Position numbers and translations under genes: made by a program. This document shows, piece after piece, positions 1-64,000 of a stretch of 64,000 nt of DNA. The stretch's first letter is position 1, and each line of letters starts with the position of its first letter. The notes beneath the pieces are model-generated. The model saw only the letters and a program-made list of their open reading frames with translations. It did not search any database and was not told the origin of the DNA. This stretch comes from Enterococcus mediterraneensis (GTDB taxonomy: Bacteria > Bacillota > Bacilli > Lactobacillales > Enterococcaceae), in the NCBI RefSeq assembly GCF_900604485.1, contig NZ_UWOP01000001.1, positions 191,001-255,000 of the forward strand, given 5' to 3'.

Positions 1-1303
1 GTTTTCGTTGGGAAAGCTCCATCACTGCACCTACGTAATCGTTTGGTACCATGATCTGAGCTTTAACGTAAGGCTCTTCCACGCTTTCAATAGTCACAGG
101 TTCCGGAAAATCTGCTGGGTTATCGACTACAACTTGAGTGCCGTCTGTTTTGTTCACATGATAGATAACCGATGGCGCAGTGGTAATCAATTCCAGATTG
201 AATTCTCGTTCCAAGCGTTCTTGGACTACATCCATGTGCAATAGGCCTAAAAATCCGCAACGGAAACCAAAGCCCAACGCTTGGGATGTTTCTGGTTCAA
301 ATTGCAAAGCAGCATCGTTCAATTGTAATTTTTCCAACGCTTCTCGCAAATCATTGTATCGTGACGTATCGATCGGATACAATCCGCAGAAAACCATTGG
401 ATTCATTTTACGGTACCCGTGCAGTGCTTCAGCGGCAGGATTATTCGCCAATGTGACGGTATCCCCTACTTGCGTGTCTTGAACGGTTTTGATAGCTGCG
501 GTGATATAACCAACATCTCCCACCATCAAATAATCCCGTTGAATCGCTTTTGGTGAAAAGACACCGACTTCTGTAACATCAAAGGTTTTGCCGTTGCTCA
601 TCAATTGGATCTTATCTCCGGGACGGACAACACCGTCCATGATCCGAACATTCAGCACGACACCGCGGTAAGAGTCATAGACAGAGTCAAAGATCAATGC
701 TTTTAACGGCGCCTCTAAATCTCCCGTTGGTTCTGGAACGTATTCTACGATTTGTTCCAAGATTTCTTCGATCCCGATTCCAGATTTTGCACTGGCCAAT
801 ACCGCTTCGCTGGCATCGATTCCGATCACGTCTTCGATCTCTTTACGGACACGTTCAGGATCAGCGGCCGGCAAATCGATTTTGTTGATAACTGGCAAGA
901 TCTCCAAATCATTGTCTAATGCTAAGTAAACATTCGCCAATGTTTGAGCTTCGATCCCTTGCGCCGCATCCACGACTAGGATCGCTCCTTCACAAGCGGC
1001 AAGACTTCGCGAAACTTCATAGGTAAAGTCCACGTGCCCCGGTGTATCGATCAGATGAAAGATGTATGTTTCGCCATCTTTGGCTGTATAATTCAATTCT
1101 ACGGCATTCAACTTAATTGTGATTCCGCGTTCTCGTTCAAGATCCATGGAATCCAGCAATTGATTTTGCATTTCACGGGAAGTAACTGTGTGAGTTTGTT
1201 CCAAGATCCGGTCCGCTAATGTGGATTTCCCATGGTCGATATGGGCAATAATGGAAAAATTCCGGATTTTCTCACGTCTTTTCTTCATTTCTTCTATATT
1301 CAT
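1..1303 (-). CDS. lepA: Elongation factor 4 (LepA), 3' end beyond window
   Basis: Translational GTPase that back-translocates or remodels stalled ribosomes; it acts on the 70S ribosome in the cytoplasm. The translated N-terminus reads [16 protein letters not shown] followed by [12 protein letters not shown], the P-loop of LepA, then the switch II region DTPGHVDF and the NKID guanine-specificity motif. About 434 of the usual ~610 residues are present; the C-terminal domain lies left of base 1. I chose the ATG at 1303 because GAGG sits 6 bases upstream; an in-frame ATG four codons earlier (1315) has no clear ribosome binding site. It is divergent from the deoxyribosyltransferase gene at 1520. 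The identification is very secure. Confidence 0.96.
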
Positions 1304-1519
1304 GCGTTTCCTCATTTCTTTTAATCAACTTCTTTATTATACCAACGAAAGCTGTAGATTTAAAGACTTTTCCAAACCGCGAGCAAAAACGCCTCGTGTT
1401 TGATATACTGATAACTGTAAAATCTGATTTGCCTTTCATCCCTACGAAATGACCGAAATGATTTATTCGCTGATTTTTTAGGATAAACTTGAAAAGCAAA
1501 AAATAATGGAGTGATTTAT

Positions 1520-2011
1520 ATGAAAACTTATTTTGCCGCACCGATGTTTGCCAAAAGCGATTTGCTTTACAACGCTAGTTTGGTGACAGAGCTAAGGTCA
1601 AAATATCCTGAACTTGAAATCTACCTGCCGCAAGAAAATGAAGCGATCAACGATAAAAATGCTTATGCCGACAGCAAAATGATCGCTTTGGCTGATACGG
1701 AAAAGGTTTTAGAAAGCGAATTGATGATCGCGTTGTTAGATGGTTTGTCCATCGATGCCGGGGTCGCATCAGAGATCGGGGTCGCTTATGCTAAGAATAT
1801 TCCTGTCTTGGCGTTATATACTGACAGTCGTCAACAAGGCGGCACAAATCAGAAAAAATTGGATGCATTAAGCCAAGTCGGTGAAAATCAATTCCATTAT
1901 ATCAATCTCTATACTGTAGGATTAGTAAAACTAAATGGTCAATTATTTGCGACAGAAGAAGAACTTTTCCAAGGGATTTCTGATTTTCTAGAAAGGAATC
2001 CAGAGCAATGA
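1520..2011 (+). CDS. Nucleoside 2-deoxyribosyltransferase family protein
   Basis: 163-residue protein of the nucleoside 2-deoxyribosyltransferase family (PF05014), which exchanges the base of deoxynucleosides in purine/pyrimidine salvage. The family pattern is visible: start KTYFAAPMF, a DxLSIDAGVASEIGVAYA segment containing the glutamate that acts as catalytic nucleophile in the family, and the following VLALYTDSR strand. GGAG eight bases upstream selects the ATG at 1520 rather than the GTG at 1511. It overlaps the next gene by four bases (ATGA), so the two are probably cotranslated. Some homologues are nucleotide hydrolases, so the exact substrate is open. Confidence 0.85.
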   Translation: MKTYFAAPMFAKSDLLYNASLVTELRSKYPELEIYLPQENEAINDKNAYADSKMIALADTEKVLESELMIALLDGLSIDAGVASEIGVAYAKNIPVLALYTDSRQQGGTNQKKLDALSQVGENQFHYINLYTVGLVKLNGQLFATEEELFQGISDFLERNPEQ

Positions 2012-2700
2012 GTCTTTCTTACCGCAAAATCCAGTTAGCTATGACTGTATTGGGCATCGGCATCTTGATATACAATATCTGGGAATTAGTTACAGGCCGC
2101 TTTCCACAAAATCAGGCAATCGTTTTTATCATTGAATGTCTGTTAGGTATCCTTCTGATCTACTTGCCGGAGATGCTTTACAAAGTGATCAAGATCCGTA
2201 TTCCTGAAGCCACTGTTTATTTTTATTGGTTCTTCCTTTTGATTTCTGTCTTTCTTGGGACTTGCCTGCATCTGATTTTGATCGTCAACTTTTGGGACAA
2301 AATCCTGCACACCGTCAGTCCGATGGTTCTGACAGCGATCGGTTATGGATTGATCGGTCTTTTCTTAGGTAGCACCGACACGAAAAAAGTCTCGCCTTGG
2401 CTTTTTCTACTGTTCGGCTTTGCATTTGCCGGTCTTTGTGGGGTTCTTTGGGAATTTTGGGAATTTGCCTGCGATCAATTCGGCGCAATGAATCTTCAGC
2501 GGTATGAAACAATGTCCGGCAAACCATTTATCGGACGGAGTGCACTGATGGATACGATGGGTGATCTGTTCACCAATACATTGGGCGCATTGATCATGTC
2601 CGTCTTCGCGGCGATCCAAAGTAGAGGAAACACGGCTTACTTCCTCTCCTATCGCTTACAAAAAATGCCTGAGAAAGAACGGGCACCTAAAAAACTGTAA
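2008..2700 (+). CDS. DUF2238-type integral membrane protein
   Basis: 230 residues with about six hydrophobic segments. It resembles the YjdF/DUF2238 (PF09997) membrane family: the conserved WDKILHTVSP segment, the EFWEF motif and a late DTMGDLFTN motif are all visible. These acidic and histidine residues near the membrane suggest metal or small-ligand binding, but no function is established. Translation is coupled to the upstream deoxyribosyltransferase (ATGA overlap). The operon ends at a bidirectional hairpin terminator at 2741-2811. Confidence 0.7.
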   Translation: MSLSYRKIQLAMTVLGIGILIYNIWELVTGRFPQNQAIVFIIECLLGILLIYLPEMLYKVIKIRIPEATVYFYWFFLLISVFLGTCLHLILIVNFWDKILHTVSPMVLTAIGYGLIGLFLGSTDTKKVSPWLFLLFGFAFAGLCGVLWEFWEFACDQFGAMNLQRYETMSGKPFIGRSALMDTMGDLFTNTLGALIMSVFAAIQSRGNTAYFLSYRLQKMPEKERAPKKL

Positions 2701-2740
2701 TTTTTCGATCGTATCTCTAGAAAAATCAACAGACAATACA

Positions 2741-2811
2741 AAATGATCTCAATGAAAAAATGCGTTTTTGCGATTTTCCAGCAGAAAAGCTTTTCGTTGA
2801 GATCATTTTTT
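2741..2811. terminator. Bidirectional intrinsic terminator
   Basis: Arms AAATGATCTCAATGAAAA and TTTTCGTTGAGATCATTT form a long stem with a T-run on the plus side and an A-run on the other. It lies between the convergent genes ending at 2700 and 2828. Confidence 0.85.
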
Positions 2812-2827
2812 CTTTCCGCATTCATCC

Positions 2828-3481
2828 TTACCTTGGTAAAAAAGCTGCGATTTTTTCATGCAGCAAAGTATCAGGATTGATGCACAAGATTGGGGTAGTT
2901 TCCTGATATTCCTTTAAAAAATATGGAAAATGGGTACAGCCGATCAAAATGGCTTCTACTTTATTTTTCTTAAAATAATCTGTTGTTTCCAGCAATCCAA
3001 AATCTTCAACGATCTCTTTTGGCGGTCGCTGATTTTCAACAGCCTTTACCCAAGAAAGGTTGGTGATACTGTAAACTTCCGCTGTCGGATTTGTTTGGAC
3101 CAATACCGTTTCGATCCCTGCCGCTCCTTGGGCATTTGCCGCCAGTACACCGATTCGTTCATAATCTGGGGCTATTTCGCGGTAGATTTGAAAGGGCGTG
3201 ATGATCGGCAAAGCAAATTCTTCGGACAATCGATCAAAATCAAATGACCCGCTGAGAGAGTTGCAATACACCAGCAGTAGATCAGTTCCTTGTTGGATCA
3301 GTTCCGCTAGTTTTTTTCTAAGAAATGCTTCTCTTTTTTCATAGGGTTGTGTTTGAAAAAAGGTTTGTTCACTTGGATTTTTTGAAACGGGGGCTAGAAT
3401 GAGTTCTGCATCCAGATCATCGATCAACGCCGCCCCCATTTGCGTATCGATCGGCGTTCCCGCCATGATTGCTATTTCCAT
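2828..3481 (-). CDS. Aspartate/glutamate racemase family protein
   Basis: 217-residue member of the Asp/Glu racemase superfamily. The two catalytic cysteines are visible in VYCNSLSGSFDF (first half) and IGCTHFPYF (second half), the paired thiols that deprotonate and reprotonate the amino acid in this family. The N-terminus MEIAIMAGTPIDTQMG lacks the DSGVGG signature of cell-wall MurI, so this is probably a paralogue with another amino acid substrate. The ATG at 3481 begins the conserved first strand; an upstream in-frame extension of 18 codons looks non-homologous. Monocistronic, between two terminators. Confidence 0.8.
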   Translation of the reverse strand: MEIAIMAGTPIDTQMGAALIDDLDAELILAPVSKNPSEQTFFQTQPYEKREAFLRKKLAELIQQGTDLLLVYCNSLSGSFDFDRLSEEFALPIITPFQIYREIAPDYERIGVLAANAQGAAGIETVLVQTNPTAEVYSITNLSWVKAVENQRPPKEIVEDFGLLETTDYFKKNKVEAILIGCTHFPYFLKEYQETTPILCINPDTLLHEKIAAFLPR

Positions 3482-3540
3482 GTTGTTCCCTACTTTCTTT
3501 TGCTCATTATACACTGTTTTCAAAAAATTCTGCACAAAAA

Positions 3541-3593
3541 AAGACAGCTGGTTTCGGTATCATCTGATAACATCGAAACTGGCTGTCTTTTTT
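3541..3593 (-). terminator. Terminator of the transporter-oxidoreductase operon
   Basis: A long stem closes with AAGACAGC / GGCTGTCTT and ends in a T-run on the minus strand (A-run at 3534-3542). It follows the minus-strand gene ending at 3613. Confidence 0.85.
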
Positions 3594-3612
3594 AATATAT
3601 TGCGCAGGATCG

Positions 3613-4080
3613 CTAATGATAAGGGATCTCTACCAACGTTGTTTGTGTGTCAGGAGTGGCAGAAGCATCTGTCAGATAGTACTCATAACTTTCATGGAGA
3701 AACTGATGTCCGGTCTTTTTGATCTCTTCGATCATCAATGAATAGACTAAAGGCAGGTCTTCATCATTTCCGACAAAAGTTCCTTGAAGTGCTTGGTAGC
3801 CGGCTTTTTGATAGCACAAAATATCTTCTGTATCTTGGACTTCGCGATCGATAGGGATACCGATTTCTAGCGTGATCGGTGTCGCTGTAACATTGCCGCT
3901 ATCATCCAATTTTTTAAAGGAAACAAAGGGCAGACCATTGATATGCCCTTGCTGTTGTTCAATGTGATCGGCTAATCTCGTGAATCCTTCTCCGATCCAA
4001 TGGAACAATTCAGCGTTTGAGACTTCTTTCAAAATCGACACGACCAACTGTGGATCTTTTTTGATCTTGAGTACCTCCAT
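3613..4080 (-). CDS. GyrI-like small-molecule-binding protein
   Basis: 155 residues that look like a stand-alone GyrI-like / AraC effector-binding (SOUL-type) domain. The fold pattern is visible in GLPFVSFKKLDDSGNV, TPITLEIGIPIDREV, ALQGTFVGNDEDLPLVYSLMIEEIKKTG and a late HESYEYYLTD segment; no DNA-binding domain is present. Such proteins bind xenobiotic or cyclopropanoid ligands or serve as ligand sinks. It is the last gene of the operon that starts with the fused ABC permease at 7919, 14 bases downstream of the oxidoreductase gene. A link to thiol metabolism is inferred from neighbours only. Confidence 0.75.
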   Translation of the reverse strand: MEVLKIKKDPQLVVSILKEVSNAELFHWIGEGFTRLADHIEQQQGHINGLPFVSFKKLDDSGNVTATPITLEIGIPIDREVQDTEDILCYQKAGYQALQGTFVGNDEDLPLVYSLMIEEIKKTGHQFLHESYEYYLTDASATPDTQTTLVEIPYH

Positions 4081-4094
4081 GTATTCTCCTCCTT

Positions 4095-5420
4095 TTACAA
4101 TAAGTATGACAAGTCACTAGCAGTCGTTGGATAGCCCATAATAAAACGTTTGATTTCTGCGGCATTTATTTTTTTATCGATGGCTATCGCCAACAGATTG
4201 ATCAGCTCATCTGCGTGACCGCTCAATGTGGTTGCGCCTACCAATTGTTTGTTTTCAAAAATCAGTTTAGCTTTCGCTACCGGTTCATTTACGCGATGAT
4301 AGGTAAACCAGCTGGTAAGATCTTTTTCTCTGATGGTATATTTTTCTGGATGTTCAACGGCTTCTTTAGCGGTCACCCCGACTTGCGCCAGCTTAGGACT
4401 GCCGAAAACGATCGTTGGGATCGATGGATAATGGATAGCTTCTCCAATCTTATCCATTGCTTTCACCACATAGTTTGCTTCATATGTCGAAACCGGCGTC
4501 AATTTAGGGATCCTTTTTGCTAAAACATCTCCACTGGCGAAAATCGTCGGTACGGAAGTTTGTAAGAATTCGTTGACAATGATTCCGTGTTTGTCATAGG
4601 CCACACCGGCATTTTCCAATTGCAGTGTTTCAACATTCGGGATACGTCCGGTGGCACAAATCACTAGATCGACCTCTTTTTCAAAGCCTTGACCTTGCAA
4701 TTGATAGCTGTCGTCTGAATTTTTCGTGATCTTTTGCAGATCGACATTAAAATCTAATTGGACGCCTCGTTCTTTCAACTGCTCCATCAATTCACCCACT
4801 AGATCTTTATCAAATGCTTTCAACGGCTGATCATTATGATGGATGATAGAAACTTCTGCGCCAGCTGCTTGTGCGATGGTTGCCAATTCGATAGAGACAT
4901 AGCCGGCACCTACAAAAGCGATTCGTTTTGGTAATACGTCTAAATCAAGAAAATCCGTACTTGTTTTGAAAAATTCTTTTCCTTCGATATCTAAAATCAT
5001 TGGTCGTTGTCCTGTCGCGATCAAAAATTGTTTTGATTGGATCACTGTTTCGCCTACTTGAAGCTGATGGGCGTCTAAAAAGCGGGCTGACCCGACTAGT
5101 GTTTCGATACCTGATTTTTGCAAGGAATCTTGTCTTGACTGAGGTACCGGTTCTGTAAATGTCCGTTTGAAGGCCATCAACTCACTCCACTGGATATCTG
5201 GTGAAGCGGCAAATCCTTTTTCTTTCAGCTGATCGACATGATCTTTTGCTTCGACAGCGGCAATCAATACCTTTTTGGGATCACAGCCCCGGTTAGGACA
5301 CGTCCCGCCCCAAAGATCATTTTCAACAATCGCCACAGTTTTCCCTGATTTTTTCAAACCAAATGCGGCACTAAGACCGGCAACTCCTGAACCAATAACA
5401 ACTGCATCAAATTTTTTCAT
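4095..5420 (-). CDS. Pyridine nucleotide-disulfide oxidoreductase, atypical active site
   Basis: 441-residue FAD/NAD(P)H protein. The N-terminal FAD motif GSGVAGLSAAFGL, the redox-active CPNRGCDPKK (CxxxxC), the NAD(P) motif GAGYVSIELA and the second FAD motif IFASGDVL are all present. The protein has the length of glutathione reductases and dihydrolipoamide dehydrogenases. The C-terminus reads GYPTTASDL where those enzymes have HPTxSE, so the catalytic base histidine appears replaced by tyrosine and the glutamate is shifted or lost. It overlaps the upstream ATPase gene by 14 bases and is therefore translationally coupled to the transporter. A role in reducing an imported thiol disulfide is a hypothesis. 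Confidence 0.85.
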   Translation of the reverse strand: MKKFDAVVIGSGVAGLSAAFGLKKSGKTVAIVENDLWGGTCPNRGCDPKKVLIAAVEAKDHVDQLKEKGFAASPDIQWSELMAFKRTFTEPVPQSRQDSLQKSGIETLVGSARFLDAHQLQVGETVIQSKQFLIATGQRPMILDIEGKEFFKTSTDFLDLDVLPKRIAFVGAGYVSIELATIAQAAGAEVSIIHHNDQPLKAFDKDLVGELMEQLKERGVQLDFNVDLQKITKNSDDSYQLQGQGFEKEVDLVICATGRIPNVETLQLENAGVAYDKHGIIVNEFLQTSVPTIFASGDVLAKRIPKLTPVSTYEANYVVKAMDKIGEAIHYPSIPTIVFGSPKLAQVGVTAKEAVEHPEKYTIREKDLTSWFTYHRVNEPVAKAKLIFENKQLVGATTLSGHADELINLLAIAIDKKINAAEIKRFIMGYPTTASDLSYLL

Positions 5421-6381
5421 TACTTTTATTCTCCTTTCGACTTAGAAAAGCAAAAACATCTTGTCTGGTTATCTCACCAAATGGATGATGATTTTTCTCA
5501 ATGATTACATGCGGATGTTGCGCCAGCAATGAATAGATTTCTCCCAAACTGGTTTCTTCTGTCACGGTTTTTGCCTGTGGATCAGTGACTTCTTTCTGGT
5601 AAAAGCCGGTATTTATCAAGTGTTTGACAGTAAACAGAGAAGTGTCGTTGTCGCCTGTCTCTTCGAAAAAGGTTTCGATAAATTTTGTTTTTGGTTCTGC
5701 GAGGATTTTTTCCGGTGTATCGCATTGAATCAGGCGGCCATCTTTCATCACCGCGATCCGATCCCCTAATTTGAGAGCTTCTTTCATATTATGAGTCACG
5801 AAAACGATGGTCGTTCCCAACTCCTTATGAATACGTAAAACCAGTTCTTGCAGCGAATTTCGAGAAATCGGGTCCAACGCGCTGAAAGGTTCATCCATCA
5901 AGATGACTTCGGGATTGGCGGCGATTGCTCGCAAAATACCGATCCGCTGCTGCTCCCCTCCAGAAAGCTCACGTGGCAGGCGATCACGGTATTGTTCCGG
6001 ATCTAAATTGACCAGCTTCAATAAACGATCAACGTTATCTTTACGTTTTTCTTTCTCCCAACCCAGCATTTCAGGGATCACTTCGATATTTTGTTTGACT
6101 GTCATCGTTGGAAACAATGCGATCTGTTGCAGGACGTAGCCCATCTCCCAACGCATTTTCTGCAGATTGTAATCCTTGATCCGCTTGCCCTTAAAATAGA
6201 CATTGCCGTCTGTCGGGACAGTCAGACCGTTGATCATTTTTAGCGTTGTTGTTTTTCCGCTTCCGGAAGGCCCTACAAGGACGAATATCTCACCTCTTTC
6301 GATAGTGAAACTCAACTGATCAATGACCAATTTATCTTGAAATTTTTTCTGTACATCTTTGAATGCGATGATTTCGGTCAT
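5407..6381 (-). CDS. ABC transporter ATPase, OpuCA/EgtV type
   Basis: 324-residue ATPase of the osmoprotectant (OpuCA/ProV) subfamily. Walker A is GPSGSGKTT, the Q-loop is VLQQIALFP, the signature is LSGGEQQR, Walker B is VILMDEP and the switch histidine is in FVTHNM. A C-terminal extension of about 85 residues resembles a degenerate CBS region (TSLGEIYSLLAQHPHVIIEKN). It would energise the fused permease/binding protein encoded just upstream (four-base overlap). Family members import betaine, choline or carnitine, or ergothioneine in the EgtUV branch. The linked oxidoreductase favours the last, but sequence alone does not decide. Confidence 0.88.
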   Translation of the reverse strand: MTEIIAFKDVQKKFQDKLVIDQLSFTIERGEIFVLVGPSGSGKTTTLKMINGLTVPTDGNVYFKGKRIKDYNLQKMRWEMGYVLQQIALFPTMTVKQNIEVIPEMLGWEKEKRKDNVDRLLKLVNLDPEQYRDRLPRELSGGEQQRIGILRAIAANPEVILMDEPFSALDPISRNSLQELVLRIHKELGTTIVFVTHNMKEALKLGDRIAVMKDGRLIQCDTPEKILAEPKTKFIETFFEETGDNDTSLFTVKHLINTGFYQKEVTDPQAKTVTEETSLGEIYSLLAQHPHVIIEKNHHPFGEITRQDVFAFLSRKENKSNEKI

Positions 6382-7919
6382 TTCTCTTCCCCCTTCACAA
6401 GCCCTTCTTTGACTAAAAAGTCGTGGGCAACGGCTTCCGGCTGTTTCTTTTCTACGTTGACTTGGTAATTCATTTGGATCATTTGTTCTTCCGTGATCTT
6501 TCCAGCAAGCCGGTTCAACGCCTTGACGATATCTGGGTGCGCATCAGCAAATTCCTGCCGCATCAGCGGAGCTCCTTGATAGTGCGGGAACATCTCCTGA
6601 TCGTCTTTTAGCGTTACTAAATCATACTCTAAAATCTCGCTGTCTGTAGAATAAGCGTCGATCAAGTTGATATCCCCATTGTTGATGGCTTGATAACGCA
6701 AAGCAGGCTCCATACTTTGAACGCTTGGAAACTCTAATTGATATTGCTTTTGGATTCCTTTGTAGCCGTCAGGACGATCAATAAATTCCAAGGTAAAGCC
6801 CGCTTTGACCTGATCTTGGATTTTGATCAAATCAGAGATCGTCTCGATCTGATGTTCTTCCGCAAAACTTTTTTTCATCGCCAATGCGTACGTATTTTGA
6901 TAAGCCATCGGTTCCAGAAAAGCCATTTGAAACTGCTCGAACAATAATTTTTTGGCTTCTTGATAGGTTTCTTCCGAGGAAAGAGTTTTGTCTTGATCTT
7001 TTTCCGGTACCTTCACCAGACTTTCCAGTACTGTTCCAGTAAATTCAGGATAGATATCGATCTGATCGTGCTCCAACGCGCTGAATAGAAAGCTGGTTTT
7101 CCCAAAGTTCGGTTTCAATTCCACAGTCACAGAAGGGTCCTCTTCTTCGATCAATTCTTTATACATACTGATCAAAATATCCGGTTCGGCGCCTAGTTTA
7201 CCGGCAATAGTCACCGTTGTTCCCTGCAAAGCGCCGGTTTGATAAAGAGAGATTCCACCGATCAATAAAATAAAACCAGCTAAAGTAGCGATAGTATAGC
7301 GGGGTTTCAAATTTTGCAACAGTCGGATCAAACTACTGAAAATGATCGCCAATAAAGCCGAGCTGATGGCACCGATCAGAGTCAGCATCGGTGTATTGCG
7401 ATCGATCCCTAAAAGAATAAACGTCCCTAAACCGCCGGCACCGATCAATGCAGCCAATGTCGCTGTCCCAATGATCAAAACCAGCGCCGTTCTGATACCT
7501 GAGATGATCACCGGCAAAGCGATCGGCAATTCGACTTTCAGTAAACGCCGCATCCGAGACATCCCAAATGCGACAGCGGCTTCTTCGATCGAGGGATCGA
7601 TCTCAGACAGCCCGATATACGTATTTTGAAAAATCGGCAAAAGCGCATAAATGATCAATGCGATCAGTGCCGGTGCTGTGCCGATCCCTACAAACGGAAT
7701 CAGCAATCCCAAAAGCGCCAATGAAGGGATTGTTTGTAACACACTGGTAATCTGCAAAACCACCTCGGCTGCTCTCTTATGATTTGACAGCCAGATTGCT
7801 AATGGTACAGCGATAATGATCGCGATCAGAAGCGCAATGATAGAAATAGATAAATGCTGAAAAGTGGCTGAAAGCAGCTCTTCTTTTCGTTCGGTAAGTA
7901 AATTGATAAAATCCTTCAT
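6378..7919 (-). CDS. Fused ABC permease and substrate-binding protein, OpuCB-C/EgtU type
   Basis: 513-residue fusion. Residues ~1-210 form an MetI-type permease with about six membrane helices, including the coupling segment IEEAAVAFGMSRMRRL with the EAA pattern. One further membrane helix lies around 225-245. Residues ~250-513 form a type II solute-binding domain (OpuAC-like; motif DIYPEFTGTVL), displayed outside. This architecture is shared by OpuC-like and EgtU proteins. GGAG seven bases upstream selects the ATG at 7919. A promoter (TTGTTG-17-TATACT) lies at 7948-7976. First gene of the four-gene operon; no tryptophan cage for betaine is obvious to me, but this needs a structural alignment. 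Confidence 0.88.
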   Translation of the reverse strand: MKDFINLLTERKEELLSATFQHLSISIIALLIAIIIAVPLAIWLSNHKRAAEVVLQITSVLQTIPSLALLGLLIPFVGIGTAPALIALIIYALLPIFQNTYIGLSEIDPSIEEAAVAFGMSRMRRLLKVELPIALPVIISGIRTALVLIIGTATLAALIGAGGLGTFILLGIDRNTPMLTLIGAISSALLAIIFSSLIRLLQNLKPRYTIATLAGFILLIGGISLYQTGALQGTTVTIAGKLGAEPDILISMYKELIEEEDPSVTVELKPNFGKTSFLFSALEHDQIDIYPEFTGTVLESLVKVPEKDQDKTLSSEETYQEAKKLLFEQFQMAFLEPMAYQNTYALAMKKSFAEEHQIETISDLIKIQDQVKAGFTLEFIDRPDGYKGIQKQYQLEFPSVQSMEPALRYQAINNGDINLIDAYSTDSEILEYDLVTLKDDQEMFPHYQGAPLMRQEFADAHPDIVKALNRLAGKITEEQMIQMNYQVNVEKKQPEAVAHDFLVKEGLVKGEEK

Positions 7920-7947
7920 TCGTTCTCTCCAATCAAGCTTTTCTTTA

Positions 7948-7976
7948 AGTATAAAGTAAAGAAGTTTTTGCAACAA
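7948..7976 (-). promoter_or_regulatory. Promoter of the fused permease operon
   Basis: On the minus strand TTGTTG (7976-7971) and TATACT (7953-7948) are separated by 17 bases, about 29 bases before the start codon. Confidence 0.6.
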
Positions 7977-8084
7977 AACATCCGCTTATGAACACGTAAT
8001 CAAACGTTTTTTGAAAAAATATAACCGTCGTTTTAGGATTTTTTTAGTAGTTATGTCTATCTGTCACTTTCTATCGTAAAAAAA

Positions 8085-8122
8085 AGAGGATGGCATCAAA
8101 TGATATTGATCCATCCTCTTTG
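8085..8122 (-). terminator. clpB terminator
   Basis: AAAGAGGATGG and CCATCCTCTTT form an 11-bp stem followed on the minus strand by a run of T, directly after the clpB stop codon. Confidence 0.85.
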
Positions 8123-8139
8123 AGTATTCTTTTATCCTT

Positions 8140-10743
8140 TTATTCTGTGATCGCTGTATTTTCAAATACCAATTGATCATTCAGCAGGCTGATGGTCACT
8201 TTAGTTCGTGGCAGGACTCTTCCAGAGACGATCTCTTTAGCCAGCGGCGTTTCGACTTCGCGAGTGATGAAACGGCGCAATGGTCGAGCACCATAAGCTG
8301 GTTCGTAAGAGTTTTCCGCGATCCATGTTCGAGCATCTTCTGTGATCTCTAATTGGATTTCTTGATCTTCCAAACGACGAGAAAGTTGTGCAATGATCTT
8401 TTCTACAATACCTTTGACATCTTGCAGACTCAATGGTGTGAATAAGATCGTGTCGTCGATCCGGTTCAGAAATTCCGGTTTGAAATGACCTCTTAGCAAG
8501 CCCATCACCGATTCAGCCACGGTTTCAGGAATCTTGCCTTCTGCCGTTACTCCGTCCAATAATAATTGGGAACCGATATTGCTGGTCATGATCAAGACGG
8601 TATTTTTAAAATCAACGATCCGTCCTTTGGAATCTGTCAAACGACCATCATCCAATACTTGCAACAATAGATTGAAGACATCTGGATGAGCTTTTTCGAT
8701 TTCATCTAAAAGCACGATGGTATATGGATTCCGGCGAACTGCTTCCGTCAATTGTCCGCCTTCTTCATAACCTACATAACCTGGAGGGGCACCAACCAAA
8801 CGAGACACCGCATGTTTTTCCATGTATTCGCTCATGTCGATCCGGACCATGTGATCTTCCGAATCAAAGAGATTTTCCGCCAAAGCTTTTGCTAATTCTG
8901 TCTTACCAACACCAGTTGGTCCTAAGAACAAGAATGAGCCTAGCGGACGATTTGGATCTTGCAGACCGGCACGAGAACGGATGACCGCATCTGAAACTGC
9001 ATCCACCGCTTCATCTTGACCGATGACCCGTTTATGAAGAGTCTCGTTAAGTTTCATCAGTTTTTCCCGTTCGCCTTCTACCAGTTTCGTCACTGGAATA
9101 CCTGTCAAACGGCCGACGACTGCGGCGATCTCATTTTCAGTCACTGATTCTTGGACCATTTTTATTCCATCGGTTTGATTTTTTGCTTCCAGCGCCTGTA
9201 ATTCTTTTTCTAATTGCGGAATAGTACCGTGACGTAAAACAGCGGCGCGTTCCAAATCATAATTATTTTCCGCGTCCTCTAATTCGTGTTTCGCTTTATC
9301 GATCTCACTGCGCTTATTGGAAACCGCATTGACTTCTTCTTTTTCCGTTTCCCACTGCATCTTCATTGCGTTGGCTTCTTCCCGCAATTCAGCTAATTCC
9401 TGCCGCAGGATCGCCAAGCGTTTTTTCGATGCGTCGTCGGATTCTTTTTTCAATGCCGCTTCTTCGATCTCCAACTGCATCAAACGACGCGTCACCTGAT
9501 CAAGCTCGGTCGGCATCGAATTCATTTCTACACGAATGTTCGCGCTGGCTTCATCCACCAAGTCAATGGCTTTATCCGGCAAAAAGCGGTCGGTGATATA
9601 GCGATCCGATAATGTCGCAGCGGCTACCAACGCATTATCATGGATATTGACACCATGATGGATCTCAAAACGTTCCTTCAATCCCCGCAAGATAGAGATG
9701 GTATCTTCGACTGTCGGTTCTTTTACTAGGACCTTTTGGAATCGCCGTTCAAGAGCTTTATCTTTTTCCATATATTGACGATATTCATCCAGTGTGGTGG
9801 CACCGATGGTATGGAGTTCTCCTCGTGCCAACATTGGTTTTAATAAGTTGCCCGCGTCCATGCTGCCTTCTGTTTTACCGGCACCAACGATATTGTGGAT
9901 CTCATCAATAAATAAAATGATCCGCCCGTCAGATTTTTTGACTTCTTTTAAGACTGCCTTCAAACGTTCTTCAAATTCGCCGCGGAATTTCGCGCCGGCG
10001 ATCAATGAACCCATGTCTAATGAAAAGATCGTTTTGTCTTTTAAATTTTCTGGTACGTCTTTGCGGACGATCCGTTGCGCCAGCCCTTCTACGATAGCGG
10101 TCTTACCGACACCCGGTTCACCGATCAGGACTGGATTATTTTTCGTCTTCCGTGTCAAGATCCGGATAACATCGCGAATCTCTTCATCACGTCCAATAAT
10201 CGGGTCCATCTTGCCATTTCTTACTTGTTGGACAAGATCGACACCGTATTTTTCTAATACTTTGTATTGTTCTTCTTGATTTTGGGAAGTCACGCGTTCC
10301 CCTCCTCGCATATCTTCGATCGTTTTTCGTAATTCTTTTTCAGTGATACCTTGAGTAAGCAGGTACTTTGTCAAACGATAATTTTTCAACCGCATCAAAG
10401 CTAAAAGAACGATCTCTGTGGAAAGATAATCGTCTTGGAATTCCTGCCGCAATGTATCAGCTTCTGAAAGCAAGTGGAATAGATTTTGGCTCATGCTTTG
10501 GCCATATTGTACATTCCCGCCTTCGATGGTTGCTATTTGATCCAGTGCATTGTCGATTTCTTCTTCGAATGCCTCGACATTCAAACCGGCATCCGCATAA
10601 AAATTGCGTCCAAAATGATTTGGCTGCAAGAAAATTTTCCATAAGTGAGCAATGTCGATTTCTTGATGGTGGCGAGTAATGGCAATTTGCTGTGCTTCAG
10701 CGATCGCTTCTTGAAGCGTCGTTGTCATTTTTTCACTATTCAT
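8140..10743 (-). CDS. clpB: ATP-dependent chaperone ClpB
   Basis: 867-residue AAA+ disaggregase that cooperates with DnaK to recover aggregated proteins in the cytoplasm. The order is an N-terminal Clp repeat domain, first AAA+ module with [15 protein letters not shown], a long coiled-coil middle domain (~400-530) typical of ClpB and absent from ClpA/X, and the second AAA+ module with [16 protein letters not shown]. The pore loop YVGYEEGG is intact, and the VLPRTKV C-terminus is normal. GGGAGG selects the ATG at 10743 over an upstream in-frame start. Expression is probably controlled by CtsR, whose operator overlaps the -35 box. Monocistronic with its own terminator. Confidence 0.97.
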
Positions 10744-10793
10744 CGTTATTCCTCCCATCTTTTCTGTGAGATCTTTTTCATCCCACAAAATAA

Positions 10794-10823
10794 ATTATAC
10801 AACTTTGGTCAATTTTGGTCAAA
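10794..10823 (-). promoter_or_regulatory. clpB promoter with CtsR operator
   Basis: On the plus strand GGTCAAT-TTT-GGTCAAA (10807-10823) matches the CtsR heptad repeat (RGTCAAA-N3-RGTCAAA). Read on the minus strand, TTGACC of the second heptad is the -35 box and TATAAT at 10799-10794 the -10 box, spacing 17. Repressor binding would occlude the promoter. Confidence 0.88.
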
Positions 10824-10826
10824 AAA

Positions 10827-10860
10827 AATCTCTGAAACAAAACGTTTGTTTCAGAGATAA
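10827..10860 (-). terminator. Terminator after the UPF0104 gene
   Basis: ATCTCTGAAACAAA and TTTGTTTCAGAGAT form a 14-bp stem followed by eight T on the minus strand. It ends seven bases from the gene end and insulates the clpB promoter. Confidence 0.88.
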
Positions 10861-10867
10861 TTAAGCG

Positions 10868-11899
10868 TTAATTGCCTTCTTTTTTGATTTCTTTGATCTC
10901 CACTCGGATCATTCGGCGTTTTTCCATCAGGACATATACAAATCCCATTAAAAACGGCAGAATATAGGTTGCAAAACGATAAAGAAGCATAGAAGAGACC
11001 GCATCTACTGTCCCTACCAGCGGCTTGAACAATAACAGATAAACAAATTCAAAAGAACCGATCCCAGCTGGCGACGGGATCACTCCCGCTAAAATCACCG
11101 CAAAGCTGATCAATCCGAAAGCCAAAAGAAAATCCAAATCAGGATGATTATTAGCCAACGCCGCGTAAGGGATCAGGTACCAAGGGATCATCTTCAAGAG
11201 ATTCCACAAATAGATCCGCAGCATTACCGAGCGATCTTTCAAGATTCGATAGACCGTTTCGCGTAAAGAATATACCTGAAGATTGCATTTATCCACTAGA
11301 CCACGCAATCTGGCAGATTTGAACAAGCGATTGCTCACTTGCACAAAAAGTACTTGGATACGCAGGCTGATCGAAAGAATGATCAAAAAAGCGATGATCA
11401 CAAAAGTTAAGATCATGCCGGCTATGATAAAGTAAATCATTTTAGGCGCATGGACGTAAAATAGCGAAAACTGAACGATCAATCCTAAGAGCGCATATGT
11501 TAATAAAGCAGCTTTATACATGATCATATGTAATGCAGTGACCCCAACGCTTTGGGATAGCGGCAGTTCTTTTTTATGATAAAAATTGACTTCGGAGATC
11601 AATGTACCGGCGCCAAATGTGATCAGACGATAAAAAGCCGAGTAAGAAGCCGTCATAATCCCATCTATCCCTCGAAAATTTGGTTGGAAGACCCGTGCGA
11701 TCTCTTTAATGGAGAAGCCTTCAAAGATTTGGTACAGCACCCCAAGAAATGTGATCAGCAGCAGAACGAAAAGACTGGTATCTTTCAATTCCAAAAAGAT
11801 GTCGGCTAAGGAGTTTTTCACTAAATAAAACAATACGCCAAAAATGATCAGCAACAATAAAATATTAAATAATAGCTTGAATGCAGATTTTTTCTTCAT
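10868..11899 (-). CDS. UPF0104 / flippase-like (MprF N-terminal type) membrane protein
   Basis: 343 residues with about eight membrane helices. It matches the lysylphosphatidylglycerol synthase TM region family (PF03706/UPF0104): GAGTLISEVNFYHKKELP, the ILAGVIPSPAGIGSFEFVYLLLF signature and a basic C-terminus are visible. In MprF this region flips aminoacylated lipids; no aminoacyl-transferase domain is fused here, so it may flip another lipid or glycolipid. It follows the DUF1294 gene by nine bases on the same strand. Confidence 0.82.
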   Translation of the reverse strand: MKKKSAFKLLFNILLLLIIFGVLFYLVKNSLADIFLELKDTSLFVLLLITFLGVLYQIFEGFSIKEIARVFQPNFRGIDGIMTASYSAFYRLITFGAGTLISEVNFYHKKELPLSQSVGVTALHMIMYKAALLTYALLGLIVQFSLFYVHAPKMIYFIIAGMILTFVIIAFLIILSISLRIQVLFVQVSNRLFKSARLRGLVDKCNLQVYSLRETVYRILKDRSVMLRIYLWNLLKMIPWYLIPYAALANNHPDLDFLLAFGLISFAVILAGVIPSPAGIGSFEFVYLLLFKPLVGTVDAVSSMLLYRFATYILPFLMGFVYVLMEKRRMIRVEIKEIKKEGN

Positions 11900-11908
11900 T
11901 TAAAGCTC

Positions 11909-12181
11909 CTACAAAAGATAAAATACAAGGGCAGCGTCGAACAATATTCCAATAATGAAACAAATCGTAAATTTTCTTTTGAGTGTTTTATGGCGAAACA
12001 AGCGTTGTGCCGCCAATCCGCCCAAACCACCGCCAATGATCCCCATAAACAACATGTTGGATTCAGGGATCCGCCATTGATGTTTTTGCGCCCGGCGTTT
12101 GTCATAAGCCATCAAGAAAAAAACATACCCGTTGACTAACAGCAGATAGAACCAAATCGGGTGTGCGAAAAAAACATTCAT
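11909..12181 (-). CDS. DUF1294 small membrane protein
   Basis: 90 residues with three or four hydrophobic helices. YDKRRAQKHQWRIPE followed by GGGLGGLAAQRLFRHKT is the DUF1294 signature (PF06961). The function of the family is unknown. I chose the ATG at 12181 because homologues begin at this helix; a TTG six codons upstream is possible. Upstream GGAG is 12 bases away, rather far. Probably cotranscribed with the UPF0104 gene. Confidence 0.75.
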   Translation of the reverse strand: MNVFFAHPIWFYLLLVNGYVFFLMAYDKRRAQKHQWRIPESNMLFMGIIGGGLGGLAAQRLFRHKTLKRKFTICFIIGILFDAALVFYLL

Positions 12182-12218
12182 ACTTATACAATTCTCCAAT
12201 TCTTTTTTATAAAAACTT

Positions 12219-12245
12219 CAGACGGAAACACAGTTTTTCCGTCTG
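12219..12245 (-). terminator. Hairpin upstream of the DUF1294 gene
   Basis: CAGACGGAAA / TTTTCCGTCTG stem, followed on the minus strand by AAGTTTTT. Second of two hairpins after pepT, probably part of its termination region. Confidence 0.6.
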
Positions 12246-12267
12246 ATAACCCTAAAAAGAGCAGCAT

Positions 12268-12309
12268 AAAAGCGGCATTTGCAACGATTTGCAACTTGTT
12301 GCCGCTTTA
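12268..12309 (-). terminator. pepT terminator
   Basis: AAAGCGGCA / TGCCGCTTT stem followed by TTTT on the minus strand, shortly after the pepT stop codon. The loop holds a short repeat, TTTGCAAC. Confidence 0.7.
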
Positions 12310-12327
12310 AGCTCTCCAAACAGCGGA

Positions 12328-13563
12328 TTAGTTTCTTGCGGCATTCAATTCCGCGATTTTCACGATGACATCCGTTGCTTTTTCCATTGATTGCAAGCTG
12401 ACAAATTCAAAACGACCGTGCATGTTTTCGCCGCCAGCAAAAATATTTGGTGTCGGTGTTCCAAGATAAGAGATCTTTGAGCCGTCAGTACCACCGCGGA
12501 CTGGTTCAATGATCGGTTTGATGCCTAATTCCACCATCGCGTCATTAGCGATATCGATGATGCTCATATTTTCTTCGATGATCTCCCGCATATTGTAATA
12601 TTGATCATACATATGAACAGAAATTCGTTCTTGATCGAAAGCGGCGTTCAGTTTTCCTTGGATCTCGTTGATTTTATTTTTCCGTCCTTCAAAAGATACA
12701 CGGTCATGATCACGGATGATATAAGTCATTGTTGCTTCTTCCGGTGTCCCGTCCAACGCCAATAAATGGAAGAATCCTTGATAGCCGTCGGTTTTTTCCG
12801 GCACTTCATCAGCAGGCAGCTGATTATGGAAATCAATAGCTAATTGCAGCGCGTTGATCATGGTATCTTTGGCAGTTCCGGGATGGACATTCTTCCCTTG
12901 GATCGTGATCTCCGCTTGTGCCGCATTAAATGTTTCAAATTGTAATTCCCCTACAGGTCCGCCGTCCATCGTATAGGCGAAATCTGCGCCGAATTGTTCT
13001 ACATCGAATTTGTCTGCGCCGACACCGATCTCTTCATCAGGACCAAACGCGACTTTCAGTGTACCATGTTTGATCTCAGGATTTTTGATCAAGATCTCCA
13101 TTGCAGTCATGATCTCAGCGATCCCTGATTTGTCGTCAGAACCTAATAAGGTCGTTCCGTCAGTTGTGATCAATGTTTCGCCTTGGTAATTGCGTAAATT
13201 AGGGAAATCTTGGACATTCAGCGTGAATTTGCCTTCTTTGTCTAATTGGATCGTTGATTCACCGTCATAATTTTCAATGACCTGTGGATTAACTCCCACC
13301 GCATTAAAATCGGCAGTATCCATATGAGCGATAAATCCGATCGTTGGAACAGGTCTGTCGATGTTGCTAGGCAATGTCGCGATGACATAACCATTTTCTT
13401 CATTGTACAGAACATCTTTCATTCCAAGATCGATCAGTTCTTTTTTCAGTTCTTGCGCAAAATCGACTTGCGTTTGCGTAGATGGTGTCGTTTGGCTAGA
13501 CGCATCTGAACGGGTTTCAGTTTTTACATAGCGTAAAAAACGTGGTAATAGATTTTCATACAT
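12328..13563 (-). CDS. pepT: Peptidase T (tripeptide aminopeptidase)
   Basis: 411-residue M20B zinc exopeptidase that removes the N-terminal residue from tripeptides in the cytoplasm. Metal ligands and catalytic residues lie in [39 protein letters not shown] and [11 protein letters not shown]; the substrate-binding [12 protein letters not shown] segment is intact. Length equals that of other PepT proteins. AGGAG eight to nine bases before the ATG supports the start. It lies downstream of the Nif3-like gene with a 12-base gap, so the two may share a transcript, and two hairpins follow. Confidence 0.95.
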
Positions 13564-13575
13564 ATTGATTCGCTC

Positions 13576-14697
13576 CTATCTGTATTGGAAAGGGTTTGTA
13601 TTAGTCGTTGAAGGAATACATTCGATCGACCAATTTTCCTCTTCTTTCCATTGGTTCATTTTTTCAATAAATTTATCGATGCAGACACGTTCGATATTAT
13701 GCCCTGGATCAATGACTGTCAAACCTGCCGCTTGCATATCATGGGCAGTGTGATAACTGACATCACCGGTGATATAGACATCCGCACCGTGTTTTAAAGC
13801 ATCCGGATAAAAACCGGCTCCGCTGCCGCCGCAGATCGCGATTGTTTGCACCATCTGTTTGGCATTTGTCGGGGTGATCAAACGCAGCCCGTCCAATTCA
13901 AACACTTCTTTGACCTTTTGGCAGAGGTCTTCAATGGTGACTGGTTTTGCCAAAGTTCCCACGCGGCCGATCCCAAATCTGACAGGCGCATTATCTAAAG
14001 GCAAAAGATCAAATGCTGGTTCTTCATAAGGATGTACAGCATACATCGCCTGTAAGACAGCAGCTTCCCGCGTTTCTGGATAAATCACTTCGATCCGTGC
14101 TTCTTGGACTGCTTCTTCTTTATTCGCCTCGCCGATTGCCGGGTGTGCTTCACTTGTCGGAGTGAAACGGCCAGTCCCGATCAATGAATAGCTGGTGCGG
14201 TGATAATTTCCCTGCTGGCCGGCACCGGCATCGCCTAACGCCTGCCGCATGTCTTTTGCAAAATCAACTGGTACGTAAACCGCTAATTTCTTCATACGTA
14301 CTTGATGGGTCTCTTTCATAAAGTCTGTGACTTTAATTTCCAGCATTTCGCAAAACCAATCATTCAAGCCGTCCCAAATGATATCCATATTAGTATGGGC
14401 GGCATAGACTGCGATGTCGTGCTTCAAAAGATCGATATACATTTTTTGTTGAGGATCATCTGATGTCAACCGTTTGATTGGCCGAAAAATCGGCGGATGC
14501 TTCGCGATCAGCAGATCGATTTTTTTATCGATAGCTTCTTGGACGACTTCTGGACGAACATCCAGTGTCATCATGACCCGCTGGATCGGCTTATCCAATG
14601 TGCCTAAGTGCAAACCTACCGGGTCACCTTCTTCAGCCAGCCACTGGGGACAATACTGTTCAAAACGTTTAATGAATGTCTTTCCTGAAATGCTCAT
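13576..14697 (-). CDS. Nif3-like dinuclear metal centre protein
   Basis: 373-residue Nif3/YqfO family protein (GTP cyclohydrolase I type 2 homologue in databases). Metal-binding histidines are seen in LLIAKHPPIF, VYAAHTNMD and late in ITGDVSYHTAHDMQ with VIDPGHNIE. A PII-like insertion lies in the middle (VYVPVDFAKDMRQALGDAGAGQQGNY), the usual Firmicute arrangement. The start codon overlaps the trmK stop codon by one base (TAATG), the same trmK-nif3 pairing as in other Firmicutes. Biochemical function is unsettled. Confidence 0.9.
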   Translation of the reverse strand: MSISGKTFIKRFEQYCPQWLAEEGDPVGLHLGTLDKPIQRVMMTLDVRPEVVQEAIDKKIDLLIAKHPPIFRPIKRLTSDDPQQKMYIDLLKHDIAVYAAHTNMDIIWDGLNDWFCEMLEIKVTDFMKETHQVRMKKLAVYVPVDFAKDMRQALGDAGAGQQGNYHRTSYSLIGTGRFTPTSEAHPAIGEANKEEAVQEARIEVIYPETREAAVLQAMYAVHPYEEPAFDLLPLDNAPVRFGIGRVGTLAKPVTIEDLCQKVKEVFELDGLRLITPTNAKQMVQTIAICGGSGAGFYPDALKHGADVYITGDVSYHTAHDMQAAGLTVIDPGHNIERVCIDKFIEKMNQWKEEENWSIECIPSTTNTNPFQYR

Positions 14698-15398
14698 TAC
14701 CCGATCGCCTCCCTGATCCATTGGATTTGTCGTGTGATTTCTTGGACTTTATCTTGCGGAAGCTGATCCGCTTGTTGTAACTGTTGCAAGACTCGTTCTT
14801 TTTGCAGCAATTCCCGCTGCCATTTGTTTCGGAACGTTTCATTTTTTTCTTTTAATAGAAACGGACCAAAAAACAGCTCCTGTTCCGTATAAAGTACCGG
14901 CTTTTCTGTTTTTTCCGCTACGATGATCTCGTAGATTTTTTGATGTTCTTCGATGATCTCTTCGTGAATGATCTCATAGTTATTGCTCATCAGCCAGTTA
15001 CGCAATCCGGCTTCACCGACATTCGGCTGTAAGATCAAACGTTCTTTGCCAGTAACTTGCTGTTGGGCAACACCGTTTTCTAAAATATTGCGGATCAATG
15101 TGCCTCCCATACCGGCGATGGTAATGGCAGTGATCTCGTCTTCCGGATGAACAGCAGCCATGCCATCTGCTAGGCGTACAGTGATCTTGTCAGTCAATCC
15201 GCTTTTTTGGACTTGTTTTTTCGCGGATTCAAAGGGTCCTTTGACGACTTCTCCGGCTACTCCGTAAGAAATTTTATTCTGCAGCATCAATGCTACGGGC
15301 AGATACGCATGATCTGAGCCGATATCAGCCAATCGAGCGCCTTCAGGAACCGCAGCTCCCACTCGCTGCAAACGCCGGGATAAACCTTGCTCGTTCAT
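14697..15398 (-). CDS. trmK: tRNA (adenine(22)-N1)-methyltransferase TrmK
   Basis: 233-residue class I methyltransferase that puts a methyl group on N1 of A22 in tRNA. The AdoMet motif is LADIGSDHAYLPVAL, followed by TAITIAGMGGTLI, the family signature. The C-terminal helical coiled-coil tail (ERVLQQLQQADQL) is typical. AAGGAGG eight bases before the ATG gives a strong start. Translationally coupled to the Nif3-like gene. Confidence 0.92.
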   Translation of the reverse strand: MNEQGLSRRLQRVGAAVPEGARLADIGSDHAYLPVALMLQNKISYGVAGEVVKGPFESAKKQVQKSGLTDKITVRLADGMAAVHPEDEITAITIAGMGGTLIRNILENGVAQQQVTGKERLILQPNVGEAGLRNWLMSNNYEIIHEEIIEEHQKIYEIIVAEKTEKPVLYTEQELFFGPFLLKEKNETFRNKWQRELLQKERVLQQLQQADQLPQDKVQEITRQIQWIREAIG

Positions 15399-15492
15399 TT
15401 TGACCTCCTTGTTTCTGGTTATTTATTAAAAAATGAGTTTCAGCTTTAATTATTATAGCATTGATTTTCTGAAAAAAGCGTGTCTCAAGCAA

Positions 15493-15528
15493 AAAAACCG
15501 AGATTTTGCTAGGGCATCCTCTCAGTAT
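15493..15528 (-). terminator. Terminator after the lipoprotein gene
   Basis: On the minus strand CTGAGA pairs with TCTCGG and is followed by seven T; it lies 33 bases after the stop codon at 15558. Confidence 0.6.
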
Positions 15529-15557
15529 TTTTGTAATTATTCAATTGATTTCTGTCG

Positions 15558-15989
15558 TTATTCCACGATCGTTATAGTGATGTTTTCACCAGGGACTTGC
15601 GGCGGGATCGACATGGTCATGATAGGTAAACCGTTCATTTCCGCTTGGATAGTCATGCCTTTTTCTAAAGACTCGGCTTTTTCCGCCGGCAGATTCAAGA
15701 TCACCCCATCGTGGAAATTCGGCACGATATTTTCCGAATCTTCAACAGCTTCAACTTTTTTCAAGAGCACACTGACAGAATCTTCAAAGTGCTGGTCGAC
15801 AGATTCGATTTTGCCGGTAAAGATCGTTTGCATCGTTTCACCTGCTTGTTGTGTTGATTTTGTTTCGGTTTCTTTCGTCGTTTGTTCCGTAGCATTGGTA
15901 GAGTTGACAGGCTCTGCATCGGCTTGCGGTTCATTTCCGCAAGCGGTCAGCAACAGCACCGCCCCCAAAAGAAAAATTCCTTTTTTCAT
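15558..15989 (-). CDS. Predicted lipoprotein of unknown function
   Basis: 143 residues. The first 17 form a lipoprotein signal peptide ending in the lipobox LLTAC, so the mature protein is probably lipid-anchored on the outer face of the membrane. A Thr/Glu/Asn-rich spacer (~20-50) leads to a small beta-rich domain with IFTGKIESVDQHFEDSV and GMTIQAEMNGLPIMTMS, reminiscent of an OB-like or DUF-type domain. I do not recognise a family. It lies 14 bases after dnaI and may be read from the same mRNA, with its own terminator at 15493-15528. Confidence 0.75.
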   Translation of the reverse strand: MKKGIFLLGAVLLLTACGNEPQADAEPVNSTNATEQTTKETETKSTQQAGETMQTIFTGKIESVDQHFEDSVSVLLKKVEAVEDSENIVPNFHDGVILNLPAEKAESLEKGMTIQAEMNGLPIMTMSIPPQVPGENITITIVE

Positions 15990-16003
15990 CGGTTCCTCCT
16001 CTA

Positions 16004-16930
16004 TCAGCCATTGCGGCGATTTTCACCTAGCATAATGATTTCTTTGGTTAAATATCGGATGCGTTCCATAATGCGTTTGGCTTTCAATGGTTCATCTGCG
16101 TTTTTCGTGATGCTTAAATGTTTTTCAAGTCCATCCATCGTCAGATTGGAGGTGAAAAATGTCGGCAGCTGTTCCTGCATACGATACTGCAAGATCACAC
16201 CAAATACTTCATCTCTGGTCCATGAAGTCATGGCATCAGCTCCTACATCGTCCAAGATCAGAATCGGCGCTTTTTTCACCGCGTCCAACTTTTCATTGAC
16301 AGTATTGTCCGCGATGGCGCTTTTGATCTGCGAAGTAAATGTCGGAAAGTGGACCAGTGTCGAGGAATACCCTCGTTTAGCCAATTCGTTAGCCATCGCT
16401 CCTAACAAATAGGTCTTACCGACACCAAAGTCTCCAGCAAGATACAATCCTTTATGAAATGTCCGGGGATTTTCTTCATAAAATCGGATGAAGCGCATCG
16501 TTTCAAACAACGCTTCTTCTCGTTCGACTGTTTTATCAAAGCTTTTCATAGTAGCGTTGCGGATATCTTTTGGTATATCGATGGTATTGATTCGACTTTT
16601 GATCTCTTCTTGTTTTTTACGCTCTAATAAGGCTTGAGTCGGCACATAGGTGACATCGACAAAATGGAAGTTCAGGGTCAACTGGGGTTCATACCCTGGC
16701 GCGATCATGGTCGGATCGTTTACTTCAAATTTGCGTTTTTCCTGCACGAATTCATAGATCTTCGCGTAGCTTTTTTCGATATCTTCTTGGGTCAGTTTGT
16801 CTTTGTGCTCTTCTAAAAAAGCCGTGACATCAGGATCTTTCATTACTGATTCCATCATCTCGCTGTAACGGGAGCGGTAATTGCGCCGATTCAGCATTTT
16901 ATCGATATTTTTTCCAACATCTTCCATCAT
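16004..16930 (-). CDS. dnaI: Primosomal protein DnaI (helicase loader)
   Basis: 308-residue AAA+ ATPase that loads the replicative helicase with DnaB and DnaD. An N-terminal helicase-interaction domain (~1-120) precedes the ATPase with Walker A AGDFGVGKTYLLGA and Walker B PILILDDVGA. The zinc-binding pattern known from Bacillus DnaI is not obvious here. It overlaps dnaB by four bases (ATGA) and AAGGTGA lies upstream. Operon order nrdR-dnaB-dnaI is conserved in Firmicutes. Confidence 0.94.
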   Translation of the reverse strand: MMEDVGKNIDKMLNRRNYRSRYSEMMESVMKDPDVTAFLEEHKDKLTQEDIEKSYAKIYEFVQEKRKFEVNDPTMIAPGYEPQLTLNFHFVDVTYVPTQALLERKKQEEIKSRINTIDIPKDIRNATMKSFDKTVEREEALFETMRFIRFYEENPRTFHKGLYLAGDFGVGKTYLLGAMANELAKRGYSSTLVHFPTFTSQIKSAIADNTVNEKLDAVKKAPILILDDVGADAMTSWTRDEVFGVILQYRMQEQLPTFFTSNLTMDGLEKHLSITKNADEPLKAKRIMERIRYLTKEIIMLGENRRNG

Positions 16931-18297
16931 TTTTCACCTTCTTCATCATTGAAGTATTCTTTCATCATTCGATCGATCTCCGCTTTACGCTGCGGATCAC
17001 TGGCAACGGCTTTCGCTGATGCCGACCAATCTGGCAACTCTTCCCGTTTTTGCGGTGACTGCTGCCGTGAATAAGCAAGCTTTGTTTTTTTCTGCAGCTT
17101 GTTTTTCGCCAATTCTCTGACATGCTGGATCGCGGCTTCTGGAGAACGGATATTTTTTTCCGACCAGTCAGCGGCGATCTGATTGGCTAATGCCGGAGCA
17201 AGGGAGCTTTTATTTTGGACTACCAAGAGATAATTGATCAGTACATTGATCACACTATTCGGCAACGGCGATTTTTGCACCAGATCTTGAACCAGCCACT
17301 CTTCATTTTTAGTGACAAAACTTTTCTTCGTCTGCTTGATGGCCGTCAAATATTCCATCGGCGCCAAGTCTTCGCTTTGTCGGATCATTTCCAGATCTTT
17401 ATCCGTATAACCTTGCTGTTTCAACGTATTGAAACGCCGCAGCTGCTGATCATCTGTCTGTTCGTCGGTTTCTTTTTTATAAAAAACTTTATTCTCTTCA
17501 ATGACAGTTTTTTCTAATGCTTTCTCATCGATAGAACCGTCTGTTAATGAAACGACGCCGGCCATCAACTCTACCAGTTTCATCTCGTCATATCCATATA
17601 GCTCATGGTACAACGTTAATTTTTCTTTTAATGAACCGGTAAAAGCGGAACGATCAATAAATTTACGCTCAGCCATATCCATGATAAAGGTCCAATTTAA
17701 TTGTTTTGTATCTAATTGCAGTTTGTTTTCTTTCTCAAGCGGGAAGGCATTAGACACCTTATCCAGCTTTTCTTCCTGACGTCCGAACTCTTTTTCCGAC
17801 CATAAGAAAACATCCGTGAATTTCTGGGTGACTTCTTCGTAACCGGAAGTATCAACAGGTCTTGGACGAAAACGCCGCATCAGCTGCTGAAACTTATCTT
17901 CGCCGACTTTGCTTAAAAGCAGAAACGACATCAGCTGTTCTCTGAAAAAGATTTGCGGATGCAGAGGCTCATACAACTCATAGAAAAGCATTTTGCCGAA
18001 TTCCGGATCGTTTTTCTGAAAACTCCGCAACAGTCCAATCCCTTCCAGACGTTTGCGGGCTTCAAAAAAGCGGGGCAGCCCCACATCCATTGCATTCAGC
18101 AAATCGAGATGGGTAAACTCTTCTGCCGTTTTATCTGCGGCGTCACCGATCAAACAGAAGTACAAACTCATGGCATCGCCGCCGATGATCGGCTGATACA
18201 GATAAAGCAATGCTTGCTGACCTTCTTGGGTCAACGGCTGCTCTTTTTTCACTTGATAAATATTTTTTGGTTGGATCTCATACCAGGCATTTTCCAA
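16927..18297 (-). CDS. dnaB: Replication initiation and membrane attachment protein DnaB
   Basis: 456-residue Firmicute DnaB, the scaffold protein for helicase loading at oriC and at restart sites (not the E. coli helicase DnaB). The N-terminal winged-helix region contains QQALLYLYQPIIGGDAMSLYF, and a DnaB_2/DDBH2 domain around 330-400 contains YTDKDLEMIRQSEDLAPMEYL. A charged tail follows. The start is TTG at 18297, selected by AAGGAGG seven to eight bases upstream, which leaves MENAWYEIQP as in relatives. Lies 18 bases after nrdR. Confidence 0.92.
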   Translation of the reverse strand: MENAWYEIQPKNIYQVKKEQPLTQEGQQALLYLYQPIIGGDAMSLYFCLIGDAADKTAEEFTHLDLLNAMDVGLPRFFEARKRLEGIGLLRSFQKNDPEFGKMLFYELYEPLHPQIFFREQLMSFLLLSKVGEDKFQQLMRRFRPRPVDTSGYEEVTQKFTDVFLWSEKEFGRQEEKLDKVSNAFPLEKENKLQLDTKQLNWTFIMDMAERKFIDRSAFTGSLKEKLTLYHELYGYDEMKLVELMAGVVSLTDGSIDEKALEKTVIEENKVFYKKETDEQTDDQQLRRFNTLKQQGYTDKDLEMIRQSEDLAPMEYLTAIKQTKKSFVTKNEEWLVQDLVQKSPLPNSVINVLINYLLVVQNKSSLAPALANQIAADWSEKNIRSPEAAIQHVRELAKNKLQKKTKLAYSRQQSPQKREELPDWSASAKAVASDPQRKAEIDRMMKEYFNDEEGEK

Positions 18298-18315
18298 GAA
18301 AAGCCCTCCTTCTAA

Positions 18316-18795
18316 CTACTTTTCCGTGTGGTCAGAAGCTTTAGCTTTTTCAACAATATCCTGCAATTCCTTCAAGAAAACAGACATATCTTTAAACTGA
18401 CGATACACACTGGCAAAACGGATATACGCGATCTCATCGACATCGACAAGGTCTTCCATCACATATTCACCGATCAAATTCGTTGATACTTCATTGACAC
18501 CTAAACTGCGGACACGATTTTCCACGTGATCCACGATCTGTTCCATTTGTTCCATCGCTACCGGACGTTTTTCAGCAGATCGGATCAATCCTCGCAAGAT
18601 TTTATCGCGATTGAATTCTTCTCGATCACCGTTTTTCTTCACAACTAAAAGCGGTGCCGCTTCGATCCGTTCAAAGGTTGTAAAACGAAACCCGCAATTT
18701 TCACACTCACGGCGGCGGCGGATCGTCCGGCCTTCATCTGTTTGACGACTATCAATAACACGAGAGCTGTTATGGTGACATTTTGGACAACGCAT
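18316..18795 (-). CDS. nrdR: Transcriptional repressor NrdR
   Basis: 159-residue zinc-finger/ATP-cone regulator of ribonucleotide reductase genes. [17 protein letters not shown] and [13 protein letters not shown] give the four zinc cysteines; the ATP-cone starts at [25 protein letters not shown] precedes the ATG. First gene of the nrdR-dnaB-dnaI operon, whose promoter probably has TATAAT at 18868-18863 with an upstream TG (extended -10). No NrdR box pair was evident at its own promoter. Confidence 0.96.
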
Positions 18796-18859
18796 AGTTT
18801 CACCTCATTATTCTTTTGATTTTTCTCTAAAAGCAAAAATTTTTTCTTTTATTTATTGC

Positions 18860-18872
18860 TTAATTATAACAT
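18860..18872 (-). promoter_or_regulatory. Probable promoter of nrdR-dnaB-dnaI
   Basis: Minus-strand TGTTATAAT, an extended -10 box, 68 bases before nrdR; the -35 region is poor. Confidence 0.45.
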
Positions 18873-18985
18873 GAAAACAGCTATACTGCGGAATTCACGG
18901 CAAAAAATCCCTTGAAAAACCCGAATTATCCTTGCTTTTTTTATTTTTTGTTCGTTTCTGACCTCCATAGGCTTTTTATGTAAAC

Positions 18986-19013
18986 AAAAAACTCTGATTG
19001 CTCAGAGTTTTTC
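18986..19013 (-). terminator. Terminator overlapping the CsbD-like stop codon
   Basis: ACTCTGA-TTGC-TCAGAGT with flanking A and T runs. The TGA stop codon of the upstream gene (19002-19004) is part of the stem. Confidence 0.85.
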
Positions 19014-19316
19014 TTCAATACCTGTATAATGCTTCATTCGTTCTTCTTCTATCCGCTCTTCATTTAACCCGTCTTCTGCAAGCTTATCGCTTTTTTCAAG
19101 ATCACGGCCGACATGTTCTTTTGTCGCATCCTGAGTCTGTGCCTTCTTTTCTTCGTGCATATCTTCCAGCTCTTCGATCCGTTTCTTGCGCTGTTCTGAA
19201 TGCAGTTCCGCATCTTCTTTTTGAACTTTTCCTTCTTGAGAAAGTTCCTCGTTATTCGTCAAATCGCCGATTTTCTTTTTAGCAGACCCAACAATTTTAT
19301 CTTTCAAATTACTCAT
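19002..19316 (-). CDS. CsbD-like stress protein
   Basis: 104 residues, very hydrophilic, Lys/Glu-rich and probably unstructured or helical. The N-terminus MSNLKDKIVGSAKKKIGDLTNNEELSQEGK matches the CsbD family core; the rest is a charged extension. In Bacillus, csbD is a general-stress (SigB) gene; no SigB exists in Enterococcus to my knowledge, so control differs. AAAGGAGG nine bases before the ATG is a strong ribosome binding site, consistent with abundance. The stop codon lies inside the terminator stem. Confidence 0.75.
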   Translation of the reverse strand: MSNLKDKIVGSAKKKIGDLTNNEELSQEGKVQKEDAELHSEQRKKRIEELEDMHEEKKAQTQDATKEHVGRDLEKSDKLAEDGLNEERIEEERMKHYTGIEEKL

Positions 19317-19426
19317 ACCAACCTGCCTCCTTTTGCTTCTACTATAATTTTAGCAAAACAGACCGATATAAACAAAATTTTTGAACGATTATGGGCAAAA
19401 CAAGAGAAACTTATGATCCTCTAAAA

Positions 19427-20023
19427 TCAGATAAATTTTTTCTGACGCAGCCAGCTGGTTATTTGTTCTTGAAGTTGTTGGATCGTTCCTTGATTATCAA
19501 AGAAAATATCAGCACGACGGCGTTTTTCCTCCATCGACAGCTGGCTTTTGATCCGCTTGGAGGCTTCTTCCAATGAAAGGTTATCGCGTTTCATCAAGCG
19601 TTCCAGCTGGATTTCTTCAGGAAGATAGACTACCGCCACCTGATCCATATAATGATCGTAATGGCCTTCATACATTAAAGGGATATCGGCGATCACTAAT
19701 GGCGCTTCGCTTTTGCCTTTTTCGATCTGCCGCAAGATCTCGGAACGAATATACGGATTCAATATCTGATTGAGACGATCCAGTTTTTGTTTATCAGAAA
19801 AAACAATCCGCCCCAATTTTTTGCGATCCAGGCTGCCGTTTTTTTGCAGAATGTCATCGCCGAATTCTGACACGACCGCCGCTCCCCCGGGTGTCCCCGG
19901 TTCAACCACTTGGCGGGCCACTTGATCTCCGTCTACAATGGGAAAATCGTATTTTTGAAACACTTCGACCGCCGTACTTTTTCCTGTGGCGATTCCGCCA
20001 GTGATCCCTAAAACAAAACTCAT
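19427..20023 (-). CDS. coaE: Dephospho-CoA kinase
   Basis: 198-residue P-loop kinase for the last step of coenzyme A synthesis (3'-phosphorylation of dephospho-CoA). Walker A is GITGGIATGKST, followed by the dephospho-CoA contacts IVDGDQVARQVVEPG and IADIPLMYE. GAGGG eight bases before the ATG at 20023 supports this start, which overlaps the mutM stop codon by four bases. Last gene of polA-mutM-coaE. Confidence 0.95.
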   Translation of the reverse strand: MSFVLGITGGIATGKSTAVEVFQKYDFPIVDGDQVARQVVEPGTPGGAAVVSEFGDDILQKNGSLDRKKLGRIVFSDKQKLDRLNQILNPYIRSEILRQIEKGKSEAPLVIADIPLMYEGHYDHYMDQVAVVYLPEEIQLERLMKRDNLSLEEASKRIKSQLSMEEKRRRADIFFDNQGTIQQLQEQITSWLRQKKFI

Positions 20024-20856
20024 CTTCTTACCCTCAATTTTTGACATGATGGACAAATATGGGTTCCTCGTTGGGCGACCTTCAATTTAACGATCGGTGT
20101 CCCGCAGCGAGGACAAGGTTTACCGGTTTGTCCGTAGGCGTTCAATGAAAGCTGGAATTTTCCCGCTTCTCCTAACGCGTTCAAATACGTTCGAATCGTT
20201 GTACCGCCGGCTTCCACAGCTTTTTTCAATACATCGATGATTGCTTCTCGCAAAAGGGCGATCTCTTCTTCTGTTAATGTGTTGGCTGGCTGTTCCGGAT
20301 GGATCTTGGCTTGCCATAACGCTTCATCTACATAGATATTTCCCAAACCGGTAACTAATTTTTGATCAAGCAGCAACGGTTTGATGGCTTTATGGGATTT
20401 TCTCAATCCTTTTGTAAACGCCTCTAATGTAAACTGCTCTGGCAATGGTTCCGGACCTAACTGCATGATCCCTTTGTAATATGGACTTTGGTCTTTTTCC
20501 ACTAAAGCCATCCGACCGAATTTCCGCACATCCCGATATTGCAGTTGGCTGCCATCGGTAAAGTGAAAGATCACATGAGTATGTTTATCTACGATAGGAT
20601 CCGTTTCGAAAAATTCATACTTGCCTTCCATCCGCAAATGAGAAATCAAATCATTAGCAGACAATTTGAAAATCAAATATTTTCCCCGACGAGAAATATC
20701 TTCGATGGTTTGACCGGCTAATTGGACTTGAAACAACAAGATATCTGGCGTTTCGATGATTCTAGGCCATAAGATCTCGACATTTTCAATAGTTTTTCCT
20801 TTGACTAGCTGAACTAATCCTTTTCTGACTGTTTCTACTTCTGGTAATTCTGGCAA
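20020..20856 (-). CDS. mutM: Formamidopyrimidine-DNA glycosylase
   Basis: 278-residue bifunctional glycosylase/AP lyase that removes 8-oxoguanine and Fapy lesions. The catalytic N-terminus PELPEVETVRKGL (Pro and Glu), the helix-two-turn-helix and the C-terminal zinc finger (CPRCGTPIVK...CPSCQ) are complete. Expected length. Sits between polA and coaE, a conserved repair cluster, 15 bases after polA. Confidence 0.96.
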   Translation of the reverse strand: MPELPEVETVRKGLVQLVKGKTIENVEILWPRIIETPDILLFQVQLAGQTIEDISRRGKYLIFKLSANDLISHLRMEGKYEFFETDPIVDKHTHVIFHFTDGSQLQYRDVRKFGRMALVEKDQSPYYKGIMQLGPEPLPEQFTLEAFTKGLRKSHKAIKPLLLDQKLVTGLGNIYVDEALWQAKIHPEQPANTLTEEEIALLREAIIDVLKKAVEAGGTTIRTYLNALGEAGKFQLSLNAYGQTGKPCPRCGTPIVKLKVAQRGTHICPSCQKLRVRR

Positions 20857-20871
20857 TTTTTTTCACCTTTT

Positions 20872-23514
20872 CTATTTCGCATCGTACCACGTTTTGCCCC
20901 AGCTGCTGTCGGTAACTAATGGAACATGGAGTTTTACAGCATTTTCCATGACTTCTTTTACCAAACGATCCAGCTGTTCCAGCTCGCTTTCAGGTACTTC
21001 AAACACCAATTCATCGTGGACTTGCAGCAGCATGACTGCTTCCATCTTTTCTTCTTTCATTCGATTCGCCAAATCGATCATAGCGATTTTTAAAATGTCC
21101 GCGGCACTTCCTTGGATCGGTGTATTGATAGCTGTCCGTTCCGCAAAAGAGCGCAGATTGTAGTTGCGGGCGTTGATATCCGGCAAATAGCGGCGGCGAT
21201 GATAAAGGGTTTCAACGTAGCCTTTGTCTTTGGCGTCACGTACGATATCTTCCATATATTGTTTGACACCGGGATATTTTTCAAAATAGGTATCGATATA
21301 TTGTTGAGCCGCTTTTCGCGAGATCCCTAAGTTTTGAGACAAACCATAATCAGAGATCCCGTAAACGATCCCGAAATTCACCGCTTTGGCTTGGCGGCGC
21401 ATATTTGGCGTCACGTCTTCCGCTTTTTCAATGCCAAATACCCGCATCGCTGTGCTGGCATGGATATCTTGTCCTTCAATAAAGGCCGCTTTCAAATGTT
21501 CATCATTGGAGATATGGGCCAACACCCGTAACTCGATTTGAGAGTAGTCAGAAGAATAGATCAGCCAATCTTTTTCACGAGGAACGAATGCTTGACGGAT
21601 CTTGCGACCTTCTTCCAAACGGATCGGGATGTTTTGCAAATTCGGATCAACAGAACTCAAACGACCAGTCTGGGTCAATGTTTGGACGTAACGAGTATGG
21701 ATCTTGTCGTCTCCTTGGATGACTTTCAGCAATCCTTCCACATAGGTAGACTGGATCTTAGCGATCTGACGATAATTCAAGATGTGTTCTACGATCGGCG
21801 CTTGTTCCCGCAACTGTTCTAAAACATCGACTGCGGTGGAATAACCGGTCTTGGTTTTCTTGATCACTGGCAACCCCATTTTTTCAAACAAGATCACACC
21901 TAGTTGTTTTGGCGAATTGATATTGAAGGTCGTTCCAGCTTCTTGATAGATTTTTTCTTCGATTTCATGAAGGCGTTCAGAAAATTCGCCTTTCATTTCA
22001 TGCAATCGGCTCGCGTCGACTTTGATGCCGGCGATCTCCATTTCCGCCAAGATTCGTGAAAGGGGCAATTCCATTTGATAGAACAAATCGCTTTGATTTT
22101 TTTCTTCCAAACCTTTATCCAAGTGGTCGCTCAACCAATGGATCGCTTGGATTTTACGGGCTAAATGAGCGAAAAAGATTTCTTCATCTTCCGGAAGTCC
22201 TTTTTTTGCCCCTTTTCCATAAACTGCATCATCCGATTGGACCTCTGTATAATCGTATCGGGCAGCCAAGCTGGCGATATCATTGCTGTTGTCACTGGTA
22301 TCCAATAGATAAGCAGCCAGCAGGACATCAAATCTGATCCCTTCTGGACGGACTGCGTAGCGTTTCAATGCCACATAGGTTCGTTTGGCATCAAACACTT
22401 TTTTATTGTTTTTCTCCGTCAGCCAATCGATGAAATATTGATTTTCAAAAATATCCTCGCTGTTGGTCACATAGATCGTTTGAGGTGTTCCCCACGCAAC
22501 ACCGACAATATCTTCCAGATGATAATTATCTCCCATCATTTCCACGTATAAAGCCATGTCAGGAGCAAACATCTCTTGAGTAAACGTATCGACCACTTTA
22601 AATTGGATATCTTCCATATCTTCTTGCGGTTCATCAATGTTTAGTTTGCTTAAAAAGGAATTGAAGTTCATTTCTTTATAAAATGGAACAAGTTTTTCCA
22701 AATTCTTCCCTTGATAGATCAACGAATCGATATCAACATCGACAGGTGCGTCGGTATTGATCGTGGCTAATTGTTTAGAAAGAAATGCCTGTTCACGATC
22801 ATTGATCAGGTTCTCTTTCATTTTGCTTTTTTTCATTTCGTCGATATTTTCATAAATACCTTCGACTGAGCCGTACTCTTTCAACAACTTGATAGCCGTC
22901 TTTTCACCGATCTTAGTCACACCCGGGATATTATCAGACGCATCTCCTGCCAGACCTTTCATATCGATGATCTGCTGAGGTGCAAGACCATCATATTTTT
23001 CCCGAATATGTTCAGGAGTATATGCTTCGATCTCGCTTACGCCTTTGACAGTAATATCGACTTTGATCTCGTCGGTAGCTAATTGTGTCAAATCTCGGTC
23101 ACCCGATAGGATCACAACATCAAACTCGTTTTTATCTACTCTTGTTGCCAGTGTACCGATGATATCATCCGCTTCATAGTTTTCCAGTTCATAATAGTTG
23201 ACCCCTAATCCTGTGATCAACTCCCGGATATAAGGCAGCTGTTCTCGAAACTCACCAGGTGTTTTCGAACGTCCCGCTTTATATTCCGGATAGATTTCCG
23301 TCCGAAATGTCGTTTTTCCCGCGTCGAAAGCTACAAGAACGTGGGTCGGTTTTTCTTTTTGCATCACATTTTCAAACATTGTATTGAACGCGTAAATCGC
23401 ATTCGTGTGGAGTCCGTTATTGTTTTTAAAACGTTCCAGTGAATTGTGCAGCGCAAAAAACGCGCGAAATGCCACACTGTTTCCATCTACTAATAAGAGC
23501 TTTTTTTTAGGCAT
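20872..23514 (-). CDS. polA: DNA polymerase I
   Basis: 880-residue repair polymerase. The N-terminal 5' nuclease (~1-290) has LLVDGNSVAFRAF and ILSGDRDLTQL; the polymerase domain has motif A YSSDYSQIELRVLAH, motif B RRQAKAVNFGIVYG and motif C LLQVHDELVFEV. The middle 3'-5' exonuclease domain has lost the DxE motif (DMALYVEMM region), as in Bacillus Pol I, so proofreading is probably absent. First gene of polA-mutM-coaE. Confidence 0.97.
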   Translation of the reverse strand: MPKKKLLLVDGNSVAFRAFFALHNSLERFKNNNGLHTNAIYAFNTMFENVMQKEKPTHVLVAFDAGKTTFRTEIYPEYKAGRSKTPGEFREQLPYIRELITGLGVNYYELENYEADDIIGTLATRVDKNEFDVVILSGDRDLTQLATDEIKVDITVKGVSEIEAYTPEHIREKYDGLAPQQIIDMKGLAGDASDNIPGVTKIGEKTAIKLLKEYGSVEGIYENIDEMKKSKMKENLINDREQAFLSKQLATINTDAPVDVDIDSLIYQGKNLEKLVPFYKEMNFNSFLSKLNIDEPQEDMEDIQFKVVDTFTQEMFAPDMALYVEMMGDNYHLEDIVGVAWGTPQTIYVTNSEDIFENQYFIDWLTEKNNKKVFDAKRTYVALKRYAVRPEGIRFDVLLAAYLLDTSDNSNDIASLAARYDYTEVQSDDAVYGKGAKKGLPEDEEIFFAHLARKIQAIHWLSDHLDKGLEEKNQSDLFYQMELPLSRILAEMEIAGIKVDASRLHEMKGEFSERLHEIEEKIYQEAGTTFNINSPKQLGVILFEKMGLPVIKKTKTGYSTAVDVLEQLREQAPIVEHILNYRQIAKIQSTYVEGLLKVIQGDDKIHTRYVQTLTQTGRLSSVDPNLQNIPIRLEEGRKIRQAFVPREKDWLIYSSDYSQIELRVLAHISNDEHLKAAFIEGQDIHASTAMRVFGIEKAEDVTPNMRRQAKAVNFGIVYGISDYGLSQNLGISRKAAQQYIDTYFEKYPGVKQYMEDIVRDAKDKGYVETLYHRRRYLPDINARNYNLRSFAERTAINTPIQGSAADILKIAMIDLANRMKEEKMEAVMLLQVHDELVFEVPESELEQLDRLVKEVMENAVKLHVPLVTDSSWGKTWYDAK

Positions 23515-23610
23515 AGTTGTTAACTCCTCTTCTAAACATTCTTCTTCATTCTAACAAAGTTAAGGCGCGATTGCGATGATTTGAAACAAGAATCCCGCTG
23601 GAATCAAGAA

Positions 23611-23644
23611 AAAGGAACAAAATCAAAATCGATTTTGTTCCTTT
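23611..23644 (-). terminator. Terminator after the BI-1 gene
   Basis: AAAGGAACAAAATC / GATTTTGTTCCTTT, a 14-bp perfect stem followed by a T-rich stretch on the minus strand. Confidence 0.8.
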
Positions 23645-23669
23645 CTGGTTTTGCTTCTGTTAATGCTGA

Positions 23670-24359
23670 TCAGTCGTTTCTGCCGAAAATACGAACCAGC
23701 GCGATGAACATATTCATGAAATCAAGATACAACTGCAATGCGACGAATGCGGCGATCCCAGTATTCTCACCTTGATTTTGTTGGTAATAATGACGGATCA
23801 TTTGGTTATCATAAGCGGTCAAACCAGCGAAGATCCCCACGGTCAAGATCGACAAGAAGAAATCTGTGCCAGAGCTGTGGAAGAAAAAGGCATTCATCAG
23901 AGAAACCCCAATGATCCCCCAAACGCCGATGATCCCGACACGTCCTACCACGCTAAGATCTTTTTTGATAAAGATCCCTACTAATGCAGCACCGGCAAAT
24001 GTCACAGCAGCGGCGGCAAAAGCTTGAGCGATAGTACCGACATTATAGGTCATCAATGTGATAGACAAAGTTAAGCCCATCAGCAGAGAAAAGACGATGT
24101 AGCCTGCGATCGTCAAGGACGGATTCTTTTTCGCTTTAGCGCTCAAAACCAGCACTAAAATCAATTGAACGATCCATAAGCCCAAAAATCCTAAAGGAAA
24201 ATTATTGACAAAGTTGATCGTCTCGAATCTGAATACAGTAGCAGCCAGATAGGAAGCAACGCCGCTGATCCCTAATCCTGCTGCAAAAAACAAATACACT
24301 TTCGAATAGAAATGGTTAAGACCGCTGGCTGCGGTAATCGGTTGATTGATATTATTCAT
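23670..24359 (-). CDS. Bax inhibitor-1 / YccA family membrane protein
   Basis: 229 residues with about seven membrane helices. Family features: the N-terminal HFYSKVYLFFAAGLGISG, the conserved GITAYDNQ-like segment (FAGLTAYDNQMIRHYY) and the C-terminal ALQLYLDFMNMFIALVRIFGR. BI-1 homologues are pH-dependent calcium leak channels; the physiological role in bacteria is uncertain. It overlaps the MaoC-like gene by eight bases. Confidence 0.88.
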   Translation of the reverse strand: MNNINQPITAASGLNHFYSKVYLFFAAGLGISGVASYLAATVFRFETINFVNNFPLGFLGLWIVQLILVLVLSAKAKKNPSLTIAGYIVFSLLMGLTLSITLMTYNVGTIAQAFAAAAVTFAGAALVGIFIKKDLSVVGRVGIIGVWGIIGVSLMNAFFFHSSGTDFFLSILTVGIFAGLTAYDNQMIRHYYQQNQGENTGIAAFVALQLYLDFMNMFIALVRIFGRND

Positions 24360-24816
24360 TTATCTCACTACTTTCTTGTAAAATCGGCGGTTGCACCATC
24401 ACAACAGCGTCCAACACACGGTTTTCTTCGGTGTTAGTCGCTTCAACAGAAATCGTTACTACGTCTTTCATTTTATCGACTTTGATCACTTCAAATTCGA
24501 AGGTCAATGTTTCATAATGATAGACTGGTTCGATAAAGTTCACGGAAAAATTCACAACATGAGAACCAGGTCCCGGTAAATGTTTGGAAATTGCGCTGGT
24601 AATGATCCCCATCAGCATAACGGATGGTACGATCGGCCGTTGATATTCAGTCTGTTTGGCAAAATCACGTTGGATATAAAGCGGATTGGCATCATTTGTC
24701 AGCCCTAAATACAAAAGCAGCTGATTGTCTTCGATAGATTCGGTCAATGATAACGAATCGCCTTCCTCGATCTCTTCAATTGTTTTTCCTAATTTCTTTG
24801 GTTTGTTTATCTGCAA
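24352..24816 (-). CDS. MaoC-like hot-dog dehydratase
   Basis: 154-residue hot-dog fold protein of the MaoC/R-hydratase type. TNDANPLYIQRDFAKQTEYQRPIVPSVMLMGIITS corresponds to the hydratase loop, but the usual catalytic histidine (PIxHG) is replaced by PSV, so enoyl-CoA hydratase activity is doubtful. The start is TTG at 24816: GGAGG stands nine bases upstream, whereas the ATG at 24840 has no ribosome binding site. Coupled to the BI-1 gene downstream. Confidence 0.72.
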   Translation of the reverse strand: MQINKPKKLGKTIEEIEEGDSLSLTESIEDNQLLLYLGLTNDANPLYIQRDFAKQTEYQRPIVPSVMLMGIITSAISKHLPGPGSHVVNFSVNFIEPVYHYETLTFEFEVIKVDKMKDVVTISVEATNTEENRVLDAVVMVQPPILQESSEINE

Positions 24817-24893
24817 AATTACTTTCCTCCAAGTAACCATTTATTATCCTAATTTTATCAGAACCTACTAAAAGTGCAAGTAGCGAAAACGAG

Positions 24894-24937
24894 AAAACTC
24901 CCGAGGGCTTCTTTCAGCCGGCTCAGGAGCTTTTTTC
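24894..24937 (-). terminator. murC terminator
   Basis: Stem AGCTCCTGA / TCGGGAGTT with inner GCCGGC / GCC pairing; a T-rich stretch follows on the minus strand. It lies just after the murC stop. Confidence 0.7.
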
Positions 24938-24939
24938 GA

Positions 24940-26274
24940 TTATAAAACGTTGCGAGTCGTACTGCTTAACAGTTTTTCGTAAGCTTGTTCAAATTTTTGA
25001 ACATCTCCGGCTCCCATAAAAATGATCACGGCATTTTCATAATCAAGAAGTGGTGACACGTTGTCTTCTTTAATGACTTGTCCGCCTTTTTTGATTTTAT
25101 CTCCTAGATCTTCGATTCGCACATTGCCTTGTGTTTCCCGAGCAGAACCGAAAATATCGCATAGATACACACGATCGGCTAAATCCAATGCTTGAGCAAA
25201 ATCATCCATCAGCGCGATGGTCCGCGTAAATGTATGAGGTTGGAACACAGCAATGATCTCTTTGTCCGGATATTTTTGACGGGCGCCGTCGATCGTGGCT
25301 TTGATTTCTGCCGGATGATGAGCATAGTCATCAACGATCGTCATATCAGCGACGATTTTTTCACTGAAGCGGCGTTTGACACCTTGGAAACTTATCATTT
25401 CGTCAGCCACTTCCGCCATATCGATACCTTCCAAATAAGCAATCCCGATAACACCCAATGCGTTGAAGATATTGTGCTGCCCAAAAGCAGGCAATTCAAA
25501 ATGTCCGATCAATTTTCCGTGGACATAGACATCAAATGCAGAACCTTTAGTGGTCCGTTTGATATTGCGTGCTTGGATATCGTCATTTTCATTGACACCA
25601 TAGTAATAGATAGGCACTTCTGCTTCCAATTTACGCAGATAAGTATCATCTCCAAACGCGAAGATTCCTTTTTTCACTTGATGAGCCATTGTTTGGAATG
25701 CGGAAAAAACATCTTCGATACTCTTATAATAATCCGGATGATCAAAATCGATATTCGTCATGATGGCGTAATCAGGTGAATACGCTAGAAAATGACGGCG
25801 GTATTCGCAAGCTTCAAATGAGAAAAATTCTGCATCTGGAACACCATGCCCAGTACCGTCACCGATCAAAAAACTGGTAGGACGGACACCGCTCAATACA
25901 TGAGCCAAAAGACCAGTGGTGCTGGTTTTACCGTGTGAACCCGTCACAGCGATACTTGTGTAATCTTGGATGAAACGGCCGATAAAGTCATGGTAACGGA
26001 TCACTTCAAGACCCAATTCTTTTGCCCGCACGATTTCTTCGTGGGAATCCGGAAAGGCATTCCCGGCGATGACCACCATGCCTTCTTGAATATTGTCCGC
26101 ATCAAACGGCAACAATTTAATATGATTTTTTTCTAAATCTCGTTGTGTGAAGAAATATTCTTCCACGTCCGAGCCTTGAACGCGATACCCTTTTTCAAAT
26201 AAGACCAATGCAAGTGAGCTCATGCCTGATCCTTTGATTCCAACAAAATGATACAATTTATCTTGAGTTTTCAT
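24940..26274 (-). CDS. murC: UDP-N-acetylmuramate-L-alanine ligase
   Basis: 444-residue ligase adding the first amino acid to UDP-MurNAc in peptidoglycan synthesis. Glycine-rich [12 protein letters not shown], the ATP loop [12 protein letters not shown], the substrate region NIDFDHPDY and the C-terminal [10 protein letters not shown] and FQPHTFTR are intact. The ATG at 26274 begins [16 protein letters not shown] lies 11 bases upstream. Monocistronic here, apart from dcw cluster genes, as usual in Lactobacillales. Confidence 0.96.
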
Positions 26275-26425
26275 TTTATCTATATCCTCTTTTCTCGATT
26301 CTCTGCTCGATATAGCATTATTTCTAGTATTGACACGTCCATCATTATCTAACAAATCACTGGAAATTTCAATGTATTTTCATCGGATTTAACGTTTCGT
26401 CAAATTCGTGTTATTGTTTTCGCCT

Positions 26426-26875
26426 CTATTGGTCATTATTTTGTAGTAATTGTAATCTTCCATGACAGCCTGCGCAAACATATCGTCTTAGGTTGAGACG
26501 CCGCTGTCTTTTGATCAGCTGATGGCACTGAGAACATTCATAAACATAAGAAGCCCTTTCCTCGATCCGCGGGGCATAGCGGCTGCCGCCGGTTTTTGCC
26601 AATAGTTTCTTGAAGTCTTGATCTTTATGGCGATACCCCTTTTTCTGCAGATGCAGATGATAATGACACAATTCGTGTTTGATGATGCCATGGATGACAG
26701 ATTCATCGACCGCGGCGAATAGCCGCGGATTAAAGTCCAGATGATGATCTGTCAAATGATAGCGGCCGCCAGTCGTCCGCAACCGTGAATTGAAGGATGC
26801 CTGATGCAAAAATGGCCGATCAAAGCTTTCAAGAGAAAGTTTTTCCACTAGTGCCTGCAATTCCGCGTTGGTCAT
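26426..26875 (-). CDS. SprT-like zinc metalloprotease family protein
   Basis: 149 residues. HGIIKHELCHYHLH gives the HExxH zinc site, and CSQCHQ with CAGCHG form a C-terminal zinc ribbon, as in the SprT/YdcK group. In eukaryotes the domain (Spartan) cuts DNA-protein crosslinks; the bacterial role is unproven. It overlaps the Tex gene by four bases, so the two are coupled; the Tex-SprT pair is conserved in Firmicutes. Confidence 0.9.
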   Translation of the reverse strand: MTNAELQALVEKLSLESFDRPFLHQASFNSRLRTTGGRYHLTDHHLDFNPRLFAAVDESVIHGIIKHELCHYHLHLQKKGYRHKDQDFKKLLAKTGGSRYAPRIEERASYVYECSQCHQLIKRQRRLNLRRYVCAGCHGRLQLLQNNDQ

Positions 26876-29058
26876 TTAGATTGTCCCGGATCCAGCATCG
26901 TTAAACTGATCCGTCCCTTTTTAGTATCCACTTGATCAATCCAGACCGTCACCACGTCACCGACCGCCACAACATCTTTAGGATGCTTGACATAATTTTT
27001 GCTCAATCTTGAAATATGCACCAGCCCATCCTGCTTCACACCGATATCAACAAAAGCGCCGAAATCAATGACATTGCGGACTGTTCCTTTTAATTCCATG
27101 CCAGGTTGCAGATCTTCCATCGTCAGAACATCTTTTCGCAAAAGCGGCGCAGGCATTTCATCCCGCATATCTCGTCCCGGTTGAGAAAGAGCTTTTAGGA
27201 TATCGATAACCGTAGCTTTACCGATCTCTAATGTTTTACTTAATTCGCCAGCTGACAATTGAGCCAAACGTTCTTTCGCCTCTGGGGTTCCCAAATCTTC
27301 TAAAGCTAAACCCGCGTCATTCAAGATTTCTTGTGCCGCAGCATAACTTTCCGGATGAATACCGGTATTGTCTAAAATGTTTTTGCCGCCAGGGATCCGT
27401 AAAAATCCAATGGCTTGCTCAAAGGCTTTGGGTCCTAAACGAGGGACTTTTTTCAGTTGAGAACGCCGATCGAAGGCGCCGTTTTCTTCCCGATAATTCA
27501 CGATATTTTGCGCGGTGGTCTTATTCAAACCGGAAACATGCTGCAGCAACTGGGGGCTGGCTGTATTGACGTCCACGCCGACTTGGTTGACCGCTGTTTC
27601 CACGACAAAATCCAATTGTTCCATTAGACGTTTTTGCGAAACGTCATGCTGATATTGTCCCACACCGACAGCTTTAGGATCGATCTTGACTAATTCCGCC
27701 AATGGATCTTGCAAACGGCGGCCGATACTGATGGCACTCCGTTCTTCGACTTGCAGATCAGGAAATTCACTGCGGGCGATATCGCTGGCGGAATAAACAG
27801 ACGCACCAGCTTCATTTACGATTACATAAAAAACTTCCCGTGAGACTTTTTTCAACTGCTCTGCGACGAATTGTTCCGATTCTCTGCTGGCGGTCCCATT
27901 ACCGATCGCCACCATATCTACCTGATACTTTTCGATCAAACGAATCAATGCTGGACCGGCTGCTTGACGTTTTTCCATGTTGGCGGGTTTATGCGGATAT
28001 ATGACTTCGATCGCCAACACTTTGCCCGTCGCGTCAAGGACTGCCAATTTACAACCGGTACGATATGCCGGGTCGAAGCCTAAAACGACTTTCCCCTTCA
28101 ATGGCGGCTGTAATAAAAGATTCCGCAAATTTTCTCCAAAGATCTGGATAGCTTGTTCGTCTGCTTTTTCCGTCAATTCGTTACGGATCTCCCGCTCGAT
28201 TGCTGGACCGATAAAGCGTTTATAAGCATCTTGGTAGCCTTCAATGATAAATGGAGCTGTTGGGGATTGGCTGTTTTTGATCAGTTGGCGATTTAGATGA
28301 GCCATGATCTGTGTTTCATCTACTACCAAAGCAACTTTTAATATATCTTCTTTTTCGCCGCGATTTGTCGCTAAGATCCGGTGGGAAACGATCTTTTTGA
28401 CAGGCTCGGAAAAATCATAATACATTTCATAAACGCCTTTTTCATCTTTTTCAGCGTCTTTGACGATACTCGTGTAACTGCCTGTATTGTAAGTAAACGA
28501 GCGGATCCAGCTGCGAAATGCCGCTTCGTCTCCGAATTTTTCCGCTAAAATCTCATGGGCGCCTGCCAGTGCAGTTTCCGGAGAATCGATCTCGCCGTCT
28601 GGTGTGACGAATTCACCGGCTTTTTGATAGACATCGCCGGTTTTCGGAAAACTCAGCAGCCAGTCCGCCAATGGTTCTAAGCCGCGTTCTTTGGCAATGG
28701 TCGCTTTTGTCCGGCGTTTTTGTTTATAAGGACGATATAGATCTTCCACTTGCTGCATTTTCGTTGCTTGGGTGATCGCCGCATCTAGTTCCGGTGTCAG
28801 CTTTTCCTGTTCGTCAATCAAACGCAAGACTTCCAGCTTACGTTTTTCTAAATTTTCCAAATAGTTGTATCGTTCTTCGATCTCGCGGATCTGGACTTCA
28901 TCCAGATTGCCGGTGGCTTCTTTTCGATATCTGGCGATAAAGGGGACCGTATTGCCATCTTGAAGAAGAGCAAGGACTTTTTGCAATTGTTGATTCGTGT
29001 ACTGTTTCAATTCATTTTTTAGTAAATGAAGGATTTCTTGATTGATTGTTTCTGCCAT
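26872..29058 (-). CDS. Tex-family RNA-binding transcription accessory protein
   Basis: 728-residue Tex/YhgF protein. Order: N-terminal helical domain, YqgF/RNase H-like domain (VVLGFDPAYRTGCKLAVLD), helix-hairpin-helix (DVNTASPQLLQHVSGLNKTTAQNIV), and C-terminal S1 domain (GMELKGTVRNVIDFGAFVDIG). Tex binds nucleic acid and interacts with transcription in other species. AAAGGTGAG before the ATG at 29058 supports this start over one three codons upstream. Confidence 0.94.
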   Translation of the reverse strand: MAETINQEILHLLKNELKQYTNQQLQKVLALLQDGNTVPFIARYRKEATGNLDEVQIREIEERYNYLENLEKRKLEVLRLIDEQEKLTPELDAAITQATKMQQVEDLYRPYKQKRRTKATIAKERGLEPLADWLLSFPKTGDVYQKAGEFVTPDGEIDSPETALAGAHEILAEKFGDEAAFRSWIRSFTYNTGSYTSIVKDAEKDEKGVYEMYYDFSEPVKKIVSHRILATNRGEKEDILKVALVVDETQIMAHLNRQLIKNSQSPTAPFIIEGYQDAYKRFIGPAIEREIRNELTEKADEQAIQIFGENLRNLLLQPPLKGKVVLGFDPAYRTGCKLAVLDATGKVLAIEVIYPHKPANMEKRQAAGPALIRLIEKYQVDMVAIGNGTASRESEQFVAEQLKKVSREVFYVIVNEAGASVYSASDIARSEFPDLQVEERSAISIGRRLQDPLAELVKIDPKAVGVGQYQHDVSQKRLMEQLDFVVETAVNQVGVDVNTASPQLLQHVSGLNKTTAQNIVNYREENGAFDRRSQLKKVPRLGPKAFEQAIGFLRIPGGKNILDNTGIHPESYAAAQEILNDAGLALEDLGTPEAKERLAQLSAGELSKTLEIGKATVIDILKALSQPGRDMRDEMPAPLLRKDVLTMEDLQPGMELKGTVRNVIDFGAFVDIGVKQDGLVHISRLSKNYVKHPKDVVAVGDVVTVWIDQVDTKKGRISLTMLDPGQSK

Positions 29059-29097
29059 TTTTCTCACCTTTCGTTTTACGGAAGTTATTTTACCATA

Positions 29098-29131
29098 AAA
29101 AAGAGCCGCAGCGGATGAAAGCTGCAGCTTG
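29098..29131 (-). terminator. Terminator after the phosphoesterase gene
   Basis: GCTGCAGC / GCTGCGGC stem with six T following on the minus strand. Confidence 0.7.
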
Positions 29132-29211
29132 ATTTTGGAATTACAGATTTCAAAAACTGAAAAACGCGATAGCTCTTAGATTTTCAACAAAGATGCACCT
29201 ATGTGTCCTGA

Positions 29212-29946
29212 TCAAAAATCCGGCTGCCAAGGTCCCCGCATATTTTGATACTCGATATCTTGGACAATTCCTTTTTTATCAAAGACCACCCCGTGGACAG
29301 AACCGCCAAAAACAGCTCCGCCATCGATTCCGATTTTATTATCGGAGAGCCATAAATCTGTGGTCTGCATATCACCATGGAGCATCGGTGTAATGGTGTG
29401 ACCGAAGACGATGGTTTTGCCGGTATTGTTTTTCCCTTCATGAAACGCTTCTCTGATCCAAATGAAATCATGATCTGACGTGTCCCGCCAATCTTTTTTG
29501 GAAAGATCCACGCCGGCATGAACAAAAAGATAGTGCCCCCATTCGTAATAAAGCGGACGAGCCATCAAAAATTCTACCAACTCTTTGTAACGGCTGCGGA
29601 TCATCATCGCGATCTCAGTTGGCGAATATTCCTCTGTCGCGCCTTTATGGAGCAGGCTCTCCATTGTTTCTTTCCCGCCATTATGGAGATAGGCTGTATA
29701 CCAGTCTTCTGGGTGCGCAAGAAATTGCAAGAAGTACTCCTCGTGATTCCCCCGCAAATAAATCGCGCCGTATTTTTCCACTAATTCTTTGCCTAGAAAG
29801 AAACACTCTTTTGTTTGCGGTCCTCGGTCATTCAGATCACCGATCAGCACTAATTGATGGTTGACAGGATCGAAATTAGCGATCTCTTTGCGGAAAAGGT
29901 CATACTCTCCGTGAATGTCGCTGATAGCAAAAACATATGGTTTCAT
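29212..29946 (-). CDS. Metallophosphoesterase (PPP-type phosphatase)
   Basis: 244-residue calcineurin-like phosphoesterase. Metal-binding motifs are ISDIHGEYDLF, LIGDLNDRGPQTKE (usual GDxxDRG with one change) and YLRGNHEEYF, with a later FVHAGVD and IVFGHTIT. This matches bacterial Ser/Thr phosphatase or Ap4A-hydrolase-like proteins; substrate not predictable. Start uncertain between ATG 29946 and GTG 29952. Monocistronic with its own terminator; divergent from the efflux operon. Confidence 0.82.
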   Translation of the reverse strand: MKPYVFAISDIHGEYDLFRKEIANFDPVNHQLVLIGDLNDRGPQTKECFFLGKELVEKYGAIYLRGNHEEYFLQFLAHPEDWYTAYLHNGGKETMESLLHKGATEEYSPTEIAMMIRSRYKELVEFLMARPLYYEWGHYLFVHAGVDLSKKDWRDTSDHDFIWIREAFHEGKNNTGKTIVFGHTITPMLHGDMQTTDLWLSDNKIGIDGGAVFGGSVHGVVFDKKGIVQDIEYQNMRGPWQPDF

Positions 29947-30046
29947 CTTCACCGCTTCTTTCTGATTTTCTGCTTTTTTTCAGTATCTATAGTACAAGTA
30001 TAACAAATTCCTCAAAAAATTCACAAAGCTTTCAAAGAGAATGTTT

Positions 30047-30097
30047 GGACAGACCTCTTTAAAACCTTTAAAATTAGAGTTATGACATTGTGTCATA
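30047..30097 (+). promoter_or_regulatory. Promoter and palindromic operator of the MacAB-like operon
   Basis: TTGGAC (~30047) and TAAAAT (~30071) are 18 bases apart. Directly downstream is the perfect palindrome TATGACA-TTG-TGTCATA (30081-30097), placed where a repressor would block transcription. The regulator is unknown and not encoded nearby. Confidence 0.5.
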
Positions 30098-30121
30098 GTC
30101 TAGATAGAAAGAGTGGGAAAA

Positions 30122-30976
30122 ATGAAGAGAAAAACAATTTGGGGTCTAAGTGCAGCGATTCTTGCCGTTTTAGTGATTGGCGGTATTGTACTCAGCACAC
30201 GCAGCAATCAATCTGGGATTGCCGTCAACACAAAAAAAGTCAGCCAAGAAAAAATCGTGGAAAAACTCAATTTGAGCGGTACAGTGATTCCAAAAGATAG
30301 TGAAAATCTTATCGGCTCCGGGACTGTTACTAAAGTTGATGTAAAAGTCGGCGACAAAGTGAAAAAAGACCAAGAATTAGCCGAATATGACAACGGCTTG
30401 AAGTTGAAGGCTGGACAAGACGGAACCGTCACAGAAGTAAATATCAAAGCCGGACAACCAGATGCCAGCACACAGCAAAACAAAGCGGCGATCGTTGTTG
30501 CTGATCTTTCTGAATTAGAAGTCCAGTTAAAATTGACAAATTCGGAAGCCAAACAAGTAAAGGTTGATCAAAATGCTGTGATCACTTCCGGTAATCAAAC
30601 TTTTGAAGGAAAAGTCGTTCAAAAAGATCCGACAGCGACTGCCTCACAAGCCACCGGTGAACAGGCGACACTTGGCGCTCGTGTTTCATTGGAAAAAGCT
30701 GACGATCTGTATGCTGGTTTTACCGCTGATGTAGATATTACAACGGCGTCTGTTGATGATGCTGTTGCTCTGCCGATCGAAGCGTTGACCTATGATAAAG
30801 ACAATCAAGCGATCGTTTATACGATCAAAAACGGTGAAGCACAAGCCGTCAAAGTGGAAACCGGGATCCAATCTGATACATTGGTTGAAATCAAAGATGG
30901 CCTTAAAGTCGGCGACGAAGTTATCTTGTCTCCTTCTTCTGAAATCAAAGACGGTACTGCCGTCACTGTAGAGTAG
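30122..30976 (+). CDS. Efflux periplasmic-adaptor-type protein (MacA-like)
   Basis: 284-residue membrane fusion protein. A single N-terminal membrane helix (~5-28) is followed by a lipoyl-like barrel (VTKVDVKVGDKVKKDQELAEYD) and beta-barrel regions, without the long alpha-hairpin of Gram-negative MacA, as expected where no TolC exists. A C-terminal membrane-proximal domain is present (TLVEIKDGLKVGDEVILS). It would sit outside the membrane and couple substrate or peptide to the MacB-like permease. First gene of a three- or four-gene operon. Confidence 0.88.
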   Translation: MKRKTIWGLSAAILAVLVIGGIVLSTRSNQSGIAVNTKKVSQEKIVEKLNLSGTVIPKDSENLIGSGTVTKVDVKVGDKVKKDQELAEYDNGLKLKAGQDGTVTEVNIKAGQPDASTQQNKAAIVVADLSELEVQLKLTNSEAKQVKVDQNAVITSGNQTFEGKVVQKDPTATASQATGEQATLGARVSLEKADDLYAGFTADVDITTASVDDAVALPIEALTYDKDNQAIVYTIKNGEAQAVKVETGIQSDTLVEIKDGLKVGDEVILSPSSEIKDGTAVTVE

Positions 30977-30985
30977 GTGGTTTCA

Positions 30986-31678
30986 TTGATCGACTTAAAA
31001 AATGTAGTAAAGATCTATCAAACCGGCGGCGAAGAACTTATCGCTTTAAAAAATATTTCACTGCATATCGATAAAGGCGAATTCACCTCCATCATGGGTC
31101 CCAGCGGTTCCGGAAAATCCACAATGATGAATATTTTAGGACTATTGGACCGATTTGATGAAGGAACATATCTGCTGAATGGACAAGATGTGACTCATTT
31201 GACCGACAAGGAAAGCGCGAAAGTCCGCAACAAAGAAATCGGTTTTGTTTTCCAATCCTTTAATCTGATGCCTCGCATGACGATTTTAGAAAATGTGGAA
31301 CTGCCGATGGTCTATGCCGGTGTCCCCCGCAAAGAACGGCGGGAACGAGCGATTGCCGCACTGGAACAAGTGGGACTAAAAGACCGGGTCAACCATCGCC
31401 CGAATGCGATCTCCGGCGGACAAAAACAACGGGTCGCCATTGCCCGCGCTATTGTCAATCAGCCCGTCGTGTTGATGGCTGATGAACCTACCGGAAACCT
31501 TGATTCCAAAACGACATTAGAGATCATGAAAATATTTCAAGATTTAAATGATGCCGGTACGACTGTCGTAATGGTCACTCACGAACCGGATGTCGCCCAA
31601 TATACCAAACGAATCGTCTCTTTCAAAGACGGCGAGATCTTAGGTGACGAACCTGTAAAAAATCGGAAGAAACTATAG
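30986..31678 (+). CDS. ABC transporter ATPase, MacB/LolD type
   Basis: 230-residue ATPase. Walker A GPSGSGKSTMMN, Q-loop FVFQSFNLMP, signature ISGGQKQR, Walker B VLMADEPTGNLDS and H-loop VMVTHEP match the MacB/LolD/FtsE subfamily. The start is most likely TTG at 30986 (AGGTGG five bases upstream, giving MIDLKNVVKIY); the GTG at 30977 has no room for a ribosome binding site. It powers the FtsX-type permease encoded 15 bases downstream. Confidence 0.9.
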   Translation: MIDLKNVVKIYQTGGEELIALKNISLHIDKGEFTSIMGPSGSGKSTMMNILGLLDRFDEGTYLLNGQDVTHLTDKESAKVRNKEIGFVFQSFNLMPRMTILENVELPMVYAGVPRKERRERAIAALEQVGLKDRVNHRPNAISGGQKQRVAIARAIVNQPVVLMADEPTGNLDSKTTLEIMKIFQDLNDAGTTVVMVTHEPDVAQYTKRIVSFKDGEILGDEPVKNRKKL

Positions 31679-31693
31679 AAAGGAAGCAAACAA

Positions 31694-32917
31694 ATGGGAA
31701 TCAGCGAAAGCTTTAAAATGGCCATCGACAGTATCTTTGCCAATAAAATGCGTTCTTTCCTGACGATGTTGGGGATCATTATTGGAATCGCGGCCGTTAT
31801 CGCGATCTTAGCTGTCGGAAACGGCGCCACCAATGAGATCAACGGAACTTTCAGCGACTTGGGAGCTTCCACGATCTCTGTTTCTACCAGACAAAATGCC
31901 ACAGATTCGCAGAAAATCAATGATAAAGATATTCAGGCTCTAAAAAATGGGATCCCCCATATCGAACATATCTCTCCTAACACAACGATCCAAGCTTCGG
32001 TCAGCGGTAATGAAGAAACAAAAACCAGTATCGTTGCGGCCGGAACGCCGGATCTCCAGTATACAAGTCAGATGATGGACAAATCCATCACTTATGGACG
32101 CTACTTCAATCAAACGGAATTTGATGAAGCCGCCAAAGTAGCGGTCATCAGTGCCGATACCGCTCGGGCTTTATTCAACGGACGTGAAAATGTCGTTGGG
32201 GAAAAATTGGCGATCAGAAGCCAACAGGGACAAACCAATGTACGGATCATCGGTGTTTCGAAAAGCACCATGGAGCGAATGATGGGATCTTTTGATACCG
32301 ATCAAATGCCCGGCTACGCGGCGATCCCGTTGACGACTGCCGAAGCACTTTCTCCTAACGTTTCCAAAATCACGGAAATGACGGTGATCGTCCGTTCAAA
32401 AGATGACATCGATTCTGTATCCAAACAGATCGTCAATATGCTGAGTGTACGTCACGATACGGTTGGAGATAATGTGTTCACTGCAACGAACTTTTTGCAG
32501 ACTTTAGATGAAGTGAACAATGTCTTAGGTCTATTCATCAACTTTATCGCCGCCGTAGCCGCCATCGCTCTTTTGGTGGGCGGGATCGGTGTAATGAACA
32601 TCATGCTGGTATCCGTTACAGAACGAACCCGAGAAATCGGTACAAGAAAAGCGCTGGGCGCTACCAACAGCAACATCCTTTTCCAATTCTTGATGGAATC
32701 CGTCATCTTATGTCTGATCGGAGGCTTGATTGGTCTATTGTTGGGAGGTTCATTAGCAATCGCAGTGGCGAACGCTTTGAATATTACACCACAATTTACT
32801 GTAAGTTCTGTGTTATTAGTGTTATTATTTTCTAGTATCATCGGGATCTTTTTCGGTGTCTATCCTGCTCGTAAAGCAGCACGTCTTGACCCGATTGAAG
32901 CCCTTCGATATGAATAA
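31694..32917 (+). CDS. ABC permease, MacB/FtsX type
   Basis: 407-residue permease with one N-terminal helix (LTMLGIIIGIAAVIAILAVG), a ~230-residue extracytoplasmic MacB core domain, and three C-terminal helices including GGIGVMNIMLVSVTERTREIG and the PARKAARLDPIEALRYE end typical of the family. Such mechanotransmission transporters expel peptides, antibiotics or lipids. AAAGGAAG precedes the ATG. The 35-codon ORF follows 75 bases downstream before any terminator. Confidence 0.9.
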   Translation: MGISESFKMAIDSIFANKMRSFLTMLGIIIGIAAVIAILAVGNGATNEINGTFSDLGASTISVSTRQNATDSQKINDKDIQALKNGIPHIEHISPNTTIQASVSGNEETKTSIVAAGTPDLQYTSQMMDKSITYGRYFNQTEFDEAAKVAVISADTARALFNGRENVVGEKLAIRSQQGQTNVRIIGVSKSTMERMMGSFDTDQMPGYAAIPLTTAEALSPNVSKITEMTVIVRSKDDIDSVSKQIVNMLSVRHDTVGDNVFTATNFLQTLDEVNNVLGLFINFIAAVAAIALLVGGIGVMNIMLVSVTERTREIGTRKALGATNSNILFQFLMESVILCLIGGLIGLLLGGSLAIAVANALNITPQFTVSSVLLVLLFSSIIGIFFGVYPARKAARLDPIEALRYE

Positions 32918-32992
32918 AAAGTCAGATAGCCTACTACTTTTGATTCGTATCCAGCAATCCCACAACTCTCTAGAAATAAGAGGAAAATAAGT

Positions 32993-33100
32993 ATGCAGAC
33001 ATTAAAAAAAGCCGTCGCAGCTTTTACCAATGATCTAAAAGAAGCGATAGCCACTGGCGCCATCGCCAAAGATCGCGCCATTCATTCCAATAGAAATTAA
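32993..33100 (+). CDS. Small ORF, 35 residues, unknown
   Basis: ATG at 32993 preceded by AGAGGA with eight-base spacing, ending in TAA at 33098-33100. It encodes a small basic amphipathic peptide beginning MQTLKKAVAAFTNDLKEA and ending HSNRN. It sits between the MacB-like permease and the long terminator, so it would be the last gene of the efflux operon. No secretion signal or double-glycine leader is visible. I do not recognise it; the evidence for coding is the ribosome binding site and position only. Confidence 0.45.
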   Translation: MQTLKKAVAAFTNDLKEAIATGAIAKDRAIHSNRN

Positions 33101-33172
33101 AAAAGATTCCTTTATCCTGCTTTTCCGAGATCAATTGATCACCGGACTTGCATTTGGATAAAGGAATCTTTT
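33101..33172. terminator. Bidirectional terminator
   Basis: AAAAGATTCCTTTATCC and GGATAAAGGAATCTTTT are a perfect 17-bp stem. It lies between the efflux operon and the convergent VOC gene. Confidence 0.9.
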
Positions 33173-33546
33173 TATTTCAATTCACTGACTGCAAAATAAT
33201 TTTCTTCGTTATCGGCAAAGTTGAAGACCATACGATCTTCCAGTTGGATCAATTCACCGAGTGTGATTTCTAGTGCCTGCATCTTTTTATAAAGTCCTAA
33301 GATATCTTTGGCAAAAAACATGATGGAAGGTGTGTTGTCAGCAACTTCTGGAGAATGACTCATTACGAATTCACGGTCATAAAGGACAAATCGCGCTTGC
33401 GCGTTTTTGCTTGCGGCGATCTCCACTATGGAAGTGCCATCGACTTCCTGATGATCTACTACCACGAAATCTAATGACTGCCAGAATTTAACAGAAGCTT
33501 CTACATCAGAAACGTACAACATAATTTGCATTTCTTCGCTGAACAT
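33172..33546 (-). CDS. VOC (glyoxalase/bleomycin-resistance) family protein
   Basis: 124 residues, one vicinal-oxygen-chelate fold: MQIMLYVSDVEASVKFWQSLDFVV at the start, a central FVLYDREFV, and late NFADNEENYFAV. The metal-ligand pattern is incomplete, so enzyme activity is uncertain. Downstream of the DUF1149 gene by 11 bases and likely cotranscribed. Confidence 0.8.
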   Translation of the reverse strand: MFSEEMQIMLYVSDVEASVKFWQSLDFVVVDHQEVDGTSIVEIAASKNAQARFVLYDREFVMSHSPEVADNTPSIMFFAKDILGLYKKMQALEITLGELIQLEDRMVFNFADNEENYFAVSELK

Positions 33547-33557
33547 CTTGTTCCTCC

Positions 33558-33965
33558 TTACCCTTGTGATTCAGTTTCAGGTTCAGATTGAAAATTCAAT
33601 GTGATCCCTGGTTCATCGGTTGTGATCTCTGTTACCTCATAAGTCAGACGTTTAACGATATCAAACAATGGTGCTACCAGCTCATCGATTTCAGCTTTTG
33701 TCACATCTTTTTGTTCTTTGATTTTTCGCCCCACTACATGATTGATCTGGCTGACTCTGCCGGCAATGATGAATTGCTCGAAGACCAGACGAAACTCTAA
33801 ACGCGCTCCCAAGACACTGTTTTCTTTGGGATAATCAGGGTCTTTCGATTCTAACGGCGCAAAACCTACTTTTAGCTCGGTTTGATATTCTTTTTCTGGG
33901 ATTCGTTGATCGTAATGATACGCTTCTACGATTGGTTTTTGTCTTTTGATTTCCACTCTATTCAC
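33558..33965 (-). CDS. DUF1149 family protein
   Basis: 135 residues with the Lactobacillales DUF1149 pattern (IEAYHYDQRI-type start, LKVGFAPLESKDP, LEFRLVFEQFIIAGRVSQINH). It looks cytoplasmic and SecB-like in fold according to family models I recall, but no function is established. First gene of a two-gene unit with the VOC protein. Confidence 0.75.
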   Translation of the reverse strand: MNRVEIKRQKPIVEAYHYDQRIPEKEYQTELKVGFAPLESKDPDYPKENSVLGARLEFRLVFEQFIIAGRVSQINHVVGRKIKEQKDVTKAEIDELVAPLFDIVKRLTYEVTEITTDEPGITLNFQSEPETESQG

Positions 33966-34029
33966 GCTCCTTAAAAAAATTATAGCATACCTGCTTTCCT
34001 TCTTTGTTCTTTTTCATCAGATTCTATAA

Positions 34030-34162
34030 AAAAAGTCTGTGCCATAAGTTGTCCAAACGTTCATCTTATGAAATGTCGGATATTTTTCAGCTGTTCTGGT
34101 TACAGAACGATCTGAAAAGACCGGCATTTCTTTAGACGACTTTTTCTACTTATGCCGCAGAC
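34030..34162 (-). terminator. Very long hairpin terminator after the PDZ-protease gene
   Basis: Outer arms GTCTGTGCCATAAG (34035-34048) and CTTATGCCGCAGAC (34149-34162) pair with two mismatches; inner arms GAAATG/CATTTC and TTTTCAG/CTGAAAA with GTTCTG/CAGAAC close around GTTA. Seven T follow on the minus strand. At ~128 nt it is far longer than an ordinary terminator. Confidence 0.65.
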
Positions 34163-34170
34163 CTGTGAGA

Positions 34171-36245
<2,075 letters not shown>

Positions 36246-36277
36246 AGTATTTCCTCCACTAGTCCATTTTTATACAT

Positions 36278-36314
36278 AAAAAAGGCTGGCGTCCAAATTA
36301 ACGGTCCCCAACCT
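36278..36314 (-). terminator. Terminator after the YlbG gene
   Basis: GGTTGG / CCAGCC stem with extra GG/CC pairs, followed by six T on the minus strand. Confidence 0.7.
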
Positions 36315-36323
36315 AACTACTTG

Positions 36324-36662
36324 TCAAACGTTCTCTGCCAAACGAATCTCTGAACTATGTTCTTCTTCGTAGTCATCCGCTTGATACGCCGCTTTTGTAC
36401 CGATTTTTTCAGCGAAATTCATCTCGATATCAGGACGATAAGAAGGTTCGACGGAGCGGACAAAGTGCAGCCGTTCGATTCGTTCTTTTGCTTCTTCGAA
36501 ATTTTCTTCATTCAGATACATAACGACATATTTCATTTTTCGTGAAACATAGTGGACAAAGCCCAGACGTTTCAAATTTTTTAATTGGCGTAAACTGTAT
36601 ACCCAAACGATCAACCCTCGTCTTTGGGTCAATTCAAAATTTACTGTTGTATCAACTTGCAT
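36324..36662 (-). CDS. YlbG family protein (DUF2129)
   Basis: 112 residues. FELTQRRGLIVWVYSLRQLKNLKRLGFVHYVSRKMKYVVMYLN matches YlbG; function unknown. GGAGG eight bases before the ATG at 36662 fixes the start. It overlaps the YlbF gene by 11 bases. Confidence 0.88.
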   Translation of the reverse strand: MQVDTTVNFELTQRRGLIVWVYSLRQLKNLKRLGFVHYVSRKMKYVVMYLNEENFEEAKERIERLHFVRSVEPSYRPDIEMNFAEKIGTKAAYQADDYEEEHSSEIRLAENV

Positions 36663-37083
36663 GGCAATTTCCTCCACAGCCAGAATGTTTACCGGTGACA
36701 AAAAAAGGATTTCCGGCATCCACTTTTATTTCAGAAGAAATCGTTTGAGCTACTGTCAGCCCGATCTCATCTAAAAGGTTTTGTAAATCAGTTTCTGCTA
36801 AACGAAATTCGGCGACTTTTTCATTGAGATCCAGCGCCCGCTTTGCTTTACGGACTTCACGCTGCTGTTCTTTGTAACCTGGCGCATAAGTTCCGTAATC
36901 GGCGATTTTCTCGAATGATCGCTTTTTTTCATTGAACACTTGTTTCAGCAAAACTGCCTCTTGATCATTATACACCTGCTTTTTGGCTTGCAGGTATTTT
37001 TCAAAAGACGGCGATACTGCTAAGGCATGGACTACAGCGGAAACTTGATCTTCTATTTCAAAAAATCGATCATCATAAATCAA
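36652..37083 (-). CDS. YlbF family regulator
   Basis: 143-residue helical protein of the YlbF/YmcA family (PF06133). In Bacillus, YlbF, YmcA and YaaT form the Y-complex that directs RNase Y processing. The C-terminus carries CGGNC, a cysteine motif that could hold part of an iron-sulfur cluster. It overlaps the gene upstream by four bases and YlbG by 11; all three are coupled. Confidence 0.88.
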   Translation of the reverse strand: MIYDDRFFEIEDQVSAVVHALAVSPSFEKYLQAKKQVYNDQEAVLLKQVFNEKKRSFEKIADYGTYAPGYKEQQREVRKAKRALDLNEKVAEFRLAETDLQNLLDEIGLTVAQTISSEIKVDAGNPFFVTGKHSGCGGNCHAS

Positions 37084-38201
37084 TTCGCTCCACTTTCCTC
37101 TACTTTAGTTTCTTGTTCTTGTAATAAGACTACCATATTTTCTTTTGAAATAGCAATGCTTGCTGTTTCAGGTTCTTCTCGAGAAAATTTAGGATGCAGA
37201 TACGGATCGCTGTAATAAGTCAATAATTGGAATGTCGGGTCGTAAGTCGGCAACTCAAAGATGCCTTGCGCCTTTGTGATTTCATGTTTTTGCAACAGAC
37301 GATTCCACTCGTCTGTACTTAATAGAAACGGTTGTCGATTCTCTTTGGACACTACGTTATGATAGTCGTCCAGGCGATCATCTTGCAGGATATCTTCCGG
37401 TTTTTCTAAAAAATCAGCTAAAAGGGTTTCTGCCTGATCTTCTGCTTGAGGGTTGGAAAAGTAGGCTGGGAGCTGATCAAAATTCCGCAAGACATTTAGC
37501 AGCTGAAGCGAATTTTGTGCCTTCTCAAAGTCGATTTTCGCCCAGTCATCAGTTGTCTCTTGAAAAGAAGGAGCTTTCCCGGAAACGATTTGATAGGGTG
37601 CCAATTTTAAAAGTGTTTCCTGATCAACAAAAGCAGCCGCAAATAATTGGCTGTTGGCCTGATCAAAAAACAAAACCGCAAACGTATCATTGTCAAAAGC
37701 GATCAACGGACGATAATTCATGTCTTCTTCCATCAGTTCCAATGTGATGTCTTCTTTTCCATAAGATAATGTGAAATTCGGATAGATCATCGTCAGCTGC
37801 GATAGTTCACTCATTTTCATCCCGATAGAAAAAGGCTCAAGATCCCCGGCTTCTTTTCCGGTGATCTTGATCGCAGTGATCTTGCCTTTCTCGCTGTTGA
37901 CTTCTACATACTCTTCTCCTTTTGTCGGATACAGACTGACTGTATACCCGTAACCGGAAGAAAAAGTTTTGACTGGTTCACCAAATCGTTCAGCAAATGT
38001 TTTGACTGGTTCACCAATGAATTTGGCATAACCTTGCGCTGGGATCGGCTCAAAATTCATTGTCGTCGGTATACCGTCTGCTGAATTTTGAGTCACAGAA
38101 TGGCGAGGTTCCGGCGCTTTTTGCGGAAAAAATACTGGTTGAAAATAAACTATCCCTAATGCCAGTATCAATAATCCGCCAAATAAACAGCCTCTTTTCA
38201 C
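37080..38201 (-). CDS. CAP-associated domain protein, YlbC-like
   Basis: 373 residues with an N-terminal signal anchor (LFGGLLILALGIVYF) and a CAP_assoc_N domain (~60-200, FSIGMKMSELSQL), followed by a poorly conserved CAP/SCP-like region. Extracytoplasmic; function unknown. GEPVKTF occurs twice in close succession (residues ~63 and ~73), caused by a ~20-bp direct repeat at about 37,968-38,020. Position matches ylbC next to pyc in Bacillus-like genomes. Confidence 0.78.
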   Translation of the reverse strand: MKRGCLFGGLLILALGIVYFQPVFFPQKAPEPRHSVTQNSADGIPTTMNFEPIPAQGYAKFIGEPVKTFAERFGEPVKTFSSGYGYTVSLYPTKGEEYVEVNSEKGKITAIKITGKEAGDLEPFSIGMKMSELSQLTMIYPNFTLSYGKEDITLELMEEDMNYRPLIAFDNDTFAVLFFDQANSQLFAAAFVDQETLLKLAPYQIVSGKAPSFQETTDDWAKIDFEKAQNSLQLLNVLRNFDQLPAYFSNPQAEDQAETLLADFLEKPEDILQDDRLDDYHNVVSKENRQPFLLSTDEWNRLLQKHEITKAQGIFELPTYDPTFQLLTYYSDPYLHPKFSREEPETASIAISKENMVVLLQEQETKVEESGAN

Positions 38202-38231
38202 GCCAAAACCTCCCTGATTGTTTTTACTTTT

Positions 38232-41200
38232 TTATTTTTCTTTGATCTCGATCAAAAGATCGTCTGCTGCGATAGCTTCGCCTTCAATAACGTAGATATG
38301 TTCGACTACGCCGTCAAATCTCGCCTCGATCGCAGTTTCCATCTTCATTGCTTCAGTGACCATCAGCGTATCGCCTTGTTGGACACGGTCTCCTTTTTTC
38401 ACCAATACTTTCAGTACAGACCCCGGCATCGTCGCACCGATCTGTTCTTTGTTCGTAGGTTCCGCTTTGCGTTTTGTTTGCACGGTACTGATGATCGAAT
38501 TGTCTTTCACGACGATTTCGCGGCGCTGACCATTCAAGTTGAAGAAAAGTACACGATTGCCTTCAATATCCGGTTCGCCGATTTCATCTAAACGAATGAT
38601 CAAGATCTTGCCTTTTTCGATTTCTACGTTGATGGTTTCACCCAAACGCATGCCTTGGAAAAAGGTTGGTGTATCTAAAACCGTGATATCTGCAAATTGT
38701 TCGTAGGCTTTTTGATAGTCTAAAAAGACTTGCGGATACATCAAATAGCTGAGAACTTCTAACTTGCTAGGTTCATAATGGATTTTTTCTTTTAATTCTG
38801 CTTTTACTTGATCAAAATCTACAGGTGCTGCTAATGCGCCTGGACGATCCGTGTAAGCAGGACGGCCTTTTAAGATCGCTTTTTGCAGTTTTTCCGGAAA
38901 TCCGCCCACTGGCTGACCCAGTTCTCCTTGGAAGAAGGTAACGACTGAATCTGGGAAGTTAAGATCGTTCCGTTGATAAATATCATCTTCTTCCAGATGA
39001 TTTTGGACCATAAACAACGCCATATCACCGACTACTTTTGAAGAAGGCGTTACTTTGACGATATCGCCAAACATCAAATTGACGGTTTGATACATTTTCT
39101 TGATTTCATCCCATTGTTCTTCCAGCCCTACCGCTTTGGCCTGTTGTTGCAGGTTGGAGTACTGTCCTCCCGGCATTTCGTGTTGGTAGACTTCGGTTTG
39201 CGGCGCATTCAAGCCATTTTCAAATGGTTTGTAGAACATCCGCACATCTTCCCAATAATGATTGATTTCTTGGGCATTTTGAATATTGATCCGCGGTTGG
39301 CGAACATCTTGATCCAGCGCGTAATATAAGCTGCTCATACTTGGTTGGCTGGTAGAACTGCTCAACGCACTGGTGGCGACATCCACGATATCAACACCGG
39401 CTTGCGTTGCCGCTGAATACGTAATAATGCCGTTGCCGCTGGTATCATGAGTATGCAGATGTATCGGTACATCGACAGTGGCTTTCAGTTCACTGATGAG
39501 ACGATACGCTGCCTGCGGTTTTAATAATCCGGCCATATCTTTGATAGCAATAATGTGAGCACCGAGATTTTCCAATTCTTTCGCCATATCTTTATAATAT
39601 TGTACAGAATATTTGCTCCGGCTTGGATCATTGATGTCCCCTGTATAACAAATAGTCGCTTCAGCGATCTTGCCTGTATCACGGACAGCCTGAATACTTT
39701 TTTTCATTTGCGGAATCCAGTTGAGACTGTCAAAGATCCGGAAAACATCGATCCCTTCATGGGCAGCTTCATTGATGAATTCAACTAGCACATTGTCTGG
39801 ATAGTTGGAATACCCTACCGCATTTGAACCGCGGAACAGCATCTGCAATAATGTGTTCGGCATCAAGCGTCGAATCTCTTTTAAACGGACCCATGGATCT
39901 TCTTTTAAGAAACGGTAAGCAACATCGAACGTGGCGCCGCCCCACATTTCCGCAGAGAATAATTCCGGAAGTGCTTGTTCAGTAGCAGCAGCAATTTTTT
40001 CAAAGTCATGTGTCCGCACACGCGTCGCCAATAAACTTTGGTGGGCGTCACGGAAAGTCGTATCGGTCAATAATAATTCTTTTTGTGCTTTGACCCACTG
40101 CACGACACCATCTGCGCCTTCACGGTCCAGAATATTTTTAGCAGTTGTTATCTCTTTTACCGCTAGTTCCTTTGGCAAACGAGGTTCTTCAAAGAAATGC
40201 TTTTTATTTTTTTCGATTCCCGGGAAACCATTGATCGTGATCTCGCCGATATACTTCATAGTTTTGTTTCCGCGATCTCGCAGACGAGGAAATTCAAATA
40301 ATTCAGGTGTATTGTCAATAAATGTCGTTTTGGCTTCACCCGTTTGGAATACGGAATGATTGATGACATTTTGCATGAATGGAATGTTGGTTTTTACTCC
40401 CCGAATCCGAAATTCTCGCAAACAACGCTGCATTTTTTGGATCGCTTGTTCAAATGTCGAACCATGAGTACATACTTTTACTAGCAGTGAGTCAAAATAA
40501 GGAGTGACTACTGCGCCCGCATAAGCGTTACCGACATCCAACCGAACACCAAAGCCGCCTGGTGAACGATAAGTATCGATCTTACCAGTATCAGGCATAA
40601 AGTTATTCAACGGATCTTCTGTAGTGATCCGGCATTGGATCGCCGCACCTTGATAACGAATATCTTTTTGTTCCGGAATACCGATCTCTTTATGAAGATC
40701 TTTGCCTTGAGCGATCAAAATTTGAGAAGTAACGATATCAATATCCGTGATCATTTCCGTGATCGTATGTTCCACTTGGACCCGCGGATTGACTTCGATA
40801 AAGTAAAACTGATCATTTTCCACTAAAAATTCCACAGTGCCGGCATTGATATAACCGACATGTTTCATCAATTGAACAGCGGCTTGACAGATTTTTTCCC
40901 GTTGCTGATCGTTTAAAGAAACGCAAGGAGCGACTTCAACGACTTTTTGATGACGCCGTTGGACCGAACAATCCCGCTCGAACAGATGCACGACATTTCC
41001 ATGAGTATCTCCTAAAATTTGGACTTCGATATGTTTCGGATCGCTGATGTATTTTTCTACATAAACTTCGTCACTGCCGAATGCGGCTTTTGCTTCACTT
41101 TTTGCGCGTTCATATCCGTCACGGGCTTCTTTTTCGTCATGAGCGACCCGCATCCCGCGGCCGCCTCCGCCTAACGCGGCTTTGATCATGATAGGATAGC

Positions 41201-41654
41201 CGTGAGCGGCACCAAACGCCAATACTTCATCGATGGTATCTACTGGACCGTCTGAACCGGGGATCGATTGGATTCCTGCTTTGACGGCAGCTTCTTTGGC
41301 TTTGATTTTATCTCCGAAGATATCTAAATGATGAGTAGATGGTCCAATAAAAATGATTCCTTCTTCTTCACAGCGCTGCGCAAATTCCAGATTTTCCGAA
41401 AGAAAACCATAACCGGGATGAATCGCCTCTGCGCCGGATTCTTTGGCGATCCGCAAAATATCTTCAATATCTAAATAGGCATCGATGGGTTTCTTGCCCT
41501 TTCCAACTAGATAAGCCTCATCTGCTTTAAAGCGATGTACCGAATATTCATCCTCCGCCGCGTAGATTCCGACTGTTTTAATATGAAGCTCCGAACAGGC
41601 ACGAAATACGCGTATCGCGATCTCGCCTCTATTTGCAACAAGAATCTTTTTCAT
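38232..41654 (-). CDS. pyc: Pyruvate carboxylase
   Basis: 1140-residue biotin enzyme that carboxylates pyruvate to oxaloacetate. Biotin carboxylase domain (~1-455, ATP loop GGGGRGMRVA), carboxyltransferase (~530-800, TDTTFRDAHQSLLATR, metal ligands HLHTHDT), and C-terminal biotin carrier with VTEAMKMET holding the biotinylated lysine. Full length with no interruptions. Follows ftsW by 21 bases, a conserved pair. Confidence 0.98.
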   Translation of the reverse strand: MKKILVANRGEIAIRVFRACSELHIKTVGIYAAEDEYSVHRFKADEAYLVGKGKKPIDAYLDIEDILRIAKESGAEAIHPGYGFLSENLEFAQRCEEEGIIFIGPSTHHLDIFGDKIKAKEAAVKAGIQSIPGSDGPVDTIDEVLAFGAAHGYPIMIKAALGGGGRGMRVAHDEKEARDGYERAKSEAKAAFGSDEVYVEKYISDPKHIEVQILGDTHGNVVHLFERDCSVQRRHQKVVEVAPCVSLNDQQREKICQAAVQLMKHVGYINAGTVEFLVENDQFYFIEVNPRVQVEHTITEMITDIDIVTSQILIAQGKDLHKEIGIPEQKDIRYQGAAIQCRITTEDPLNNFMPDTGKIDTYRSPGGFGVRLDVGNAYAGAVVTPYFDSLLVKVCTHGSTFEQAIQKMQRCLREFRIRGVKTNIPFMQNVINHSVFQTGEAKTTFIDNTPELFEFPRLRDRGNKTMKYIGEITINGFPGIEKNKKHFFEEPRLPKELAVKEITTAKNILDREGADGVVQWVKAQKELLLTDTTFRDAHQSLLATRVRTHDFEKIAAATEQALPELFSAEMWGGATFDVAYRFLKEDPWVRLKEIRRLMPNTLLQMLFRGSNAVGYSNYPDNVLVEFINEAAHEGIDVFRIFDSLNWIPQMKKSIQAVRDTGKIAEATICYTGDINDPSRSKYSVQYYKDMAKELENLGAHIIAIKDMAGLLKPQAAYRLISELKATVDVPIHLHTHDTSGNGIITYSAATQAGVDIVDVATSALSSSTSQPSMSSLYYALDQDVRQPRINIQNAQEINHYWEDVRMFYKPFENGLNAPQTEVYQHEMPGGQYSNLQQQAKAVGLEEQWDEIKKMYQTVNLMFGDIVKVTPSSKVVGDMALFMVQNHLEEDDIYQRNDLNFPDSVVTFFQGELGQPVGGFPEKLQKAILKGRPAYTDRPGALAAPVDFDQVKAELKEKIHYEPSKLEVLSYLMYPQVFLDYQKAYEQFADITVLDTPTFFQGMRLGETINVEIEKGKILIIRLDEIGEPDIEGNRVLFFNLNGQRREIVVKDNSIISTVQTKRKAEPTNKEQIGATMPGSVLKVLVKKGDRVQQGDTLMVTEAMKMETAIEARFDGVVEHIYVIEGEAIAADDLLIEIKEK

Positions 41655-41675
41655 TAAACCACTCCTCCATCGATT

Positions 41676-42845
41676 TTATTTCATTATATCTAAACTATAT
41701 TTCTTTCTTTTTTCTTCCGCGCTGATGTTCAAAACAAAGCCGATACAAATCGACAGCATCAGCAGACTGGAACCCCCTTGACTTAAAAACGGGAAAGTGA
41801 TCCCGGTCAGCGGTATCAGACCAGAGATCCCGCCTAAATTGACAAACGTTTGGATCATGAATAGTGCGCCGATCCCCAGACACATCATCGAATTAAACGG
41901 ATCAGACGAGCGAATACCAACTAAAATGATCCGGGCGATCATATAAAAGAGTAACGCCAAAATCAAAATCGACATGATCAAACCTAATTCTTCAATCACG
42001 ATTGAAAAAATATAGTCTGTGTGAGCAAATTTCAAAAATCCTTTTTTCTGGATACTGTTTCCCAACCCGCGACCAAACAGACCGCCGTTATAGATGGCGT
42101 AATATCCATTGACCATTTGATGTCCTTTATTGAATTCATCAGCAAACGGATTTTGGAATGTGGCAAATCGGCTGTAAACGTGAGCTGGTAAAAATTTCCC
42201 GTGGGTCAGATTGATCAACTCGATAAACCCGATACTGCCAACGATTCCTACAGCACCTAAAATCAAAGTATATATATAATTGATCCCGCTGGCAAAAAGT
42301 ACTGCCAAAACGATCAATGTGATGACCGCGGCATTTCCCAAGTCAGGCAGCAACGCAATAATGATCAGTGCAACTACGATTGGGAATAAAGGCCGGCGAA
42401 CTGTTTCAAAGAACGTTTTCCCTTGGATCGCAGTTTGTCGGTTAGACAGTTTTAATGACAGATACCAGATAGATACGATTTTCATATACTCTGCCGGTTG
42501 GATCGAAAAACCGCCAACTTCCAACCACCCCTTGGCACCATTTACTTCTTTCCCGATGATCAGAACCAACAGCAGCAACGAAATAATCACGACAATGGCG
42601 ATCCAAGCAAATCCCTTGTTTCGAAAAACATCGGTCTTCATCTTATAGATCACAGTGATCACCGCTAAACTGAGGATCCAAAAAATCATTTGGTTGATGA
42701 CCGAAGACATCGGATTTTGTCCTGCTTCTACTAGTATGTAAGAAGTAGAACTGTAAACCATCACCAATCCCAACACACATAAAATAAGATATGGAATCAA
42801 GATCCCATAGTCTAATAAATGACGTTTCTTTACTTGTTTTGGCAA
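41676..42845 (-). CDS. ftsW: SEDS glycosyltransferase FtsW
   Basis: 389 residues with ten membrane helices, the peptidoglycan polymerase of the divisome. Family motifs: GGSSLLMLSICIGFVLNIS at the C-terminus, GQNPMSSVINQMIFW, and YAIYNGGLFGRGLGNSIQK, the region containing the catalytic aspartate loop in SEDS proteins. RodA is a close alternative; the ylaN-ftsW-pyc order favours FtsW. Confidence 0.88.
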   Translation of the reverse strand: MPKQVKKRHLLDYGILIPYLILCVLGLVMVYSSTSYILVEAGQNPMSSVINQMIFWILSLAVITVIYKMKTDVFRNKGFAWIAIVVIISLLLLVLIIGKEVNGAKGWLEVGGFSIQPAEYMKIVSIWYLSLKLSNRQTAIQGKTFFETVRRPLFPIVVALIIIALLPDLGNAAVITLIVLAVLFASGINYIYTLILGAVGIVGSIGFIELINLTHGKFLPAHVYSRFATFQNPFADEFNKGHQMVNGYYAIYNGGLFGRGLGNSIQKKGFLKFAHTDYIFSIVIEELGLIMSILILALLFYMIARIILVGIRSSDPFNSMMCLGIGALFMIQTFVNLGGISGLIPLTGITFPFLSQGGSSLLMLSICIGFVLNISAEEKRKKYSLDIMK

Positions 42846-42848
42846 GTG

Positions 42849-43151
42849 TTAAACCTCCTTGCCATTCTCACTATTTTTTGTTTGTTTTTCATAAACTTCA
42901 CTGTACAAAATATTCAAATCTCGCTCAACATCGCTCAATAACTGGTTTCCATCTTCGTTGCTTACTACGCCTAAACGAATCGCATAAGCGACTTGACGAG
43001 ACAGTCCATACATTTGCGTATCGACGACTTCTTCGAAAGCCTTGCATTGAGAAATGCATAAACTATTTTTTTGATTGCTGATCAAACGTTTGATCCGGTC
43101 AGCATCTTGCATTAATAAATCGAGAGCAAACTCTGGAGAAATAGATTCCAT
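42849..43151 (-). CDS. YlaN family protein
   Basis: 100 residues, DUF1507/YlaN. ALDLLMQDADRIKRLISNQKNSLCISQCKAFEEVVDTQMYGLSRQV is the conserved core. YlaN has been linked to Fur and iron homeostasis in Bacillus and Staphylococcus. The ATG at 43151 follows AAGGAGG by 11 bases, a rather long gap. Four bases before ftsW. Confidence 0.9.
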   Translation of the reverse strand: MESISPEFALDLLMQDADRIKRLISNQKNSLCISQCKAFEEVVDTQMYGLSRQVAYAIRLGVVSNEDGNQLLSDVERDLNILYSEVYEKQTKNSENGKEV

Positions 43152-43531
43152 TTTGCACCTAACCTCCTTCTTTTGTTTCATTATTATAGCATAACTCCCA
43201 GATTATTTGGATAACTTGCCGAAAAGCTTTACTAGATTTTTCAGTAAATTCACGAAAAAGCCGAACGTTTTTCTCGTACACCTTTCAATGAAAAAAATCA
43301 GAGATTTTTACCTCTCCGTGAAACTTTATCGAAATATGAAACAAACAATCCTGGTGTTTCTCTGTTTTGCAAAGTCTTTTAAAAGTCTTTTCCGATGAAA
43401 TTAAGACTTTTAAAAACCGGCAGCGTCAGTTTTCCACACTATTTCGCGCGTGTTTATGGAAAAAAATTGTTTTCTCCTATTTTTAATTGCTCCTTTTTCT
43501 TCTTCAAAGCTGAACACAAATATATAAAAAA
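43152..43531. other. Gene-free stretch between ylaN and typA
   Basis: It holds the ylaN promoter (extended -10 TGCTATAAT ending near 43183 on the minus strand) and an inverted repeat TTTTAAAAGTCTT / AAGACTTTTAAAA (43377-43389, 43403-43415). Nothing else recognisable. Confidence 0.5.
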
Positions 43532-43561
43532 AGCACCAAGAAGAACGATCTTCTTGGTGCT
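43532..43561 (-). terminator. typA terminator
   Basis: AGCACCAAGAAGA / TCTTCTTGGTGCT, 13-bp stem, followed by seven T on the minus strand. Confidence 0.93.
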
Positions 43562-43572
43562 GCCACAGTATA

Positions 43573-45414
43573 TTAGTTTTCTGTAGCCATTTTTTTCTTT
43601 TTGGAAGCTTTTTCCCGTTCGTTTTTGTTTAGAATTTGTTTCCGTAAACGAATGCTTTCCGGTGTTACTTCACAATATTCATCATCATTCAAGAATTCCA
43701 ATGATTCTTCTAATGTCAAGATTCGTGGTTTTTTGATGACAGATGTTTGGTCTTTCGTAGCAGAACGCACGTTAGTCATTTGTTTTGCTTTAGTGATATT
43801 AACTGTCAAGTCGTTATCACGAGAATTTTCACCAACGATCATACCTTCGTAAACTTCGGTACCTGGATCAACAAAGACGGTTCCCCGTTCTTCCACACTC
43901 ATGATAGAATATGTTGTTGCTTTACCGGTATCGATAGAAACCAAAGCGCCTTGATGACGGCCACCGATTTGTCCTGTCAGCATTGGCAGATATTGATCAA
44001 AAGTATGGTGCATGATTCCGTAACCGCGAGTCATAGACAGGAATTCTGTCGTATAGCCGATCAGTCCGCGAGCAGGCGCTAAGAAGATCAAGCGTACTTG
44101 TCCGTTACCAGTATGGATCATATCTTGCATTTCGGCTTTACGAACACCTAATGATTCAATGACAGAACCCATGTATTCTTCCGGTGTATCGATTTGAACA
44201 CGTTCAAATGGTTCACATTTCACACCGTCAACTTCTCTTTCAATGACTTCTGGACGTGAAACTTGCAATTCATAGCCTTCGCGACGCATATTTTCGATCA
44301 AGATGGATAAATGCAATTCCCCACGACCGGAAACGATCCATGCATCAGGAGCGATCGCTTCGACACGCAAGGATACGTCTGTTTGTAATTGTGCCATTAA
44401 TCGTTCTTCGATTTTACGGGCTGTAACAAATTTTCCTTCACGGCCGGCAAATGGCGAGTTGTTCACTAAGAAAGTCATTTGCAATGTCGGTTCATCGATA
44501 TGCAAGATTGGCAATGCATCTTGATGATCGATCGGTGTCACTGTTTCACCAACGAAAATATCTTCCATCCCGGAAATCGCGATCAGATCGCCGGCTTTTG
44601 CTTCTTGGATTTCCAAACGTTTCAAACCAAAGAAACCAAATAATTTTGTTACTCGGAATTTTTTCACTTCGCCGTCAAGCTTCATCAACGCTACTTGGTC
44701 GCCGACTTTAATGGCACCGCGGAAGACACGGCCAATACCGATACGGCCAACATAGTCGTTATAGTCTAGTAAAGATACTTGGAATTGCAATGGTTCGTCG
44801 CTGTTATCAACAGGCGCAGGAATATGTTCGATGATCGTATCGAAAATCGGAGCCATCGTATGTTCTTGTTTTTCTGGATCATCTGAAAGACTTGATGTAC
44901 CATTGATCGCAGAAGCGTAAATCACTGGAAACTCTAATTGCTCGTCATCGGCACCTAGTTCGATAAACAATTCTAATACTTCATCGACTACGTGTTCTGG
45001 ACGTGCAGAAGGTTTGTCGATTTTGTTTACGACTACGATCGGTGTCAAATGTTGTTCCAATGCTTTTTTCAAAACAAAACGTGTTTGAGGCATTGTTCCT
45101 TCATAAGCATCCACAACTAAAACAACACCGTCTACCATTTTCATGATCCGCTCTACTTCACCACCGAAGTCCGCGTGTCCTGGTGTATCCATGATGTTGA
45201 TTTTTGTTCCGTTGTATTCAACCGCTGTATTTTTTGCCAAAATCGTGATTCCACGTTCTTTTTCAAGCGCGTTCGAATCCATCGCCCGTTCTTGTAATTG
45301 TGTGTGGCCATCTAATGTCTCTGATTGTTTTAACAATTCATCGACTAACGTTGTTTTCCCGTGGTCAACGTGGGCAATAATTGCAACGTTGCGAATATCA
45401 TTTCTAAATTTCAA
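43573..45414 (-). CDS. typA: Ribosome-associated GTPase TypA/BipA
   Basis: 613-residue translational GTPase for 50S assembly and stress adaptation. G1 AHVDHGKTTLVDELL, G3 DTPGHADFGGEVERI and G4 NKIDKP are intact; EF-G-like domains and the BipA-specific C-terminal domain follow. Its promoter has TGTTATAAT (45470-45462 region, extended -10) whose upstream flank now ends in the island attachment site. Confidence 0.97.
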   Translation of the reverse strand: MKFRNDIRNVAIIAHVDHGKTTLVDELLKQSETLDGHTQLQERAMDSNALEKERGITILAKNTAVEYNGTKINIMDTPGHADFGGEVERIMKMVDGVVLVVDAYEGTMPQTRFVLKKALEQHLTPIVVVNKIDKPSARPEHVVDEVLELFIELGADDEQLEFPVIYASAINGTSSLSDDPEKQEHTMAPIFDTIIEHIPAPVDNSDEPLQFQVSLLDYNDYVGRIGIGRVFRGAIKVGDQVALMKLDGEVKKFRVTKLFGFFGLKRLEIQEAKAGDLIAISGMEDIFVGETVTPIDHQDALPILHIDEPTLQMTFLVNNSPFAGREGKFVTARKIEERLMAQLQTDVSLRVEAIAPDAWIVSGRGELHLSILIENMRREGYELQVSRPEVIEREVDGVKCEPFERVQIDTPEEYMGSVIESLGVRKAEMQDMIHTGNGQVRLIFLAPARGLIGYTTEFLSMTRGYGIMHHTFDQYLPMLTGQIGGRHQGALVSIDTGKATTYSIMSVEERGTVFVDPGTEVYEGMIVGENSRDNDLTVNITKAKQMTNVRSATKDQTSVIKKPRILTLEESLEFLNDDEYCEVTPESIRLRKQILNKNEREKASKKKKMATEN

Positions 45415-45490
45415 TGTATTTTTTCTCCTTCTTTGTTCTCCTCAATAGCACTCGACGGCTAATTATAACAGAATATCTTTCTGAAATATA

Positions 45491-45506
45491 GTGAAAAGTT
45501 TTCATT
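45491..45506 (+). repeat. attL
   Basis: GTGAAAAGTTTTCATT, identical to 60203-60218 in the same orientation. The core TGAAAA-G-TTTTCA is palindromic, as in tyrosine recombinase crossover sites. Confidence 0.85.
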
Positions 45507-45560
45507 TTTTCTATTGGTAAAGGAACCTTAATATATCAACGATCAGAGGTGATAAAATAG

Positions 45561-45584
45561 AAACCAGTTTAGAAATAGTTTAGA
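45561..45584 (+). repeat. Integrase arm-type sites, left end
   Basis: AAACCAGTTTAGA (45561-45573) and the near copy TAGTTTAGA (45576-45584). The same element occurs twice at the right end. Confidence 0.6.
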
Positions 45585-45710
45585 CTCATTTGTTTTTAAT
45601 AACTTTATAACCTTAATTTAACCGAAGAAATATTGGTAAATCAATTATCAACCTTATGTAAAATAACACTTTTATAGAAAAAATGCAAATGTGTGGGACG
45701 AAAACAAGGA

Positions 45711-45742
45711 AAAAGCTATGTCAAGTTGTGACATAGCTTTTA
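45711..45742 (-). terminator. Terminator of the left-end regulator gene
   Basis: AAAAGCTATGTCA / TGACATAGCTTTT, 13-bp stem with a short loop and T-rich tail. It stops island transcription from running into typA. Confidence 0.85.
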
Positions 45743-45758
45743 TAATAGTAAGAAACTA

Positions 45759-46085
45759 TCATTTATTTAATTTTTTTGTTGATTTTAAGAGGTTTAAAAT
45801 CAAAACTTTCTGCTCATCAGACAGCGAGAAATAGATTTCAATAAGTTCTTTGGTATCTTTCTCGGCTGGATCAATTAAAGAAAAGAAACTTTCTAAACTT
45901 ATATCTAATACATGAGTGATCGAGTAAAGTGTTTGGACACTGATGTTCTTTTCACCTCGTTCGATTGCCCCAACATGATTTGTGGAGTGTTTCGATAGTT
46001 CAGCTAATTTCATTTGCGACAAATTTTTTTCAAGTCTTAACTTTCGAATCAGACTACCAATTTTTTTATTCAAATTCTGAGTCAC
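45759..46085 (-). CDS. XRE-family transcriptional regulator
   Basis: 108 residues with an N-terminal helix-turn-helix (IRKLRLEKNLSQMKLAELSKHSTNHVGAIERGEKN) and a short C-terminal helical part. The start is GTG at 46085, with GGGAGGGG five bases upstream; the ORF extends five codons further without support. It is divergent from the lipoprotein gene, and the ATTGAT-N12-ATCAAT repeat over that gene's promoter spacer (46151-46174) is a candidate operator. Confidence 0.85.
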   Translation of the reverse strand: MTQNLNKKIGSLIRKLRLEKNLSQMKLAELSKHSTNHVGAIERGEKNISVQTLYSITHVLDISLESFFSLIDPAEKDTKELIEIYFSLSDEQKVLILNLLKSTKKLNK

Positions 46086-46150
46086 TTTATCCCCTCCCAC
46101 TCTTTTAAATGTTATCCAAAGTTAGAAGAAATATACACCATCTAAAAAGT

Positions 46151-46180
46151 ATTGATTTATACGTTTTCATCAATTAAAAT
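46151..46180 (+). promoter_or_regulatory. Promoter of the island lipoprotein gene, with inverted repeat
   Basis: TTGATT (46152-46157), 17-base spacer, TAAAAT (46175-46180). Arms ATTGAT (46151-46156) and ATCAAT (46169-46174) bracket the spacer. Confidence 0.6.
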
Positions 46181-46206
46181 AGTTAATGAAAGAAGGGAGA
46201 GTTAAG

Positions 46207-46821
46207 ATGAAAAAAGTTATTTTGGGGATATTGTTAGTTTTATTTGTTTCTGGTTGTTCAACAGCCAAGACAGCGGAATCAAAAAGCAAGGAATCAAGTA
46301 CAGAAATTAGTCAAAGTTCTACAATTGAAAGTAGCGAAACAGAGAGTAGTTCTACAATAGAATCAACTTCCGAAGAAGAAGTTAAATATAAAATGTACTC
46401 TTACAAAACTTTAGACCCAGATAATCTGATAGCGACTACTACTAATGAAGCACATGAAAAAAATTTGGAAGTAGATGAAATACTAAGAAGCACGTACTGG
46501 GGAGATCAATATGATGTATATTACGACGCTACGTTTGACACTGATGGAGCAGTTAAACTAGTTAACCTGAAACTTGAAGCTGATATTTTTACAAAAACAA
46601 TTGTAGACGCTGCAAGTGGTGATGAAGTTTCTTATAGACTCTGGAAAGATGGTTTCGTAAATAAGTTTGTCTCAATCTCTGAAAAATTGGGTATGGTCTC
46701 TTTTGCTGTCTATTTTCCAGATTCCGAAGATAAATTTTTGTTCCAAGCAATCGAAGGAAATGTATTAGTAGACGCTGTAGAAGAGGCTCGTGCCGCTGGT
46801 TACTCAAAAAATGATTATTAA
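46207..46821 (+). CDS. Island-encoded lipoprotein
   Basis: 204 residues. Signal peptide with lipobox FVSGC, then a Ser/Glu/Thr-rich spacer (~20-60), then a ~140-residue domain with YYDATFDTDGAVKLVNLKLEADIF and a charged C-terminus. GGGAGA before the ATG at 46207 fixes the start. I do not recognise the domain. Phage- and satellite-encoded surface lipoproteins often block DNA injection by other phages (the Ltp type), so superinfection exclusion is a reasonable guess from context alone. It is the only plus-strand cargo gene and has its own regulator. Confidence 0.8.
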   Translation: MKKVILGILLVLFVSGCSTAKTAESKSKESSTEISQSSTIESSETESSSTIESTSEEEVKYKMYSYKTLDPDNLIATTTNEAHEKNLEVDEILRSTYWGDQYDVYYDATFDTDGAVKLVNLKLEADIFTKTIVDAASGDEVSYRLWKDGFVNKFVSISEKLGMVSFAVYFPDSEDKFLFQAIEGNVLVDAVEEARAAGYSKNDY

Positions 46822-46824
46822 AAG

Positions 46825-46861
46825 AAAACAACCGCTGATTTTTATAGTCAGCGGTTGTTTT
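46825..46861. terminator. Bidirectional terminator
   Basis: AAAACAACCGCTGA / TCAGCGGTTGTTTT between the lipoprotein gene and the convergent structural operon. Confidence 0.92.
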
Positions 46862-47826
46862 TATTCAAATTTTACAGACTCAAGTTCTACTCTATCGATT
46901 CCATTATCAAAAACGGAAGAAATTTCAATAGGCAAACTTTCAATTTCAACGCTTTCGCTGGCTGTCATAAAGGCTTCGTTTTCTTTAAGAATAGGTTCAT
47001 CAAAACCCCACTCCCATTCTTTTGAAAAAGTGGTAATCTTATAGCCTTTGAAACTGTCCGAGTACTCAGCTTTCAGTTTTTCAGCAGTAAATATCAATAT
47101 ACCATCTTCAAAGCTTAAAAACTCAACATTGCTCTTTCCTTGCGATGGTAACAAAGCAACGCTCCCATCGCTAACGCTAAATGCGCTCTCGTCAATCAAC
47201 TCTTGCCAATTTTCAGGACAATTTGCGATACCAGCTATCAAGTTGTCTGTCGCTTGCGATGGAATAAGCTGGGCTGTAATGTCTAAGATTCCTTTATTTG
47301 CTGTAGATATGCCAGCTATTTTGAAGGTTCGATGACCGAACACTATCCGCTCGTCTAATAATTGTAGAAGTGATTCTGTTTTCTCGTTGTGTGAAGTGAA
47401 AACATGAATTTCACTTTCTACATTTATTAGTTGCGATTGCTTATTATACGACAAGTTGAAATCTGCTGTTTGCGAAACAAGAACAGGAAGCTTAAGCAGA
47501 TATTTTAGTGGCTTATTCTCTAATTTTGAAAGATTAAAAATTATATCATGCTCGATCCGTTGCATTTTTGCTTTATAACTTTCATATCTTTTTGAAACTT
47601 GATTAGTGATAAGCCAAAAATCACTTTCGTATTTTACTAGATCACCGCGTCCAGTTTGGTGTAGCGTGATTAAAAATTTACTATCATAGTCTTTCACGCT
47701 GACTTCATTGGTCACGAGAGCGCGTTCAGACAGTCCGTTACGGTAAATTGTAGACCCTCGCCAGTCTAAGATGGCTCTGAGGTCGTTTTCAGGCGTGTTT
47801 TGCTCGAAAATATTCATCGTAGGCAT
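46861..47826 (-). CDS. Probable head-tail connector or neck protein
   Basis: 321 residues, last gene of the minus-strand structural run. The middle has GRGDLVKYESDFWLITNQVSKRYESYKAKM, a pattern seen in head-completion or stopper-like proteins (a small beta-barrel carrying the tail interface), and RTFKIAGISTANKGILDITAQL later. The C-terminal ~100 residues look beta-sandwich (EISSVFDNGIDRVELESVKF). I infer a head-closure or neck role from position and pattern; not established. GAGGTG precedes the ATG by eight bases. Confidence 0.5.
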   Translation of the reverse strand: MPTMNIFEQNTPENDLRAILDWRGSTIYRNGLSERALVTNEVSVKDYDSKFLITLHQTGRGDLVKYESDFWLITNQVSKRYESYKAKMQRIEHDIIFNLSKLENKPLKYLLKLPVLVSQTADFNLSYNKQSQLINVESEIHVFTSHNEKTESLLQLLDERIVFGHRTFKIAGISTANKGILDITAQLIPSQATDNLIAGIANCPENWQELIDESAFSVSDGSVALLPSQGKSNVEFLSFEDGILIFTAEKLKAEYSDSFKGYKITTFSKEWEWGFDEPILKENEAFMTASESVEIESLPIEISSVFDNGIDRVELESVKFE

Positions 47827-47838
47827 ATTTTTATCACC

Positions 47839-48531
47839 TCAATTCCTAAACAAGTTGAAAAAGCTAGTAGGCTCGTTAGTGTCTGGCATTGATTGAATTG
47901 TGTTGGTCAATTGATTGATACGACTTTGTAAAAATTTAGCGAATGAGGATATATTCATATCGTCTTGTTTGTAGTTTTTCATAGTCGCTGGATTGTTTGC
48001 GATGGATTGCAAAACGCTGAGAGCTGTTTGATATATCGCCTTTTTTTGCGCTGGGATTGCTGGGTTGTATTCTTCTGTTGCTGATAGTCCGTTTTCAGCT
48101 AGATAGATTGTCGCTTGATCATCGACTAGTGTAATGCCTTCTATTTCCATCTTTAGACGATCGATTATTTTCATATTGAAATACTCCTTCTTTGCGCCTA
48201 GCTCATAACAAACTAGGACTAATTTATTTATGTAATTGTCTATTTTTTCTAAAAAAATTGGTTCGTGATTGTAATAAATACGTCCATCATAAGCCAATAA
48301 AAATTCATGAGAACACATGTTGCGTTCGATGATCGTGAAACCTCTCAAAAGTCTACCATTACTATCTTCTGACTCAATTTGATATATCTGAAAATCAGTG
48401 ATCGACATCATATTATAGATTTTTTGAAAAATTAGAGGCACGATAAGGTCGTAAATGTCTGTAGTCAGATAGGCTTTTGTCTCAATTGGTCTTAAAGATG
48501 GATAGTTTTGATATATTTTTTCTAATTGCAT
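47839..48531 (-). CDS. Hypothetical phage structural protein (possible connector)
   Basis: 230 residues. A beta-rich N-terminal part (ITDFQIYQIESEDSNGRLLRGFTIIERNMC) is followed by helices, ending in MNISSFAKFLQSRINQLTNTIQSMP. No family recognised. Its place, 13 bases before the probable neck gene and on the same strand as portal and terminase, suggests a head-tail adaptor. GGTGAG before the ATG. Confidence 0.5.
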   Translation of the reverse strand: MQLEKIYQNYPSLRPIETKAYLTTDIYDLIVPLIFQKIYNMMSITDFQIYQIESEDSNGRLLRGFTIIERNMCSHEFLLAYDGRIYYNHEPIFLEKIDNYINKLVLVCYELGAKKEYFNMKIIDRLKMEIEGITLVDDQATIYLAENGLSATEEYNPAIPAQKKAIYQTALSVLQSIANNPATMKNYKQDDMNISSFAKFLQSRINQLTNTIQSMPDTNEPTSFFNLFRN

Positions 48532-49300
48532 TGGCTCACCTTTTTTATTTTTTTCGCGCGAGAAATTTTAGGTAACCTTGTGAATGGTCTGCTCGTGTTG
48601 GGGTAACTGTCTTTTTCCTTCGTTTGTATGTATCTAGTTCTCAAACGTCATTTTAAAAGCATTTAAAGGCTATTTTAAAGCCTTTTAATGCTAATTAGAT
48701 AGTTATCCTATCTGTCAGACGGCAAGGCTCTAGCGCGCTGTCATAAAGTTTTAAAATAGACGATAAAACCGAAATTTTATTGGGTTTACTGGTTTAAAAC
48801 AGCTTGAAAATATGCTAGAAACGTTGATATATTAGCGTTTCTATACCTAAATATTTTTGCTGATAATGAAAATAAATAACAATTCAGCAATTTCAATAAA
48901 TTATGAAAACAAAAGAATTTCACAATGTACCGAAACACAAGAAACGCGATATATCAAGCTTTCATAATGTATACCAATCTAATTTCACAGCTCAAATCGC
49001 TCAAACCCTTGAGGCGTAAGGTACTTCATTTAAGATGGGTTATGTAAACCAGCGCTTTATATCTCCTTAAAATAACGATTAACGAGATATAATAAGAAGA
49101 AACAACACTGATAAACGCTGATAGTGTGGGCTTATGATAGCTAACACTCTTTTTTTTGTAGAACGTCACGCTTCAATCTTAATAAAAGTAAAGGCGAAAA
49201 ATTTTCAATAGTATTTATTTTTATGCAACTATTAATCTAGCAACGATTAAAAGCATACAATTAAATTACTGTACAACCTTTTGTACATAGTAATAAATCA
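48532..49300. other. 769-bp gene-free region inside the structural operon
   Basis: No ORF of 60 codons or more in any frame. It holds several hairpins: GCATTTAAAGGCT/AGCCTTTTAATGC (48659-48691), AGATAG-TTATC-CTATCT (48697-48713), AGAAACG/CGTTTCT (48817-48842) and a bulged ATTACTGTACAA/TTGTACA..GTAAT repeat (49265-49294) just after portal. It is unusually long for a compact element. Confidence 0.7.
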
Positions 49301-50614
49301 TTACTCAACTACTAGATTACTCTCTCTGCTATTCTCAGCATTAATCTTTCTAAGTTCTTCATGACTACTTTGCTGTAGCAATGGTGCAAGATCAATGATG
49401 GTTTCCTTCGATATAGCTCCCATTTCCGAAAGCGATTTGAGATTATCAATCACATCTTTTTCGTTTATCGGTCTAGCGTAGTGGAATACTAAATCAAGAT
49501 CATGGATATTTTGCCCTTCGACTGTCTTTCCTTGAAGATCAAGCAAACGCTCAATAATCTCAAAGCGTTTCTCGAAACCATTTCTCAAAAATCTCTCATT
49601 CATTGACGCTTTCATATCTGAAAGTGTAAACAGCAATTTCATACTAACTTCACTGAGATTCGAAACATCAGTGTTATTCAAACTTACTGCTGGCGTACTC
49701 GAAATGTTTAGCAATTCTTGTTTTAGAGTTTTGTAAATCGTTTCAAATGCTTTCTCGTTAACTGAGTTTGATACCATTTTGAAGTCTGATCCATCATCAA
49801 GAACAAGCCCTTCACCAACTAAATTTTGGTTGATTCCTTCACCTTTCAGTTGCTGACCGATGACAACAGGGATAGGGTTGTGGAATTTGTAAAAGCTGTC
49901 ACTAAATTTAGATAGTAAATCTTCCATATTATCAATTATGTTAAGAAAATCTGCTAAATCAGACTTGCCAAACACTTTATCCAATTCATTATCATTGCGA
50001 TAGTGTATGGGAAGACCAGATACATTGTTATAACGGTCTATTCTTCGTAGATCGTTACCACCGATATTAGACCATTTCTCCACTTTCTCTGGATAATAGA
50101 TAATGTAAAAATCACTTTCCAAAGCTTCGAAGGCTTCAACAAAAGCAATCATTTCAAGAGTCTCATTATAGATCGGAAACGCATTTTCACTTTCAATGAC
50201 CTTCGATTTGATTTTGTCATTATCGATATAAATATATTCATAGCTATCACCGAATTTTATTAAACGCGAAAGCAATTCATAATCAGACTTGTTGAAGCTT
50301 CCTTCTTTGTAAACACGTTTAAATCGCTCTGATAGTTCTTCTTTTCCAACTATCGTGACAGGATTTTTCAATAAGTAACTAGTTTCGAGATTCGCGATCA
50401 ACTTAGCGTATTGCAACATCACTTTTCGAGATTCATACGGACGATTATTGTACATCTCTACGCCCCTATTCATGATCGCATGCTTGCCTTCAAGATAATT
50501 TTTCATTTTTAAGACATCAGCAATTCTTCTTTGTTTTTCGTAGTGATTAACCTCATCTAAAAACCATAGAGGATTACCATTATGTATAATTTTTATATAT
50601 TCTTTAATATTCAT
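49301..50614 (-). CDS. Phage portal protein, SPP1 gp6 type
   Basis: 437 residues, slightly short for the family. The SPP1-like portal pattern is seen in YARPINEKDVIDNLKSLSEMGAISKETIIDLAP (C-terminal crown region), NNTDVSNLSEVSMKLLFTLSDMKASMNERFLRNGFEKR and the N-terminal KNYLEGKHAIMNR. It forms the twelve-subunit ring through which DNA enters the head. Follows terL by 16 bases. Confidence 0.9.
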   Translation of the reverse strand: MNIKEYIKIIHNGNPLWFLDEVNHYEKQRRIADVLKMKNYLEGKHAIMNRGVEMYNNRPYESRKVMLQYAKLIANLETSYLLKNPVTIVGKEELSERFKRVYKEGSFNKSDYELLSRLIKFGDSYEYIYIDNDKIKSKVIESENAFPIYNETLEMIAFVEAFEALESDFYIIYYPEKVEKWSNIGGNDLRRIDRYNNVSGLPIHYRNDNELDKVFGKSDLADFLNIIDNMEDLLSKFSDSFYKFHNPIPVVIGQQLKGEGINQNLVGEGLVLDDGSDFKMVSNSVNEKAFETIYKTLKQELLNISSTPAVSLNNTDVSNLSEVSMKLLFTLSDMKASMNERFLRNGFEKRFEIIERLLDLQGKTVEGQNIHDLDLVFHYARPINEKDVIDNLKSLSEMGAISKETIIDLAPLLQQSSHEELRKINAENSRESNLVVE

Positions 50615-50630
50615 TTATTTGTCACTCCTT

Positions 50631-52202
50631 CTAAACATACCATTTTTTCGCTTTCTTTCCTTGAGTCGCCAATGCCAGCGCAATGACTAAGTCATCATGT
50701 AACCCTTGTCCATTCATGTTCCCCGTTTTTCCATTTGATTCTTGAAATATTTGCATTTCTTCCAACGTATCGCGATCATTGACTAGTATTTCATCAAGTT
50801 CGAAAGCCTCTTTCAAGTCAGAAATAAGCGTTGCTTTATTACTTGCGGTTGTACTCCAACCTAATTTCATGCGCTTTCTGCCTGTTTGTTGGTCAAATAG
50901 CTTCATCTTATAGATGTTCATGTAAAGATACTCTCTACGTAATTTTTCTAGCAGCGGAGTACCAAAACTGTTACGCTCAATGACTAAAAAGGCATAATTA
51001 TATAAGCGACCTAATTCATTAATAATCTTCGCAAAACGATAAACTGGAGTTCGATTATCTTTAAATCTAGCTACTTGCTTACCTTCATCATCAAGAACAC
51101 TAATCGTAGAATTATCGCCACCACTTCCCCCAGCAACATCGACACCAAAATAATATTTCGCATTTTTTCTAGGCAAATCATACACAAACAAGCTTCCATT
51201 TGACACAAGAGACAGTAACTCTTGTTGCAAATGCAAACTAACAGCGCTATATTCTATTTTTTTTGGTAAGTGATTCAAGCGCTCACTGACTTTAGATTGA
51301 TCGAAAACACTGAAACCTGTCGATATGAAGCTCTCATGCAAGTTTGAAGGAAATTCTTGTTTGAAATCGCGATCGCTCATATCTAATTTTTTAAATTGTC
51401 GCCACATCAACAAGCGCAAAGTAGCGCCTTTTTCAAAGAGCAATTTCTCTTCATTATTCAAATCTTTTTCACTGAGCAACTCTTTCATACTTGCCTTATA
51501 CCATGCCACCGCTTCATCAATCTCAATCTTAAATTGTTGAGCTGTAGCCTTAGAGTACCAAGGGAAGAAAAATAGCTTATACTTTGATAGTCCTTTTTCT
51601 GCTGATGTAGCAAGCTTTTGAAAATGATTAAAGCCATTCGAAGTACTTTCTACCGTCAATATAGCTTCTTCCGACTTAGAAAGAGCTTGCTCTACTGACA
51701 ACAAGAGCTTTTCTTGATTGCTGTAGAAAGCTAACTCGCTGAGATGAACTCCCAAAAAGTTACCGCCTCGTGCCACGTCTTTATTGCCAGCGACCGAAAG
51801 CGTAATGGTAGAACCATTCTCAAAACTGAGCTTATTTTTATTTGAGTGTTTAATCTTCGAAAATTTAAACTTATCACGAGGAATACTATCATTCATCGCC
51901 TTCAAACGCTCAAAAAGAATTGTACTTGATTCAAGCTTATAGGAAACTATCAAGTAGTTAGTTCTTGCTTTAGTCAAAGCCATGTACAAAAACAGCCCCA
52001 ACATGAGCGTACTCATTCCTAGTTGACGAGATTTAGCAATCAAGTTATATCTCGTTCGATATTCTAAAAACTCTTTCTGTTGCTGATTGACAATAAAGGG
52101 AACGTATTTTCCTTCATTATCAACGATCTTTACAAAGTTTTTCAGCCATAGCGTAGGATCAGCATTTATTTTTTCTAATTTTTTTGCTGTTGATAATGTC
52201 AT
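50631..52202 (-). CDS. Terminase large subunit
   Basis: 523-residue packaging motor. Walker A-like LIAKSRQLGMSTLML, Walker B LGVHLSELAF, and the C-terminal nuclease with GVDVAGGSGGDNS, VIERNSFGTPL and LHDDLVIALALA are all intact. The start codon overlaps terS by four bases. Both packaging subunits being present means the island can recognise and package its own DNA, unlike SaPIs, which reuse the helper's large terminase. Confidence 0.93.
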   Translation of the reverse strand: MTLSTAKKLEKINADPTLWLKNFVKIVDNEGKYVPFIVNQQQKEFLEYRTRYNLIAKSRQLGMSTLMLGLFLYMALTKARTNYLIVSYKLESSTILFERLKAMNDSIPRDKFKFSKIKHSNKNKLSFENGSTITLSVAGNKDVARGGNFLGVHLSELAFYSNQEKLLLSVEQALSKSEEAILTVESTSNGFNHFQKLATSAEKGLSKYKLFFFPWYSKATAQQFKIEIDEAVAWYKASMKELLSEKDLNNEEKLLFEKGATLRLLMWRQFKKLDMSDRDFKQEFPSNLHESFISTGFSVFDQSKVSERLNHLPKKIEYSAVSLHLQQELLSLVSNGSLFVYDLPRKNAKYYFGVDVAGGSGGDNSTISVLDDEGKQVARFKDNRTPVYRFAKIINELGRLYNYAFLVIERNSFGTPLLEKLRREYLYMNIYKMKLFDQQTGRKRMKLGWSTTASNKATLISDLKEAFELDEILVNDRDTLEEMQIFQESNGKTGNMNGQGLHDDLVIALALATQGKKAKKWYV

Positions 52203-52570
52203 AACATCAACCCATCGTCTGAGCTATCCTCAACGGTAATTTTTTGCTTCGTCATTGATTTTAATTCTTTCGATAAAGTCAAAAACAATTTGATAGATTT
52301 TTCATCACCATTTTTTGCTTTTTCACTGACTGAATCATATATCTCAAAAAAATCATTATTGGCAATGGAAGCATATCTCAAAGCTTTCAATCTTTGAAAT
52401 TCTTCCGTTTTTTCCCAGTTTTTGTAGTAATCTATATTCTTTGTTCTTATAAAATTACAGAAATGATCCATTGTAATTGGTTGGTCTGTCTTTCGGACAT
52501 CGGGAAACAACATTTCAAAATACATCTTCTTCTTTATTGATAATTTCTTAATTTCATCTTTAATATCCAT
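52199..52570 (-). CDS. Terminase small subunit, phBC6A51 type
   Basis: 123 residues. PDVRKTDQPITMDHFCNFIRTKNI followed by EEFQRLKALRYASIANNDFFEIYDSVSEKAKNGDEKSIKLFLTLSKEL matches small terminase proteins of phBC6A51-like phages, with a helix-turn-helix-like N-terminus. It would bind the island's pac or cos site. Start supported by GAGGG. Confidence 0.78.
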   Translation of the reverse strand: MDIKDEIKKLSIKKKMYFEMLFPDVRKTDQPITMDHFCNFIRTKNIDYYKNWEKTEEFQRLKALRYASIANNDFFEIYDSVSEKAKNGDEKSIKLFLTLSKELKSMTKQKITVEDSSDDGLML

Positions 52571-52579
52571 TTATTGCCC

Positions 52580-53728
52580 TCATCTCATCTGTACAAAATC
52601 AATTAAAAAACTATAGATTTGCACATACTCTTTATATTTTTTTGCCTTGAAATCAGCTTTTTCTTGATACATTGCCGTTTCAATATGGGATAACTCTTCA
52701 TCAAGCGCACGATTGTACATTTTTCCACCTTCAAAAGAACTTTCACGATATAATCTCTGATTAGTATCTCTAATTTCTTCTTCATACGTTAAAAGATTTT
52801 CACGTTTTTTGGCATTTTCGAGTAATCGATTCTTTAATAAATCATTCACTAGAGTTTGCAAATATTCTTTATCACACTTGATATACTCAATTTTTGAAGT
52901 ATCAAATATTTGAAAACCATCATACATAAACAGACAATCAAACTCAGTCTGTGCCATTTCTTTAATCGCTTTTTCGCATTCTAACTCACGTTTTTGTGCC
53001 TTCATCTTTTTACGACTGAATTGCTCTCTAATTTGCTGTTTTCTTTCTTTATATTTATTGAAAATTTTTTCGTCAACTTCTAAAAATATTTTCTTCTCAT
53101 CAGTTGATAAAGAAACAGCGACAAATACTTTCTGAATATCCGCTTTATCTTTAAATTCGCGAACAAGTCTATTCGCTTCTTGTGTGATTTGCTCATTGAA
53201 AAAGCGGTAAAAATCAGCGGCAAGAACAGCCAAATCATAATTCAAACGTTTTTTACTTCTTAAAGTTTTGAAGTAGAATCGATTATTTTTTTCTTTCAAA
53301 ACTTCAACGATTTTATCTCGGTATCTATCGACCTTTAGAAATATACTACTTTGACGTAATAGCTCAGTTTTAGTATATGTTTTTCCTTTTTCAAAAAAAG
53401 GCAACGCATTATTAAAGAGTATAGCTGTATACTCAGACCACTCAGCTTTTTTCTTATGGTGTCCTCGCTGATCTTCGATAATATCAGAGTCATCAAAAAT
53501 GGGCTTTTCTAACTCAAAATATGGTTCGTTTTTTCCTTTTTTTCCAGCCACATATCTAACTGATCCAGCTTTTTCGCTCAGTTTACTGATAATTTTATTT
53601 TTAGTATCAGTTTGCAAATAGAATTTTTTATCACTCATAACTGCTGACTGATACTTTTCTTGAACTTTATTTCCTACAAATTTTGTGTATAGGGAATTTG
53701 TCATTAATTCGCTTAAAGTTATATTCAT
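52580..53728 (-). CDS. Unknown 382-residue island protein
   Basis: Highly charged, Lys/Glu-rich, mostly helical with a likely coiled-coil at ~215-260 and at the C-terminus. The region KAEWSEYTAILFNNALPFFEKGKTYTKTELLRQSSIF is a distinct, less charged N-terminal domain. I recognise no family. It lies between capsid and terminase genes, where satellites commonly keep interference or capsid-remodelling genes, so a helper-directed function is possible. Start uncertain: ATG 53728 (GAGG ten bases before) or 53737. Confidence 0.6.
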   Translation of the reverse strand: MNITLSELMTNSLYTKFVGNKVQEKYQSAVMSDKKFYLQTDTKNKIISKLSEKAGSVRYVAGKKGKNEPYFELEKPIFDDSDIIEDQRGHHKKKAEWSEYTAILFNNALPFFEKGKTYTKTELLRQSSIFLKVDRYRDKIVEVLKEKNNRFYFKTLRSKKRLNYDLAVLAADFYRFFNEQITQEANRLVREFKDKADIQKVFVAVSLSTDEKKIFLEVDEKIFNKYKERKQQIREQFSRKKMKAQKRELECEKAIKEMAQTEFDCLFMYDGFQIFDTSKIEYIKCDKEYLQTLVNDLLKNRLLENAKKRENLLTYEEEIRDTNQRLYRESSFEGGKMYNRALDEELSHIETAMYQEKADFKAKKYKEYVQIYSFLIDFVQMR

Positions 53729-53745
53729 CAGATTCATACCTCAAC

Positions 53746-53940
53746 TTATTTACTTTCAAAAAAATCATTATATCTTTTAAGCGCAATTTTCAACTCTTGA
53801 CTCCGTTCAAAGAGCCAATATTCTTGATTACTTTTGATTGTCAAAGCATGTGTTATAAAATTAAAGCCTTGTTGTTTGAGCCATGCTGTCTTAGCTCCGT
53901 TGTAACAGAAATAAAAATCTTTGTTAGTTAGTTTATTCAT
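53746..53940 (-). CDS. Small hypothetical protein, possibly DUF5659-like
   Basis: 64 residues. KDFYFCYNGAKTAWLKQQGFNFITHALTIKSNQEYWLFERSQELKIALKRYN resembles small satellite/phage proteins annotated DUF5659; I am not certain. AAGGGA lies about ten bases before the ATG at 53940. Ends nine bases before the gene above. Confidence 0.55.
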   Translation of the reverse strand: MNKLTNKDFYFCYNGAKTAWLKQQGFNFITHALTIKSNQEYWLFERSQELKIALKRYNDFFESK

Positions 53941-53958
53941 TAAAATTCTTCCCTTCAT

Positions 53959-54186
53959 TATTGTTGTAGTTTTTAGCTGTTTAGATAAATAGTATTTTTA
54001 GTATTTATATAAACAGTCAAGAACTACAACAAAAATTTTTGCATACAGTATTAAGATCAAAAGCCTACCGCGCTACTTACGATTTTGCTTCGCAAGAATC
54101 GTGCGGACGCTTGGTACAAATATTTGCTCGCTTTTAGCAAGCTAAAAACTCACAAAATTTGTGATTACTTTTATTTTCTCTCTGTC
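53959..54186. other. Gene-free region with several strong hairpins
   Basis: 54,060-54,180 contains a series of stems, among them ACGATT-(TTGC..GCAA)-AATCGT (54078-54102) and TTGCT/AGCAA (54123-54140), and is more GC-rich than the neighbouring island DNA. Candidate structured RNA or replication/transfer signal; see findings. Confidence 0.5.
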
Positions 54187-54435
54187 TTAAAAAGTTACTA
54201 TATCACTTTCAATAATAGGTATAGACCTATAATATTTTCTAATGTACTTACGTAACTCACTGTTATTTTCATAAACGGCAAGTGCCGATCCTTTTTCGGA
54301 ACGTACGATTGTAATATAATCAATACCAATTTTTTCAAGATACAAAACTAATTCGTAATCATACACATATTTAAATTTTCTAACTCGTGTAATCTGTTCC
54401 AGATATCTAAGTTCGATTTTCTGCTTCCAATCCAT
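54187..54435 (-). CDS. Hypothetical protein, 82 residues
   Basis: Begins MDWKQKIELRYLEQITRVRKFKY and contains ELVLYLEKIGIDYITIVRSEKGSALAVYENNSELRKYIRKYYRS. No family recognised. Overlaps or abuts the HTH gene, with which it may form a pair. Start could be further upstream (GTG 54444 or TTG 54471). Confidence 0.5.
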   Translation of the reverse strand: MDWKQKIELRYLEQITRVRKFKYVYDYELVLYLEKIGIDYITIVRSEKGSALAVYENNSELRKYIRKYYRSIPIIESDIVTF

Positions 54436-54454
54436 CGATATCACGCTCGCTTCA

Positions 54455-54643
54455 TTATTTTTTGTTATCAATATAGTTTTCGTACGCTTTTACACGCTCA
54501 TTATCAAAAAGATATTTTCCATTTTCGAACCGAGATATGACTGTGCGTGCTACGTGTAGTGCTTGAGCTAACTCTTGTTGCTTTATATTTTTTCGCTTTC
54601 GTAGCGCTACATAAAACTCTCGTCTAGTTATGTTTTCGTTCAT
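54455..54643 (-). CDS. Small XRE/Cro-type DNA-binding protein
   Basis: 62 residues, a single helix-turn-helix: LRKRKNIKQQELAQALHVARTVISRFENGKYLFDNERVK. AGGAG eight bases before the ATG. A Cro-sized regulator placed inside the structural region, just after capsid; it may control the genes downstream of it (toward terminase). Confidence 0.78.
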   Translation of the reverse strand: MNENITRREFYVALRKRKNIKQQELAQALHVARTVISRFENGKYLFDNERVKAYENYIDNKK

Positions 54644-54771
54644 GTCGTTTTCTCCTTTTTTTCGTACATTTGTTCTTTTTCATTTTTTTGAGAGAGGACG
54701 CTATCACACGCCCTCAAAAATAAAGGAAAGAAAAATATATGATATAAACACAAGAATTGTGTGGGTAGCTG

Positions 54772-55647
54772 CTATTCTGCTGTTGTCGTGTCTAGCACAG
54801 CAACAGATTTTTTTGATCCTACTTCTAATGTCGCTTCTAGCAATACCATGCCTTCTAGATTGTCTCCGCGTTTTCCAAGAGGTTCATAATGAGGTTGGCG
54901 GCCTTTTAAGAATTTGATAGACAACTGATCTAAATCGAAGAGGACAGCTTTTTCAGAAGGCATGTAGCGGTCAAGTACTACGTTAATAACTCCGTAATTA
55001 GTTTCGATCTTGTTTACTAACAGACCAAAATCGTTTGTCTTTGCTGGATAGAAATACTTATCTTTATATAAGCTATCTAGCTCTTCTTTGATATCAGCAT
55101 TAACGAAGAGATAAAGATTTTCACCTTCAAAACCTTGGTTCCAAAGTTTTCTAGCTAATTCTTTGATCGCTGTTTCAGAAACTGGTTCTTGCACTAGATT
55201 TTCAGAGTCAGCAAACTCAATTAAGCCCGACATTTTACGTGGTTTTCCGTCTGATCCATCGTTTTTTGTGGAAGTCAAAAGCGCTTTTTCAAGGTCTGCT
55301 TTGACTTCAATCAAGCGATCATTAATTTCAGAAGCGAATAGATCACCGACTTTTTCAGTAGCTTGCGCTGTACCAGAAACTTTGACTGTCTTAGATAGAA
55401 TTTGCAATACATTTGAAAGTTCAGCACGATTCGAGTGAACGCCTTCCCCAGCCTCTGCTCCTTCTTGTGCTAAAGACTCACTTGTATCGAGTGTACGCTC
55501 ACGCCATGAGTGAATTTTAGCGCCTGTTTCGCTATTGCCTTTTTTAGATAAAAGTAGAGTTGCAAACGGGGTTTGCTTTGGCGCTACTAGATGAATCTCA
55601 TCACTGAGATAGATATTTTCTTGTGTAGTTAGATTAGTTGTATTCAT
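54772..55647 (-). CDS. Major capsid protein, SU10/DUF5309 type
   Basis: 291-residue HK97-fold protein of the SU10/DUF5309 family (PF17236): the N-terminal TPFATLLLSKKGNSETGAKIHSW, the KVSGTAQATEKVGDLFASEINDRLIEVKADLEKALL spine region, and FYPAKTNDFGLLVNKIETNYGVINVVLDRYMPSEKAVLFDL are typical. No prohead protease gene is nearby and no N-terminal delta domain is seen, so the shell probably matures without cleavage. Follows the scaffold gene by 17 bases. Confidence 0.88.
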   Translation of the reverse strand: MNTTNLTTQENIYLSDEIHLVAPKQTPFATLLLSKKGNSETGAKIHSWRERTLDTSESLAQEGAEAGEGVHSNRAELSNVLQILSKTVKVSGTAQATEKVGDLFASEINDRLIEVKADLEKALLTSTKNDGSDGKPRKMSGLIEFADSENLVQEPVSETAIKELARKLWNQGFEGENLYLFVNADIKEELDSLYKDKYFYPAKTNDFGLLVNKIETNYGVINVVLDRYMPSEKAVLFDLDQLSIKFLKGRQPHYEPLGKRGDNLEGMVLLEATLEVGSKKSVAVLDTTTAE

Positions 55648-55664
55648 TTTATGTATGTCTCCTT

Positions 55665-56162
55665 TTATTGATTGATCTTAGTTCTCAACATGCTTAATAC
55701 GTCTCTATTTTTAACAGCTTGAGAGTATTGACTTGCGCTATTGTGATCTGAGGGTTTGTATGAGTTATTTAATTTTCGCTTGTTGACAAGCTCTTTTAAT
55801 TTGTTGACTTGCTCAATCAATTCAGCTTCATTAGTTGCATGAATCAGTGGTGCAAAATCTTCTAAACCCTCTGATTTAAGCTCTAATTCAACTTGACGAT
55901 CAAACAGCGCTTGTTCACGCGCTGAGAATTCAGCTTCACGATCTGTTGCTGGATCGTCTGTTACTTGATCTTCATCGACTATTTCAGTTTCTTGCGCTGA
56001 CGTTTTAGCTTGTACAAGCTGTTGAACTTGCTCCTGTAGCTGTTTTACTTGTTCTTCCAGTGAGGCTTCTGTTTGCTCTTCAACATCTTCAACCGTCTCA
56101 GTATTATCGACTGTTTCAGTTTCTTCGTTTTCGTCTTCAATTTCTTTGATATCTTTTTTCAT
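55665..56162 (-). CDS. Probable scaffolding protein
   Basis: 165 residues, very acidic N-terminus (EIEDENEETETVDNTETV), a central coiled-coil (EEQVKQLQEQVQQLVQA), and a C-terminal helical, basic tail (KRKLNNSYKP...). This layout and position directly before the capsid gene are typical of phage scaffold proteins, such as the DUF4355 type. Scaffold length can set the size of the head. Confidence 0.75.
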   Translation of the reverse strand: MKKDIKEIEDENEETETVDNTETVEDVEEQTEASLEEQVKQLQEQVQQLVQAKTSAQETEIVDEDQVTDDPATDREAEFSAREQALFDRQVELELKSEGLEDFAPLIHATNEAELIEQVNKLKELVNKRKLNNSYKPSDHNSASQYSQAVKNRDVLSMLRTKINQ

Positions 56163-56527
56163 ATATTTTCAGCTCCTTTTCAAAATCGTTTTCATTTTTG
56201 TTCATAAACAAAGAAGCTCTTCCAGCAGAAAAGAGCTTCTTTGAGTAAATGGAAGGACAAAAGAGCCGTCCTCAAACGGTATCTTTTGTGTGCTATCAGT
56301 AAGTAAATAGCACGAGTTTTAAGAGAAAATCATATTAAGCGAGTACGATTTCCAAAAATAAAATATGAGAGAGAGAAAGCCCTCACATCTATATTATAAA
56401 TATAACATACATTTCCATACCTGTCAAAAAAAGAACTTTTGTTCATTATCCATTAAACAGCTCTATATAAGTATTTAAAAATAAAAAAATTAAAAAAATA
56501 GTTGCATTTAAATAACGATAAAACGTG
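56163..56527. other. Gene-free spacer between replication and head genes
   Basis: Three hairpins in tandem: AAGAAGCTCTT/AAGAGCTTCTT (56211-56241), AGGAC/GTCCT near 56252-56270, and GTGCTAT/ATAGCAC (56291-56314). The first can terminate minus-strand transcription from rep. The rest is AT-rich with a possible plus-strand TGTTATAAT at 56527-56534. Confidence 0.55.
56211..56241 (-). terminator. Terminator-like hairpin between rep and scaffold
   Basis: 11-bp perfect stem AAGAAGCTCTT / AAGAGCTTCTT followed by TGTTT on the minus strand. It would separate early replication from late head genes, or act as a site for antitermination. Confidence 0.6.
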
Positions 56528-57412
56528 TTATAATACCTTATCGGATTCTACAAAAAACTTGTAACTTAAATCGATCGCTGGTAGCTGTTTGCTTTGCTTT
56601 TGCAATCTTTCTGCTGTCACACGGTCTCTAACACCGTTGAGAAAATATGTTGCTGGTGCAATGATCTGCTTATTTTTCATTGATTCGATCTGGGCTGTAA
56701 TGATTTCTTGTGATGGTTTAAGAGCTGTCTTATCTAACTCAAAGATGATTTTATAAATATCAGTCACAGAAAATACTTTAAACGTGTCTAAAAATTTGAA
56801 AAATGGTGATTCGTGTACACGCGTTTTATTCTCTTCTTCTCTTTTATCTCTTGGTTTTACTAGATTAGTATTACTAGCGTCCAAATCTTGCGCTACTATG
56901 TCCAAATTTTGATCTACTTTGCCAAAAAAAAGTGGTTCATTTTCTGAACTACTATCGTCAACTAGTTCAATATTTGAGATACCTTTATTTTCAACTGGTT
57001 CAGATTTTGCACTACCTTTTTCAGCCGTTTTATTTTCTGAACTATCTTTATCCTCGTATTTGTCGTCATCTGTTAAAACTGGATGATGCAAATATAGATG
57101 ATTCGCTCGTCCTTTACCTCTTTTCTCTTCTTCTAGCAAGTTAGCAGCAACCAGCTCACTTTTGACTTTCAAAGCTGTATTTTTTGATACCCCTAGCTCC
57201 TCAGCTAGTTCTGAAACAGAAAAGATAAAATAAATCTCACCTTCTTTATTTGTCCAAACGTTTTTTTGAGATACGTTTAAACGATCTTTGAGTAAAGCAT
57301 ATGCAACTTTCGCATCGTTGCTGAGAGATTTATATAGACTGCTTTTAAATAAAAATTTTGGTAACTGAAAGTACTTTACTTTTTCTTCTATGTCGTTTTT
57401 TGAGTATCTCAT
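56528..57412 (-). CDS. RepA_N-family replication initiator
   Basis: 294 residues. The N-terminal RepA_N domain (PF06970) reads FQLPKFLFKSSLYKSLSNDAKVAYALLKDRLNVSQKN and contains a winged-helix (FSVSELAEELGVSKNTALKVKSELVAANLLEEEKRG). A variable, Ser/Glu-rich middle (~115-195) and a conserved C-terminal half follow. The family starts theta replication of enterococcal and staphylococcal plasmids, with the origin inside the middle of the gene. Near-repeats in the DNA there (TTTTCTGAACTA at 56940 and 57033; CAACTNGTTCA at 56959 and 56992) fit iterons. AGAGGAG supports the ATG. Confidence 0.88.
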   Translation of the reverse strand: MRYSKNDIEEKVKYFQLPKFLFKSSLYKSLSNDAKVAYALLKDRLNVSQKNVWTNKEGEIYFIFSVSELAEELGVSKNTALKVKSELVAANLLEEEKRGKGRANHLYLHHPVLTDDDKYEDKDSSENKTAEKGSAKSEPVENKGISNIELVDDSSSENEPLFFGKVDQNLDIVAQDLDASNTNLVKPRDKREEENKTRVHESPFFKFLDTFKVFSVTDIYKIIFELDKTALKPSQEIITAQIESMKNKQIIAPATYFLNGVRDRVTAERLQKQSKQLPAIDLSYKFFVESDKVL

Positions 57413-57427
57413 CTCGAATCGCTCCTC

Positions 57428-57522
57428 TTGATTTTTTATTGAGCGATGATAAAATGTATTTGTAGATTACAGTTTTATCATCATCAACCGCCGAATAGCC
57501 CCAACTATTCGGCGGTCTTTTT
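57428..57522 (+). ncRNA. Probable countertranscribed RNA against the rep leader
   Basis: Promoter TTGATT (57428-57433), 16 bases, TGATAAAAT (-10 TAAAAT 57450-57455), expected start near 57462. An intrinsic terminator ends the transcript: perfect 12-bp stem ACCGCCGAATAG / CTATTCGGCGGT with loop CCCCAA (57486-57515) and TTTTTT at 57517-57522. No plus-strand gene is upstream, so the terminator must serve this ~60-nt RNA, antisense to the 5' leader of rep. The complementary leader loop TTGGGG contains a YUNR (UUGG) kissing motif. Confidence 0.65.
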
Positions 57523-57591
57523 TATATAATTTTCTCGTCCCACACGTCTTTTGGAATACATTTGCTTTTTTATAACAGTTTTTGCTTTGGA

Positions 57592-57846
57592 CTAAACCCG
57601 ATGACTACGCATGAACTCATCGCAATCGTCTTTTGATATTCGTAGCATGCCATCAACCATGATAACTTTTAGACCGTTTTTGATGTATTTATTCATCAAA
57701 GTCAGATAACCGACATTCAGATATTCTTGTGCTTGCGTTTTCGTCATATAGAATGGCAGTTCTTCGCGCTTCTGATAAAGTTTTATACCTTCATTTACCG
57801 CTTCTCGAATTTCTTCTGAAATTTTAAAAGCTATTTCTTCATTCAT
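57592..57846 (-). CDS. Excisionase-like DNA-binding protein
   Basis: 84 residues with a helix-turn-helix of the MerR/excisionase kind: FYMTKTQAQEYLNVGYLTLMNKYIKNGLKVIMVDGMLRISKDDCDEFMRSHRV. It is divergent from the CI-like repressor with a 161-base shared control region, the arrangement of alpA/xis-type activators in PICIs. AAGGAG before the ATG. Confidence 0.75.
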   Translation of the reverse strand: MNEEIAFKISEEIREAVNEGIKLYQKREELPFYMTKTQAQEYLNVGYLTLMNKYIKNGLKVIMVDGMLRISKDDCDEFMRSHRV

Positions 57847-58007
57847 TAGATAAGCTCCTTCTTCCTTTTATCATTACAATTATTTATAGAAATAACTATA
57901 AATATCTGTTAAAAACAATATAAAACAAAAGAAAATAAAAATCAATAGTTTTTCTGGTATTTTCTATAATTATTTATTATAATATATAGTAGGAGGTGGA
58001 ATATACT
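57847..58007. promoter_or_regulatory. Divergent control region of Xis and repressor
   Basis: Contains the palindrome TTTATAG-AAATAA-CTATAAA (57883-57902), a probable repressor operator, and a TATAAT at 57978-57983 serving the repressor gene. It is the lysogenic switch of the island. Confidence 0.6.
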
Positions 58008-58661
58008 TTGAACAAGCAAAAAAAGAAAGTGCCTGATAAAAAAAATCTTGAAGTCGCTCAACGAATTAAGATGATCAGAAAAGAAACTGGATTAAGTGCT
58101 AAAGATTTCGCCAAAAAAATTGATGAAACTGCAAGTTATGGTGCTGTCAGCAATTGGGAAAATGGCTATAACCTTCCAAATAACAGGCGTCTAAAGCGTA
58201 TTGCTGAAATTGGTGGAGTATCAATTGAATATCTGCTAAATGGTACAAGCGAAGAAGATTATATTGAGCAAGCAAGACAAATAAATGATGATCAATTTAA
58301 CGCAATATTAAACTCGTCTATCGAGAACAGCCAACTAATAAAAGTTGCTCGAAACTTTCAACGATCTGCTGAGCTCGCTCAGTTGGAAGAATTTTTTGCG
58401 ATTGATGATGATCTCGTGAAGATAATCAATTATCTTGATGATCTTTTCTATCAAAAGAAAGATTATGATTATACAGAAAAATATCTCGAATTTGTTGAAA
58501 CTATTGTCACCTTATTGCAACAAGCTGGTGAGATATCTGAGTTTCGTAACACCGAGGTACTTGATTTTGAGAACAAAAAATATCAAGAAAAGTTTCCTAA
58601 AATTGTATTTGAGGTTATAGAAGAACTTTTTGAGGAAAAAGAAGAAGAAGATCAAGATTGA
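58008..58661 (+). CDS. CI-like XRE repressor
   Basis: 217 residues: N-terminal helix-turn-helix (IKMIRKETGLSAKDFAKKIDETASYGAVSNWENGYNLPNNRRLKRIAEI) and a C-terminal acidic helical domain without a LexA-like Ser/Lys protease. It therefore lacks RecA-driven self-cleavage, as expected for a satellite that is derepressed by a helper protein (like SaPI Stl). Start is TTG 58008, AGGAGGTGG eight bases upstream; GTG 57996 overlaps that site. Confidence 0.85.
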   Translation: MNKQKKKVPDKKNLEVAQRIKMIRKETGLSAKDFAKKIDETASYGAVSNWENGYNLPNNRRLKRIAEIGGVSIEYLLNGTSEEDYIEQARQINDDQFNAILNSSIENSQLIKVARNFQRSAELAQLEEFFAIDDDLVKIINYLDDLFYQKKDYDYTEKYLEFVETIVTLLQQAGEISEFRNTEVLDFENKKYQEKFPKIVFEVIEELFEEKEEEDQD

Positions 58662-58817
58662 CAAATAAAAGTAGCTTCTTTTTTTAAACACAAGGATAAA
58701 CAAATAAAAGTTTCTTATATTTTTTACCCCTTAAGTTAAACAAATAAATGAATTGTAACTATAATTCACTCTCCCTCTTTCTCGTCCCACACACGCGATG
58801 AAAAGGAGATAAAAACA

Positions 58818-59975
58818 ATGGCAAAAGCATACAAATATGAAAAAAATGGTCAAACTTTCTGGCGAAAAAAAGGATATTTAGGTACTAATCCCCTGACTGG
58901 AGAGCAGAAAAACTTTAATCGAGGTGGCTTCAAAACGTCACGAGAAGCTGAACAAGCCTATTTAGACGCTAAACAGAATTTCATCAAGACTCGCGGAACT
59001 AATCTAAGAGGGACTACTTTTAGAGAAGTTTATGAGTTGTGGATCGAAACTGTTTACAAACACAAGGTAAGATCAGCTACACTTCTTTCGACAAAATCAA
59101 AATTCAAGAATCATATTCTTCCTAAGCTCGGCGATAAATTAATCGATAAGATCACCGTTGATGATATTCAAGACTTTGCGAACTACATTTATTATGACGC
59201 TAAGCACTCACAAGCTCGACTATTTTTGAACTACGTTAGCAATGTATTCGAATTTGCTCGAAAACGTAAGCTTGTGCAAAGTGATCCTGTTTTATTAATC
59301 GAAAAAATGAGAACTATAAGAAGCGAAAATGAAGGATCAAAAGAAAAGGAAACATATTTGTCCCCTAGTGATTTGAAGATTTTTTTGGAGGATTTGAAGT
59401 ACAATTGTAAATTCAACATTCGCGTTTTATTTTATTTGATTTTTGTAACTGGTATTCGAAATGGCGAAGCTATTGCTTTACAATGGAAAGACGTTGATTT
59501 TGAAAATAAAGTCCTACACGTCCGACACTCACGAACACGCGATGAAAACGGACATGACACGATCGGACTTACAAAAAACGGAAAGTCTCGGACTATTCCT
59601 TTATCGTCTACTGCTATCAGTCTTTTGGAAAAGTTACAGTATTTTAATAAACTGCAATTTAATCGAAAAAACTACGATCAGTTTAGAGATGACCTCGTTT
59701 TTCCATCGGATAAAGGTAAAATGTTACATCCATCGACTGTATATCTTCGACTAAAAAAGATCGAAAAAAGAACAGGATTGAAAGATTTACATCCTCATAA
59801 AATACGACATACCTTTACAACGTATTCGATTTCTCTAACTCAGAATGTAAAAGAAGTCAGCGAAATGCTAGGACACTCCGATGTAGCGTTCACATTAAAT
59901 GTCTATGCTGGGACTTCGAGTGAAGCAAAAGAAAGAATAGTTAACGAATTAGATAACATCATCCCAAAAATTTAA
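58818..59975 (+). CDS. int: Tyrosine site-specific integrase
   Basis: 385 residues, Tn916/phage-Int type. N-terminal arm-binding domain (KAYKYEKNGQTFWRKKGYLG), core-binding SAM-like domain (~60-165), and catalytic domain with Arg in VTGIRNGEAIAL, the HKIRHTF box, LGHSDVAFT and the nucleophile Tyr in NVYAG. AAGGAG precedes the ATG. It lies at the right end, 227 bases before attR. Confidence 0.95.
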   Translation: MAKAYKYEKNGQTFWRKKGYLGTNPLTGEQKNFNRGGFKTSREAEQAYLDAKQNFIKTRGTNLRGTTFREVYELWIETVYKHKVRSATLLSTKSKFKNHILPKLGDKLIDKITVDDIQDFANYIYYDAKHSQARLFLNYVSNVFEFARKRKLVQSDPVLLIEKMRTIRSENEGSKEKETYLSPSDLKIFLEDLKYNCKFNIRVLFYLIFVTGIRNGEAIALQWKDVDFENKVLHVRHSRTRDENGHDTIGLTKNGKSRTIPLSSTAISLLEKLQYFNKLQFNRKNYDQFRDDLVFPSDKGKMLHPSTVYLRLKKIEKRTGLKDLHPHKIRHTFTTYSISLTQNVKEVSEMLGHSDVAFTLNVYAGTSSEAKERIVNELDNIIPKI

Positions 59976-59993
59976 TTTGTAAAATAGAGCTCT

Positions 59994-60032
59994 AAACCAG
60001 TTTAGATTTTTGGATCGACCAGTTTAGATTTT
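59994..60032 (+). repeat. Integrase arm-type sites, right end
   Basis: AAACCAGTTTAGATTTT at 59994 and GACCAGTTTAGATTTT at 60017, spaced 23 bases, just after the integrase gene. The shared CCAGTTTAGA is also at the left end. Confidence 0.6.
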
Positions 60033-60115
60033 GAATCGAAAAGCTAAAAAATAAGCAAAAATAGATAGAAAATATACATTTTATTCTAATAATATTCAAA
60101 GATAAAAAAACAAAA

Positions 60116-60149
60116 GAAACGCCTAAAAACGTTGATTTAAAGGCGTTTC
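60116..60149. terminator. Right-end terminator
   Basis: GAAACGCCT / AGGCGTTTC with an A-rich left flank (T-rich on the minus strand, TTTTGTTTTTTT). It can stop transcription from the SuhB-like operon entering the island, and that of int. Confidence 0.7.
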
Positions 60150-60202
60150 TGATGTATTTTTGAATTGAACTAAAAATTAAAAAGATTCTTATTATACAAT
60201 TG

Positions 60203-60218
60203 GTGAAAAGTTTTCATT
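60203..60218 (+). repeat. attR
   Basis: Second copy of GTGAAAAGTTTTCATT, 38 bases from the end of the SuhB-like gene and 227 bases after the integrase gene. Confidence 0.85.
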
Positions 60219-60255
60219 CTATTGAAAAAAACTGGTATCTTTACTTTTTCTTTCA

Positions 60256-61029
60256 TTATATGGCAGTATTTGCAATGATCGCTCTCATTTCGTCATAAGC
60301 AGTCGGTGTCCCGGCAATAAATAATTCTCTGCCGTCCAATTTCAGTGGTTCGCCGTCAAGTGCTGAAAATTTCATTCCTAAAGCGTCCAGCAAGACACAT
60401 CCCGGTGCATAATCCCATGGAGCCAAATTAGAGATATAGCCGTTACGATGTCCTAAGATGATCCCGATCAGCTCTTTACCGGCACAACCAGTCATTCTCA
60501 CGCCCATTGCATGATCTCCGATTTTCTGACAATTGTAGGCGTTCTTTTTGTACAAGCTGGTGTTCATGCCGACTAAGCCTTCCCGCATCCCGAGATCTTT
60601 TGGAGCCTTGATCTGCTGTTCATTGCGAAAGACACCGACTTTTTTTCCGCCCCACAAAAATTCATCTTTCATGACATCATAGACAAATCCCAATTGAGGC
60701 ACTCCATCTTCATAAACTGCCATCATAATACAGAAATTTTCATGTTCTAAAACAAAATTCATGGTGCCATCGATCGGATCAATGATAAAAACTCTTCCGG
60801 ATAGATCCGTCAAATGATCCCGCCCATTTTCTTCTCCCATGATTTTCGCATTTGGATCATAGTTCAAGATTTGCCGAGTCAAGTATTCTTGGGTCTGTTT
60901 GTCCAAACTCGTTACCAGATCTTTGCGGCTGGATTTGGTTTCCACTTGCAGATCCTCGTCGAAACTTTCTTTGATCTGCTCTGCAGCGGTATATATCCAG
61001 CTTTTTATATGAGTAATCATTTGATCCAT
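60256..61029 (-). CDS. SuhB/inositol monophosphatase family protein
   Basis: 257-residue lithium-sensitive type phosphatase. Metal motifs: GEENG (KIMGEENGRDHL), the signature IDPIDGTMNFV, and WDYAPGCVLLDALG. Substrate may be inositol-1-phosphate or another sugar phosphate (e.g. in the fructose bisphosphatase superfamily). It lies eight bases after the UPF0223 gene. Confidence 0.9.
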   Translation of the reverse strand: MDQMITHIKSWIYTAAEQIKESFDEDLQVETKSSRKDLVTSLDKQTQEYLTRQILNYDPNAKIMGEENGRDHLTDLSGRVFIIDPIDGTMNFVLEHENFCIMMAVYEDGVPQLGFVYDVMKDEFLWGGKKVGVFRNEQQIKAPKDLGMREGLVGMNTSLYKKNAYNCQKIGDHAMGVRMTGCAGKELIGIILGHRNGYISNLAPWDYAPGCVLLDALGMKFSALDGEPLKLDGRELFIAGTPTAYDEMRAIIANTAI

Positions 61030-61036
61030 GATAAAA

Positions 61037-61312
61037 TCAACCTTTCATTTTTAATCGTCCTTTTGGATTTTTCTTGGCTTCTTGGAGGGTGTGGTATAAC
61101 GAATAACCGGAGATTTTCTCAAATTCCCGTCCAAGACGTCGTTCTTCTCCCAGACTTTTCACGACAGTCTTGAATTTTTGATAAGTTCGTAAAAATTCTT
61201 CTGCTTTGATATTGGTCTCATTCGCCTGCTCCAATTTTTCCCACATATCCATTACGATCACCATCTCGTCTGTCGTCCAATCCAGATCAAGGGGATACTG
61301 ATAATCACGCAT
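61037..61312 (-). CDS. UPF0223 family protein
   Basis: 91 residues; MRDYQYPLDLDWTTDEMVIVMDMWEKLEQA is the UPF0223 (YktA) signature. Function unknown. Conserved between pdh genes and the SuhB-like gene in Enterococcus and Bacillus. Confidence 0.9.
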   Translation of the reverse strand: MRDYQYPLDLDWTTDEMVIVMDMWEKLEQANETNIKAEEFLRTYQKFKTVVKSLGEERRLGREFEKISGYSLYHTLQEAKKNPKGRLKMKG

Positions 61313-61374
61313 TCTTTCTCACCTCAAACATTCAATACCTAGTGTAGCATAAACCCTGTAAGAAAATAAACAAA

Positions 61375-61398
61375 AGGAGCAGGTTTTCACCCGCTCCT
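61375..61398 (-). terminator. pdh operon terminator
   Basis: AGGAGCAGG / CCCGCTCCT stem, followed by TTTGTTTATTTT on the minus strand, after pdhD. Confidence 0.85.
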
Positions 61399-61417
61399 AA
61401 TCGATATTCACATGCTG

Positions 61418-62824
61418 TTAAATATGGATTGGTAATCCTAATGCCAATTCTGATGCGTCCATTACGATTTCTCCTAGTGATGGATGTGGGTGGATCGTCA
61501 AGGCGATATCTTCCGCATTCATACCGGATTCGATAGCCAACGCTAATTCAGAGACCATGTCGCTTGCGCCTACACCGGCGATTTGTGCACCGATCAATAC
61601 GTTGTCTTCAACGGTAGTCACTAAACGAATGAAGCCTTCTGTTTTATCTAAGGAAATCGCACGGCCATTTCCTGAGAATGGGAATTTATAAGCTTTTGCT
61701 TCCAAGCCGGCATCTTTCGCTTCCGCGATCGTCATACCAACTGAAGCAAGTTCTGGATCGGTAAAGGCTACAGCCGGCATTGCTTTGTAGTCGACTGCTA
61801 CTTTTTTACCTGAGATCGCTTCAGCAGCGATTTTCGCTTCATAACTTGCTTTGTGAGCTAAAGCCGCACCGGGAACGATATCACCGATTGCATAGATATT
61901 CGGCACATTTGTCCGACCTTGCTTGTCTACTGTGATCAATCCGCGTTCGCCGATTTCAACACCAGCTTGTTCCAAACCAAGATCATTGGTGTTTGGACGA
62001 CGGCCGACTGTTACCATGACATAATCTGCAGTAACAGATTCTTCTTTTCCGTCGATTTCATATTTAACGGTTACGCTGTCGCCATTGTCAACGGCTTCTT
62101 TAGCCATTGCTTTCGTAACGATCGTAACACCTTTTTTCTTGAAGTCTTCTTCAACAATTTTTACCATATCTTTTTCATAAGTAGGTAAAATTTGTGCAGT
62201 TCCTTCAAGGATCGTCACTTCTGCGCCAAGGTTGGCATAAGCACCGCCTAATTCCGCACCGATAACACCGCCACCGATGATCACGAATTTTTTAGGTACT
62301 TCTTTCAATGCCAATCCGCCAGTTGAATCTAAGACGCGTCCGCCGAATTTGAACCCAGGGATTTCGATTGGACGAGATCCTGTAGCAACGATCGCGTTAT
62401 TGAATGAATAGGTTTGTGCAGAATCAGGATGGATCACCCGTAAAGTATGATCGTCTACAAAAAATGCTTCGCCTTCGATCACTTCAACTTTATTTTTTTT
62501 CAATAAGAAACCAACACCGCTAGTCAATTTATTGACAACTGTATTTTGTTTCCAATCTTGTGTTTTCGCAAAATCAAGTTTTACATTTTCGCTGGTCACA
62601 CCGAATACTGTTGAATCTAAAGATTCTTGGTAATGATGTCCGGCCGCGATCAAAGCTTTAGAAGGAATACATCCCACGTTCAAACAAACGCCTCCGATAT
62701 ATTCGCGTTCGATGATTGCTACTTTTTGCCCCATCTCTGCGGCACGGATGGCAGCTACATAGCCGCCAGGTCCCGCACCAATCACAACTGTATCTAATTC
62801 AATCGCAAAATCTCCAACTACCAT
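61418..62824 (-). CDS. pdhD: Dihydrolipoamide dehydrogenase (E3)
   Basis: 468-residue flavoprotein that reoxidises lipoamide in the pyruvate dehydrogenase complex. [17 protein letters not shown], the redox disulfide in [15 protein letters not shown], and the C-terminal [11 protein letters not shown] (catalytic His-Glu) are intact; here the HP motif is kept, in contrast to the reductase at 4095. Follows pdhC by seven bases. Confidence 0.96.
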
Positions 62825-62831
62825 TTCTTTA

Positions 62832-64000
62832 TCATCCTTCCATCAACATTAATTCTGGGTCAGCCAACAGACGTTTAATGTTGTTCATTGCTTTTTGAGC
62901 AGTCGCGCCATCCACGATACGGTGGTCAAAGCTCAACGATAATTTCATTACACGGCCGACAACGATTTCGCCTTCTGCGTTAACGATTGGTTGTTGAGCA
63001 ATAGTTCCCACACCTAAGATCGCTACTTCAGGGTAGTTGATAACTGGAGTAAACCAGCCGCCGCCTACAGAACCGATATTACTGATGGTAATTGTTCCGT
63101 TACGCATATCATCAGCAGAAAGTTTGCCGTCATGAGCTAATTTAGCTTTGTCGTTGATTTCGTCTGCAATCGCGAACATACCTTTTTGGTCTGCGTTTTT
63201 CACGTTAGGTACGTATAGACCATGATCTGTATCTGTTGCGATACCGATATTGAAGTAATGTTTATAGACGATTTCTTGTGAAGAATCATCAATAGATGCA
63301 TTCAATATTGGGAATTTCTTAGCTGTCGCTGTCAATGCTTTGACTACATATGGCAAGAATGTCAATTTAGTACCGTTTTCTGCGGCAACTTCTTTGAATT
63401 TCTTACGGTGATCCCATAGTTTAGATACTTCCACTTCGTCATGCAAAGTAACATGAGGTGCAGTATGTTTGCTGTTGACCATTGCTTTAGCGATTGCTTT
63501 ACGTGTTGGTGTCATTGCTTCACGCGTTTCAAGATCGCTTAGATTTGAAGTAAATGCTTTTGGTTTAGCAGGAGCGGCTGCTTGCGCAGGTTCAACTGAA
63601 GCTGTAATTGTTTGGCCAGTTGAAGCCGGTGCTGCTTTTGCTTTTCCTCCGCCTGATAAGAATTGTTCGATATCTTCTTTTGTCACGCGTCCGCCTTTAC
63701 CTGTGGCTGTAACTTGTGTGATATCCACATCTTTTTCACGAGCGAATTGACGTACAGAAGGCATTGCCAATACTTTTTTGTTTGGATCAGCTGCTTCGAC
63801 TACTTTAGCTGCTTCAGGAGCTGCTGCTGCAGGAGCGGCATTTTCACTTGCTGGCGCTGAAGCCGGTGCGTCGTTATGCCCAGGAGCATCGATCTCTACC
63901 AAGACATCACCAACATTTGCCACTGTTCCTTCTGGTACTACGATATTTTTAACGGTACCAGTAACTGGAGATGGAATTTCTTCCACTGATTTGTCGTTTT
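62832..64000 (-). CDS. pdhC: Dihydrolipoamide acetyltransferase (E2), 5' end beyond window
   Basis: About 389 codons, running off the right edge; the GTG at 63986 is an internal valine, not the start. The segment [15 protein letters not shown] is the end of a lipoyl domain, with the lipoylated lysine in DKS. An Ala/Pro linker, E3-binding domain ([36 protein letters not shown]) and catalytic domain with FDHRIVDG follow. Expression is in the pdhABCD operon. Confidence 0.95.

Follow-up and report, generated by a model that had tools for sequence, protein, structure and literature searches.

Gene content and boundaries of the island

The window, which is the whole stretch of 64,000 nucleotides that was analysed, contains an island at 45491-60218 (14.7 kb; 14,712 bp from att to att) that carries an exact 16-bp repeat at its two ends and is located between typA and an inositol-monophosphatase gene (suhB). 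In a genome of the same genus (G003) this site is empty, with both flanks contiguous around one copy of GTGAAAAGTTTTCATT (319 of 389 columns identical), and the site also appears to be empty in a more distant genome (G023). The island is confirmed as real and its ends as exact. It has a GC content of 33.6%, against 42.8% in the remainder of the window, and houses 17 predicted genes, whose ORFs are intact, together with a gene-poor stretch of 0.77 kb at 48532-49300 (Table 1).

Table 1. Features of the island, in order of position
Feature	Position	Strand	Length (aa)	Evidence
att core repeat, typA-side end	45491..45506	.		GTGAAAAGTTTTCATT; exact 16-bp repeat; empty site in G003/L049
Putative integrase arm-type repeat AAACCAGTTTAGA	45561..45573	.		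Further copies at 59994 and (11 nt) 60018
HTH_3 regulator	45759..46100	-	113	HTH_3 1.5e-11
Predicted lipoprotein, cargo	46186..46821	+	211	LPAM_1 8e-5
g03, head-tail stopper (head closure) with second neck-like domain and FN3/Ig-like C-terminal domain	46861..47826	-	321	Fold search
g04, putative head-tail adaptor	47839..48531	-	230	Position; homologues in 47/47 elements (partly by selection)
Portal, SPP1 gp6-like	49301..50614	-	437	SPP1_portal PF05133 3e-69; SPP1 portal 2jes 9e-18 (family profile)
Large terminase (TerL), T4 gp17-type	50631..52202	-	523	PF17289/PF03237; T4 gp17 3ezk 4e-38 (family profile)
Putative small terminase (TerS)	52199..52570	-	123	Position; homologues in 46/47 elements
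g08, no assigned role	52580..53737	-	385	Sits where several relatives have a replication protein
Small DUF5659-like protein	53746..53958	-	70	Weak Pfam 8e-4; PHROG 21297 1.5e-8
DUF5659 protein (c64 family)	54187..54471	-	94	PF18903 4e-7; family HMM
Small HTH regulator in head operon	54455..54643	-	62	HTH_3 2e-10; present in 29/47 elements
Major capsid protein (MCP), SU10 type	54772..55647	-	291	SU10_MCP PF17236 4e-74
Scaffold	55665..56162	-	165	PHROG 233 (head scaffolding) 0.003 (weaker); homologues in 47/47 elements
RepA_N / DnaD-like replication initiator	56528..57412	-	294	PF06970 1.6e-26; PHROG 7882 1e-25
xis-like HTH protein	57592..57846	-	84	HTH_17 0.0016 (weaker); PHROG 668 (HTH protein) 4e-15
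Master repressor (CI/Rpr-like)	57996..58661	+	221	HTH_3 2.6e-11; PHROG 8 1e-15
Tyrosine integrase	58818..59975	+	385	PF00589 3e-29; PF14659 3e-17
att core repeat, suhB-side end	60203..60218	.		Second copy of GTGAAAAGTTTTCATT; exact repeat and empty site

The integrase and repressor genes are found on the plus strand and those for the xis-like protein and the RepA_N initiator on the minus strand, which is the orientation of a classical PICI. Within the initiator gene there are 21-nt repeats (56879-57018), and its product also resembles helicase loaders, not helicases. Most of the gene inventory of the original prediction is upheld by profile, namely the integrase, repressor, RepA_N initiator, SU10-type capsid, large terminase and SPP1-type portal; the scaffold and Xis are recovered more weakly, and the small terminase is assigned by position and family. 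The latter has no significant named profile, its best terminase profile standing at 0.069, and the label of a ‘phBC6A51-type’ subunit finds no such match in the profile searches. The Pfam scores of the large subunit with Terminase_6N and Terminase_6C are 2e-5 and 2e-7, respectively. Weak matches of the scaffold to a tape measure (0.022) and of the repressor to Phage_blade (0.012) were set aside.

Of the two connector genes that had been proposed, g03 is identified by fold and g04 by position, the fold search having returned no match for the latter. The N-terminus of g03 has the neck/stopper fold and matches the stoppers of long-tailed phages, which implies that the head of the island ends where a long tail docks. 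Some of its homologues in relatives have hits to PHROGs that bear the names major tail, minor tail or tail protein (each hit by at most 8 of the 46 members, with a best value of 7.5e-25), while g03 of the window itself matches none of these; the PDB matches from the same g03-family profile fall in the Ig-like part, and the tail-named matches probably stem from shared Ig-like domains.

In profile scans against Pfam and PHROG, none of the 17 genes matched a family for tail, lysis, protease or HNH functions at E <1e-3. The absence of recognisable tail, lysis and helicase genes is in agreement with the original prediction, and a complete tailed prophage was rejected as a description of the island, as tail tube, tape measure and lysis genes were not found among the 17 genes. 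For the lipoprotein, weak matches to endolysin/LysM (0.008) and spanins (0.04-0.2) were set aside, and a role in superinfection exclusion is a guess. The g08 protein is without a homologue among the fetched loci, and hhalign against the replication clusters was negative.

Related elements

Relatives of the large terminase occur at 72 loci in IMG/VR, 71 of them with 42-58% identity and one with 29%, and in 20 named genomes, of which 14 have Bacillaceae-type genus names. Three of these 20 records are not Bacillota by title (Chryseobacterium and two MAGs) and are perhaps misassigned. Portal matches at E<=1e-50 were obtained in 1/394 other genomes sampled in the order, 8/397 in the class and 4/397 in the phylum. 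The combination of MCP, TerL, portal and either g03 or g04 is contained in 65 of the 117 stretches examined, and 47 of these also have an integrase, with a span of 11.0-16.9 kb from the integrase to the last core gene. When these 47 integrase-bearing elements are clustered by portal identity, 36 clusters result at a threshold of 95% and 22 at one of 80%. The scaffold and small terminase, which were not used in the selection, are present in all 47 and in 46, respectively, and homologues of g03 in 41, the selection having asked for g03 or g04.

Flanking repeats of 39-174 bp were found at 11 of the 21 loci tried, and the att-bounded elements, window included, measure 13.4-18.1 kb (n=12). Terminal repeats of 83 and 86 bp close two of the 40 contigs that were checked, at 17,458 and 16,355 bp, and both contigs hold the same gene block with no ORF of tape-measure size. 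At a control locus with a 29% MCP relative (L157), ORFs of neck size are accompanied by one of 974 aa; the same is seen in phage VEsP-1, where the 974-aa protein bears a tape-measure annotation.

A BhlA-type holin is encoded by 16 of the 47 elements and a helicase-like protein by one (L012), so a lack of lysis and helicase genes is not a rule of the family. The island itself is without this holin, without the beta-rich genes (BETA, c115) of some relatives and without c271, which 43 of the 47 elements possess, and it may be a reduced copy relative to other members. The family offers no close homologue of seven of its proteins (Int, with at most 29% identity, the repressor, xis, RepA_N, g08, g01 and g02), and the island is therefore a mosaic. 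Some relatives have capsids only 22-25% identical to that of the window, whereas that of a phage-like plasmid from [Eubacterium] eligens, which is 60 kb long and does bear a tail, is 37% identical, and hence capsid genes seem to have been exchanged. The best-ranked places in the phage collection have 24% (portal), 30% (MCP) and 30% (TerL) identity, and the island gives no megablast match to any phage record.

Proposed life cycle and alternative explanations

The island is probably a capsid-forming, tail-borrowing phage satellite that is cf-PICI-like and has a PICI-style layout. Its own head and packaging genes, the lack of recognisable tail and lysis genes and the existence of a widespread group of such islands suggest that it most likely spreads by joining its own heads to the tails of other phages. 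In the integrated state between its two neighbouring genes the repressor would keep the island silent. Upon induction the integrase and xis-like protein would mediate excision and the RepA_N initiator would copy the excised island, whilst the scaffold, SU10-type capsid and SPP1-type portal would form a head that is presumed to be small. The two terminase subunits would then package the DNA of the island, probably by a headful mechanism, after which the adaptor and stopper would close the filled head. A helper phage is thought to supply the long tail and cell lysis and so permit transfer; two prophage tail modules in the host genome, which lie near 923 kb and 2.09 Mb of G000:C1 and have 1132- and 1271-aa ORFs, are candidate helper tails.

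A full phage that had lost its tail and lysis modules through deletion would also leave a small region with phage-type genes and no tail, and both the gene-poor stretch and the genes that relatives have and the window does not are in keeping with such decay. It is nevertheless improbable, given that the compact gene set recurs in the integrase-bearing elements, that two closed relatives stand at 16.4 and 17.5 kb, that the att ends are exact with ORFs intact, and that no phage record lies near the module. The recurrence of portal and terminase in a widespread family supports the view that the island is not a prophage relic. Little probability is likewise given to an autonomous, very small phage, with a short and unrecognised tail made from g03, g04 and unassigned genes. 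Such a phage would account for the FN3/Ig-like domain of g03 and the tail-named matches of its relatives, for the ORFs that have no assigned function, and for the holin and beta-rich proteins (BETA and c115 in 7/47 elements each) seen in some relatives. However, the stopper at the N-terminus of g03 is a part that precedes a tail and does not form one, the window has neither the beta-rich genes nor a holin or lysis enzyme, and none of the 25 PHROGs most often matched by 117 pooled proteins is named tail (94 further families lie beyond these).

Heads made for another purpose, as a decoy, gene transfer agent or bacteriocin-like particle, with movement of the island only by generalised means, would fit with the fact that no tail is encoded and that transfer of the island is a deduction. 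Self-mobility is nevertheless suggested by the exact att sites and by the fact that the island has an integrase, a xis-like gene and a terminase and initiator of its own, and the distribution is wide, which makes this explanation very improbable.

Taken as a whole, the original prediction is partly supported. It was right in kind in describing a satellite with its own head, packaging and neck genes that is no deleted prophage, and this satellite belongs to a recurring family; the two findings it had named as counter-evidence, tail or lysis genes and near-identity to a full prophage, are both absent from the profile scans and the megablast search. The theft of tails is a step that we infer.

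Within the reading as a tail-borrowing satellite, it is possible, although put forward tentatively, that the portal/terminase/neck module represents an old satellite lineage, spread across the Bacillota, that builds capsids, has an origin of its own and makes use of tails from unrelated phages, and that the window holds its fusion with a local PICI-type cassette of int, repressor and RepA_N. The module of this lineage would comprise an SPP1-type portal, T4-type terminase, SU10-type capsid (occasionally exchanged), separate scaffold and FN/Ig-bearing stopper. The lack of close kin of the portal and terminase among the sequenced phages searched would then point to a long period of travel as a ‘head without tail’. 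An island that looked like a prophage relic is now tied to a family found across the Bacillota, and a module that ends in a stopper raises the question of which helper tails fit and whether the FN3-bearing stopper decides this. Heads that take foreign tails could move DNA between the hosts of different phages.

Comparison with known satellites

Capsid-forming PICIs (cf-PICIs) were reportedly described by Alqurainy in 2023. According to the accessible parts of the sources, they are known from enterococci and Bacillaceae, among others, with a mean length of 14 kb (PMC10803314), and a head-maturation protease and an HNH endonuclease are among the genes that they encode (PMC10690885). The earlier view that no described family was known with this combination of genes was thus too strong. 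Like cf-PICIs, as these are described there, the island has no recognisable tail genes, is about 14 kb long and has its own capsid (MCP), portal, terminase, head-tail connectors and integrase (PMC10690885, PMC10803314), the terminase pair being clear for TerL and assigned by position and family for TerS. Unlike them, it has a scaffold in place of the protease and HNH gene (PMC10690885), neither of which was found among the 17 island genes scanned, and its SU10-type capsid and T4-type terminase set it apart by description, not by sequence (PMC10690885, PMC10803314). As the protease and HNH gene are absent, the island is regarded as a cf-PICI variant and not as a proven member.

With classical Gram-positive PICIs and SaPIs, in so far as the available text covers them, the island shares co-oriented int and repressor genes, divergent xis and rep, a length of about 15 kb and a defined att, but it differs in having capsid, portal and terminase genes where these are described without phage structural genes (PMC6092414). 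A relation to EfCIV583 of E. faecalis, which the original prediction had named for testing, is not supported. That 12-kb element is likewise a small island with integrase, repressor and replication functions, although in the part of the source available it is without portal, head and packaging genes, uses P1 capsids and sits by a xanthine/uracil permease gene and not at the typA/inositol-monophosphatase site (PMC3675006). The Streptomyces satellites MulchRoom and MiniFlayer also carry their own head and packaging genes; from what the accessible text reports, they have virulent helpers and no obvious replicase, whereas the island has an integrase, a repressor and an initiator (PMC10690885).

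Insertion site and gene content of the island

The island is integrated at a defined site between typA and an inositol-monophosphatase gene. G003, a genome of the same genus, has an empty site: its sequence agrees with the window as far as 45510 and again from 60203, and when the island flanks were joined in a script and aligned with it, 319 of 389 columns were identical, the alignment running through one copy of the repeat that marks both island ends; the site also looks empty in a more distant genome, G023. By these end repeats and the empty G003 site, the element measures 14,712 bp, to which one copy of att is added. Its GC content is 33.6%, against 42.8% for the remaining window.

Coordinates of features of the island, of related loci and of the host genome (window positions unless a locus or genome is named)
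Feature	Position	Strand	Remark
typA	43573-45414	-	left neighbour of the island
16-bp direct repeat	45491-45506 and 60203-60218		both island ends
Short repeat AAACCAGTTTAGA	45561, 59994; 11-nt copy at 60018		candidate integrase arm sites
0.77 kb without credible gene	48532-49300		between portal and g04; variable genes there in relatives
Perfect 13-bp inverted repeat	56209-56243		between RepA_N and scaffold genes; possible terminator
Three 21-nt repeats	56879-57018		inside RepA_N gene
Inositol-monophosphatase gene	60256-61029	-	right neighbour of the island
c271 gene (example)	L034:5088-5942		adjoins capsid gene
BhlA/UviB-type holin gene	L034:2987-3244; L030:2986-3213		near scaffold gene; also in other relatives
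115-aa, large beta-rich (GLUG motifs) and PHROG 18294 proteins	L030:3206-5176; L034:1022-2972		ahead of scaffold
Second integrase-like gene	L146:16376-17530; L147:18125-18718		just outside element
Broken family portal fragments	L046 and L047, ~9971-10850		inside 62-65-kb predicted proviruses
Siphovirus structural modules	L180, G000:C1 2078000-2097999; L181, G000:C1 914000-933999		1132- and 1271-aa ORFs, tape-measure size

The repressor and integrase genes lie on the plus strand at the right end. Leftwards from these, the minus strand encodes in turn an xis-like HTH protein, a RepA_N initiator, scaffold, capsid and a 62-aa HTH protein, followed by two small DUF5659-like proteins, g08 (385 aa, no assigned function), the small and large terminase subunits (TerS and TerL), portal, the putative adaptor g04 and the head-tail stopper g03. 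The left end holds genes for a 211-aa lipoprotein (plus strand) and a 113-aa HTH protein (minus strand). The names of TerS, scaffold, xis and adaptor lean on gene position. According to PMC6092414, Gram-positive PICIs have int and the master repressor in one direction and xis/rep in the opposite one; the island has the same layout, continued by a head and packaging block.

Head, packaging and closure genes are intact, and recognisable tail and lysis genes are absent. Pfam and PHROG profiles were searched with all 17 island genes, and NCBIfam with seven of these and three proteins from relatives; at E < 1e-3 there was no match to any tail, lysis, helicase, protease or HNH family. The original prediction of an island without tail, lysis or helicase genes is thereby upheld at this threshold, and no tail, tape-measure or lysis gene emerged from the island's unassigned ORFs. 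Weaker matches of the scaffold to a tape measure (0.022), of the lipoprotein to an endolysin or spanin (0.008 to 0.2) and of the repressor to Phage_blade (0.012) are read as low-complexity or coiled-coil. The three 21-nt repeats in the RepA_N gene would fit an origin lying inside it.

Relation to phages and to a family of similar elements

Near-identity to a full prophage, the other outcome weighed in the original prediction, did not appear, as the island gave no megablast match in 50,697 phage records. Among these records, the top-ranked places were 24% identical for the portal (130 records matching), 30% for the capsid (116) and 30% for TerL (2,137), all matches being below 60%; the phages searched hold no close version of the module. 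In a control among 147 genomes, the host's own included, the sole other capsid match was G011 (29%), where the capsid gene is accompanied by ORFs of neck size and one of 974 aa, as in phage VEsP-1, which has a 974-aa protein with the annotation tape measure; the window island has nothing like this arrangement. Evidence against this, for the capsid, comes from the 60-kb [Eubacterium] eligens plasmid NC_012782.1, a phage-like plasmid in which portal and capsid genes are joined by genes for sheath, tube and baseplate. Its capsid is 37% identical to that of the window, nearer than in any other tail-bearing relative. Since the capsids of several family members are only 22-25% identical to the window capsid, capsid genes appear to have been exchanged, and the family rests on portal, TerL and neck.

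The capsid alone retrieved no relative among genome or viral contigs. The portal retrieved eight IMG/VR contigs (47-54% identity) and the portal alignment 24 loci. TerL gave 20 loci in named genomes, of which 14 bear Bacillaceae-type genus names and three have non-Bacillota titles that may be misassignments, as well as 72 in IMG/VR, 71 of them at 42-58% identity and one, L129, at 29%, which is taken as an outsider. Genes in the fetched stretches were called as simple longest ORFs and labelled with HMMs built on clusters of the family itself. The combination of capsid, TerL and portal with at least one of g03 and g04 occurs in 65 of the 117 partly redundant stretches examined after some were dropped, and an integrase lies within reach in 47 of these, window island included. 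These 47 elements (36 clusters when portals are grouped at 95% identity, 22 at 80%) contain capsid, TerL and portal by selection and g03 (41/47) and g04 (47/47) partly so; scaffold occurs in 47, TerS in 46, the 270-aa protein c271 in 43, a small HTH protein in 29 and a holin of BhlA type in 16, with Pfam BhlA matched in two members tested. From the integrase to the last of the core genes, the elements extend over 11.0-16.9 kb. Such recurrence argues that the island belongs to a family and is not a relic.

At 11 of 21 chromosomal loci tried, the element is flanked by direct repeats of 39-174 bp, several resembling tRNA 3' ends to the eye; the other ten have none of that length. The 12 bracketed elements, window island included, measure 13.4 to 18.1 kb (median 15.8), within searched stretches of 20-22 kb that could not have shown larger ones. 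Two of 40 metagenome contigs checked, L088 and L125, have terminal repeats (83 and 86 bp) that close them at 17,458 and 16,355 bp; both hold the same head/packaging block, with largest unlabelled ORFs of 203 and 340 aa, and an integrase is labelled in L088 and none in L125. In the 11 bracketed relatives no unlabelled ORF exceeds 539 aa, under common tape-measure length, and that of 539 aa is a helicase-like protein. A pooled PHROG scan of 117 proteins (100 of 139 unlabelled-ORF representatives and 17 family proteins) gave no tail-named family among the 25 most often matched of 119 PHROGs.

By the portal profile at E<=1e-50, matches occur in 8/397 other sampled genomes of the class, 4/397 of the phylum (one with an internal stop) and 1/394 others of the order (G151, E 3e-167), eleven further genomes of the order with partial matches (E 2e-14 to 6e-11) not being counted.

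The relatives show further features. The c271 protein, absent from the window island, has motifs such as sdD.DSl, vD and NHv in 63 sequences; by eye, we take it to resemble DHH-type phosphoesterases, and family profiles and solved structures gave no convincing match. No endolysin was noticed in addition to the holin genes. The 115-aa, GLUG and PHROG 18294 proteins of some relatives are possible particle-surface or host-binding parts. Gene order is permuted in L144 (from G151) and L154 (from G829), where the scaffold follows g03 rather than preceding the terminase, as does the capsid in L144. The second integrase-like gene in L146 and in L147, which shares 29% identity with the integrase of the window, may mark an adjacent island using the same site, and the portal fragments in L046 and L047 are probably decayed satellites beside a prophage.

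Proposed cycle, candidate helpers and known systems

The repressor would keep the island silent, Int and the xis-like protein would excise it and RepA_N would copy it. TerS and TerL may then fill the head, a headful mode being suggested by the T4-type TerL, whose closest solved relative is T4 gp17 (4e-38). The stopper would close the filled head, and the tail and lysis functions of a helper would complete the particle. In the host genome (G000; 2.70 Mb, 3 contigs), siphovirus tail genes (Sipho_tail PF05709) occur at two places, which are candidate helpers. Part of the 1132-aa ORF shows 33% identity with the tape measure of VEsP-1, and the 1271-aa ORF adjoins capsid- and neck-like genes and was unmatched in the same small comparison; a search with PF10145 gave no hit.

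The suggested relation to EfCIV583 of E. faecalis is not supported, as Table 1 of PMC3675006 assigns that island no portal, head, tail, packaging or lysis function, and the same source has it using phage P1 capsids. The cf-PICIs, as PMC10690885 describes them, encode capsid and portal, a maturation protease, connectors, terminases and an HNH nuclease, and PMC13335696 has one predicted in Pseudolactococcus laudensis. Since protease and HNH were looked for in the island and not found, it is not filed as a cf-PICI member; nor is it called new in kind, because the comparison with published Gram-positive cf-PICIs is one of descriptions. On paper, the island works like a cf-PICI.
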